From contig JANQEN010000099.1 in assembly GCA_028278335.1 (NCBI GenBank), positions 1 through 43,222 of the forward strand: DNA of 43,222 nt. Direction: 5' to 3'. A program made the translations under genes and the position numbers. Below, in pieces: positions 1 to 43,222 of the stretch (its first letter is position 1; every line of letters begins with the position of its first letter). Below the pieces are notes generated by a model that did no database searches, was not told where the DNA came from, and saw nothing but the letters and a program-made list of their open reading frames with translations. This stretch comes from Chitinivibrionales bacterium. Its GTDB lineage: Bacteria; Fibrobacterota; Chitinivibrionia; Chitinivibrionales; JANQEN01.

Positions 1-1
1 T

Positions 2-1459
2 AGCAGTGGCCAACGGGTAAGAAAAGTTAAGGAAACCGTCGTTGGTAGCACTGTAGAGATAGAAGAGAAAATCTATCTTGGCGGTGTGGAAATAAAACGA
101 ATCCGCAGTGCAGGCTCTTTGACATTAGAACGCTCTGACCTCCATGTGATGGATGATACATCCAGGATTGCTATTGTCAACTATTGGAAAACAGACGCCA
201 ATTTACGGGAGGTAGAAAACGCCTCAGATATTGGTGCCAATAAAATACGATACCAATTCGGAAACCACCTTGGCAGTTCCTCCTTAGAGCTTAATGACTC
301 CGGTGAACTTATCTCATACGAAGAATACTTTCCCTTTGGGGGCACCTCTTTTACAACAGGGAATAACCAGAAAGAAGTCAAGTTAAAAGAGTACCGGTAT
401 ACCGGTAAAGAAAGAGATAATACTACGGGACTCTATTATTATGGGGCGCGGTACTATGCTCCATGGATTGGGAGGTGGTTGAGTTGTGATCCCAAGGTTG
501 AGGATGGATTGAATTTGTATGTGTATGTTAGCAATAGCCCTATTCGGTTTAATGACCCTGATGGACAAGAAGAAAAAGATTCGATTTATAATATAAAACC
601 ACAACCTTTAGGTTTAAGTACAACTGCTGTTGATATTGGCCCAACACCTCAACCTAAAAAACCAAGAGAACAAATGGTGCTGGGAGTATTATATGGCAAA
701 TCAGTAACTATGCCTGCTTCTAAATATGACCAGGCAAAAAGGGCAGAATACTTTGAAACTCAAATGGTTCAATTCATGAATCCATTTGGTGCTATAGGCT
801 ACTTAGGAGCTGCGGTCATTACAAAGGATCCTCAAAAAAGATTAGCTGCATCGCAGGTAGGTTCAGCTGTATTTGGATTAATACCTGCAGTTGGAGCATA
901 TAGGCAACGGGCCCAACAAAAACAGGCTGTTCAAAATTATAATTTACGCCCTGAGCCAACCTATGAGGTCCTTAAGCCTAAGGTTGCACCTGCACCGAAA
1001 AGGTCATACCCTCCGGGATATACGGATAAACCTCAAGAATTAAGATTGTCTGATTTGCCTCTAAGACCTGTGGGTAGTAACGTTTACTCTATATCAATAA
1101 GAGTTCAGCTTGAAAAAGGTAAATTTTATCCTGGGGTAAGTGATTACAAACAATTCCAAGAGGCGAATCGGCAATTGCATTTGGTATTTCAAAAAGATCC
1201 TAAATTTGCAAATATGATGGAAAAGCTGTTCCCTGGAATCATAAAAGGGGTTCAGCCGGGTTCCAGAGGTGCACATTCTGGAACTGCCCCAACAAAAGAT
1301 GTTACTTGGCACCATAATTACTATATTGAAGGTGCATTGGATTTAGTGATTCAATCTCAACACAAATCTGAAGGACCTATCCAGCAGACTCTGCATCCTG
1401 GTGGAAAAGGTGGTCAACATCGTTGGGGAGGCGGAAGAAAACGAAGAATATTAGATTAA
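2..1459 (+). CDS. RHS-repeat polymorphic toxin, 3' part, with C-terminal HNH/WHH-like nuclease tip
   Basis: The gene enters from the left edge: the frame is open from base 2, so the GTG at 86 is not the true start. Residues read at the edge (GQRVRKV, IYLGGVEIKRI) and then YQFGNHLGSSSLE, YEEYFPFGGTSF, YRYTGKERDNTTGLYYYGARYY and IGRWLSCDP form the conserved RHS-associated core that ends the cocoon-like shell. The ~300 residues after DPDG are the variable toxin. Its last 60 residues contain TWHHN, LVIQSQH and LHPGGKGG, a spacing of His, Asn and Gly that resembles the HNH/Endo VII (WHH) nuclease toxins. Such proteins deliver a nuclease tip to competitors. The next gene, 16 bp downstream, is the likely immunity gene. 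The RHS core call is secure; the nuclease family is inferred from a few residues. Confidence 0.88.
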   Translation, partial: SSGQRVRKVKETVVGSTVEIEEKIYLGGVEIKRIRSAGSLTLERSDLHVMDDTSRIAIVNYWKTDANLREVENASDIGANKIRYQFGNHLGSSSLELNDSGELISYEEYFPFGGTSFTTGNNQKEVKLKEYRYTGKERDNTTGLYYYGARYYAPWIGRWLSCDPKVEDGLNLYVYVSNSPIRFNDPDGQEEKDSIYNIKPQPLGLSTTAVDIGPTPQPKKPREQMVLGVLYGKSVTMPASKYDQAKRAEYFETQMVQFMNPFGAIGYLGAAVITKDPQKRLAASQVGSAVFGLIPAVGAYRQRAQQKQAVQNYNLRPEPTYEVLKPKVAPAPKRSYPPGYTDKPQELRLSDLPLRPVGSNVYSISIRVQLEKGKFYPGVSDYKQFQEANRQLHLVFQKDPKFANMMEKLFPGIIKGVQPGSRGAHSGTAPTKDVTWHHNYYIEGALDLVIQSQHKSEGPIQQTLHPGGKGGQHRWGGGRKRRILD

Positions 1460-1475
1460 ATAAATGGAGATATAA

Positions 1476-1799
1476 ATGGAGACAAAAATTCTAGCTTTAT
1501 CTGATGTACTTGTAAATAGCAATTCATTTCCTTGGAATTTTGCTCTTTACTTACCATTTGATGAGAAGTGGGTTACTGGCACAAGATGTGCAGTATTGGA
1601 TACAAGTGAATGTGGCAAAGATGAAAATGACTTACATTTTGCTAAATCAAATGGATTGGAATATGCAATCGGTATGCAACAAGTTCAAGCAATTGTAGAT
1701 AATGCAAAGAGTCAGAAAAAAGATGTCGAAATAGATTTATTGTTAGAGGCATTGCTATTCTATTACGATAATGATGCCTTTATATCAATCAAAGAATGA
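1476..1799 (+). CDS. probable immunity protein for the RHS toxin
   Basis: A small acidic cytosolic protein of 107 residues with no signal peptide or membrane segment. It starts 16 bp after the toxin stop, with GGAG placed just upstream of the ATG, so the two are co-transcribed and probably translationally linked. The sequence (PWNFALYLPFDE near the start, LLLEALLFYYDNDAFI at the end) resembles small domain-of-unknown-function proteins (DUF7716-like, from memory) often found next to RHS toxin tips. Position, size and acidity are what an immunity protein would show. The role as neutraliser of the upstream HNH-like tip is inference. Confidence 0.7.
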   Translation: METKILALSDVLVNSNSFPWNFALYLPFDEKWVTGTRCAVLDTSECGKDENDLHFAKSNGLEYAIGMQQVQAIVDNAKSQKKDVEIDLLLEALLFYYDNDAFISIKE

Positions 1800-1817
1800 T
1801 TTTATTCATTAGTTTCT

Positions 1818-1836
1818 TGTACAGGTCACCTGTACA
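1818..1836. repeat. perfect 9-1-9 palindrome after the immunity gene
   Basis: TGTACAGGT and its exact reverse complement ACCTGTACA are separated by one C, 18 bp after the immunity gene stop. There is no T-run, so it is a poor intrinsic terminator. It could be an operator or the edge of a recombined RHS tip cassette. Confidence 0.5.
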
Positions 1837-2048
1837 CAGATTGTTCATGGGATTTATACTGACATCTTGGCGTTCTCTAATCCTATTTATCTAATGTATA
1901 CCAAAGCAATACAATTTATCTACGTGTAAATGTATCGACTGGAGGCTTATCTAAAACCCAATAATCTTCATAGAATAAACTTCACTCTGTGACACGATCG
2001 CCCTCGATCGCGTGGGTGCCCTGTATTAAACCGTGTGAAAACCTCACC

Positions 2049-2474
2049 GTGTGGCACCTGTCCCCCTGGACAGTGTCAAGCACTTCCATCTCAGAAAGTT
2101 TAATCTCATATCTAAATCCAAGTACATTATTGAATTAAAAATCAAAGAACTTCGCTTTTTATTATATTTTCTCTATGACTTCATCAATTAAAAAACTAAA
2201 GCATTATAATATACCTGGCCATGTGAATGAAATAACATGCTCTTGCTATAAGAGAAGGCAAAATTTTAATGATTCAATTGCTTGTCAATTGTTTATAGAA
2301 GAATTAGAAAAATGAGGAGTGGAAATGGTCCTCAGCTTATGCACGAGTAATTCAAACAGGATTAATCCCAGATGAATGTAAGGCATCAGTATATTTGCCA
2401 GATGCTCAAAGACAAAGAGTTGGGGCTATTTGAAATAGGAGTAAAGACACTGTCCAGGGGGACAGTTGGCACAC
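2049..2474. mobile_element. decayed REP-associated tyrosine transposase (RAYT) element with inverted ends
   Basis: A 20-bp sequence at 2058-2077 (CTGTCCCCCTGGACAGTGTC) recurs as an exact reverse complement at 2446-2465. Each copy can itself fold (CTGTCC/GGACAG). Between them lies a broken Y1 transposase (2175-2433). REP-type palindromes flanking an IS200-like Y1 transposase are the usual RAYT arrangement. The flanking GTGTGGCAC/TTGGCACAC bases are a weaker extension of the inverted repeat. A related partial copy (GTGGTATCTGTCCCCTT) is present at 3637-3653. The right end overlaps the apparent start of the next gene, so insertion probably truncated that gene. Confidence 0.72.
2175..2433 (+). 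pseudogene. Y1 (IS200-like) transposase remnant, internally deleted and frameshifted
   Basis: The first fragment, ATG 2175 to TGA 2315, encodes 46 residues including HYNIPGHVNEITCSCYKRRQ, close to the N-terminal signature of REP-associated Y1 transposases (PGH-x-HE-x-T-x-SCYKR). A second fragment in a different frame, from 2314 to TGA 2433, encodes EEWKWSSAYARV, the W-K-W-S-S-A motif from the C-terminal part of the same family. The middle, including the HUH motif and most of the catalytic core, is missing. It is therefore a dead copy. Confidence 0.75.
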
Positions 2475-3251
2475 GATTGGTCACTTTTAGAAGAAAAACT
2501 TAATCGATATGCAAAGCTTCGAAAAGAATTGATTGATAAAGAAATTGAAGTTGAGCAAGAAAAAAAATGGAGAGGGATTGATAGAACTGCATCACAAAAA
2601 TCAATTGAATTAATAGAAAAGACTAAAAGCCAATATGAAGAATTAATAGAAAAAGCTGAAAAGAAAGGTTATTTTCTTGCCGCAAGAGCACTTTCACATT
2701 TTGTAACTGGGGAAGGTAAGAAAATGATAATAGAGCCACAAACCATCAAGAAATTTGAAAGTGTTAGACATGCTGAACAAACAAATAAATTTAGATTTGA
2801 AAGGAAAGGTCCCCCCAAAGGAAAAGGTGAATTGCTGATAGAAACAGGGAATAAATTATCAGAAGGTGAGACAAAAATAGTTATAGATTATTGGGAAGGT
2901 TTTATTACTTCAAGTTTCGATAAAGATCATAAAGAATTGTTCTATGCTTCTAATTTCAGTACATTGATTTCAATGGGTGCTTTTCAAGTTTCAAAGAAAG
3001 GTGATGATATCATTGTGAAGGGGGTTGTGGAGCATTTTTGGTATGATTATTATGATTTTGAAAAGGATATGGGGTTTGATATTGATCTACCATTTGTTGG
3101 GAATGTGTTGGATGATCAAGGGTGGCTGCTAGAAAAAGTTGGTGAAGCAGATTCTTATAAAATGGAATCAACATGGAGACAAAAAGTTGAGGGAGTTATT
3201 TCCAAAACAATGTTTGGGCATGACTTTAAATTTAATTGGAAGGATGAATAA
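2466..3251 (+). CDS. displaced toxin-tail-like protein (probably 5'-truncated)
   Basis: 261 residues, open from 2445. The only available start is a TTG lying inside the right inverted end of the RAYT remnant, so the real N-terminus has probably been lost or is fused elsewhere. The N-terminal ~70 residues are charged and coiled-coil-like (EEKLNRYAKLRKELIDKEIE). The C-terminal part is rich in aromatic and acidic residues (HFWYDYYDFEKDMGFDIDL). I do not recognise the fold. Its place downstream of an RHS toxin/immunity pair, and the small lipoprotein that overlaps its 3' end, suggest an older displaced RHS toxin tip kept as an orphan cassette. That role is inference. Confidence 0.5.
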   Translation: MAHDWSLLEEKLNRYAKLRKELIDKEIEVEQEKKWRGIDRTASQKSIELIEKTKSQYEELIEKAEKKGYFLAARALSHFVTGEGKKMIIEPQTIKKFESVRHAEQTNKFRFERKGPPKGKGELLIETGNKLSEGETKIVIDYWEGFITSSFDKDHKELFYASNFSTLISMGAFQVSKKGDDIIVKGVVEHFWYDYYDFEKDMGFDIDLPFVGNVLDDQGWLLEKVGEADSYKMESTWRQKVEGVISKTMFGHDFKFNWKDE

Positions 3252-3570
3252 ATTGAAATTTTTATCCACATCATTCTTGAAATTTGTAATCATTTATAGT
3301 GTTTTTATTGTGTTTTGTTCTTCGAATCGGTACTGTGTTTATCGCCCTGTTACATTTGAAAAAACAAAATATGTTTTTGGGTCAGATTCTTTAGATGTAA
3401 CATTTAAAGAGAGTATTCAATTTGTTTTTACTTACTACAATGTCCCTTTCATTCACAGGGACAATAAAATATTTGTTTCAAAAAGAATTTTAGCTGATAC
3501 TAATTTTATCTATAATTGTACAAAGAAAGCGAATGATTCTTTATGGGTAGAAATGAAAAAAAATGAATGA
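3244..3570 (+). CDS. small lipoprotein, possible immunity protein
   Basis: 108 residues from ATG 3244, which overlaps the end of the preceding gene by 8 bp; the frame is open further upstream, but this start puts a signal sequence at the N-terminus. The sequence has a hydrophobic stretch (FVIIYSVFIVFCSS) ending in a lipobox-like FVFC/S, so it is probably lipidated and periplasmic. No domain is recognised. Overlap with a putative toxin tail and a periplasmic location would suit immunity against an envelope-acting toxin, but nothing in the sequence proves this. Confidence 0.55.
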   Translation: MNKLKFLSTSFLKFVIIYSVFIVFCSSNRYCVYRPVTFEKTKYVFGSDSLDVTFKESIQFVFTYYNVPFIHRDNKIFVSKRILADTNFIYNCTKKANDSLWVEMKKNE

Positions 3571-3687
3571 TATTTTTTTAGATAGCCTTGTCTTTAGGGA
3601 GAACCATGGTGTAAGGTACCCTATACAAAATCGCCTGTGGTATCTGTCCCCTTAACACTATCCTTAAAGCCCCACAGAAAAGAAAAA

Positions 3688-5244
3688 TTAATGTAGTTTT
3701 GGAATTTCTTTACTTTTTATCCCAAGTTTCTTCATGCGAAAACGGAGGGTGCTGGGGTTCATTCTGAGGATTTTTGCAGCACCATGGTCACCTTCAATTC
3801 GTCCACCTGTGTGGTTGAGTACTGTACTGATATGATTGGCAACCACCTGGTCCATGGTTGGTAACTTCTTTGGTTTCAATAAGGTTGATGTTCTCTCTTG
3901 GGATATTGTACTGTTATCCAATTCCGGGAATATTAAATTGTCGCCCTTTGATAATATAAGGGCCCGTTCAACAATATTCTGAAGTTCACGAACATTTCCT
4001 GGCCAGTTATAGGCTTTAAGACGTTCAAGAGAATAATTATCGACCTGTGGAATGCTGGGAAGGTTCATTTCCCTGGCCTTTCGTGTAATGAAATACTGTA
4101 CAAGGGAGAGGATGTCCTCTCGTCGCATACGTAAAGGCGGAATGTGAATGGGAAGTACATTGATCCGGTACCAGAGGTCCTCTCTGAATGTACCTTCACT
4201 AACCATCTTACCGAGGTCTCGATTGGTTGCTGCAATCACCCGAACATCTGCTTCAAACTTCTTGGTTCCTCCTACTCTTTCAAACTGTTTCTCCTGTAAC
4301 ACACGCAATAATTTTACCTGTGCCTCCAGGCTAAGTTCGCCAATTTCATCCAGAAAGAGAGTTCCTCCCTCTGCCCGCTCAAAACGACCGCGTTTTCGCT
4401 GGAAAGCACCGGTAAAGGCGCCTTTCTCATGACCAAACAATTCACTTCCCAACAGAGCCTCTGGAACGGCACCGCATTGTAAAGTGATCATAGGTCCCTT
4501 TTGCCGGGGAGACAACATATGAATGGTATTGGCGATGACCTCTTTCCCGGTGCCTGTCTCACCCAGCAAAAGTGTCGGACTGTTTGAAGAAGCAACCTGA
4601 CGTACCTTTTCCATCACATCTCGAAGCCCAAAATCAGCACCCACCACATCAAAACCAGATGTCTGTTTAATATCATCTGATAATGCCCGATAATTCTCCG
4701 CTAACATATTCTTCATGCGAACCTGTTCGTCGTACCGACGCACATTACTCATGGCAATGGCGAAGGGTTCTCTTACGCTCTCAAGTAATTTTGCGTCCTT
4801 TTCTGAATAGCGATTAAGACCTTCTGCAGCCACAACAAAATAGCCGATCATTTGATCTCTGATTCGGAGCTTAAGTGATAAGGCTGAGCGAGTGGCGAGC
4901 TTTGGAAAGGCATGGAGCATGCCAGCCGGTAGATTATCGGGGCTATTAATAATAGAAATATTTTCCCTATCGAATTCTATTTCTTCGGAGATTTGGACAT
5001 ATTCATCATCCATGTTGATCTCAGCGCCGGTTTCATGGCCAAAGGTGTTGAATCCCTCACGCCCTATAGAGGCGATGATGAACAATCGTTTTCTGGCCAA
5101 ATCAGAGTAAATAAAGCCAATGCCATCTACCAATAGAAACTGTTGTAAGTATTCTAATGTTTGTGAGAGGGCTTGTTCAATATTTAAACTGCCGCAAATT
5201 CTTAAGGTGATCTCCTTATAGAACTCATCCGGTCCTATGTTCAT
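3688..5244 (-). CDS. sigma-54-dependent transcriptional activator with GAF sensor domain
   Basis: 518 residues, the usual length for NtrC-family activators. An N-terminal GAF-like domain (about 15-165) replaces a receiver domain, so the signal is likely a small ligand or redox cue rather than phosphorylation. The AAA+ core spans about 203-435, with Walker A GETGTGKE (228-235), the sigma-54 contact loop GAFTGA (275-280) and Walker B GGTLFLDEIGE (from 293). The C-terminal Fis-type helix-turn-helix (GAAKILRMNPSTLRFRMKKLG) binds DNA. The gene is divergent from 5500-7020, which has a sigma-54 promoter and an upstream palindrome in the 255-bp gap, so it most likely activates that gene. Confidence 0.93.
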   Translation of the reverse strand: MNIGPDEFYKEITLRICGSLNIEQALSQTLEYLQQFLLVDGIGFIYSDLARKRLFIIASIGREGFNTFGHETGAEINMDDEYVQISEEIEFDRENISIINSPDNLPAGMLHAFPKLATRSALSLKLRIRDQMIGYFVVAAEGLNRYSEKDAKLLESVREPFAIAMSNVRRYDEQVRMKNMLAENYRALSDDIKQTSGFDVVGADFGLRDVMEKVRQVASSNSPTLLLGETGTGKEVIANTIHMLSPRQKGPMITLQCGAVPEALLGSELFGHEKGAFTGAFQRKRGRFERAEGGTLFLDEIGELSLEAQVKLLRVLQEKQFERVGGTKKFEADVRVIAATNRDLGKMVSEGTFREDLWYRINVLPIHIPPLRMRREDILSLVQYFITRKAREMNLPSIPQVDNYSLERLKAYNWPGNVRELQNIVERALILSKGDNLIFPELDNSTISQERTSTLLKPKKLPTMDQVVANHISTVLNHTGGRIEGDHGAAKILRMNPSTLRFRMKKLGIKSKEIPKLH

Positions 5245-5293
5245 TTATAGCTCTCCTATTTCGTAATCTGGTCTTAACATTTAACTGATTCAG

Positions 5294-5324
5294 CAATATG
5301 TTGAGGGGTGCCCTCAATATATTG
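5294..5324. promoter_or_regulatory. palindromic upstream activator site for the sigma-54 activator
   Basis: CAATATGTTGAGGG and CCCTCAATATATTG form a 14-bp inverted repeat with one mismatch around a GTG spacer. The centre lies about 100 bp upstream of the start expected from the sigma-54 promoter at 5385, a normal distance for an enhancer bound by an NtrC-family dimer. The activator is encoded immediately to the left. Its binding here is inferred. Confidence 0.65.
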
Positions 5325-5384
5325 TCGAAAGTGCTGTGGTTTTAAAATTACATGCAATTAAACCGTAAAATCAACAGTTTTTTT

Positions 5385-5399
5385 TGGCATACAAATTGT
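5385..5399 (+). promoter_or_regulatory. sigma-54 promoter (-24/-12)
   Basis: TGGCATACAAATTGT matches the consensus TGGCAC-N5-TTGC with the GG and GT/GC elements in exact register; the two deviations are T for C in each element. It would start transcription near 5411, about 90 bp before the ATG at 5500, which has a good GGGAGG ribosome site. Confidence 0.75.
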
Positions 5400-5499
5400 G
5401 TTAAGTACAATAAATTATAAAAGCCCTGTGACGCAAAGGATCAATGTTTTTTGAATTTAACAGTAACTAATATGCAAGGTTTACCAAAGGGAGGTATTC

Positions 5500-7020
5500 A
5501 TGACCGTATCTAAATGTGTATTGATAATTTTACTCAGTCTATGTATAGGTTTTACTCAGAGCATGGCTATTAGCGGGAAAGTGATAGAATCAGGTGGTGC
5601 AGGTATAGAAGGCGCTTTTGTAAAACTTGAAGGAGCGGGAATTATTGACACCACTGATGTTGATGGTAAATTTACGTTGTCTAATGTTGTTAGTATCCAT
5701 GATCGTAGGCACCAATCGGTTCCCCAGAACTTGTCTGCAAAAATGCGCAATGGCATACTCTTTGTTGAAGTCGCTCAAAGGTCAGAATTGGCAATCAATA
5801 CTTTTACACTAAGGGGAAAAGCCCTCTCTTCAATTAAAAAAACGATGAATGCCGGAGTACACACCATTGCCCTTCCTCAAAGGGGAACCGGGATTTATGT
5901 ACACAAAATAAAATCAAGAAACAGAGAGTTTGTGCTTAAAGAGTGTTCCCTTGGAGGTTTGTCAAATGGCACATTTCAAAGTACTAGTGGTGCATCATTT
6001 AATACAATTTCACAAATGGTACAAGCCAAGACCCTGGTTACTGATACTATCCGTGTTTCCAAAAGCGGCTACCTTAACAGCCTTACATCGGTTACTACGA
6101 TGGACACCAGTGGTATGGAGATAACTCTGACAGCCAACGATATTGAATTCCCTAAGGATCTTTGTTTTCATGGTTCCAGAAATGAGTGGGTCTATTTCAG
6201 TGGCGTTGTTGAAACGAGCGAAGGAAAAGAGTTTGGCATAATGTTTACCATATTTCAAAGACCTTACTCTTCCATGTTTGGAGTGTGTGATCCCGTGTCA
6301 AAGATTTTCCATGACAAACGGCTTTCAGGACAGAATGGAACCGCTGGTAAAACGCCCAGTGGCTATCCGGATATTGATGCCGGGGTCTCTGAGTTCTTAT
6401 GGGATCCGGCTGATAATCTTCGCATGATTTCCTCTGCTAACGCTTCAGGTGTCCCCATATTCATGGATATAAACATGAAACCAACCATGGATATCCTGTT
6501 TCATGGTGAAGATGGGTATATTCCTATGGGTGACAATATTCCCTCCGGCTATTATTCGTTGACAAATCTGCTGCCCACAGGGGGAAAACTGAGCATTGAC
6601 AACAAGGAACACGTGATAACCGGTGGTCGCATGTGGATGGATCGCCAGTGGGGTGAATGGACCGCTGCAGGATATGCCTGGGACTGGTTTGCCCTGCGGT
6701 TTGACGATGGCGGTGCTCTTATGCTTTTCCAATTTCGTGACGCCAGTCAAAATCCAACCTTTGGTAACTGGACCTACCGTGATAAAGATGGTTTGGTCTA
6801 TTATGGCACTGATTTCAATGTCAAGGCCCATCGTAAGTTCGGAAACTTTCCCATAGACTGGACAATCATGCTACCAAGTCTCAATGCTGAATTTGAAATC
6901 GATCCAGTGTTTGATGGTCAGACATTCACTGGTTTGTGGGAAGGATTATGTGAAGTGACCGGCAATGTCGGTGACGATCAACTAACCGGACAGGCCTATG
7001 CGGAACTGAATAGGTATTGA
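5500..7020 (+). CDS. secreted CrtC/AttH-like (lipocalin-like) protein with N-terminal carboxypeptidase-regulatory-like domain
   Basis: 506 residues. A signal peptide (to about residue 23) is followed by a beta-sandwich module (ISGKVIESGGAGIEGAFVKLEGAGIIDTT is the typical start of a carboxypeptidase regulatory-like domain), then a linker. From about residue 220 it resembles the CrtC/AttH lipocalin-like family: FHGSRNEWVYFSG, GGRMWMDRQWGEW, WDWFALRFDDGG and the C-terminal LTGQAYAEL. CrtC hydrates carotenoids; AttH-like relatives act on or bind lipophilic substrates. Here secretion makes an extracellular or periplasmic hydratase/isomerase or lipid-binding role plausible but unproven. It has its own sigma-54 promoter and no T9SS tail. 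It ends with a genuine TGA stop: another stop follows three codons later. Confidence 0.75.
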   Translation: MTVSKCVLIILLSLCIGFTQSMAISGKVIESGGAGIEGAFVKLEGAGIIDTTDVDGKFTLSNVVSIHDRRHQSVPQNLSAKMRNGILFVEVAQRSELAINTFTLRGKALSSIKKTMNAGVHTIALPQRGTGIYVHKIKSRNREFVLKECSLGGLSNGTFQSTSGASFNTISQMVQAKTLVTDTIRVSKSGYLNSLTSVTTMDTSGMEITLTANDIEFPKDLCFHGSRNEWVYFSGVVETSEGKEFGIMFTIFQRPYSSMFGVCDPVSKIFHDKRLSGQNGTAGKTPSGYPDIDAGVSEFLWDPADNLRMISSANASGVPIFMDINMKPTMDILFHGEDGYIPMGDNIPSGYYSLTNLLPTGGKLSIDNKEHVITGGRMWMDRQWGEWTAAGYAWDWFALRFDDGGALMLFQFRDASQNPTFGNWTYRDKDGLVYYGTDFNVKAHRKFGNFPIDWTIMLPSLNAEFEIDPVFDGQTFTGLWEGLCEVTGNVGDDQLTGQAYAELNRY

Positions 7021-7040
7021 TTATTGTGAATCCTGTTCGG

Positions 7041-8459
7041 TTATCGTAACAAGGGAATTGTTATTCCAGCTTGACCGGTACCTGACATAACCTGAATTAC
7101 AGTCTGCACCTGTGCGTGATTACTGATGTTCCAGGGTAATATGTTATCTCCAAAACTGAGGTTAGTTCGTTTGCTCCTTAGCAATTGACCATTGAGGGTG
7201 TAGAGTTTAAAAGTATAATTCCCTTTTGCTGGCGCGGTAATAAAAAAGAGGTTTTCTTTAAGCTTCCAAATAGTTAGTCTCTTATAGGCGGTCGTGCTGT
7301 TTGACAAAATATTTACACCCTGGTGACAATAGAGTGCCCCCATATCGACTCGTGTGCTATCAGGATCTTTAGGTGAATTGGGGTCACCGCTATCAATACA
7401 GGGTGAGTTTTTGGATAGATGAAAATCATTTTTTCCAGGATTTACAAAGAGAGGATCACTTTTAATATTACCTGGACCGGAAATATCGGTTGAACTGCAT
7501 GAATAGGAAAGAAAGCACACGCCACCTCCGTCAACATCTATATCAGATGGAACAGTACCTGCGGTGTTGTTAAATACAATATTATTTGCTCCATACAATT
7601 CTGCGGATGTTCCCATGTTTAGATATACACCAAGACCGCCGCCAGATTCCTCCTCTGTTTTGTTGTTTACTATAGTGTTATTGTTGAAACCCTTTGCTAC
7701 AACATTAAAAACTAAGGCACCGGCAGATGACCTTTTAGAGGTATTATTATAGATGATGTTATGGTGAACATTTACATTCAATGCTACTAGTTGAGTATTG
7801 TCTGTGGTTATGCGCACCGCGCCTCCGCAGCCCCATCAGGTTGTATTTGAACTATTTCCATACATAACACAATTCTCAACAGTAGCATTATCACAATCGC
7901 AGAGATTTATAGCACAGCCACCTTTATCACCTATGTTATTCTTAAAAATGCAATTATTGACAATGATACTACAGTTTGTTGCGTTGATTCCACCTCCGTA
8001 CATGGCATCGCAATTTGAAATAGTAGAATTTTGCACAGTAATTGAGGCACCATTAACATTGATACCCCCGCCAGCCTTTCCCCAGGGTCTTTCACATTTG
8101 TCAATAATACAATGATCAAAGATACTCTGATCGGAACTTCCCTCTAAAAATTGTATTCCTCCCCAATTGGAACTACCCTTGGACACGAAGTGTATCTCTT
8201 CTCCCAATGTGCCAACTGCCTTCACCTCACCTGATATGGCCCATGCATAATTTCCGTTATGTTCGAACTTTGTACCCGGTTCAATGGCAAGCGTTTTTCC
8301 GTTTTCAACAGTAATATTGCCAACAACTTCATACGTACCAGGACCAAGGGTGCCTGATTGCGGGCCGCTGATAGGTTGCTGACTATACAACACTGTACAC
8401 ATTAGAAAGAAAAGGATTACCAAAAATTTTATTTCATTTAAACTTGTTTTACAATTCAT
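7041..8459 (-). CDS. secreted right-handed beta-helix protein, candidate selenoprotein (U208, UWGC)
   Basis: Read through one in-frame TGA (7836-7838) the gene encodes 472 residues. A signal peptide (FLVILFFLMCTVLYSQ) is followed by parallel beta-helix coils (GGINVNGASITVQNSTISNC, GGGINATNC and so on) that continue without a break on the other side of the TGA (GGAVRITTDN, NIIYNNTS, GGGLGVYLN). It ends with PLFVNP/CIDSGDP, typical of such helices, and a degenerate C-terminal sorting tail. The junction reads NTT-U-WGC-GGAV, so Sec and Cys form a UxxC pair. The hairpin at 7812-7822 follows. Both halves have the same coil pattern, which argues against two genes. What it binds is unknown; beta-helix proteins of this kind usually adhere to or cleave polysaccharide. 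It is cysteine-rich for a beta-helix protein. Confidence 0.8.
7812..7822 (-). promoter_or_regulatory. SECIS-like hairpin of the beta-helix gene
   Basis: On the coding strand GCGC-GGU-GCGC: a perfect 4-bp GC stem with a GGU apical loop at nt 18-20 after the TGA. It lies inside the coding frame, as bacterial SECIS elements do. A G in the first two loop positions and this distance are the known requirements for SelB recognition. Confidence 0.65.
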
Positions 8460-8790
8460 TGCTTGTCTTCCTTTATGGTCCCCTTTTTTATCCGTCAGTG
8501 AATCTGCTAAGTATGAAAAGATTTTTTATTAATAATGTTTCATATTGGTATTGGTTAACTATAAATAAATTACTAAAAGCAGGAGAAATAACACACTTTT
8601 TCTTTTTGGATTATAAACTTCGTGCATAGTTTTTCATCATTCTTAATGGACTTTTAATAGTTTTAATGAGAGACAAATAATGGTTTGTTATCAAAAATGT
8701 GTAAATGTGTATCAATAGTGTATTCTTGAGAACATCTGCTAAAGAGTGGGGAAAAATTATACACTTTTATTGTGCTACTAATCGATTATT
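8460..8790. other. AT-rich gap, no gene seen
   Basis: 330 bp between the TRAP permease stop and the start of the beta-helix gene, both on the minus strand. It must hold the promoter of the beta-helix gene and the end of the TRAP transcript, but I see no clear terminator hairpin, repeat or conserved reading frame. A GGGGACC/AAAGGAAG purine stretch just upstream of 8459 is the likely ribosome site. Confidence 0.5.
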
Positions 8791-10743
8791 CTATCGCCTT
8801 CCAAGCTTCTGAAAAACAACCACCAAACCCAATAGAGCTAGTCCGCAACTATAGCCAACGCCTTTGCTCATACTATCACCTATAATTCTTGGATTAAAAA
8901 GTAGCATTGAAGCACCAAGTAGCAATGGCACTTCGTACCAACGATTGGGTTTAAGGAATCTTCCCTGCATCACTGCAGTAAAGAGGCAGGCGCCAATTGC
9001 GGCGGTGATAAAAATCCAGATACCTTGGAGCCAACTGGTTATTCCAAAGAGAAGTAGCTCGGTGTTAAAAATGAACATAAAGGGAATTATGGTAGTTCGC
9101 AAATCGTAAAGAAATCCCTGGATACCGGTTGGTATGGGCTCTGACTCGGCAATCGCTGCAGCAGCATAGGAGGCGAGGCCCACCGGTGGTGTGTCATCAG
9201 CAAGAATGCCAAAGTAGAAGCAGAAAAGGTGCGCTGCAATCAAGGGGATGACAAGATTATAAAGGGAACCAATTTCAACAAGAATTGGTGCGGTTAAAGA
9301 GGCCATCACAATATAGGTTGCTGTGGTGGGAAGGCCCATGCCAAGGAGAAGGCTTGCGAGTGCAGTTATTATAAGCAGAAGCATGATGTTTCCTCCAGAT
9401 AATATTTCTACTATCTGAATGATCATGCTCCCAATACCCATATTAATGATGCCCACAATAATCCCGGCTGCTGCTGTGGCAAGTGCCACTGGTACCATAT
9501 TTTTTGATCCAGTAATACAACCCTGCAATAACACTTTCCCAAAGGTTTTTAGGAGTGTGGCTATTGAAGAATCTGTATCTCTGATGCGCCACTGTTCATA
9601 GAGGACAACAGGTATGAGTATGAGGATTGCAGAAAACACGGCCTTTTCAGCGGAGCGGCGAAATACCAGCAGCTCAATCATCAAGAACAGAGGAGGAATA
9701 AGGAAATGCCAGCCCTCTTTAATGGTATCCACAAATTTTGGAATATCCCGTACTGCCATTCCCTTAAGGTCAAGCTTGCATGCCTCAAGGTGGGTGATAT
9801 AAAAAAGGGCGCAGTACGATACTAAGGCAGGGATAGCAGCAGCTTTAACCACTTCAATATAGGGGACATTCACATACTCGGCTATGATAAAAGCGGCGGC
9901 TCCCATAATAGGTGGCATAAGTTGTCCGTCCGTACTGGCGGCAACCTCAATAGCAGCGGCCTTTTTAGCAGGATACCCAACCTTTTTCATAAGAGGAATG
10001 GTAAAGGTACCGGTGGTGACAATATTGGCAATACTCGAGCCTGAAATACTTCCCATCATACCGCTTGCCACAACCGCAGCTTTTGCAGGGCCGCCGCGAA
10101 ATCGTCCAAGCAGTGAAAGGGCCAGGGTGATAAAAAAGCGGCCAGCACCTCCAGCCTCTAAGATTGCTCCCATAAGTACAAAGAGATACACAATCCGTGC
10201 GGAGACACCTAAGGGAATACCATAGATACCCTCGGAGGAGAGCGAGGTCTGGGTAAGAAATTTGTTGAGTGAAACTCCACGAAAGGCAAATAGAGAAGGC
10301 AAATGGGGCCCTAAAAAGGCATAGAGAATAAACAGTAAGGCAATAATGGGTAGCGCTGGTCCCACAGCTCTACGCGATGCTTCAAGTACAAAAAGGACTA
10401 CCAGGATACCAAAAAAAATATCACGACTATTGGGAATGCCGGAGCGCGTGGCAATGCCCTGCCAGTCAAGCATTAGATAAAGTGATGATACAGCAGCGAC
10501 AATGGCAAGAAAATATCCAAATCCTGGGATAGAAATTCTCTGAAAAAAGGCTGAGATTTTTTTGGGAAGTCCCTTTATAAGTGGTAGGGAAATAAACACC
10601 AGGGCCATAGCAAAGGCCAGGTGGATGGTACGTCTCTTCACACTGTCAAGTATAACCAAGGAGGGAAGAGAAAGTTGAAACAGGGCCCAGCATACTGAAA
10701 TAACAGAGATGATTTTATATTGAACGGTGGTTGATTGTATCAT
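8791..10743 (-). CDS. TRAP transporter fused permease (4TM-12TM, DctQM type)
   Basis: 650 residues, almost entirely hydrophobic, the usual length of fused small-plus-large TRAP permeases. The first ~120 residues correspond to the DctQ-like part. The rest is the DctM-like transport domain with GMMGSISGSSIANIVTTGTFTIPLMKK, AASTDGQLMPPIMGAAAFI and GMGLPTTATYIV, all hallmarks of the TAXI-associated TRAP permease family. It imports a substrate, usually a carboxylate or amino acid, with the sodium gradient. The gene is 18 bp downstream of its binding-protein gene, in one operon. The substrate is not shown by the sequence. Confidence 0.95.
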   Translation of the reverse strand: MIQSTTVQYKIISVISVCWALFQLSLPSLVILDSVKRRTIHLAFAMALVFISLPLIKGLPKKISAFFQRISIPGFGYFLAIVAAVSSLYLMLDWQGIATRSGIPNSRDIFFGILVVLFVLEASRRAVGPALPIIALLFILYAFLGPHLPSLFAFRGVSLNKFLTQTSLSSEGIYGIPLGVSARIVYLFVLMGAILEAGGAGRFFITLALSLLGRFRGGPAKAAVVASGMMGSISGSSIANIVTTGTFTIPLMKKVGYPAKKAAAIEVAASTDGQLMPPIMGAAAFIIAEYVNVPYIEVVKAAAIPALVSYCALFYITHLEACKLDLKGMAVRDIPKFVDTIKEGWHFLIPPLFLMIELLVFRRSAEKAVFSAILILIPVVLYEQWRIRDTDSSIATLLKTFGKVLLQGCITGSKNMVPVALATAAAGIIVGIINMGIGSMIIQIVEILSGGNIMLLLIITALASLLLGMGLPTTATYIVMASLTAPILVEIGSLYNLVIPLIAAHLFCFYFGILADDTPPVGLASYAAAAIAESEPIPTGIQGFLYDLRTTIIPFMFIFNTELLLFGITSWLQGIWIFITAAIGACLFTAVMQGRFLKPNRWYEVPLLLGASMLLFNPRIIGDSMSKGVGYSCGLALLGLVVVFQKLGRR

Positions 10744-10761
10744 TGAAACCGCTTTAGTTGG

Positions 10762-11778
10762 CTACTCCTGAAGTAGGCTTGGGTTAATAAGTTCTATGAG
10801 GCCAGCTTCCTTATAATAGCGGATGGCACCTGTGTGCAAGGGTGCACTCATACCTTCGAGCATATTCCTTTTTGTTAACACTGTGTAGGCTGGGTGAATA
10901 GTCTTAAACTCATCTAAGTTATTAAACACCTCTTTGGTGATTGCATAGACAATATCCGTGGAGGTGTTTTTAGATGTTAGAAAGGTTCCCTTTACACCAA
11001 AGGATTGAATGTCTTTCTTGTTTGATGCGCCAGGGTAGAGCTTCATGGGTATGGTGGCATGGGTGTAGTAGGGATATTGATTTACCAGGCTGTCAACACC
11101 AGGACCAACAAGGGGTATCAGGGTAACCGGTACTCTTCCTGAGGTTGCCTCTTTTATATTGCCACTGGGGTGGCCAACCGTGTAAAAAAATGCATCGATG
11201 CGTTCATCCTGAAGAAGGCCCGGCGCTTCTACTGCTTTAACGTATTCTGCGGCAATATCCTTTTCTGTCAATCCAAAGGCTGCCAGAGCATCCCGTGAAT
11301 TCTGGAGTGGGCCTGATCCGGGATTGCCAAGATTGACCCGTTTACCACGAAGGAGCTGTGGTGAGGTTATGCCACTTTTCTTGGATGCGACTAGGGTCAC
11401 TGATTCAGGGTGGATAGTAAATATGGACCGGAGGTCTTTACAGGGGCCCTGTTTTTCCCACTCTGCAACACCGGTATATGCTTGGTATTGTCGATCGGAT
11501 TGCACAACGCCAAAGTCAAGATCACCGGCAAGTACGGCATTGACATTGAATACTGAGCCAGCCGTGGATTCAACCGTCGCTTTTATGCCATAGGTTGCAA
11601 TCTGCTTATTGATCATCCGACTAATAGCACCACCGGTTGGATAGTAAACGCCTGTAACTGCTCCGGTTCCGATCGTCACAAAGACCGTTTTTCTTTTTGC
11701 CTTACCAGAGCCACAGTGAATAAAAACCAGAGAAAGTGCAAAAATATAGATATACTGTATAAGTGATTTGCCATGCAT
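10762..11778 (-). CDS. TAXI-family TRAP transporter solute-binding lipoprotein
   Basis: 338 residues. The N-terminal signal sequence ends in the lipobox LVFIHC, so the protein is probably anchored to the membrane. The mature part begins with VTIGTGAVTGVYYPTGGAISRMIN, the signature of TAXI receptors, followed by TAGSVFNVNAVLAGDLDFGVVQSD and LRGKRVNLGNPGSGPLQN. It captures the substrate in the periplasm and hands it to the fused permease encoded 18 bp downstream. TAXI receptors of known function bind glutamate or related acids, but the ligand here is unknown. Confidence 0.95.
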   Translation of the reverse strand: MHGKSLIQYIYIFALSLVFIHCGSGKAKRKTVFVTIGTGAVTGVYYPTGGAISRMINKQIATYGIKATVESTAGSVFNVNAVLAGDLDFGVVQSDRQYQAYTGVAEWEKQGPCKDLRSIFTIHPESVTLVASKKSGITSPQLLRGKRVNLGNPGSGPLQNSRDALAAFGLTEKDIAAEYVKAVEAPGLLQDERIDAFFYTVGHPSGNIKEATSGRVPVTLIPLVGPGVDSLVNQYPYYTHATIPMKLYPGASNKKDIQSFGVKGTFLTSKNTSTDIVYAITKEVFNNLDEFKTIHPAYTVLTKRNMLEGMSAPLHTGAIRYYKEAGLIELINPSLLQE

Positions 11779-11947
11779 TGAGATCCACCATGCTGTTGAG
11801 GATTTTCTAAGCTATTAATGATATAGAAAATAGCTCTCCCTAATTGCATTATGCAAAACAATGAGAGTTAAACTTCAGATGCAAACATTGTAGAATGTAT
11901 CTATAGGTTGATATTATGAAATCTCATGCCTTGGAAATTTTAAACCA

Positions 11948-12610
11948 ATGACAACTCTTTTTAGAAGTCAAATAGCTATTCTGAGCACACTGGTCATAGT
12001 TACTTTTGTTCAGGGGCAAACCAGATATCCCGAACTTCGGCAAATCGATAAGGATTTAATGCGTGCAGCCATGTTTGGACCAACCAAAGAGACTATTGCC
12101 CTGGTAGTAAATGAGAAAACTCGAAAAATCGAGGAGAAGAAAGAGCCGGCCTTTACAAAAACCGTTTCTGATTGTATTAAACAGGGGGCTAACATCAATT
12201 GTCAGTATCAGAACGGTAGAACACCATTGATGATGGCAGTACAGTTCAACAATTGCGGGGCTGCAGAAATCCTTATTGATAGTGGTGCCCACGTTGACCT
12301 TGTGGATGTTCAGGGTAAAACAGCCCTCATGGTAGCCTGTGGTTTAGGATTTGACAATTTACGCATCATTAAAAAGCTTATTGAATATGGCGCAAATGTA
12401 AACCACCAAGATAAGGATGGTATGTTTCCATTGATGGCTGTGGTTGGAACAAGTCGGGAATCATTAGTAGAATATCTGGTAAACAGTGGTGCTCTGATAA
12501 ATATGAAAACTACGGATGGTTATACTGCATTGACATTGGCAAAAAAGTATCGATTGAATACTATGGTCACTTTGCTTAAAAAATTGGGTGCTAAATCAGA
12601 GCTTAAATAG
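11948..12610 (+). CDS. secreted ankyrin-repeat protein
   Basis: 220 residues with a cleavable signal peptide (IAILSTLVIVTFVQGQ). After ~60 residues that match no family I know, four ankyrin repeats run from about residue 75: NGRTPLMMAVQFNNCGAAEILIDSGA, QGKTALMVACGLG, DGMFPLMAVVGTS and DGYTALTLAKKY. Ankyrin repeats mediate protein binding; in the periplasm or outside the cell they often serve redox or toxin-protection proteins. The start has little Shine-Dalgarno complementarity. The next gene begins 22 bp downstream on the same strand, suggesting an operon. Confidence 0.85.
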   Translation: MTTLFRSQIAILSTLVIVTFVQGQTRYPELRQIDKDLMRAAMFGPTKETIALVVNEKTRKIEEKKEPAFTKTVSDCIKQGANINCQYQNGRTPLMMAVQFNNCGAAEILIDSGAHVDLVDVQGKTALMVACGLGFDNLRIIKKLIEYGANVNHQDKDGMFPLMAVVGTSRESLVEYLVNSGALINMKTTDGYTALTLAKKYRLNTMVTLLKKLGAKSELK

Positions 12611-12632
12611 AAGTAGAAAGGGAGAAAGAACT

Positions 12633-13076
12633 ATGCAACGTAGTGAACTGCTTTTAATAGTTATTTTGACAAGCCTGCTATTTTGTTCCAGCTCATCAGA
12701 GAGAGTTAAAAGGTCCGGTGATGAAGAGGCGGATAAGACCGCTTACTTTGTGCTCTATAATATTCGCGATTTAAAAAAAGTGCCAAAACTAAATACACCC
12801 TCTGCAATGATTACATTTATCACTTCAACTGCAGGTTCGGCAACTATCACACCACCAAGCCCAAAGTATGAACCTGATGCAGCACAAGCCTATCGTGGCC
12901 CGCGCCCCTCTGAGAATTTTTGGATTCAATCTGATCAGGTGCCTCGCAATTCATTTTATAAAAAGCACCTCGTACTTTCATCCTCCGATGCTGAAGGTGT
13001 GATACGTGCAACAGCCTATACCGGGGGAAGTAGTGAGCCATTTTATGTATGGGAATGGCAATTTGATAACCTTTAG
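12633..13076 (+). CDS. hypothetical lipoprotein
   Basis: 147 residues from ATG 12633, chosen because it has GGGAGAAAG upstream and starts a signal peptide; the frame is open further upstream into the previous gene. The lipobox LLFCSS predicts an outer- or inner-membrane lipoprotein. No domain is recognised. The mature part has KKVPKLNTPSAMITFITST and a C-terminal GSSEPFYVWEWQFDNL. It follows the ankyrin gene by 22 bp and is probably co-transcribed. Confidence 0.7.
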   Translation: MQRSELLLIVILTSLLFCSSSSERVKRSGDEEADKTAYFVLYNIRDLKKVPKLNTPSAMITFITSTAGSATITPPSPKYEPDAAQAYRGPRPSENFWIQSDQVPRNSFYKKHLVLSSSDAEGVIRATAYTGGSSEPFYVWEWQFDNL

Positions 13077-13116
13077 GTGTTAAAAACTGAATGTGACTTA
13101 ATATCCTTGAGTTGCA

Positions 13117-13256
13117 TCTATTAACCCCTTTTGAGTTTGTCTCTCAAAAAGACCAAAATATGATAAACAAAGACCGTTGACCTAAATCTATTAACCTCTA
13201 AAGTGTTTGTCTATCAAAAATGGCATAATTTGATAGACAAAGCTCTTTGATTCAAA
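13117..13256. repeat. two tandem ~70-bp repeats, each with an internal palindrome
   Basis: Copy 1 (13117-13186) and copy 2 (13187-13256) both start ATCTATTAACC and share a TTTGTCTMTCAAAAA...TGATARACAAAG core. In copy 2 the core is a perfect 13-bp inverted repeat, TTTGTCTATCAAA (13206-13218) and TTTGATAGACAAA (13229-13241), around a 10-nt spacer. Copy 1 is the same palindrome with several changes. The unit lies upstream of the secreted protein gene at 13433 and could be a paired operator, or a 3' structure of the preceding lipoprotein gene. Confidence 0.65.
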
Positions 13257-13432
13257 AAATGTATTATATTGAATGAAGAACAATTACTTTGAAATCACAA
13301 CACCTTCAAGAATTGAGTTCATTGCATTCATGGTGGTGTTTAAGCAATAACTGGCTAGCGTTTTTTGCCTAGCAAAGTGAATCTTTTTTTGAAAATGACC
13401 AATGTATCGAACTGCATAAAAAGGAATCAAGT

Positions 13433-14131
13433 ATGTATGCTACCTTAACTATAAAAAGAATCATTTCTATTGTATCTTCTAGCTTCTTTGTATTAATCGT
13501 AATTGCATTTAGTTGCAGCGCTCAAATGTCCTTAAATGAAATCATAGATGCCCTTGATCAAAAAACACCAGAGCTTGAGTTGATAAAGCAGATTGAAAAG
13601 CGGAAGGTTAACTATTACTTAAAATCATCCGATTCAGTCAATTTAGTGTTTCATGGTGCCACAGATGCTATTCTTCATACTATTGAAACCCATCGAAAAA
13701 TTACTAAACTGCCTATAAAATTCAATGGGTGGAAACCCTTTGGTGATATTGCCATTGCACCATGGAATAACAACGCCATTGTCTATTGTAAGGGTTTTAG
13801 TATGGCCTATCCCGGCTTAACCACAGCTCGATCATTTTTTGTGGATAATCGAAGGACCTTAGTGGTTAAAGTGGAAGATATCAAGGCCTCAAGCTTTTCA
13901 AACGAAAATAAAATGCTTAAGGTGTTTGTCTCGGACTCTAATGTTGCTCTCTGCTGCATAGCCGATTCACTTACAGCATCAGATGATCGAGAGTTTGTCC
14001 TTAAAAAAGGTGGGGAGTTTCGTTATCGTATCCCTGAGTCACTTATCAGTAATGGGTCATTAATAAAACTGGGTCTTCAATTTGGGCCCGGGGAGTACAA
14101 TACCTTTAAGGTCTCTGCCTGGTTTGAGTAG
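13433..14131 (+). CDS. secreted protein of unknown function
   Basis: 232 residues with a signal peptide (IVSSSFFVLIVIAFSCSAQ); the cysteine at the cut makes a lipoprotein possible. I recognise no family. The mature part is a likely beta-sandwich: VNLVFHGATDAI, VVKVEDIKASSF, GGEFRYRIPESLISNGSLIKLGLQFGPG. The last segment looks like the surface of a carbohydrate-binding-type sandwich, but that is impression only. Together with 14355-15158 it belongs to a stretch of small exported proteins on the plus strand. Confidence 0.65.
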   Translation: MYATLTIKRIISIVSSSFFVLIVIAFSCSAQMSLNEIIDALDQKTPELELIKQIEKRKVNYYLKSSDSVNLVFHGATDAILHTIETHRKITKLPIKFNGWKPFGDIAIAPWNNNAIVYCKGFSMAYPGLTTARSFFVDNRRTLVVKVEDIKASSFSNENKMLKVFVSDSNVALCCIADSLTASDDREFVLKKGGEFRYRIPESLISNGSLIKLGLQFGPGEYNTFKVSAWFE

Positions 14132-14354
14132 ATAAACCTCTATTGTCAGATTTGTTTGATTTTTTTACACCACCACATTAATTTACTGATAAATAGTTTG
14201 TCTTTGGGTTGTCTATACTGTGTTGTTTGTCACTTTGAGTCATGAGAATAAAGCCAATCTAAGGTTCTGAAATTAATCGGTTTTACCAAAATAGTGAGCA
14301 TTGTTGTATATAATTGTCTCATTATTATTTGTCACATTTTATTAAGGAGGCCCT

Positions 14355-15158
14355 ATGCTTAACTTAAAAAAAACGGTGTTAGTGTCAATAACCACAATAG
14401 CCATTATCCTTTTTACTGGTTGTCTTCCGCCACCGGTAGTCATTGATATTACCGCAAAGAACAAGGTTGTTCTGGTAAGTTTTGCCATGGATAAAACAAT
14501 CAGCGCTGTGGGAGGAGAGGAAAATACTGGACCAGGCCTATTACAACGGATTGGTAAGAGCAAGGAAGAGAGCGATAAGAAATTTTTCAAATATGAGCAG
14601 GAATCTGTTGATGCAATGTGGCGATTATATAAAGAGAATATCAAGTCATCGCTGCTTAATGCAAGCCTAATAGAATTTGACGAGGTGATGAATAATAATG
14701 ATTATCAAGCGTTGACAAAACATGTTCCCAAGGTTGTTATGGGAAAGGATATGGCCACAGGCAGCAGTATGTTGTCACCGGAAAAGATGAACTATGTGTC
14801 ATCCTATGATACAGACAAACTTGATTCCTTGGGTCGATTATTCAATGCAGATCTTCTTGTACTTGTTGATAATAAAATCAACTATGATTCAAGCCATGCA
14901 ACTATTTCAATAAATATCTCACGAATCAATGTTATGTCTACCATCACCCTTTATGAACCAGGAAAAGGTGAACTGGATCATGAAACCTTTAAAGCGTCCA
15001 GTGACGAAAAAGTAAATCTATTATTGGGTGTGGCAAATCCGAAAAAATATGAAGCTGGAGTTATTTCTGCAACCAATAAATTATTTCCCAAGATTGAAGC
15101 ATATTTTAAAATGAAAAAAGAGAGAGCTGCTGAGCAGGCAAGTGTTCAAACAGAATAA
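14355..15158 (+). CDS. hypothetical lipoprotein
   Basis: 267 residues, with AAGGAGG well placed upstream of the start. The lipobox is ILFTGC followed by a proline-rich linker (LPPPVV). The mature domain has VVLVSFAMDKTISAVGG near the start and LFNADLLVLVDNKINYDSS in the middle, alternating strands and helices that recall periplasmic lipoproteins of the CsgG/TolB-N-like type; this is a weak impression. The C-terminus is a charged helix (KMKKERAAEQ). A strong hairpin terminator follows at 15189. Confidence 0.65.
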   Translation: MLNLKKTVLVSITTIAIILFTGCLPPPVVIDITAKNKVVLVSFAMDKTISAVGGEENTGPGLLQRIGKSKEESDKKFFKYEQESVDAMWRLYKENIKSSLLNASLIEFDEVMNNNDYQALTKHVPKVVMGKDMATGSSMLSPEKMNYVSSYDTDKLDSLGRLFNADLLVLVDNKINYDSSHATISINISRINVMSTITLYEPGKGELDHETFKASSDEKVNLLLGVANPKKYEAGVISATNKLFPKIEAYFKMKKERAAEQASVQTE

Positions 15159-15188
15159 TCTTAGCTAGGAATACTAATGTTTTAGAAT

Positions 15189-15222
15189 AAGTGGCAGAGA
15201 AATATCTCTGCCACTTTTATTT
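15189..15222. terminator. bidirectional hairpin terminator
   Basis: AAGTGGCAGAGA and TCTCTGCCACTT form a perfect 12-bp stem with an AATA loop, flanked by T-rich sequence (TTATTT) on the plus side. It lies between convergent genes ending at 15158 and 15226 and can end transcription from both sides. Confidence 0.85.
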
Positions 15223-15225
15223 AGA

Positions 15226-17451
15226 TTACTGGGTGATAAGGATCTGTTTGCTGATTACTGTTGTACCGATTTGTAATCGTATAATGTACATACCAGAGGA
15301 TAATGCTTCTGTGTGCCAATTGATATTACCGTTGCTAGTCATCATTTTGTTGGTGAGGTTAATCTTTAGTCGCCCCTTCATATCAAAGAGCTTTAAGGTT
15401 ATGTCTTTTTTATCCTTGATTTGAGAGAACTGAGGAATGGTTATGGTTAGATTGTTTCGAGAATAGGAGCTGGTCATGGTGAGGGCTGCATTTCCATGGG
15501 CTGGTTTGTCCTCAATACCAGTGGGATTATTTTCATTGATAATAAAGAATGTGTCCGATTGACTTGGTTTATCATCGGCCATGTTGAGGCTGTCTGCCAA
15601 CCATTTCTCCAGAGCCAGTAAAGCGGTCATAGAAGTGAGAATTCGATACTGCAAGCTGGTGTTAAGGGCCTCTTTTTTATCAGAAACAAGGAGATCATTC
15701 CTGGAAAGAATGTTGTCCACTTTCAATCCAGCCCAATAGTCGGACACTGTTGGAATAGCGGTCAGATTATCTCTCACTCTGAACGTTTTTGAGAATGTGT
15801 GCTCCTTTCCATCTACCACGCCATTCATTTCAATGTTCATTGCCTTTGATTTATAAATTTTTCCCGTATAGAGACAGGGTATTCGTGCATAGATATTATC
15901 CTGGGAAGGCCCGATTATATCATAGGGAAATCGCACGATAGGATCGGAAAAAGTTACCTTTGCTGGATAAATTTTCTCTGAAAGGTAGTGGGCAACGCTT
16001 TTTAGTGCTGAGCTAACAGGGGAGTTACCATTAAATGGAATAAGTGCCCCTGGAGTTTTTGACATGATAGTCCTATAGGCTTCAGTGATAAAGCTTCTTC
16101 TGTTTGGTTGAACACACCAGAATATGCTTTTTACTTTAGGTAGTTTTGTGATTATGTTCTTAATTTGATTGGTTACTAAAAGAGTGTCATACCAACCATA
16201 ATAGGAGTGATACTGTTTGTCAACAACAAGAATTATTAGACTGTCCTGATTTGGTACAGTTGAAAGGGCAGAATCAAGGGCCTCTAAAGGTGATCGACAG
16301 CCACCTGGAAATGATGCAATGGGTAATGACTTGTCAATATACTTAGTTACCTTAAAATAGGTATCGCTGTTAAAGGGAACCAATGTCTCTTTAAAGGTAG
16401 AAATATCTTTATTATTCATTATTACATTAAACTGATCACCCTGTTGAAGATGATTATTTAAAAAATGTGCAATATCTGCTTTATCTTTATGATAGTTATA
16501 AAAGCTATTTGCGTTTGAAGAATAGGTGTATTTATAACCTGGGTTAATCCTGTTGTTTTCATTACCTTTTCTATAACGTCGAAATAGCATTGCATTATTC
16601 CAAATAATCAAGACCTTTCTTTTCCTTGGCTTTTCAAGCTTAAGAGCTTTACCTGGGTGTAATAGGGCGGTAAAAAAGGTTTCACCATTTTTGTCTTTAG
16701 AAAAGTTGACCATATATCCCTTGGAGGCATAGGAGTGGTTGTTGATATATACTGAGAGTGGATGAATAGAGTGATTATTATGGTCGATAAACTGAATCCG
16801 AGTGCCTCTTGGCACACTTATGATATTAGCTTCACCCTGATTGTTGGAAAAAACAGAGACATCTTTTTTAGCGACATTATGGAGCATTGTATTTGAAACA
16901 ATATCCTCGGTTGGGAAGCAGGATGGTGAGGTAATATTTAGGGGGATTGTATGGAGTAGGTTTCCTGCAAAGGGAGTGAGAATTGTGGTATAGCAGATTT
17001 TAATAGTGCGCTCCTGGCGCGGCATAAAGGGAAAGATTTTAATGGTATAGTTGTCGGCTGTACCATTTTTCTTTAAAAGGGCTGGATCAATTCTTCTATT
17101 GACTATGTTTTCATAGATAATAGTCGCATTCCAAGCGCACTTAAGATATGCCGGCTCAGGTTTTCCATTTATCCAAAGGTACATTGAATCAATAACTGCA
17201 TCCTTGGGCAGGTCAAAGGTAAAGACCGCTTCCAAGCTGTCAAATTGTGAGTTGGAGAGCGTGTCTTTGATGGAAAGCGTTACAGCATTTCGAGCAAACA
17301 ATCCCTCAATGGTTGCAGTGAACTCGACCTGGGTAATTTGGGCATCCCATTTTCGCCACCCGCGAACATCTTGGATGTGCAATTTGTTAGACCAGGTTAT
17401 TTGTACTAAGGTACAGCATACAAGAACCCCTAAAAGCAATTTTTGGAACAT
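15226..17451 (-). CDS. secreted VIT-domain protein with degenerate VWA-like region and T9SS tail
   Basis: 741 residues. A signal peptide is followed by a VIT (vault/inter-alpha-trypsin) domain at about 22-190: VEFTATIEGLFARNAVTLSIKDTL, FTFDLPKDAVIDSMYLWINGK, IYENIVNRRIDPALL and FPFMPRQERTIKICY are close to the family pattern. The region 275-480 sits where a von Willebrand A domain would be (KVLIIWNNA, DSLIILVVDKQYHS), but the DxSxS metal site is not visible. The C-terminal ~75 residues are a T9SS type A sorting domain (ITLKLFDMKGRLKINL, SSGMYIIRL). The protein is expected on the cell surface, as an adhesion or protein-binding factor. Confidence 0.85.
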   Translation of the reverse strand: MFQKLLLGVLVCCTLVQITWSNKLHIQDVRGWRKWDAQITQVEFTATIEGLFARNAVTLSIKDTLSNSQFDSLEAVFTFDLPKDAVIDSMYLWINGKPEPAYLKCAWNATIIYENIVNRRIDPALLKKNGTADNYTIKIFPFMPRQERTIKICYTTILTPFAGNLLHTIPLNITSPSCFPTEDIVSNTMLHNVAKKDVSVFSNNQGEANIISVPRGTRIQFIDHNNHSIHPLSVYINNHSYASKGYMVNFSKDKNGETFFTALLHPGKALKLEKPRKRKVLIIWNNAMLFRRYRKGNENNRINPGYKYTYSSNANSFYNYHKDKADIAHFLNNHLQQGDQFNVIMNNKDISTFKETLVPFNSDTYFKVTKYIDKSLPIASFPGGCRSPLEALDSALSTVPNQDSLIILVVDKQYHSYYGWYDTLLVTNQIKNIITKLPKVKSIFWCVQPNRRSFITEAYRTIMSKTPGALIPFNGNSPVSSALKSVAHYLSEKIYPAKVTFSDPIVRFPYDIIGPSQDNIYARIPCLYTGKIYKSKAMNIEMNGVVDGKEHTFSKTFRVRDNLTAIPTVSDYWAGLKVDNILSRNDLLVSDKKEALNTSLQYRILTSMTALLALEKWLADSLNMADDKPSQSDTFFIINENNPTGIEDKPAHGNAALTMTSSYSRNNLTITIPQFSQIKDKKDITLKLFDMKGRLKINLTNKMMTSNGNINWHTEALSSGMYIIRLQIGTTVISKQILITQ

Positions 17452-17920
17452 GTAACCCTCCCGGCTTTGGTAAAAAGTGTGGTTGTCACTATAATGATAA
17501 ATCTTTTAAAGGGGCAGATCTTCTGGAAAAGAGGGTGAAAATGGAGAAACTGTTTTCTGTGAGAAAACAGTGAAAAAGTGTTACATTTTTATTTTTGATT
17601 AGACCAATTTTAATGAATAGGAATTGATAATACTATTAAATTTGGGGGTTGCTTTCAATTCAGATTCTGATAAACCGAGGATTCATTGTACGAGAAATGC
17701 TAAGAATCTTAATAATTGCATTAAATTATGCGTCTTAAGGTTAACACTACAATTGTAACTCATAAGTTAAAGGTATTTTCCGTACCGTTTTATAACATTA
17801 TTTGATGTTTATTTTTTCTTGATTCGCTATGATGGCTGTGGTATTTTTGAGCTGGCCTCTATCATCATGATAGACTGCAATCAATAAACCATTATTTATC
17901 ATCAAAAAAGGAGCTCTCTT
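17452..17920. other. divergent promoter region with a 9-bp hairpin
   Basis: 469 bp between divergent genes. CTGTTTTCT (17550-17558) and AGAAAACAG (17562-17570) form a perfect 9-bp inverted repeat with a GTG spacer, about 100 bp upstream of the VIT gene start. CTATCAT-C-ATGATAG at about 17861-17875 is another palindrome, about 50 bp upstream of the 17921 gene. Either could be an operator or leader hairpin. No gene is seen in between. Confidence 0.5.
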
Positions 17921-18988
17921 ATGCTAAAGAGACAAAATGTTTTACTACGGTGCCTTGTGCAGGCAACCATATTGGGATGTATCCTGTTTATGAGTACCCA
18001 TGCTGTTCCGGTCAATGCTGGCTTTGCCGATGTTGTTGTTGGAGATGGAAAACCCAGTCCTGGTATTTGCGAAGATGAAGGGACTGCGGTTGGATTTTTT
18101 AAACTAACCGAGGATATGGGTATGCCAATCAATATGGATGTGCAGGTAGTTTTGCCTGAGGATATGCCCGAGTGTCTTGCTATTAGTCACTTCGGTGATT
18201 TTTATGATGAAGGTTGTTGGGACCTGGTTAGTGAGGCTGGATTTTATATTGTACCCCTTCGTTCTAGTATGATGGCCAATCGGATCATTGATGTGGACGC
18301 ACACAATGTGCAGTGCTCCTTTGATGCTGAAACAAAAGAGATTAGTGTATCCTTTGATTATGTTGAGCCTGGTGCATACTGTGGATACAAGGGTGCCTAT
18401 TTTTTCAAGCTTATTGTTAACCATAATCCATGGATAAATGATGGCAATGTTCGCTATGCCCTCAATCCGGATACCCGTGAGATTGTTGTAGAACCATTGG
18501 TCACCCTTGACCGCATTGATGTTCATGCAACTTCTTTAGGTCGCAGTTTCAATAAAGCTTTAACACTGGAAGAGGATGGTACCTATCGCTGGAGCATTGC
18601 CCCCAATGTGATGCCCGGAGAAGAGCTTTCAGTTTTCTTTAATTATAATGTTGCCGGTGTTGGTCATGATACTCCCACAAAAACCTATTCACTTGAAAAT
18701 ATTGAAGCAGCGTTCCAAACAAAATTGGCCCGGGTTGCCTTAGAGACTCCCAAAGCTATTACTGTAAATCCCAATGTGGATTATCGCACTTATTACATCC
18801 ATTATTCAATTAATGGTGGTGCTGTTATGCACTACGAGGCTAATGATATTTATGGTTTTGGCAACAGGGTTTATAAGGGTGTTTATATCAATGCAAACCC
18901 CGGTGATGTTGTGTCATGGTATTTGACCATTCTTGAAGATGGTGTCTCCTATGACACGCAAACCTTTGAGGCTATTTACACTGAGTAA
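17921..18988 (+). CDS. secreted multi-domain beta protein of unknown function
   Basis: 355 residues with a signal peptide (ATILGCILFMSTHAVPVNA). The mature part appears to hold three beta-rich segments: about 28-165 (four cysteines, VVVGDGKPSPGICEDEG), about 170-255 (LDRIDVHATSLGRSF, YRWSIAPNVMPGEELSVFFNYN) and a C-terminal sandwich (YYIHYSINGGAV, ANPGDVVSWYLTILEDG). The last two look like repeated carbohydrate-binding or Ig-like modules, but I cannot name a family. It has no T9SS tail. The start is supported by GGAGCTCTC upstream. Confidence 0.65.
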   Translation: MLKRQNVLLRCLVQATILGCILFMSTHAVPVNAGFADVVVGDGKPSPGICEDEGTAVGFFKLTEDMGMPINMDVQVVLPEDMPECLAISHFGDFYDEGCWDLVSEAGFYIVPLRSSMMANRIIDVDAHNVQCSFDAETKEISVSFDYVEPGAYCGYKGAYFFKLIVNHNPWINDGNVRYALNPDTREIVVEPLVTLDRIDVHATSLGRSFNKALTLEEDGTYRWSIAPNVMPGEELSVFFNYNVAGVGHDTPTKTYSLENIEAAFQTKLARVALETPKAITVNPNVDYRTYYIHYSINGGAVMHYEANDIYGFGNRVYKGVYINANPGDVVSWYLTILEDGVSYDTQTFEAIYTE

Positions 18989-19024
18989 ATAGAAATTATC
19001 TGAGGTTTAATAAGAGTAAAGTAT

Positions 19025-19048
19025 AAAGGGGGTGGAATTCCACCCCTT
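19025..19048. terminator. palindromic hairpin between convergent genes
   Basis: GGGGTGGAATTCCACCCC is a perfect palindrome, flanked by AAAG and CTT, between the genes ending at 18988 and 19063. T-rich sequence follows on the minus strand (TTTATACTTTAC), so it probably terminates the 20957-19063 operon. Confidence 0.65.
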
Positions 19049-19062
19049 CCTAAAGATTTATT

Positions 19063-20046
19063 CTATTTTATAAATTTCACCTTTCTAACTATAGTCCTGT
19101 CAGCAGTCGTAACCCTGACCAAATGTATGCCAGTGGGAACTGAATTTTCTAATGAATGCCACGTATTGCAATTATTTATGCGACTCTTTTCGAGAATTTT
19201 ACCCCTAATATCGACAATCAGTAAGGTGTAGTCCCTTGCAAAGGGAACATGGATCATAAAAGATCCATTTCTAAAACCGAAAGAAACTTTTTGTATGATT
19301 TTTTGATTGTTAGTACATATCGGTACACCTTGATTCAGGCCTACAGTGCACCCTTGCAGGATTTCTTTGTCATCAGTCTGGATAAAGGCTATCAGTTTGC
19401 ATCCCTCTTTCTTCCATCCTGATTTTACCGCAAAGCTTCTGTTTTTAGTCACACTCTCTCCAACAGCCAAGGTTATGTGTTCACCTTTTGCATCGGGAAG
19501 CATATCACGTACTGTCCATGTTTTCCGCGGTTTGCCACTTAGGTCGTTTACAATCAAATATTCTGTCAGACCTGCATGAAGCATGGCGCTAATTTCAGAA
19601 TTAGAGGTATTCGTGATAGTTATTTTGACAGCGCCCTGGTTTTGTGGGCAGCTAGATTCCATAACAATGGTTGCAGGGCTGGCAACAGCCCGTCTGCTTT
19701 CATAGGTGCTCCTGTGTTGATCGTAGGAGGGGTAGTTTGTTGAACTTTTTTTTCCATCAATATAAAAACGGGGCTTGCGACTATCTGCGTAATATTCACG
19801 TGTTCGTGCTCTATGTTCCATCGTAGAGAGGCTGTTCCCAATTTGGTACGTCACAAGGCACAGATTGTCTCCCTCTTCATGCTTTAACTTGTCCAACGCC
19901 GCCGCCGGCGGATCACAGGAACCTCAAGTAATGCTGTCAAAGTGTTCAAAAACAACAACTCGCTTCGATTTGGCTTGATTATCCGCAAAAAGAGAGATCA
20001 ATAACAGAATGATCATTACGTGGGAAGTGTTAGTTTTTTGTATCAT
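19063..20046 (-). CDS. Omp28-like thioredoxin-fold surface protein, candidate selenoprotein (U41, UGSC)
   Basis: Read through the TGA at 19924-19926 the gene encodes 327 residues. Signal peptide MIILLLISLFADNQAKS, then KRVVVFEHFDSIT-U-GSC-DPPAAALDKL: the first strand and helix of a thioredoxin fold with the catalytic CxxC replaced by UxxC. The next residues (LCLVTYQIG, KPRFYIDGKK) fit the second strand and the cis-loop region. A second domain (SSCPQNQGAVKITITNTS, GWKKEGCKLIAFIQ) is shared with 25074-26039 and resembles the C-terminal half of Omp28-related proteins. A T9SS tail closes it (TGIHLVRVT...KVKFIK). It starts 17 bp after the CxU gene and forms an operon with it. A redox role outside the cell is inferred. 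Confidence 0.87.
19899..19911 (-). promoter_or_regulatory. SECIS-like hairpin of the UGSC gene
   Basis: On the coding strand CCGCC-GGC-GGCGG, a perfect 5-bp stem with a GGC loop at nt 18-20 after the TGA. The run of GC-rich codons here stands out sharply against the AT-rich coding sequence around it, which suggests selection on RNA structure. Confidence 0.65.
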
Positions 20047-20063
20047 ATTATTCTCTAAGAAAG

Positions 20064-20957
20064 CTATTGATTGGTTTTTACAATTATTTTTTTTGCAACA
20101 GGTTGGGTATTTATCATAAACTGCGAATAATAAATTCCCTGAGAAACAGGTGTGCCAGAAATACTGGTACAATCCCATTGGAGCGTGTGATAACCCTTTA
20201 CCATATTAGTATTCGACAAGATTGACTTTACACAGCTCCCTTTTGTATCAAACACATCTATTGAAACTTTAGATTGTTCATTCAGTCTCAGGTGAATTGT
20301 TATTAAACCTGGGGATGACTTACAGTACACCTTCACCTGATTAATTGGATGCATCTGAATTTGTTTTATGAACCCAGTATTATCTTTATAGTGAATTCTT
20401 ATCGGTTGCATTCCCTGAAGACTTCCTGCACCAGTTAAAGTACGTGCTTCTAAAGTCCTGCCCCTATCCGAGTCAAAGTAGGACATTATGTCGCCGTCAT
20501 TATTTCCCTGATAAATGATTTCAAAAATTAGCCCACTGGATCCGTTGTATTTAAATGGTGGCTCAAGTTCAAAACCATACCATTCATCTTTTGAGAAATT
20601 CGCTCGGAATGTTGGATTTGCATGTAACACTTTTGGAGTGTTTCCCGAGTAATTGTCATCCGGGGTAGTGGATAGTATTGATTTTTCTGAATGGCATAAC
20701 TTAACTTCCAGGTTATAAAATTCATCACCTGAACATGCTCTAGCCGCCAACATTTGAAATTTTGTTATTTCTGTACCGGCTGTTAATTCCTTTATCTCGC
20801 TGTCTAATACCAAAACCTGGTAGCGCATAGTTTTAGCTCAATGGCAAAAGGGTGAGGACATACTCATCCCTGTTTTTTCGCCAACCTCAATAAACTGAGC
20901 AAGGCAATGCCCCACTAGTAACAAAATAAGGTTGAGCGTAGCTACATAACTGTTCAT
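20064..20957 (-). CDS. secreted T9SS-tail protein, candidate selenoprotein (U40, CHU)
   Basis: 297 residues when read through the TGA at 20838-20840. Signal peptide LNLILLLVGHCLAQ, then an N-terminal segment SSPFC-H-U-AKTMRYQVLVLDSEI. Many T9SS proteins have a PF...R-Q-L...SE-I module at this point; here it contains a Cys-x-Sec pair. The central domain (NYSGNTPKVL, WYGFELEPPFKYNGSSGLIFEI) is shared with the gene at 21531-22379, which also has its TGA at codon 40. The end is a T9SS type A tail (SVDVFDTKGS-like and QGIYYSQF). It heads an operon with the UGSC gene. Its upstream promoter/leader is duplicated before the paralogue. Function unknown. Confidence 0.85.
20808..20822 (-). promoter_or_regulatory. 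SECIS-like hairpin of the CHU gene
   Basis: On the coding strand UACCA-GGUUU-UGGUA, a perfect 5-bp stem whose loop starts GGU at nt 21 after the TGA. The E. coli fdhF SECIS has its loop GGU at nt 19-21, so the placement is nearly the same. Confidence 0.75.
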
Positions 20958-21530
20958 TTAATTGCCTTTTTGTTGAATTAAAGTGAATGTAACTTGGCTT
21001 TCTAGATTATTATGCTAAGATCATCTCTTTGAATATTCTTAGTAGCTTTATGATATTACAGCTATTCCGAGTCAATATGCTGGTTTTGACAAGTGACAAC
21101 CTATGAAAGAATTGTTCAAATGCGATTAGAATTGAGCGAATTCGTTTTCTGAGGAGAATAGAAACTGAAGCATGAACTTTATAAAAATACGTAATTAAAG
21201 TATATGAAAAGTTTGCACACATACATACTCCTCAACTTTTACAGCACTCCCCTTTAATCACTCTTATAAATATATAGCAAACTGTACACAAAATGGACAG
21301 AGAAGGGACAATCTATATTGTAATGTAGGTTCCACTACCAGTAAATATTAACAACATTTAGAAATTATACACGATATGAACGTACACATTAAAGTGCTGC
21401 TGATATATTCATTTCTAATAGCGAGGTTCCAAAATAAATATTTGACGATAGTATCAAAATGTAGAGTAGTAGGTATTCTCAATGAAACCATTTTCAATTA
21501 TGGCTGTTTTTAAAACACATTGGAATTTTG
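20958..21530. other. leader region between two candidate selenoprotein genes
   Basis: 573 bp with no convincing gene. It contains copy A of the conserved promoter/leader (21226-21274), followed by about 265 bp of AT-rich DNA before the CHU gene start. A 70-codon frame from ATG 21222 starts right after the conserved element, but it has no counterpart at the second copy. Confidence 0.5.
21226..21274 (-). promoter_or_regulatory. conserved promoter/leader element, copy A
   Basis: On the minus strand it reads from a TATATT-like -10 into AGAGTGATTAAAGGGGAG, GCTGTAA and AGTTGAGGAGTA. About 44 of 48 positions match copy B at 22513-22560. It lies upstream of the CHU gene. Both copies have an ATG three bases after the GAGGAGTA. 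Confidence 0.65.
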
Positions 21531-22379
21531 TCAACGTAAAAGACAGAATTTTCCCTTATACTGAATTCCATCACATGCAATTATGAGGGTATACAAACCA
21601 GAAGGGAGTTGTTTTATACCACAGGTAAAATGGTTGTTACTGATTACTTGGTCTCTCAGTTTAACTGCTTTTCCGGTAATCGTATACAAAGAAACATGCA
21701 TTGATTTATTATTAAAAAATTGTGGTATAGGTGTAGAAACATGGGTGGTAGTCAATCGTATGGATAAATTATTGGTTATATGCTTCCTATTCGAAATGAT
21801 TGGTGTGTTGGATTTATAATAGAGTCGCATTGCCATATCATTCCCTAAAAAATCACCAGTTGGGGAAGAGAGGTTGTTTTTAAAGACACACCGCTTGGTT
21901 CCATTTCCCGCATGGATAGAGATGCTACCCTTAGGATTATCGTAGCTTAGCTCAATAATTAAATTGCTTGTGCCATTGTATTTAAAGGGTGGATTAAATT
22001 TCCAACCAAACCACTCCTTTGCTACTGTTGAGACGGTCATTGTTCCTATCGAGTAAACCAATTGCGGCGTATTGCCAGAATAATTTTCGATAAAGGTGGT
22101 GCTGATACTTCCCTTGTCCGTATGTCCCACATGGATCTTAAAGGAGGACCATGATTGGTTGGTGGTGTTTTCAGCAGCCAGAAAATTGAAAGATGTTATC
22201 GTTACTGCGCCGGGCATTTCATTTGCGTTCACAAAACCTTGGAATCGACCTGCATTGCCTCAGGTGCAGAGCGGTTTGTTGACGCTTGAGAACCAGTTGC
22301 TCCCAATATCAACATACTCTTGGCCTATAATCAGAGTCGTAAAAAATAACATGCTTAGAGCTGATTTGAATAAGTGCAT
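21531..22379 (-). CDS. secreted T9SS-tail protein, candidate selenoprotein (U40, CTU)
   Basis: 282 residues when read through the TGA at 22260-22262. The start at 22379 has AAGGAG well placed upstream and opens a signal peptide ending ...FFTTLIIGQ. The N-terminal module reads NKPLC-T-U-GNAGRFQGFV, then ITSFNFLAA, matching the CHU paralogue (PFC-H-U...RYQVLV...ITKFQMLAA). The central domain has NYSGNTPQLV, WFGWKFNPPFKYNGTSNLIIEL. A T9SS tail follows (VSLYTITGKAV, SGLYTLIIA). The TGA is at the same codon as in the paralogue, so the Sec position is older than the duplication. Function unknown; a carbohydrate-binding sandwich with a redox pair at the N-terminus is one reading. Confidence 0.85.
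22228..22244 (-). promoter_or_regulatory. SECIS-like hairpin of the CTU gene, with bulged U
   Basis: On the coding strand UUCCAA pairs with UUGUGAA as six base pairs interrupted by one bulged U; the loop is GGUU at nt 22-25 after the TGA. A bulged U plus a GGU loop are the two features SelB contacts in the known E. coli element, though there the bulge is on the 5' side. Confidence 0.78.
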
Positions 22380-22946
22380 TGTAGCTCCTTATAATAATTA
22401 TATAATAGTATAGCGACGTTCAATCCAGAAGTATTAATAAAAATGTAATAGGTTTAAGATGAGCTGTACTGTGACCGGTGGTTAAGGAACAGGTAAGAGG
22501 CGTATACATAGCTACTCCTCAACTATTACAGCGCTCCCCTTTGATCACTCTATTAATATAAACAATATTGTGTTAAAAGTGGAAAAAAAGCGATAGGAAG
22601 CTGGTTATTATAGGTTCCAATCTAATTAAAATGACTACCTTTGAATGAGCCGATTCATCGATAAAACCAAGTGAATATAATGAAAAAATAGCACGCCTTA
22701 AATTGATAATCGGTTCCATTTTAACCTTAAAAAAGTAATACTATTTTTCATATCTATCAGCTGGGGGCACAAAATGCAACCCAGGCGTCAGCTTAATTCT
22801 TCGAGTGCTGTTGAATATGTTACCTCGTCGCTTAGCTCTTGGAATTCCTTGGTTTTTTTTAGATAAGTGCATTTGTAAATAGGGATCAATTATTTTTCCT
22901 CTCATTTTCGATTAGTAATTTAGCTTAAAAAGTAGTAGAGCAAGAA
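22380..22946. other. divergent promoter region
   Basis: 567 bp between the CTU gene and cbiB. It holds copy B of the conserved promoter/leader (22513-22560) for the minus strand. Around 22759-22794, AGCTGGGGG and CCCAGGCGTCAGCT could fold into a hairpin ahead of cbiB, but it does not match a cobalamin riboswitch. Confidence 0.5.
22513..22560 (-). promoter_or_regulatory. conserved promoter/leader element, copy B
   Basis: The minus-strand sequence TATATTAATAGAGTGATC, AAAGGGGAGCGCTG, AGTTGAGGAGTA matches copy A (21226-21274) at about 44 of 48 positions and lies about 135 bp upstream of the CTU gene start. The flanks diverge sharply. Confidence 0.65.
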
Positions 22947-23939
22947 ATGCACCTTTATACAATTATCATTGTCCTTTGTTTAGACTTATTAATTGGTGAT
23001 CCCTATTGGCTACCCCATCCAATCCGATGGATTGGAGCGTTGATTCAGAAGATGGAACAATTGCTCTTTCCAAAAAGTCGTTCTAAAAGGGGTGAACAGA
23101 TAGCGGGGATCGTGCTTGGGGTTGGTGTGATTGGCATAACCGCAGGTATAACATTTCTTCTCCTTTTTATCAGTAGCAATGTTTCATCCTTTCTTCGAAT
23201 CGTCTGCGAAATTGGAATCGGTTTTTATTGTCTGTCAGCGCGCAGTCTTGCTGCAGAGTCACAGAGAGTGTTGGGGGCATTAAGGAACAAAGATCTTGAG
23301 GAAGCTCGAAAACGATTATCTATGATTGTCGGCAGAGACACCGAGAACCTTAAAGAAGATGAAATCTGTCGTGCGACCATTGAAACCATTGGTGAGAATA
23401 TTGTCGATGGGATAATCTCTCCTCTTTTTTATTTTTTCCTTGGAGGGCCGATTGCAGCATTGGCCTTTAAAGCGGTTAGTACTATGGATTCGATGATTGG
23501 CCATATCAATGGGCGTTACCGATACTTCGGTAGTTTTGCTGCGCGTTTGGATGATATCCTCAATTTTATCCCAGCTCGCATAACAAGTTTTGTGTTAATC
23601 CCCCTAGCAGCTTCGATTACTGGGCTTAGGGGAGTAGCCTCGTTAAAAATTACTGCTCGTGATAGACTTAAACACCCAAGCCCCAATTCTGCCCATGGTG
23701 AAGCAGCACTGGCTGGAGCACTAGGAATCCAATTGGGGGGCACCTCGACCTATAAGGGGGTAGTGTCTGAAAAACCTTTATTGGGTGATCCAATCCGCAA
23801 TATTACAACAGATGATATCAGTAAAGCTATTAGATTAATTTTTGTTGTTACTACCCTTTGGACCATGGTAATTCTATGTTGTCAAGAGCTGTTGGGGATC
23901 AAGCATATCCCCTTTTCCTTTTTCCTGGATGTAAAATGA
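22947..23939 (+). CDS. cbiB: adenosylcobinamide-phosphate synthase CbiB
   Basis: 330 residues, the normal length, with several membrane segments. LDLLIGDPYWLPHPIRWIGALI at the N-terminus is the CbiB/CobD-family signature; GRDTENL, ATIETIGENIVDGIISPLFY, YGSFAARLDD-type sequence and HGEAALAGALGIQLGG follow. The enzyme joins aminopropanol phosphate (or aminopropanol) to adenosylcobyric acid in the inner membrane, the last step before nucleotide-loop assembly of cobalamin. Its stop codon overlaps the start of the next gene (ATGA), coupling it to the enzyme that makes its co-substrate. Confidence 0.95.
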   Translation: MHLYTIIIVLCLDLLIGDPYWLPHPIRWIGALIQKMEQLLFPKSRSKRGEQIAGIVLGVGVIGITAGITFLLLFISSNVSSFLRIVCEIGIGFYCLSARSLAAESQRVLGALRNKDLEEARKRLSMIVGRDTENLKEDEICRATIETIGENIVDGIISPLFYFFLGGPIAALAFKAVSTMDSMIGHINGRYRYFGSFAARLDDILNFIPARITSFVLIPLAASITGLRGVASLKITARDRLKHPSPNSAHGEAALAGALGIQLGGTSTYKGVVSEKPLLGDPIRNITTDDISKAIRLIFVVTTLWTMVILCCQELLGIKHIPFSFFLDVK

Positions 23940-24997
23940 TAACACATGAAATCACTGATACTGCACCGATTCAAAAACATGGCAGCATCCCTTATGGAGA
24001 GCTGCGTTCTTTGGGGATTTCTCCCTCCCAAATAGTGGACTTTAGTGCAACGGTCAATCCCTATCCTCTGCCAGAATCAATAAGAGACCGTTTCACTTCG
24101 CTTTTACTCTCCTCCTATCCAGACCTTGAGTGTAATGAGGCCCTTGAATCTCTTGCAGAGTACCATGCAATCGATAGAAACACTATCGCACTTTCTGCAG
24201 GAACAACCGAAATTATTTTTGCCCTTCCACAACTATTTTGCCATCCCTGCCAGCTTGCTCCGACCTATGGTGATTATCGGGCTGCCTTTACCCGTAAGAA
24301 GATAGATCTTAAGGAAATTCCCTATCCTAAAACAGAGTCTGATTGGATACGTACTAAGGAGAGTTTATTACAAAATCAATACGACCTTCTAATAATCTGC
24401 AACCCCAACAATCCCAATGGCCTTTATGTGGACAAACAGCAGATAGAAACTCTCTGTGTACAATTTCCCCATATGACAATTTTTGTGGATGAAAGCTATC
24501 AAGAAATGAGTCTTAATTGTAAATCAGTAAAATCTCTACTTCATACTTATCAAAACCTAATGATCATAAAATCATTGACCAAGCCCTTTGGTATTGGTGG
24601 GATTCGGGCGGGATATGCGCTATCCTCCCCAAAAAGGATTGCCACAATTAAAGAGCTACTGTTGCCGTGGGGTGTCTCATCGATTGGACAGCAGATCGTT
24701 CCCCTCTTTTTTCAAAATCTGGCTCACTTTGCAGCCAATTGGAAAGCCATTCATGAAGAAAAAAAACGACTCTGTACAGGACTGCAAGAGCTTGGATTTG
24801 AAGTGTGGGCTAACCAATGCCCTTTCTTTTTAGTAAAGACAGAGAATTCAACTAGGCTGAGAAATACGCTTTTAGTCAAGCATCATCTTATTGTGAGAGA
24901 TTGCACATCCTTTGGGCTTGCAGGTACCATAAGAATTATGCCATCCCTACCAAAGCATAATGATTCTCTTTTAGAGGCAATGGCGCTCTATCGGTAG
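23936..24997 (+). CDS. cobD: L-threonine-O-3-phosphate decarboxylase CobD (PLP-dependent)
   Basis: 353 residues from ATG 23936, which overlaps the cbiB stop by 4 bp; the longer frame inside cbiB is not needed. It is a class I/II aminotransferase fold: HGSIPYGELRSLG and FSATVNPYPLP at the start, LSAGTTEIIF, ICNPNNPNGLY, VDESYQEM, and the PLP lysine at K216 in KSLTKPFGIGGIRAGY. The opening HGG/FS-x-N-P pattern is typical of CobD rather than of histidinol-phosphate aminotransferase. It makes aminopropanol phosphate for CbiB. The two-gene unit is cobalamin-specific and not linked to its neighbours. Confidence 0.88.
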   Translation: MITHEITDTAPIQKHGSIPYGELRSLGISPSQIVDFSATVNPYPLPESIRDRFTSLLLSSYPDLECNEALESLAEYHAIDRNTIALSAGTTEIIFALPQLFCHPCQLAPTYGDYRAAFTRKKIDLKEIPYPKTESDWIRTKESLLQNQYDLLIICNPNNPNGLYVDKQQIETLCVQFPHMTIFVDESYQEMSLNCKSVKSLLHTYQNLMIIKSLTKPFGIGGIRAGYALSSPKRIATIKELLLPWGVSSIGQQIVPLFFQNLAHFAANWKAIHEEKKRLCTGLQELGFEVWANQCPFFLVKTENSTRLRNTLLVKHHLIVRDCTSFGLAGTIRIMPSLPKHNDSLLEAMALYR

Positions 24998-25073
24998 TAC
25001 CTTTGGTGACCGCATTCTTGGTCTTTTTAGCTGCCATTGGCCCCCAAGGCTCATCCACCGCTAGTATTTCCAA

Positions 25074-26039
25074 TTACCTTGTTACCATAATGGGCTGGGA
25101 ATGGATATGCTTATTTGCAATCACTTTGATAATGTACAATCCCGGAGCTACCTCAACTGGAATGGTATTCCATTTTTGACTACCTTTTATCCGAGCCGTT
25201 TTGATACACTGGCCCTGCAGATTGATCAAAGACACCTTGTGATCGCCCTTATATGGTGATTGTATATATAGTGATCCTCTTAAGGACTTAACAGTGATAT
25301 TCATTGTTTGTGTTGATTGAGGTTGGATAAGGTGTGTTCCCTCATTGACACCAATCTCTTTGCCCTGGATAATTTCCTTATCATTCTTTTGTATGAAGGC
25401 TATGAGTCGGCAGTTTTCTTTTCTCCAATTGGATTTAATAGTAAAGGTCCGCTGCTTAGTTGTGCTCTCACCTGCAGCAAGCGTTATAGATTCTCCTGTG
25501 GCATTGGGAAGCATGTCTCGATTGCAATCTTCTGTGGAGGGTTGGTTGCTCCATGAGTGGGGAATTTTATTTTCGATAACCACCACATGCAAAGTACCAT
25601 TCACCGAACTCTGGGATGTGTTGGTGAGAGTAATTTGTAAAGCACCCTCATTTTGAGGACAGGATGAGCCCATAGTGATGGCAAGTGGTGATGGCTTAGC
25701 TAAACGACGTTCAACATTTGCTTTAATTTTGTCATATTTGTAGGGTTCATTCAATATACCATCACCGTAGCAGGTTGGCCAGTAACCCACGCTATAATAG
25801 TCTTTCCGGTTTTGAGTCTCCTGAGTTTGAAAGTCGTCATAGCAGTAATTGATGACAATTGCAACGTTATCTTTATACTCTGATTTTATTCTCTTTAGCG
25901 TACCCGCCAGTTTATCGCACATACTTCATCTGCCATGGGAGGAACTGTATGTGTCAAGAACGACAACCTTGGTTTGTGCTCCCACAGAAAAAATCAATGC
26001 CATTATTACTAAGAAGGCCTGCCACTGTTTGTTTTTCAT
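25074..26039 (-). CDS. Omp28-like thioredoxin-fold surface protein, candidate selenoprotein (U38, USMC)
   Basis: 321 residues when read through the TGA at 25926-25928. The start at 26039 begins a signal peptide (FLVIMALIFSVGAQ) and is followed by TKVVVLDTYSSSHGR-U-SMC-DKLAGTL, the first strand, redox motif and helix of a thioredoxin fold with UxxC; DNVAIVINYCYDDF is the second strand. The second domain (GSSCPQNEGALQITLTNTS, NWRKENCRLIAFIQKNDKEI) is paralogous to that of 19063-20046. The tail PGLYIIKVIANK is a T9SS sorting domain. It is the third gene of the 28614-25074 unit, 45 bp after the propeller gene. Likely a surface thiol/selenol oxidoreductase; substrate unknown. Confidence 0.87.
25896..25909 (-). 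promoter_or_regulatory. SECIS-like hairpin of the USMC gene
   Basis: On the coding strand UGGCG-GGUA-CGCUA, a 5-bp stem (one G-U pair) with a GGUA loop at nt 22-25 after the TGA. Confidence 0.75.
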
Positions 26040-26084
26040 TTTATATCCTCCCATACTTTAGATACAAAAAATGTTTGTAGTTTG

Positions 26085-27380
26085 TTAACGTTTAAAGAGA
26101 ATTTTATTGGTATAGGTGATAGAACCTTGCGTAATTTTATACAGATAGGTTCCATTGGATACTTGATTGTTATGTTTATCAAGCCCATTCCATATGACTG
26201 AATAGTTTCCTGGTGTGTGATAATTACTGGTTAACGTTTTTACTCGTTGACCTGCGATGTTAAATATAGCAAGTGATACATAACCGGCTTTTGGTATGGT
26301 GTACTGAATGGATGTCTTTGATGAGAAGGGATTGGGAAAACATTTGTGAGATGTTAAATGATAAAATGTTTTCAAAGGAGGGGTCTGAATGGGAACAACA
26401 CCACCCTCCTTGTATACTGCCACTCCCCCATAGGTACCGATCCACATATTATCCTGTTTGTCAAATTCAATAACCCTAACCCCATCGTTAGGAAGCGGTG
26501 AATTGGATGTGTTTAAAACAGTCCATTCATCAGAGGGGTTAATTTTAATCATACCACCGGGCTGGACAGCACCAATCCATTTATTTCCAAACCGGTCCTT
26601 TTTTATTTCAAGGATATAATTGTTTGCTAACTTTGAATTGTCCGTATTGTAAACTGTCCAGTTTGTTCCATCTAAATGTCCCACCCCACCTTCTTTGGTG
26701 CCAAGCCAAACACTTTGAGGATTATCAACCATTAATCCCAACACTCTATTGTCAGGAATGTCTGAATTTGATTCATTATACACAGTCCAGGACGAGCCCT
26801 TAAACTTTGCGAGACCACCATAAAAGGTTCCTATCCAGGTGTATCCCTCGGTATCAAAGGCAAACTCCCAAACATAGTTGTCGGGCAATCCTGAGTTGGT
26901 TGTATTGTAGGTAGTCCAGTTTGAACCGTCAAAGGTTACCACTCCTCCTGCATGAGTACCGATCCAAATTTTTCCTGAGACATCGGTTGTAAGTGCCACG
27001 ATTTCATTATCAGGCAAGTCGGAATTCTCTGTTGTGTAAAGAGTGCCATTGGTGCCATTTTTCTTCACTAGGCCTTTGTTCGTGCCTATCCAAACACCAC
27101 CATCGTTGTCAAGAGTCAATGACCGGATAGAGTTATCCGGTAGTATAGAGGTATTTGAATTAAAGAGAGTCCAAGAGGCACCATCGAATTCAGCCAGAAA
27201 TTCTAAGGTGCCAACCCATACATACCCATTATCACCAACAACCATTGTAGAAACAGCATCATTAAATAGAGGGGTGTTTGACCGGTTATAAATAACCCAT
27301 TCTGGGTTAGCGTAATTGGTTAAACAATATAAAAGAACAATTAAGAAAACTAATTCGATTTTTGATTTTTTGTTTCCCAT
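26085..27380 (-). CDS. secreted two-component-regulator-propeller-repeat protein with T9SS tail
   Basis: 431 residues. A signal peptide (FLIVLLYCLTNYA) is followed by about seven repeats of ~44 residues with the pattern LPDN-x4-L-x8-G-x-VWIGT-x2-GG-x4-FDG-x2-WT-x-YN (for example DVSGKIWIGTHAGGVVTFDG), the Reg_prop motif that folds as a seven-bladed beta-propeller. In hybrid two-component sensors such propellers read sugars; here there is no kinase domain. A linker precedes a T9SS type A tail (YTIPKAGYVSLAIFNIAGQ, NGTYLYKITQG). It lies between two candidate selenoprotein genes in one operon, with gaps of 28 and 45 bp. Confidence 0.88.
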   Translation of the reverse strand: MGNKKSKIELVFLIVLLYCLTNYANPEWVIYNRSNTPLFNDAVSTMVVGDNGYVWVGTLEFLAEFDGASWTLFNSNTSILPDNSIRSLTLDNDGGVWIGTNKGLVKKNGTNGTLYTTENSDLPDNEIVALTTDVSGKIWIGTHAGGVVTFDGSNWTTYNTTNSGLPDNYVWEFAFDTEGYTWIGTFYGGLAKFKGSSWTVYNESNSDIPDNRVLGLMVDNPQSVWLGTKEGGVGHLDGTNWTVYNTDNSKLANNYILEIKKDRFGNKWIGAVQPGGMIKINPSDEWTVLNTSNSPLPNDGVRVIEFDKQDNMWIGTYGGVAVYKEGGVVPIQTPPLKTFYHLTSHKCFPNPFSSKTSIQYTIPKAGYVSLAIFNIAGQRVKTLTSNYHTPGNYSVIWNGLDKHNNQVSNGTYLYKITQGSITYTNKILFKR

Positions 27381-27408
27381 GAATCACTTCCTTCTACTGA
27401 GTATGTTA

Positions 27409-28614
27409 TTATCTATTTAAAATTATTTTGTGTATTGAGTTTCTTAAAGACGATCCATACAATTGTATAAAGTAAACACCCGAAGCAAAGTTACTGATGT
27501 CCACATGTATAGATGTCACTTGATGAATATGTCTGTTGTAAAGGAGTAAGCCCTTAGAGGAGAAAATATTCAAATGTTTTTCACCCACTCCATTGATGTT
27601 GATCGTAATCGAGAGTCTATTGTCCTTTACTGTTATCAGTGATGAACTAATTTCCCTATGAACTTTATTTGATTTAATTGGTGTTGGATTTTGACCAAGA
27701 TAAATCATGATATGCGGATTAACACTGGGGCGCTCACTCCAGATCATATCAAAGAGACCATCTTCGTTCCAGTCTGTAAAGCAGAAGCGAGGATCCGATT
27801 CAGGATCAATAATAGTACCATTAGAAAGTTTAAGTGTGTCTTGGCTTGTAAATATTGGTGCTGCGTTGGTTCCGACATTTTTCATAAAGTACATTTTACT
27901 GTTTGCCATGCCCTCACAGGTAATAAGGTCTTTTTTACCATCCCTATCAAGGTCCTCAACCTGTATGTAACATCGATTATAGGCAATGGCATTTCCATTC
28001 AATTCTAATTTTGAAAAAGTAGTGAAACGATAGTTTGTAGTCGATCCAGAATTTAAATAGAGTCTAATCCCATCAGTGCCTATTCCACTGCCAACAAGCA
28101 GATCAAGTTTTCCATCTTCATTCCAATCGACTACAACTACAGAGGAATTACTATGAACTTTTATCTCTCCATTTGCATCATGAATTCTTTTACCAGATTT
28201 TAATGTGCCGTCGCTGTTTCTTTCATAAAAGTTGACAAATCCTGCTCGCTCACCTAATAGGAGGTCTTTCAATCCATCTCCATTTAAATCCTCAACCTGA
28301 GGGCTACCAGAGCCTAAACATCATGTCGGCTTAAAGGTAATTCGTTGCCCACCAGCCTTTAAATACGAACGTGATGTAAACCGAGGGGATTCATTGGTGC
28401 CGGTATTAATCAATAAGTTTACCCAGCCACTATCGTACTGTCCGGAGATTAAGTCTTTTTTTCCATCACCATTCCAGTCATGTACGCAGGGTGTTGAGTA
28501 TTTGATCTCCCCTGGAGTTCCATTGATGGTAATCACGCCACTTTCTTTAAAAGCGGGTAAAAATGCCATGCTGGATGAGCAAAATAGAATGAGACTCCAG
28601 AAAAAACAGTTCAT
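27409..28614 (-). CDS. secreted FG-GAP/VCBS-repeat protein, candidate selenoprotein (U98, UC)
   Basis: 401 residues when read through the TGA at 28321-28323. A signal peptide is followed by five calcium-binding DxNxDGxxD repeats: HDWNGDGKKDLISG, EDLNGDGLKDLLLGE, VDWNEDGKLDLLVGSG, EDLDRDGKKDLITCEG and DWNEDGLFDMIW. The TGA falls between repeats 1 and 2 in the sequence FKPT-U-CLGSGSPQVEDL. Related FG-GAP proteins have a conserved CLG at this place, so the cysteine is native and the preceding residue becomes Sec, giving a vicinal selenenylsulfide pair. The repeats read in one frame through the TGA. It ends with a T9SS tail (LNIFSSKGLLLYN, SGVYFIQL). GCAAGGGA lies upstream of the start. It is the first gene of a three-gene unit. 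Confidence 0.83.
28290..28302 (-). promoter_or_regulatory. SECIS-like hairpin of the UC gene
   Basis: On the coding strand CCUCA-GGU-UGAGG, a perfect 5-bp stem with a GGU loop at nt 24-26 after the TGA. Confidence 0.75.
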
Positions 28615-29077
28615 CGGATTATTCCCTTGCTAAGAGTAACAATGCTTGAACAACAATCTTCTTTGAAGTGTTTGCTTTTTGTGTTCTCATAGAGGAGAAT
28701 ACAAAATCTCCTAACAACTCAAAGGACGTTATTCGAATGTGCCAATCTCAGAAATATTGAATAATAAATAGCTAAAAGCTACTTGCCCGACACTATAAAT
28801 ATACTTACAAATTTTGAATATTGTATGTATGATGAAAAGTTATTTAGTAAACATTAACAAGTGGCTACACTATTTCGGTCTATCATACAAAAAATGGGAT
28901 AATTGATCTCCAATATCTTTTGATTGTATGCCTATGGGGTAAAGTGTTTACTATATATTTACTTTTTATTTCCATAAATATATTTAACATATTATAATTA
29001 AAACTATTAAGTGTTTCCTGAAAGAAACACTTTTAAATATTGCCTAGTGTCTTTTTACAATTTTTAAGGTATGTTTA
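28615..29077. other. divergent intergenic region
   Basis: 463 bp between the FG-GAP gene and the TIGR02147 gene, no gene seen. It includes AGGAGA-N8-TCTCCT at 28693-28712, on the FG-GAP side, and the promoter and hairpin for the plus strand described separately. It is strongly AT-rich towards the right. Confidence 0.5.
28969..29032 (+). promoter_or_regulatory. promoter with leader hairpin
   Basis: TTTCCA (28969-28974) and TATAAT (28993-28998) are 18 bp apart. Directly downstream AAGTGTTTC and GAAACACTT (29009-29032) form a perfect 9-bp stem with a 6-nt loop at the expected 5' end of the transcript of the regulator gene at 29078. It could stabilise or attenuate the message. Confidence 0.55.
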
Positions 29078-29965
29078 ATGAGTATGGACTCGCAGAGTGA
29101 ACGAAAAATTTGTATCCCCAATTCGGAGGCGATTGACCGTCTCTTTCAGTATGAGGACTATCGTACCTTTTTAAAGGACTTCTTTGAAGAGCAAAAGCAG
29201 TTTAAAAAGATGTTTTCTCATCGCTATTTTGCTTATAAAGCGGGATTTTCCTCTTCTAGCACTGTTTTAAAAGTAATTAAGGGGCAAACCAATCTTACCG
29301 ATCAATCAATAAAAAAGATTGCCAAAGGTATTGGCATGGACAACTTTTCGGCAAGCTATTTTAAAAACCTAGTCCATTTTAATCAGGTAAAAAATCCCGA
29401 AGAAAAGAAGAAATATCGAGAAAATTTAAATGCTCTTAGAAAAAGAACATCCTTTTACCATATTAATAAAAACCAGGTGACCTATTTTGAGAAGTGGTAT
29501 TACCCCGTGATTCGAGAAATTGTCCATTACCATAATTGGAACAATGACTATGCTAAACTTGCATCATTGGTTAGACCCCCGATTACTACCAAACAGGCAG
29601 AAGAGGCAGTCCAAGTTTTAATAAACTGTGGCCTGCTACAGAAGGATGAAGCAGGAAATATAAAGCAAGCAGATACAGTGCTTACCTCTATAGATATTCC
29701 TGCTGTATATAAGAGGAAGCAACGTAGAGAGGTCATGGAGAAAGGGATTGATGCTGTCGAATCTTTATCACCAGAGGAGCGTCATCTCTCTTACACAACC
29801 CTGGCGGTCAGTGAGAAAACCTATCAAGCAATCGAGGAGTATCTCAATACAGTTCGATTAAATATTCTGGATATGGCAGTTAAGGATTCCAGTGTTGAAA
29901 AAGTCTATCAGCTCATTTTTGAGCTCTTTCCCTTTTCAAAAAGATTGAAGGGGGATGAAAAATGA
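29078..29965 (+). CDS. TIGR02147-family protein (Fibrobacter-type regulator)
   Basis: 295 residues, typical of this family. The N-terminal half has FQYEDYRTFLKDFFEEQK and HRYFAYKAGFSSSSTVLKVIKG, then ITQKTIKK-like LTDQSIKKIAKGIGM, the helix-turn-helix-like part. The C-terminal half has YFEKWYYPVIREIVHY and the ending VYQLIFELFPFSK. The family is a large paralogous set in Fibrobacter and occurs in a few other phyla; its members are thought to be DNA-binding regulators of unknown signal. It overlaps the next gene by 4 bp (ATGA), so the lipoprotein may be its partner in sensing. Confidence 0.88.
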   Translation: MSMDSQSERKICIPNSEAIDRLFQYEDYRTFLKDFFEEQKQFKKMFSHRYFAYKAGFSSSSTVLKVIKGQTNLTDQSIKKIAKGIGMDNFSASYFKNLVHFNQVKNPEEKKKYRENLNALRKRTSFYHINKNQVTYFEKWYYPVIREIVHYHNWNNDYAKLASLVRPPITTKQAEEAVQVLINCGLLQKDEAGNIKQADTVLTSIDIPAVYKRKQRREVMEKGIDAVESLSPEERHLSYTTLAVSEKTYQAIEEYLNTVRLNILDMAVKDSSVEKVYQLIFELFPFSKRLKGDEK

Positions 29966-31161
29966 GATTAATCATATTTGTGGTTAGTATTGCGCTTTTG
30001 GCAATCTCCTGTGCTAACATGTCTGCTGGTGGTGGGACAGACAACCCCAATAGTTTTACCGGTGTTGTTGCCTATGAAGATGGCTCTATTGCTTCAGGTG
30101 CGGTAGTGAGGGTTATTCATAAGGATGATTGGCTGTTTAATATAGAGCAGGGCCTTAGTGTGATTGTTGACAGTATGGTAGTTGATTCAACAGGATGGTT
30201 TCTGTTGGAGGTACCCGATACAGGAAAATACACCATTGAAGTGGAAGCCCCACGGGGAGGTTTATTACGCTACGGTCAGCGTCCTTTTCAAGGGGAGATA
30301 CTTACTGTTGCACCTTGGATTCATTACAGTGGAAAAGTAGAAAGCACGGAAAAGCCGGAGGCACTTCTCTTTGGTTCCAGCAGTTTTAGAGCGGCAGTCA
30401 AAGCGGATAATTCCTTTGAGATAGCCCGCATTCCTCAGGGGACCTATCCGGTTATAACGCTTACCCCAAAAGGGGGAGCGCTGGAGTCACAATTTCTTGA
30501 AATGGTGAATATTTCCGGGGACGGTGCTTTACAGGACACCTTGATAATAGTACCAGACACTCTACTGGTGGATGATTTCTCCTTTGGATTCTTGCATACC
30601 AGTCTTGGTACCATGTCCAATGGCTTTTGGTATGATTTCTGTGATAAGTACGAGCCCTTTGGGGGTAACTCTGATGTAATTTGGGATACTATCAGTAATG
30701 GAGCTGCATGGAATAAGGGGCCAAGCTTTCTATGTTATATACAGGTCAGAGAAGGTTTTGACAATCCCTTTGGTGGTGTTGGTTTCTTTATCGGGAATTA
30801 TGACACCTACTACAATTTGTCAAAGGTTAATAAGCTTGTCTTTATGGGAAAGGGTAAGGGTACAATTCGTGTTTCCTTTGAAACCCATGCCCTGGATACA
30901 CTTACCAATAACACTGGGCATTTTGGAACGATTGTTACCATGCCCAATACCTGGTCTCCCATAGAAATAGAGCTGGATTCCTTGACTCTTTCACCGGAAT
31001 CTCAAGCTTATTGGTTGGGGTATACCTGGGACATGGTCTCGGATAGGGTAAACAGGATTGAGTTTGGTGTGTATGGGACACTTGCCATTCCAGGCGAAAC
31101 TATAGAATTATGGTTGGATGATATAAAGCTAAGCGATATTCAACTAAAGGATTTAAAATAG
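29962..31161 (+). CDS. lipoprotein with carboxypeptidase-regulatory-like and galactose-binding-like domains
   Basis: 399 residues. The lipobox is ALLAISC, followed by the low-complexity SAGGGTDNPNS. A beta-sandwich (FTGVVAYEDGSIASGAVVRVI, GKYTIEVEAPRGG) covers about 30-185. The C-terminal ~190 residues (DDFSFGFLHTSLGTMSNGFWYDFCD, VNKLVFMGKGKGTIRVSFET, WLDDIKL) have the jelly-roll layout of CIA30/CBM11-like domains, which often bind glucans. It is translationally coupled to the regulator upstream and followed by cellulase genes, so it may be a polysaccharide sensor or binder on the cell surface. Confidence 0.75.
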   Translation: MRLIIFVVSIALLAISCANMSAGGGTDNPNSFTGVVAYEDGSIASGAVVRVIHKDDWLFNIEQGLSVIVDSMVVDSTGWFLLEVPDTGKYTIEVEAPRGGLLRYGQRPFQGEILTVAPWIHYSGKVESTEKPEALLFGSSSFRAAVKADNSFEIARIPQGTYPVITLTPKGGALESQFLEMVNISGDGALQDTLIIVPDTLLVDDFSFGFLHTSLGTMSNGFWYDFCDKYEPFGGNSDVIWDTISNGAAWNKGPSFLCYIQVREGFDNPFGGVGFFIGNYDTYYNLSKVNKLVFMGKGKGTIRVSFETHALDTLTNNTGHFGTIVTMPNTWSPIEIELDSLTLSPESQAYWLGYTWDMVSDRVNRIEFGVYGTLAIPGETIELWLDDIKLSDIQLKDLK

Positions 31162-31176
31162 TAAGCATACAATCGT

Positions 31177-31204
31177 TGGTACGTTGCGTTCCCGGGAAGT
31201 ACCA
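31177..31204. repeat. nested palindrome upstream of the GH44 gene
   Basis: TGGTAC and GTACCA are 16 bp apart and enclose TTCCCGGGAA. The element lies about 70 bp upstream of the GH44 start and could be an operator or the terminator of the preceding lipoprotein gene; there is no T-run. Confidence 0.4.
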
Positions 31205-31248
31205 TCGATTTATGAATTGCACAGAACACTGTTCAATGGGTCTACCAT

Positions 31249-31267
31249 TTTAAACCGGGAGTTTAAA
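31249..31267 (+). promoter_or_regulatory. ribosome site inside a palindrome, GH44 gene
   Basis: TTTAAAC-CGGGA-GTTTAAA is a perfect 7-bp inverted repeat. The loop and first stem base form the Shine-Dalgarno CGGGAG, and the last base is the A of the ATG. The fold would present or mask the ribosome site. Confidence 0.45.
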
Positions 31268-33129
31268 TGAGAAGAAAAATAGCTGTTTCACTAATCACTA
31301 TCATATTAGGCCACTTGTCTCTATTTGCCTTTGAAATATCTTTTTCAATTAATACTGAGAATGAAAGAAAACCCATCTCACCCTATATTTATGGGACAAA
31401 TCAGCTTCTTACTGAAAGTGAGAACTGGTCTCTTCGACGCTCTGGAGGTAATCGCTGGACCGGTTATAATTGGGAAAATAACGCTTCCAATGCAGGCTCT
31501 GATTGGAATCATAGCTCTGACAGTTATCTTGGTGGAGGGAATATTCCCGGTAAGGCAATCACTGATCGCCATGAAGTAAGTATTGCTGCCAACCGTGCAT
31601 CCTTAGTTACTATACCCATGGCCGGATATGTATCTCGTGATAAGGACGGTACTGTTACACAAGCCCAAACAGCCCCATCAAATCGATGGAATAAAATTGC
31701 TTTTGTCAAACCAGCTCCTTTTGTAGCCTATCCAAATCTAACAGATAATATTGTATACATGGATGAATTCGTGAATTTTTTTGTTACAAAATATGGGAAT
31801 GCTTCAACTGCTAAGGGTATCTCAGGCTACAGTTTAGATAATGAGCCTGCTCTCTGGGTGGAAACCCACTCACGACTTCACCCTGAAAAGGTGCGATGTG
31901 TTGAATTGACCGATCGATCCCGTGATCTTTCTGTAGCAATTAAGAAGGTTGATGAATCTGCTGATATATATGGTCCGGTACTCTACGGATTCAATGCTAT
32001 GACCAGTCTTCAGGATGCTCCTGATTGGGACAGTATACAGGAGGTAAATAGTTATGAATGGTTTGTCGACTATTATCTTGATATGATGAAGAAGCACTCT
32101 GATGTTGCAGGAAAGCGACTTCTTGATGTCTTTGATATCCATTGGTATTCCGAGGCAAAAGGGGACAACCGAATCACACAATCAAACGCGACATCACAAA
32201 AGGACAGACAAGCCCGTGTGCAGGCACCACGCACCTTATGGCACGAAGGATATATAGAAGACTCCTGGATTGGTCAATGGGGACAGGATTTTTTACCCCT
32301 AATTCCGGCGATTAAAAAATCTATAGATACCTATTATCCAGGAACAAAAATAGCCTTTACTGAATGGAATTATGGTGGCGAAGATGATATTTCCGGTGGT
32401 ATTGCCTTTGCCGATGCTTTGGGTATCTATGGAAAATATGGGGTCTACACTGCTGCCTACTGGCAGCTGTGGAGCTCGACCAATTATTCCAGCGCTGCTT
32501 TTAAGCTTTTTCGCAATTATAATGGCCAACAGGGAAGGTATGGTTCGATGTCAGTGCAATCAAATACTGAAGATTGGGAGAAAAGCTCTATCTATGCAGC
32601 CCAACAGAGTGGAACGAATACTAACTTGCATGTGATCCTCATTAACAAGAGCTTTACCGAATCTATGGATGCTACAGTTTCTGTCACCTCTCCAATATCT
32701 TATTCATCGGGATCTGTGTGGGGGTTTGATGCACAGCAATCGAATATTACCCAGTTTCAAAAGATTGAGAACATAGAAAATAACCAATTTACCTATTCTG
32801 TTCCGGCACTATCAGTTTACCATATGATACTATCACCACAGGGATCCACCATATTCAATTCTCCAGGTGCCCTATTTCCTAACAATAGGTTTACCATTGC
32901 AGAATCTTCCTTTGGGAGCCTTCGTTTCTCAGTTTTCCTGCCAAAGGCTCAACAGGTAAAAGTTGATCTATTTGATGTTCAGGGACGATTGGTTGAAAAT
33001 CTTTACAAAGGCTATATGTCCGCCGGTTTACACAGCAGGACCATGACAACCCAGAGCGCATCAGGGATTTATATAGCTGCAGTAGCAATTGATAGTGAAA
33101 TGTTCCATCAAAGGATTTCTAAACAATAG
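31267..33129 (+). CDS. GH44 endoglucanase/xyloglucanase with T9SS tail
   Basis: 620 residues. After a signal peptide, ISPYIYGTNQ and RRSGGNRWTGYNWENNASNAGSDW are the GH44 opening signature. The acid/base glutamate is E193 in SLDNEPALW and the nucleophile E366 in FTEWNYGG, both intact. HWYSEAKGDNRI contributes to the active-site rim. A beta-sandwich companion domain and a T9SS type A tail (VKVDLFDVQGRLVENLYKGYMSAGLHSRTM, SGIYIAAV) follow. The enzyme cleaves beta-1,4-glucans, including xyloglucan and carboxymethyl-cellulose, and is sent to the cell surface. The GH9 gene starts 30 bp downstream, in one operon. Confidence 0.95.
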   Translation: MRRKIAVSLITIILGHLSLFAFEISFSINTENERKPISPYIYGTNQLLTESENWSLRRSGGNRWTGYNWENNASNAGSDWNHSSDSYLGGGNIPGKAITDRHEVSIAANRASLVTIPMAGYVSRDKDGTVTQAQTAPSNRWNKIAFVKPAPFVAYPNLTDNIVYMDEFVNFFVTKYGNASTAKGISGYSLDNEPALWVETHSRLHPEKVRCVELTDRSRDLSVAIKKVDESADIYGPVLYGFNAMTSLQDAPDWDSIQEVNSYEWFVDYYLDMMKKHSDVAGKRLLDVFDIHWYSEAKGDNRITQSNATSQKDRQARVQAPRTLWHEGYIEDSWIGQWGQDFLPLIPAIKKSIDTYYPGTKIAFTEWNYGGEDDISGGIAFADALGIYGKYGVYTAAYWQLWSSTNYSSAAFKLFRNYNGQQGRYGSMSVQSNTEDWEKSSIYAAQQSGTNTNLHVILINKSFTESMDATVSVTSPISYSSGSVWGFDAQQSNITQFQKIENIENNQFTYSVPALSVYHMILSPQGSTIFNSPGALFPNNRFTIAESSFGSLRFSVFLPKAQQVKVDLFDVQGRLVENLYKGYMSAGLHSRTMTTQSASGIYIAAVAIDSEMFHQRISKQ

Positions 33130-33159
33130 TTTCGATTATCTAATAGTAAGGAATAAAAA

Positions 33160-35733
33160 ATGAACGCATATCGCTCCATAATCTTTTTTAATATACTGTA
33201 TCTGGTACTTTTAACAGATCTTCCCTATGCGGCAAAGCTTGCTAAGGTGGGAGTAATTGATCAAAATGTTATTATGGTTCTTCTTAAAGATGGTGAGGTC
33301 ACCCATCGCGATGATGGTATTGGGCCTAATGCCTTTACCAATAACTATCATGAGGAAGATATCGACACGATAAAAGAGTGCCGGCCCTTCTGCAACACCT
33401 CAGCAGCACAGCAGGCCTCTAACTGGACCCTCACCGCAACCAATGATCCTGACATTGGCTCCTCTGGTGTAAATCCAAAAAATTGCTATCGCAAAACTAA
33501 GCTCAATGGTCATGCAGAGCGAGCCTGGCAGGGAAGCGACTTTGCCTATGAGTCAACCTATGAACATACTCTGTTTTTATGCTTTTCTCAAACGCTGAAA
33601 CAGGGTAATACCTATACACTAAACATTGCCGGATCAGTAAATGCTGACAAAGAGAGCCACACCTTTACCTATGATATATACAAAAGTGTATCAGAGGCAG
33701 TCCATGTAAACCTAGTTGGATATCATCCTGATCCAACTATGAAGTCGGCAGACCTTTTCCAATGGGTGGGGGATGGTGGCGCTCGGGATTATTCGTCCTT
33801 TGAGGGTAACAAAGTTTTTCTCTATAACACAACAACAAACCAACCGACCGAAGTGGGAGTTGTATCCTTTTGGAAAAAGAGTGGACTTGATGTGGGGTGG
33901 TATAATCTAACCCGCTCCTCAGTCTGGAACGCAGACTTTTCGCAATATACAACAACAGGCACCTATCGTCTTGCTATAGAGGGCGTGGGGTGTAGTCAGG
34001 ATTTTATCATTTCTCAAGAGGCCTATTTTTATCCCTATATGGTTTCAACCCAGGGATTTTTCTATATGCGTATTGGGCAAGATAGTACTGGTGGGATTTC
34101 TCCAGTACCTCGACGCCCCCTTTATATACCGGGAGAGTCTCCATCAAATACGAAAGTGTATATCACAACGATGAATCCCTTTCATCCTGAGTGGAAGACA
34201 TTTTCCAGCGGTGATGCCTGGGATAAACCTGACGATTGGGCACGATTTAGGAAACCCGGCAATCCGATGAATAATAAGGCGATGGGTGGCCATAGTGATG
34301 CCCGTGATTGGGACCGTCATTTGGGGCATATATCAATTATTTATGATCTGCTTCTTCCCTTCTACCTAACCAATGGCGTACTTAAGGAGGATAATCTTGA
34401 CATAGCGGAGAGTGGTAATGGCATCCCCGATTTACTTGATGAAGCGCGAAATGAAGTTGATTTTTGGCTCAGTGCTCGCGATGGGGTAGGTTATTCTTTT
34501 GGCTTGACCAATCCAAATAAAAACAACGAGTTCTTCCAGGCCGGAACCTCTACATTTGCTGCTTGGGCAAATGCAGCAAATGCAGCTATGCTTGCTGACT
34601 GTTATCGAATTGCTGGATTAAAGGACCTCATGGAGGAGTATCGTGATAGCGCCCTTGCTGCCTATTCCTATGCCAGCACACAGGCAGACCAAATGTTAGA
34701 CCGATCACATGAAATTGGAGATGCCGGCATTCGTGGTCGGGATTTAAAAATGATGGCCGCAGCGTCGCTTTACAATATTACTGGACATCGGCCCTTCGAA
34801 GATAGCGTAAAATTATTGAGTATTGTTACAAACAGCAATTCTGCTTTGGTCGATGAGCGAACAACTACCCAAACATGGGCTACTGCCCTCTATCTGATGA
34901 CAAAGCAACCGATCCATTATCCACAGCTTCATGCACATATGCGATCCTCGGTTATTGCCCAAGCTAAGACAAAGGAGGCAAACCTTTTTGCTACCCGCCC
35001 CTCTAGGCGGAGCACACCCAATAATTTTGGCTACTTTCGCTCCTGTCAAAATGTACACCATACCATCATAGCCCATGCTGTTGCGCAAAATAAAAGCGAT
35101 AAGACATTCTTCAGAAAGGCGCTCGTGCTTGAGGCTGACTACAGCCTTGGAAGAAACACCTTGAATATGATCCAGATGACAACCGCCAGCACACCTTTAG
35201 AAAACAAACGAAGCGTTCACTACGCCTATACCTCTGGGCATGACGATGGAACACCGGGTATGCATCCCGGGCATACACCGTACTTTAACTTGGATAACTG
35301 GATGTCACACTTAGCCATGGGGAGCCCCTCAAGACTTTACCAGAAGTGCTATCCCCAAAATTTTAAAACAACCTGGCCAATTGACGAAGGGTATTTTGAC
35401 ACTAAATATGTATGGGCTCACAGTGAATTTACTCCTCGACAGACCATGCGGGGAAAAATGGCTCTCTATGCTTACCTCCATGCAATCCGAAATGAACAGG
35501 GTTCGTCCATCTTTGCAGATCCTGGTCCCTATCACCCTAATCAGCGATTCTCCTTTGACAAAAAATCGGTTGTCAGAATTACCCTGTTTGATATGAAGGG
35601 ACGTATGATTCAGTCATCTTGTGACTATACAACTGCATCAATTTTAAGTAGACATTTATCCTCTGGTGTCTATTTCATTGAATACAGATTGCGTAATGGA
35701 ACAATATTAAAATCGTCTTATGTTAAGCTGTAA
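33160..35733 (+). CDS. GH9 cellulase with N-terminal Ig-like domain and T9SS tail
   Basis: 857 residues. A signal peptide and a ~100-residue beta-rich leader are followed by an Ig-like CelD-N module (VHVNLVGYHPDPTMKSADLF) and the (alpha/alpha)6 catalytic domain. The catalytic aspartates are D380 and D383 in HSDARDWDRH, the family DAGD motif with Arg in place of Gly. The acid glutamate is probably E756 in AHSEFTPRQT. GNGIPDLLDEAR is the usual start of the barrel. A T9SS tail (ITLFDMKGRMIQS, SGVYFIEYRL) closes it. It acts on cellulose or mixed-linkage glucans at the cell surface, together with the GH44 enzyme. Confidence 0.93.
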   Translation: MNAYRSIIFFNILYLVLLTDLPYAAKLAKVGVIDQNVIMVLLKDGEVTHRDDGIGPNAFTNNYHEEDIDTIKECRPFCNTSAAQQASNWTLTATNDPDIGSSGVNPKNCYRKTKLNGHAERAWQGSDFAYESTYEHTLFLCFSQTLKQGNTYTLNIAGSVNADKESHTFTYDIYKSVSEAVHVNLVGYHPDPTMKSADLFQWVGDGGARDYSSFEGNKVFLYNTTTNQPTEVGVVSFWKKSGLDVGWYNLTRSSVWNADFSQYTTTGTYRLAIEGVGCSQDFIISQEAYFYPYMVSTQGFFYMRIGQDSTGGISPVPRRPLYIPGESPSNTKVYITTMNPFHPEWKTFSSGDAWDKPDDWARFRKPGNPMNNKAMGGHSDARDWDRHLGHISIIYDLLLPFYLTNGVLKEDNLDIAESGNGIPDLLDEARNEVDFWLSARDGVGYSFGLTNPNKNNEFFQAGTSTFAAWANAANAAMLADCYRIAGLKDLMEEYRDSALAAYSYASTQADQMLDRSHEIGDAGIRGRDLKMMAAASLYNITGHRPFEDSVKLLSIVTNSNSALVDERTTTQTWATALYLMTKQPIHYPQLHAHMRSSVIAQAKTKEANLFATRPSRRSTPNNFGYFRSCQNVHHTIIAHAVAQNKSDKTFFRKALVLEADYSLGRNTLNMIQMTTASTPLENKRSVHYAYTSGHDDGTPGMHPGHTPYFNLDNWMSHLAMGSPSRLYQKCYPQNFKTTWPIDEGYFDTKYVWAHSEFTPRQTMRGKMALYAYLHAIRNEQGSSIFADPGPYHPNQRFSFDKKSVVRITLFDMKGRMIQSSCDYTTASILSRHLSSGVYFIEYRLRNGTILKSSYVKL

Positions 35734-35892
35734 CTATATTTGCTTTGCCTTGTTAGTTTTTGAAGCCAGAGAAACCATTCGAGCCAGTAATTCTATGTTG
35801 AGTGATCTTCTACAATAAAAAACAACCAAAACTTTTTGCTATAGCTGAAACTTTGTGGTATATTAATAGAAGTTTAAGCTAAAGGTGAATGT

Positions 35893-37098
35893 ATGTATGT
35901 GCGAAAAGACTATATCAATTGGTTGGATAAATATTTAGGTACTCCACTTATAAAAGTATTGGTTGGGATGAGGCGTGTTGGCAAAAGTACTTTGCTTCAG
36001 CAGTTTAAAGAACATCTAATCAATGAACGAGGATTATTACCTGAACAAATTCTCTACATTGATATGGAGATCCTTTCAAATAGAGATATTATTGATGAGA
36101 TTACTCTTCAGGACAAAATTGACAGCTATTTTAAGAATAGTCAGGTTAAAAAACTTTTATTTATAGACGAAATACAAGAAATAATGAACTGGGAGAGGGT
36201 TGTAGTTAGTCTTCTTAAAAATAGAAGTTTTGATATATATATTACCGGTTCCAACGCTCATTTACTATCCTCTGATCTTGCAACCTATCTAGCTGGTAGG
36301 TATGTAGAAATGCAAATCTATCCTTTCAGTTATAAAGAATATTTAGAGGTGAATGGGAAAACTGAACATGATGAAGGTATATTTCAGCGGTATCTTACCT
36401 ATGGTGGCTTTCCTGGTCTTATTCATCTACCTCAAGAAGATACAATAATTTTTCAAACTCTCGATGCTCTTTATAATAGCATTATCCTCCGTGATATTGT
36501 TGAACGATATCAAATTCGCAATATATCTCTATTAGAAAATCTTACAAATTTTTTCTTTGATAATATTGGAAATGTAGTGACAGCCAAAAGTATTGTAGAT
36601 TATTTAAAATCCCAACGTATTAAAGCTTCTGTTGAGTCGGTTCAAACATATATGGGGTATTTAGCAGCCTGTTTTGCACTCTTTAGGACTCGGCGGTATG
36701 ATATAAAAGGAAAACGGTTCCTGGAAATATCTGAGAAACATTATCTTGGAGACCTTGGGCTTCGTCATGCAACTCTGGGCTATAGACCCAGTGATATTAA
36801 TCAACTTCTTGAAAATGTTGTTTATTTATCTCTTCGGAAATGGGGTTATTCTGTTTTTGTTGGCAAACTGGATAATCTGGAAATAGATTTTATCGCTGAA
36901 AAGAATCAAAATCGATTGTATATTCAAATCGCCTATTTAATAGCTTCTCCAGAAACACGACAAAGGGAGTTTGCACCATTGTTAAAAGTTAAAGACTCCT
37001 ATCCCAAATATGTGTTAACAATGGATCCTTTGCAGCAGGATGAAAGCGGCATAAGACACTTTTTTATTCCAGACTTTCTATTATCAAATAATCCCTAA
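35893..37098 (+). CDS. AAA-family ATPase with DUF4143 domain
   Basis: 401 residues. The N-terminal ATPase has Walker A GMRRVGKSTLL (about 27-37) and Walker B KKLLFIDEIQEI, then YITGSNAHLLSSDLATYLAGRYVE, the sensor and arginine segment of AAA_14. The C-terminal DUF4143 domain (LENVVYLSLRKWGYSVFVGKLDNLEIDFIAEK) is nuclease-like in shape. These proteins are common, mobile and mostly uncharacterised; some are proposed as toxin- or defence-related. It stands alone, and its coding sequence is more AT-rich than its neighbours, consistent with transfer. Confidence 0.92.
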   Translation: MYVRKDYINWLDKYLGTPLIKVLVGMRRVGKSTLLQQFKEHLINERGLLPEQILYIDMEILSNRDIIDEITLQDKIDSYFKNSQVKKLLFIDEIQEIMNWERVVVSLLKNRSFDIYITGSNAHLLSSDLATYLAGRYVEMQIYPFSYKEYLEVNGKTEHDEGIFQRYLTYGGFPGLIHLPQEDTIIFQTLDALYNSIILRDIVERYQIRNISLLENLTNFFFDNIGNVVTAKSIVDYLKSQRIKASVESVQTYMGYLAACFALFRTRRYDIKGKRFLEISEKHYLGDLGLRHATLGYRPSDINQLLENVVYLSLRKWGYSVFVGKLDNLEIDFIAEKNQNRLYIQIAYLIASPETRQREFAPLLKVKDSYPKYVLTMDPLQQDESGIRHFFIPDFLLSNNP

Positions 37099-37286
37099 AT
37101 ATAGGGAAAACTATTTATATTTTTTCTACACTAACCTTTAAAAAAAGAGTCTTAGATTATCATATAGACCTTTTTTTTGCAGTATCTCCATAGAAACAAT
37201 CTTTTTATATAGTAATACTGGGTTCAATTAACTCAACTTCTCCTTGGCATGATCCCTTAGTCGATTGGCGCAATCTGCCAGTGGCG

Positions 37287-37301
37287 TGGCAGGTAAATTG
37301 C
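37287..37301 (+). promoter_or_regulatory. sigma-54 promoter upstream of the dehydrogenase operon
   Basis: TGGCAGGTAAATTGC fits TGGCAC-N5-TTGC with GG and GC in exact register and only one deviation. Transcription would start near 37313, 85 bp before the first gene of the operon. A TGCCA...TGGCA inverted repeat lies just upstream (about 37276-37291). Confidence 0.75.
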
Positions 37302-37397
37302 TGTATATTTAGAGTAGAAATAAACCTAAATATCTCAGTTGAATGTGAGGAAAATGAGATTTTAGGTTAAATATTTGAAAATCAAAGGAGGTTAAAA

Positions 37398-38225
37398 ATG
37401 GCATCGATACAGGGAAAAACAGCCTTAGTTACTGGAGCGTCTTCAGGGATTGGTGAGTCTACGGTTGAATTGTTACTAAAGGCAGGTGCAACAGTGTATG
37501 CTGCTGCCCGCCGTTTAGATAAGATGAAGGGGCTTGAAAAAAAAGGAGCCAAGCTTATCAAGCTGGATGTCACTGATGAGGAGTCAATGAGTCAGGGTGC
37601 TATCGCAATTCTTTCTCAAGAGGGCTCAATCGATATTTTGATAAACAATGCTGGATATGGCTCTTATGGTGCTATCGAAGATGTTCCGATTGAAGAGGCA
37701 CGCCGTCAATTCGAAGTTAATATTTTCGGTCTCGCCCGGTTGACTCAGCTTGTACTGCCAAAAATGCGAGAAAATCAATATGGCAAGATTGTCAATATTT
37801 CATCCATGGGTGGAAAGATTTATACCCCCTTTGGCGGGTGGTACCATGCAACAAAACATGCTTTGGAAGGGTTTACTGATTGCCTTCGTATTGAAGTTGA
37901 GCAATTTGGCATTGATGCTGTGGTTGTTGAGCCCGGTGGCATTGCCACAGAATGGGGAGTAATCGCAGCGGATAACTTAAAAAAGACCTCTGGAAATGGC
38001 GCCTATGCAGAAAAGGCAATTAAAGCAGCCGATGGAATGGCTCAAATGTACACTGGTGGAAAGCTATCAAAGTCAGAGGTTATTGGTAAGGCGATTCTTA
38101 AGGCTGTGACCGCAAGAAAACCAAAAACACGCTATGTAGCGGGATATATGGCTGCGCCAGTACTGTTTTTGCGCCATTGGTTAAGTGATCGCATGTTCGA
38201 CAGAATTGTGAAGACAATGGTCTAA
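37398..38225 (+). CDS. short-chain dehydrogenase/reductase
   Basis: 275 residues, classical SDR. The nucleotide-binding motif TGASSGIG is at 12-19, NNAG at about 87, and the catalytic Y149-x3-K153 in YHATKHAL. The sequence around GIATEWGVIAA and the length suggest a ketoreductase acting on lipid-like or aromatic substrates; the exact substrate cannot be read from the sequence. AAAGGAGG is well placed upstream. It is the first gene of a four-gene unit behind a sigma-54 promoter. Confidence 0.93.
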   Translation: MASIQGKTALVTGASSGIGESTVELLLKAGATVYAAARRLDKMKGLEKKGAKLIKLDVTDEESMSQGAIAILSQEGSIDILINNAGYGSYGAIEDVPIEEARRQFEVNIFGLARLTQLVLPKMRENQYGKIVNISSMGGKIYTPFGGWYHATKHALEGFTDCLRIEVEQFGIDAVVVEPGGIATEWGVIAADNLKKTSGNGAYAEKAIKAADGMAQMYTGGKLSKSEVIGKAILKAVTARKPKTRYVAGYMAAPVLFLRHWLSDRMFDRIVKTMV

Positions 38226-38282
38226 AGAACAAATTTTATAAACACATTTTTAAACCCAGATTATGCACATAAGGAGCTATAG

Positions 38283-39173
38283 ATGATATTCAAGGCAATA
38301 GGAAAAATGATTGGTGATACAGTACTCTATCCAGTAGAGCAGCCCTTTCCGAAAACACCAAAAGATTATGGAATTGGCTATAGAGATGTTAAGTTTCCCA
38401 CCAAGGATGGTGTGACTTTATCAGGATGGCTGCTCAATGAGCACGCAGAAAAAACAGTCATCATGACCCATTTTGGTTACCGTGCCAATAGGTTTGGCTA
38501 TCAGACGAAGTACCAGCCCAGATTGACAAAACCCTATAAAAAGGAGGTTGAATTTGTGCTTGTGGCCAAGCGATTGATTGATGCAGGATATGCAGTGCTT
38601 ATGTATGATTTAAGAAATCATGGCCTTAGTGGTAAAAGTAAACTGGGTGTTGGAACTGGTGGTTATGACGAGCGTTTTGATGTACTCGCTGCAGTTGGGT
38701 TTGTTGGAAGCAATAAGTCAACAGCAGGTAAACCAATTGGTTTGGTCAGTTACTGCATGGGACTTAATGCAACCTTTTATGCCTTTAGTGAAGACGATGA
38801 AGTCTTCACTAATAACAATGTACAAGCACTGGTCGGTATGCAACCCTTGGGAAATGGCGACTTTCTTAAAGCCTATGGAATTAAGGGAGCAATTTATCGC
38901 CATGCTGATGCACATTATAAAAGGCACACTGGCATTCCACTCGATTACCCTATCACACCAGCAGTTGAAAAGGTGACGGTGCCAACCCTGTTATGTCAAG
39001 GACAAAAAGATCCCTGGACCAACTTGGATTTTATCAAAGAAGTATACCACAGACTGCCTATGGAAAAGGAAATGTATTTTATGGAAGAGCCGACCCATCG
39101 GTTCGACGGGTATAACTGGTTTAATGACCATCCAGAAAAGATGCTTGGGTGGTTTGAGAAGCATCTAAGATAA
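38283..39173 (+). CDS. alpha/beta hydrolase with cysteine nucleophile
   Basis: 296 residues. YDLRNHGLSG and the later PTLLCQGQKDPWTN and EEPTHRFDGYNWF give the Asp and His of the triad. At the nucleophile elbow the sequence is LVSYC158MG, with Cys in place of the usual Ser, as in dienelactone hydrolase-like enzymes. It may be a thioesterase, esterase or C-C hydrolase. It follows the first SDR by 57 bp and precedes the second by 22 bp, so the three probably act on one compound. Confidence 0.82.
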   Translation: MIFKAIGKMIGDTVLYPVEQPFPKTPKDYGIGYRDVKFPTKDGVTLSGWLLNEHAEKTVIMTHFGYRANRFGYQTKYQPRLTKPYKKEVEFVLVAKRLIDAGYAVLMYDLRNHGLSGKSKLGVGTGGYDERFDVLAAVGFVGSNKSTAGKPIGLVSYCMGLNATFYAFSEDDEVFTNNNVQALVGMQPLGNGDFLKAYGIKGAIYRHADAHYKRHTGIPLDYPITPAVEKVTVPTLLCQGQKDPWTNLDFIKEVYHRLPMEKEMYFMEEPTHRFDGYNWFNDHPEKMLGWFEKHLR

Positions 39174-39195
39174 TCTGAATAAAGGAGGCTGTATC

Positions 39196-40095
39196 ATGAG
39201 TAAAGAGAGATGGACATCCGAAGAAATTCCCGATCAAAAGGGAAGGCTTGTTATTGTTACGGGTTCAACCAGTGGACTGGGCAAAGAGGCTGCCCGGGTT
39301 TTTTGCGGTAAAAGAGCATTAGTCATTTTGGCTGTTCGCAATGTTAAAAAAGGCGAAGCGGTTGTTTCTGAAATCAAAAAAGAGTATCCCGATGCAGAGC
39401 TCATGGTGCGGATGCTCGATCTTTCCAGTCTCACATCGATTAAGGATTTTTCTGAAAAGGTATTAAAAGATTTTGATCGCTTGGACATATTGATAAATAA
39501 TGCCGGTGTTATGATGTGTCCCTTTTCAAAAACCGAAGATGGTTTTGAAATACAGATGGGTACAAATCATCTGGGTCATTTTGCCTTAACAGGGTATTTG
39601 TTACCCTTGCTAAAGAAAACTGAAAATTCATGTATTGTGGCCACATCGAGTATGGCTCACAAAGCAGGAAATATTGACTTTACCGATCTGAACTGGGAAA
39701 AAAGAGCCTATAAAACCATGCAAGCTTACGGCGACAGTAAAATAGCAAATCTCTACTTTGCCTTTGAACTGGCAAAAAAACTTGAGACTACTGGAAACAA
39801 TCCTAAAGTTACGGCGGCCCATCCTGGTTGGACTGCCACAGAGCTACAGCGTCATGCAGGACTCTTTAGTTTCCTTAACAACTTTTTTGCACAAGATGTA
39901 GCGATGGGAACCTTACCAACCTTGCGTGCTGCCACCGATCCTAATGCTCAACCGGGGGACTATTTTGGTCCGGCAGGTTTGTTTGAGATGCGTGGCTACC
40001 CGATAAAAGTACCTTCAAACAAACGCTCTCATGATAAAGCTGCAGCGCAAAAATTGTGGGAACTTTCTCAGGAGCTGACCGGTGTTGTCTATTAA
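39196..40095 (+). CDS. short-chain dehydrogenase, retinol-dehydrogenase-like
   Basis: 299 residues. TGSTSGLGKEAARVF at about 22-36, NNAGVMMCPFSKTEDGFEIQMGTNHLGHF and Y178-x3-K182 (YGDSKIANLYF), with the AAHPGWTATELQRH loop, are typical of the retinol dehydrogenase/protochlorophyllide-reductase-like branch. Such enzymes use NADP(H) on hydrophobic alcohols or ketones. AAAGGAGG precedes the start. It lies in the same operon as the other SDR and the hydrolase. Confidence 0.92.
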   Translation: MSKERWTSEEIPDQKGRLVIVTGSTSGLGKEAARVFCGKRALVILAVRNVKKGEAVVSEIKKEYPDAELMVRMLDLSSLTSIKDFSEKVLKDFDRLDILINNAGVMMCPFSKTEDGFEIQMGTNHLGHFALTGYLLPLLKKTENSCIVATSSMAHKAGNIDFTDLNWEKRAYKTMQAYGDSKIANLYFAFELAKKLETTGNNPKVTAAHPGWTATELQRHAGLFSFLNNFFAQDVAMGTLPTLRAATDPNAQPGDYFGPAGLFEMRGYPIKVPSNKRSHDKAAAQKLWELSQELTGVVY

Positions 40096-40148
40096 TTGTA
40101 CAGTGAGTATTACCTCATCTTTGAGAAAGTTTTATCCGGTGTAAGGAG

Positions 40149-41165
40149 TTGATAATGATCAATACCAATGGCTTTACCGTTAATCCTGGCTGGCGTGTTT
40201 TAATGGGTGACTTGGGCATCAATGTAACCAATATATTACGGCGCGCTGGTCTTCCCGATGATCTCTTTAATCGGGAGAATGCCATACTGAGTACTGATGA
40301 GTATTTTCGCATGTGGAAAGGAATAGAAGAGGAATCCAACGATCCACTGATACCACTCAATATGGGGAAGATTATTTCGGTTGAATCCTTTGATCCCCCG
40401 ATTTTTGCTGCCTTTTGTAGTCCCGATCTTAACACGGCCCTTGAGCGAATTGGTCGGTATAAAAAACTGGTGTGTCCCATGACATTGGACCTTGAAAGAA
40501 AAAGTGACAGCACCACGATGATTGTTAAGTGGCTTGACAGCACCATAGAAGCTCCGACCTCTCTCTATGCTGGTGAGCTTGTTTTCTTTGTCCAATTGGC
40601 ACGCATGGCAACACGAGAAACTATCTCGCCAATGAAAATTATCACTCCCAAATTACCGGATAAGCTAGACAACTATGTTGCCTTTTTTGGCACCCCTCTT
40701 GTAAAGGGGGACAAATTGAGCATCACCTTCTCTGCCAGAGATGCTTCTCGCCCCTTTCTTACGGTCAATCAACATATGTGGAAGTTTTTCGAACCAGAGC
40801 TACAAAAACGCCTCTCCGAGCTTGACAATAACGCCACCATTGCTGACCGAGTACGGGGAGCGCTCTTTGAACTCCTTCCCAGTGGCGATTCTTCTATTGA
40901 GTCAGTTAGCAAAAAACTTGGCACCAGTAAACGGACCCTTCAGCGCAGGCTTTCTAGCTGTGGTGAAACTTACCAAGCTGTACTAAACCGAACACGAACT
41001 GATCTTGCCTGCCATTACTTAGAAAACCCAGAACTCTCTGGTACAGAGATCTCCTTTTTATTGGGCTTTGAGGACCCCAACTCCTTTTTTCGTGCCTTTC
41101 ACTCATGGACAGGAAAGACTGCTGAGCAGGTGAGAAGAAGTGTAGAAAATAGTCAAATGGCTTGA
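40149..41165 (+). CDS. AraC-family transcriptional regulator
   Basis: 338 residues. The N-terminal ligand domain is of the Arabinose_bd type (NITNILRRAGLPDDLFN-like opening with LSTDEYFRMWKGIEEE). The C-terminal DNA-binding part has two helix-turn-helix motifs, SVSKKLGTSKRTLQRRL and TEISFLLGFEDPNSFFRAFHSWTGKTAEQVR. It lies 53 bp after the second SDR, so it is probably co-transcribed with the genes it controls. Regulators of this subtype respond to fatty acids, ornithine or similar lipophilic cues, which fits the nearby dehydrogenases. It ends with a true TGA. Confidence 0.92.
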   Translation: MIMINTNGFTVNPGWRVLMGDLGINVTNILRRAGLPDDLFNRENAILSTDEYFRMWKGIEEESNDPLIPLNMGKIISVESFDPPIFAAFCSPDLNTALERIGRYKKLVCPMTLDLERKSDSTTMIVKWLDSTIEAPTSLYAGELVFFVQLARMATRETISPMKIITPKLPDKLDNYVAFFGTPLVKGDKLSITFSARDASRPFLTVNQHMWKFFEPELQKRLSELDNNATIADRVRGALFELLPSGDSSIESVSKKLGTSKRTLQRRLSSCGETYQAVLNRTRTDLACHYLENPELSGTEISFLLGFEDPNSFFRAFHSWTGKTAEQVRRSVENSQMA

Positions 41166-41690
41166 TTAAAGAAACTAAATAGTGGATCAAACCACTTCTA
41201 TACCTTACGGTAACCTCTAAAAATTCATTTCCTATTACGGCTGGCTGCAAAACGATTTAGGTTTCGTCACATTCAATCGCCGAATCGCAGCGAGTTCGCC
41301 TCTTTCATGTGCCTCTCCTAAAGATTTTTCGCTCAGCCTCAGGACAAAACTGAATTATTTGAGGTCACCTTAATTATGACATGAGTATAAAGTCATTCTG
41401 TGAATTAATAATTCATAGTATGTCATTGTTTTAAGTGGCATTCTAAGCTGTGATGATAATCCTTAGTGTCCATATTTTTGCGATGTGTACATTAACATTA
41501 TACTTTTTTCAAGAATGGTGTACGGAAAAATTTACAAATAGTATAAATATGCCGATTTATGAAAATAGTTGTATATATTTAGAGATAGGTTGGTTAAAAT
41601 CAGCTTAAAAATTACGATTTAGCCAATATCGACTTGTTTATTTGTAAGTTAACAGCGCGATTTTTATCAAATTAAAATAGGGAGGAATAC
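41166..41690. other. intergenic region upstream of the thioredoxin-fold candidate selenoprotein
   Basis: 525 bp. AGTGG-N6-CCACT at 41181-41196 is a weak terminator for the AraC gene. GC-richer DNA at about 41255-41345 stands out from its surroundings but encodes nothing I recognise. The right part is very AT-rich, with GGGAGG just before ATG 41691. Confidence 0.45.
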
Positions 41691-42746
41691 ATGAGCAAAA
41701 TTGTTCAAAGCAGCTTGGTTGCGTTGCTCATGATCTGTGGAGCCTTTTCACAGATCGAGAATGTCCAATTCAAGGATCTCAAGGGTAAGTCGTGGGATTT
41801 GTACAATATCCTTGACGAGGGAAAATTTGTTTATATCTATTTCACCTGGAATGGATGACCGAGTTGTTCACCGGCGTCGCCGAACAGAATGTGGGATAAA
41901 TATAGCTGTGATAAGTGCAACAATTATCAATTATTATCTATAATGGCAAACCACTCAGATTCAAAAAGTGCCTTTGAGAGTTGGATCCGAAATAAGGGTG
42001 GAGCACGATGTGTTTCAGTCTGTAAAGATGAGGGGGGCAAGTCTCTTACCGAAGCCTGTGGTAATGGTGGTTGGGGAGGGACATCCTTTTTTATCAAACC
42101 GGACAAGTCATTTAAGAAGTACTCCTCCAGTGATATCTCTAGCAATGGTATTCGTGAGCATAATTGTAATAATGGTGATATTTTAGCACCAACAGTGCAA
42201 ATCAACTCTCCTTCAGTGGGAGAGGTGTTAAAAAGTAATGTGGACTACAACATCACCTGGAAAGCCACCGACAATATTGGGGTTGTGTCAAGAAAAATAC
42301 TATTTAGTAAAGATAATGGCTCAAAATGGGAAGCCATTGATAGTGCTTCTGGTAATACCGGTACTTTTACGTGGACAGTGCCAGAGATAGATTCCAAGGA
42401 GTGCAAAATCAAGATTTATGCATATGACAAAGCAGGCAACAGAGGACAAAAGGAATCGGGTGTCTTTAGTATCGAACCAGTCTCATCAATCGAGCTTTCA
42501 GATATGAAGCAATTTGATCTCATTTCGGTTCACAGGACAATCAACGGCTATTTTATCTATGTTCCTCACAGCGGAGTGAGTCGTTTGGCAATTTTTGATG
42601 TGAAGGGCAAAAAAGTGTTTGATCAAGTAACCTCTATGGATAAGCAGTATTATCCCTTGCCAAAAGATCAGTTATCGGGTATGTACTTTCTCAGAATAAC
42701 AAGTGAAAAGAAAACTATAAATAAAAAAGTATGGTTTATTAAATAA
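41691..42746 (+). CDS. secreted thioredoxin-fold protein with Ig-like domain and T9SS tail, candidate selenoprotein (U56, UPSC)
   Basis: 351 residues when read through the TGA at 41856-41858. The start has GGGAGG and begins a signal peptide (SLVALLMICGAFSQ). KDLKGKSWDLYNILDEGKFVYIYFTWNG-U-PSC is split here only by the Sec: it is the TlpA/AhpC-type strand, with the redox CxxC as UxxC (UPSC, close to the W-C-P-x-C of TlpA). A CxxC (CDKC) follows, then SWIRNKGGARCVSVCKDEGG and a cis-loop TSFFIKP. An Ig-like domain (PTVQINSPSVGEVLKSN, FTWTVPEIDSKECKIKIYAYDKAGN) and a T9SS type A tail (LAIFDVKGKKVFDQ, SGMYFLRITSEKK) complete it. A surface peroxiredoxin- or thioredoxin-like activity is likely. Confidence 0.9.
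41865..41886 (+). promoter_or_regulatory. SECIS-like hairpin of the UPSC gene
   Basis: CGGC-GUC-GCCG (41872-41882), with the loop G at nt 18 after the TGA. A lower helix, UGUUC with GAACA, can extend the stem if ACC bulges. It is the only one of the seven with a loop that starts with a single G. Confidence 0.6.
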
Positions 42747-43222
42747 GAGGGGGTACTGCCTCCACGGCAAAGAAGGCACTCAGTAGTGAAGAGGAAAGAG
42801 ATACCTGTTGTGGCAAACGACCTGTCTTGCCCGATTGTAAAACAGGGCCATTACGACATACAGGCGATCCTTTCTTCTTTACTCTGAGGAATCTGTGTAA
42901 ATAAAGCGTCCTAACTTTACAGTTTTTACTAATAAACAATTTCCTTAAAATCGTGGTTGCTGGTATAGTGTTTTTTGAACCAACTATATTAAGCTTTGCA
43001 AAATAGATTTCCTTAATGCCTATTCCAATATCTCTGTTTTACATTATCCCAGATTATGCAATAGGAAGCAGCGCAGAAGTACACCACGACTTTGACCGGA
43101 TGTACGCTTGGGAAGTAGCCTGTAATCCTATGCCCATTAAGACTTTCAGACTTTTCGGCCATATCACCTTGTAGATATGTCCTTCAAAACCTTCAAGTCT
43201 TACTAAATAATAATCTTGCACT
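42747..43222. other. right end of the window, no convincing gene
   Basis: 476 bp. A 52-codon frame (43016-43174, ATG to TAG) and an uninitiated Cys-rich frame (about 42750-42904) are open, but neither has a ribosome site or a recognised domain. They could be gene remnants. Confidence 0.4.

What the first reader, a model, noticed from the sequence alone, without database searches (positions are those of the whole stretch)
7041..42746. Seven candidate extracellular selenoproteins in 36 kb
Seven genes contain exactly one in-frame TGA each, never TAA or TAG, and read on in the same frame with the same fold. Each TGA is within three codons of a cysteine codon (UWGC, UGSC, CHU, CTU, USMC, UC, UPSC), and each is followed by a G-initial-loop hairpin. 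All seven products have signal peptides and T9SS-like tails. Known bacterial selenoproteins are mostly cytoplasmic or periplasmic enzymes (formate dehydrogenase, glycine reductase, peroxiredoxins). A family of surface proteins with Sec in beta-helix, FG-GAP, Omp28-like and carbohydrate-binding-like modules appears undescribed.
Basis: partly seen in the sequence, partly recalled or inferred. Interest (0 to 1): 0.97.

Follow-up and report, generated by a model that had tools for sequence, protein, structure and literature searches.

The report
Surface proteins built around selenocysteine
Seven genes in this bacterial contig each carry one in-frame TGA that is likely read as the rare amino acid selenocysteine, and their products, which would be sent to the cell surface and are predicted to do redox chemistry there, belong to a set of about 40 such candidate genes in the same genome, many of them in protein families that have no selenoprotein in the 2026 review table that I read.

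Summary
The seven TGA genes are there, and no TAA or TAG read-through in the window looks like them. The genome has two selA-selB-selC loci of different lineage and two selD genes that themselves carry TGA. Paralogues keep TGA in register: 9 Omp28-like, 3 FG-GAP, 4 kelch-like and 2 CxU proteins. The decisive case lies outside the window: a DNRLRE/CBM96-domain family with 27 TGA-bearing genes in six genomes. In the 22 that I could align, the two pair columns read C/U 11, U/C 7, U/U 3 and Y/U 1, and the RNA after TGA forms a covarying hairpin. Omp28-related selenoproteins are already known (NCBIfam NF045500, GOS_C), as are redoxin and deiodinase-like ones. DNRLRE/CBM96, FG-GAP, kelch, beta-helix and CHU/CTU families are not in the 119-family review table. 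A SprA homologue and T9SS-type tails predict surface export. Selenium content, export and redox function are inferred, not shown. I file it as a new variant of a known kind: a large, T9SS-type exported bacterial selenoproteome.

The parts
7041..8459 (-). Beta-helix protein, candidate selenoprotein; TGA at 7836-7838 (UWGC); hairpin GCGC[GGT]GCGC at about 7812-7822
   Evidence: PF13229 31.6 bits, cut-off 25.9; TGA merge; folding z -2.31, the strongest of the seven; tail matches the 25074 tail. No TGA-aligned homologue was found
19063..20046 (-). Omp28-like protein with Trx-like N-terminus; TGA at 19924-19926 (UGSC); hairpin at about 19899-19911
   Evidence: PF11551 43.3 bits, cut-off 34.9; TGA in the invariant column of the 9-member alignment
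20064..20957 (-). CxU-family protein (CHU); TGA at 20838-20840; hairpin TACCAG[GTT]TTGGTA at about 20808-20822
   Evidence: 29% identical to the next gene with C-x-TGA in register; a 53% identical metagenomic protein begins just after the TGA
21531..22379 (-). CxU-family protein (CTU); TGA at 22260-22262; ends in a TGA stop
25074..26054 (-). Omp28-like/HBP35-like protein; TGA at 25926-25928 (USMC); hairpin TGGCG[GGTA]CGCTA at about 25896-25909
   Evidence: PF11551 76.0 bits; 8 TGA-bearing places in its own genome, itself included; model matches HBP35
26085..27380 (-). Two-component-regulator-propeller protein with weak T9SS-type tail, no TGA, between two TGA genes
   Evidence: PF07494, and PF18962 24.6 bits below its cut-off of 27
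27409..28614 (-). FG-GAP beta-propeller protein; TGA at 28321-28323 (UC); hairpin AGCCCTCA[GGT]TGAGGATT at about 28287-28305
   Evidence: PF13517 80.6 bits; UC invariant in 3 paralogues
41691..42746 (+). Redoxin-like domain + Big_7 + T9SS-type tail; TGA at 41856-41858 (UPSC); hairpin CGGC[GTC]GCCG at about 41872-41882
   Evidence: TGA aligns with the first Cys of ResA CPHC at E 0.027, a weak match tied with an unrelated Cas10 row; Big_7 30.0 bits; TIGR04183 31.9 bits, over cut-off

Best explanation
The seven genes are likely selenoprotein genes whose in-frame TGA would be read as selenocysteine by the SelA/SelB/tRNA-Sec machinery that this genome encodes, and whose products are predicted to be exported by a type IX secretion system and to work as redox-active surface proteins. 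Shown: the TGA codons, two selA-selB-selC loci, two TGA-bearing selD genes, TGA kept in register among paralogues, exchange of TGA and Cys in one family, covarying RNA hairpins after TGA in that family, and a SprA homologue. Inferred: Sec insertion itself, secretion, and function. The proposed mechanism: Sec sits beside a Cys (UxxC, CxU, UC, and elsewhere in the genome CxxU) or a second Sec (UxxU, UU) and forms a reversible selenenylsulfide or diselenide. In the Omp28/HBP35-like and redoxin proteins Sec would be the attacking residue of a thioredoxin-like CxxC site and reduce disulfides or peroxides outside the cell. In the beta-propeller, beta-helix and CBM96 proteins it would serve as a redox switch or covalent link in a binding module.
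Against: No protein-level proof exists for any of these. The window's hairpins are modest one by one (4 of 7 below the 5th percentile). The beta-helix gene has no TGA-aligned homologue and the redoxin only weak ones. Genomes G001 and G004 bear TGA-DNRLRE genes but gave no SelA or SelB match over threshold: G001's selA is cut by a contig end, G004's absence is unexplained (83% complete). 12 of 39 DNRLRE matches hold no stop; 7 of these were read: at the two columns one keeps a single Cys, four have S, F, G, Y, T or gaps, two are cut. TGA was entered as Cys when aligning, which favours placing it with Cys. In the kelch search one own match on C157 has no stop, one own partial match on C196 has a TAG and one in G031 has TAAs. 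Two CHU/CTU homologues show W at the column, which fits a code-4 gene call but could be TGG. The neighbouring Cys is missing in some members (UGNV beside selC; PSGGUGDP). Function is inferred from motifs; no extracellular electron donor was identified.
Confidence: 0.87

Rival explanations
1. TGA is read as Cys or another amino acid by one of the two selC-like tRNAs (a selC*-type or allo-tRNA system), so the proteins are full length but hold no selenium.
For: Two tRNAs with UCA anticodon and two SelBs in one genome; selC* tRNA-Cys with a second selB is reported in two delta-proteobacterial groups (passages of PMC7609411). The own C6-type tRNA has a pyrimidine at its 5' end and no encoded CCA.
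Against: Each locus carries its own SelA, the enzyme that makes Sec from Ser; no second CysRS was seen among the frames scanned beside them, though CysRS was not searched for. Both selD genes carry TGA in a UxxK motif, the Sec motif of SelD in Table 1. C6-type tRNAs are shared with relatives that have one selA-selB locus.
Confidence: 0.06
2. The TGAs are pseudogene stops or assembly errors.
For: Draft assembly in 301 contigs; no expression data.
Against: No TAA/TAG counterpart of the same kind in the window; TGA kept across paralogues with dS above 1.6 and purifying selection on both sides; Cys near the stop in 9 of 10 strict TGA read-throughs against 1 of 12 for TAA/TAG, p 1.9e-4, on contigs partly chosen for paralogues; 27 TGA-bearing DNRLRE genes in six genomes.
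Confidence: 0.02
3. Sec insertion is real but the proteins are periplasmic or outer-membrane anchored housekeeping thiol oxidoreductases; there is no surface redox function.
For: T9SS tails are sub-threshold or absent in several window proteins; Omp28/HBP35-like and redoxin folds are ordinary thiol-disulfide folds.
Against: Tails over cut-off in the Omp28-like and redoxin proteins of the window, and in a kelch, a DNRLRE (23.2 against 23) and a C161 protein; SprA homologue present; Sec also in beta-propellers and CBM96 domains, where I know of no thiol enzyme (recall).
Confidence: 0.2

Closest known systems
Omp28-related selenoprotein, NCBIfam NF045500 (in the review table and the GOS survey a hypothetical GOS protein)
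   Same: Omp28 domain in a selenoprotein family; the GOS_C protein is described with a Trx-like fold and UxxC
   Different: Window protein 25074 scores 39.1 bits against a cut-off of 200, over residues 73-237 that do not include the TGA; 9 paralogues in one genome, two in the window
HBP35 of Porphyromonas gingivalis (5y1a)
   Same: Thioredoxin-like domain followed by beta domains; best structural match; that it is a T9SS cargo is recalled
   Different: HBP35 has Cys where the window protein has TGA (alignment)
Redoxin / TlpA-type selenoproteins
   Same: UPSC at the thiol site of the 41691 protein; such families are in PMC13188914 Table 1
   Different: Carries a Big_7 domain and a T9SS tail; only a weak sequence match to ResA
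DNRLRE domain / CBM96 proteins (NF033679, PF24517)
   Same: NF033679 112 bits over cut-off 34, PF24517 75.4 bits over cut-off 26
   Different: TGA in a two-residue pair motif; no such family in Table 1 of the review and no paper with selenoprotein and DNRLRE
Large bacterial selenoproteomes (Olavius algarvensis Delta 1, at least 57 genes; a Methylomirabilota MAG, 63 predicted)
   Same: Dozens of selenoprotein genes in one genome (passages of PMC13188914)
   Different: Here most candidates belong to exported-type families, and two unrelated Sec machineries coexist

Membership tests
Bacterial selenoproteins (Sec-decoding trait) | selA, selB, selC, selD in the genome | tested here: met
   two of each
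Bacterial selenoproteins (Sec-decoding trait) | In-frame UGA aligned with Cys or Sec in homologues | tested here: met
   Omp28-like, FG-GAP, CHU/CTU, DNRLRE; not available for beta-helix, weak for redoxin
Bacterial selenoproteins (Sec-decoding trait) | SECIS hairpin just downstream of UGA | tested here: met
   As a group. Individually in the window 4 of 7 below the 5th percentile
Bacterial selenoproteins (Sec-decoding trait) | Selenium or Sec in the protein | not testable with these tools
   needs 75Se or mass spectrometry
NF045500 Omp28-related selenoprotein | Score over the curated cut-off of 200 bits | tested here: not met
   39.1 bits for window 25074; not filed as a member, only as related
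NF045500 Omp28-related selenoprotein | UxxC motif | tested here: met
   8 of 9 paralogues; the ninth, beside selC on C244, reads UGNV
T9SS cargo | C-terminal sorting domain (TIGR04183 cut-off 23 bits) | tested here: inconclusive
   over for 25074 (29.3) and 41691 (31.9); below for 20064 and 27409; none for 7041 and 21534; 19063 not scanned
T9SS cargo | T9SS in the genome | tested here: met
   SprA homologue only; other components not searched
T9SS cargo | Signal peptide | tested here: inconclusive
   hydrophobic N-termini seen by eye; no predictor run
DNRLRE/CBM96 domain | Score over curated cut-off | tested here: met
   for one member, L142:12787-13755

The most novel reading that the evidence does not exclude
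A bacterium has turned selenocysteine into a general building element of its surface: Sec-Cys and Sec-Sec pairs are set into beta-propellers, beta-helices, kelch and carbohydrate-binding domains exported by a type IX system, acting as extracellular selenenylsulfide and diselenide switches or cross-links, and the load is carried by two unrelated Sec machineries in one cell. It would be the first selenoproteome that is mainly extracellular, and possibly the largest in a bacterium.
Probability: 0.35. Interest if true: 0.92.

Novelty: new variant of a known kind. Interest (0 to 1): 0.8.

Why it matters
[quoted passage not shown] Here Sec appears in binding and propeller folds that are not known to me as redox enzymes, in dozens of genes of exported-type families. 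Standard gene calling cuts such genes at TGA: the database copies of three Omp28-like proteins (lengths and coverage, one sequence) and of the CHU protein lack the part before it. A pair motif that swaps sides (UxxC, CxxU, UxxU, CU) makes extracellular Sec-Cys chemistry directly testable, and two Sec machineries in one genome offer a natural test of SelB-SECIS specificity.

Tried and rejected
Rejected: TGA as an ordinary sense codon of the genome. TGA ends 81 of 572 open stretches of 250 or more codons in 1.23 Mb.

Rejected: window as a foreign contig. Its tetranucleotide profile is nearer to the mean of 49 own stretches of at least 15 kb than any of them (the window is longer, so its profile is less noisy).

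Led nowhere: assigning UGAs to one or the other SelB; no two clear SECIS classes were seen by eye. Rfam found nothing in the window at gathering score. The one genome-contig scan with the C244 SelA gave a single Cloacimonas locus at 38%, so the donor of that system is unknown. The second structure model (A4, DNRLRE) had mean pLDDT 58 and was not searched. The CHU/CTU fold was not modelled.

Limits: my single-TGA scan missed double-TGA genes; these came out. The regions read are not a random sample: window, machinery and paralogue contigs were chosen; contigs taken by number are C1, C3-C5 and C7-C10, C11-C52 and C53-C94, in each case without contigs fetched before and only the first 20 kb of long ones. 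C53-C94 gave no convincing candidate (7 TGA merges, 1 with Cys near). In the genome searches only part of the first-look candidates was scored in some genomes: own 13 of 34, 14 of 80, 14 of 40, 10 of 156; so counts are lower bounds and absences are not proof. One search used 21 of 22 rows (own_C20 had no arginine codon in range); where several arginine codons were possible the best-pairing one was taken, which favours pairing, and the shuffle ignores relatedness. The TGA-free own genes on C156 (DNRLRE) and C157 (kelch) were not read at the column.

Papers: PMC13188914, section 7 parts 1 and 2 of 3 plus passages; PMC2398784, PMC5330540 and PMC7609411, passages only; the rest from search listings. 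Claims of absence in print rest, in an open-access library only.
Full report
THE OBSERVATION. Listing every same-frame merge across a single stop in the window gives 7 TGA, 2 TAA and 2 TAG. Every TGA has a Cys within three residues. In 548 kb of own sequence, partly chosen for paralogues, strict two-sided coding read-throughs have Cys near the stop in 9 of 10 TGA cases against 1 of 12 TAA/TAG cases (Fisher p 1.9e-4). In 1.23 Mb with looser rules it is 20 of 46 TGA against 13 of 95.

THE MACHINERY. The genome has two tRNA-Sec genes over the Rfam cut-off, both with UCA anticodon, each beside a selB and a selA. It has two selD genes, each with one in-frame TGA, in both within a UxxK motif, which Table 1 gives as the Sec motif of SelD. 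The C6 system goes with the selB of 12 and the selA of 11 relatives of the same order; the C244 system sits on a very long branch outside them in both trees, with a placement that the tool calls unsure. No other of 167 phylum genomes gave a SelA more than 40% identical to the C244 one (14 of 167, own included, at E 1e-60). Its best database relatives reach 75-77%, and one at 65% is named Chitinivibrionales. That, with Fibrobacterota among the names, suggests the phylum Fibrobacterota; this is an inference. A relative, G004, has a tRNA-Sec much like the C244 one, near a recombinase-like frame (that label is by eye). TGA is otherwise an ordinary stop, at 81 of 572 ends of long open stretches.

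TGA COLUMNS IN HOMOLOGUES. The Omp28-like protein at 25074 finds 8 places in its own genome, itself included, at 32-100% identity, all with exactly one TGA, and in the other 166 phylum genomes one tail match only (in own 13 of 34 first-look candidates were scored). With a ninth, next to selC on C244, the TGA column is one of 10 invariant columns, while the partner Cys is not invariant. The three outside database proteins have TCPPC, TCGPC and TCPPC at the corresponding place (printed alignment seen for two). The FG-GAP protein has three TGA-bearing copies with UC invariant; a fourth match is cut by a contig end after that column. CHU and CTU share C-x-TGA at 29% identity. Of their nine outside database relatives two read W at the column and the other seven begin past it; the W fits a code-4 gene call of TGA, but TGG is not excluded. 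Elsewhere in the genome are kelch-like proteins (three single-TGA genes in a row, aligned, plus one with UU), a family with two members on C161 and C20, and single genes with malectin/CBM6 and deiodinase-like domains. In the kelch search one further own match has no stop, one own partial match has a TAG and one in G031 has TAAs. Six paralogue pairs keep TGA, and where dS could be computed dN is well below dS on both sides, for example 0.041/0.383 upstream and 0.065/0.295 downstream. The 3.5-kb contig C74 is an 89.6% identical colinear copy of window 24680-28131: a second copy or another strain, and in either case an independent reading of the Omp28-like TGA.

THE DECISIVE FAMILY. Three own proteins (alignment), one of which was scanned and is a DNRLRE/CBM96-domain protein, were used as a profile over 167 genomes: 39 matches in 9 genomes, of which 27 hold one or two TGA and none hold TAA or TAG. 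By genome: own 13 of 14, G001 6 of 6, G004 4 of 5, G039 2 of 2, G031 1 of 1, G027 1 of 2, G166 0 of 6, G011 0 of 2, G158 0 of 1. I held and aligned 22 of the 27. Their two pair columns read C/U in 11, U/C in 7, U/U in 3 and Y/U in 1 (TGA was entered as Cys for the alignment). So Cys and TGA replace each other on both sides of one pair, as expected for Sec and for no stop codon. All six genomes have tRNA-Sec over the cut-off; 16 of 41 genomes searched do. Of the 12 matches without TGA, 7 were read: one in G166 keeps a single Cys, four have other residues or gaps, two are cut.

RNA. The 47 bases after TGA fold more stably than the mean of sampled in-frame places of the same gene in 28 of 29 own candidates, one SelD being the exception (p 3.7e-9), and in 17 of 19 further DNRLRE genes (p 9.5e-6). 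In a search limited to +14 to +32 with G in the first two loop positions, the best loop starts at +20 to +26 in 22 of 29, and 20 of 29 hairpins are below the 10th percentile for their gene. In the DNRLRE family a hairpin around an arginine codon at +15 to +30, mostly +18 or +21, covaries: 86 of 105 inner cells paired against 61.6 +/- 4.0 when the 3' arms are shuffled among sequences, 0 of 5000 (21 of 22 rows; relatedness not corrected). In the window itself the signal is modest gene by gene.

NUMBER. Counting genes seen gives 40 candidates in this genome: 9 Omp28-like (one of them the C74 copy), 13 DNRLRE, 4 kelch-like, 3 FG-GAP, 2 CHU/CTU, 2 of the C161/C20 family, 2 SelD, and 5 single genes (beta-helix, redoxin, deiodinase-like, malectin/CBM6, one unnamed). 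35 of these belong to families with at least two TGA-bearing members in the genome; four of the 13 DNRLRE genes (on C156, C7, C148, C183) were not held, so the register was seen for 31. About a fifth of the genome was read base by base. The largest selenoproteomes that I saw reported have 57 and 63 genes.

WHAT IS KNOWN. NCBIfam already has an Omp28-related selenoprotein (NF045500; window 25074 scores 39.1 against a cut-off of 200). The review's Table 1 lists NF045500 with motif UxxC under a hypothetical GOS protein, and the 2008 survey described GOS_C with 74 sequences, UxxC and a Trx-like fold. Redoxin and deiodinase-like selenoproteins are in the same table. FG-GAP, kelch, DNRLRE/CBM96, beta-helix and CHU/CTU proteins are not named there, and in NCBIfam, which holds models for many of the table's hypothetical families, the ten proteins scanned matched no other selenoprotein family. 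Text searches found no paper joining selenoprotein with DNRLRE, and with type IX secretion only a rabbit-feeding study. The library is open-access only.

Noticed in passing
G000:C244 (L017:9448-13051) and G000:C6 (L018:8636-12124): Two selA-selB-selC loci of unrelated lineage in one genome; the C244 one lies beside an Omp28-like TGA gene (L017:7951-9060).
   Followed up: partly
G000:C74 (L106, 3,455 bases): Colinear 89.6% identical copy of window 24680-28131: a duplicated block or a second strain in the bin.
   Followed up: partly
L114 (C233:7644-8882) and L134:2765-3640 (C20): Two adjacent in-frame TGA codons (UU) in a kelch-like and in a DNRLRE gene; UxxU in own_C18, own_C228 and G001_C106.
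   Followed up: partly
L277 (G004:C6:2312-2405): tRNA-Sec much like the C244 one with a recombinase-like frame nearby; no SelA or SelB was found in that genome.
   Followed up: no
L122:5767-9516 (G000:C7): 1,249-residue frame with malectin, PKD and CBM6 domains and one in-frame TGA (CVT-U-PGP), with a stable hairpin after it (z -3.0).
   Followed up: partly
window 31267-35733: GH44 enzyme followed by a cellulase-N-domain protein with a weak T9SS tail, near the selenoprotein genes: suggests a polysaccharide degrader.
   Followed up: no
C6-type tRNA-Sec (L002:1501-1594 and relatives): The base at the 5' end varies; the conserved 3' G is followed by an encoded CCA in some relatives (G006, G008, G019) and by other bases in own and others, so the acceptor may be 7 base pairs with G73.
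   Followed up: no
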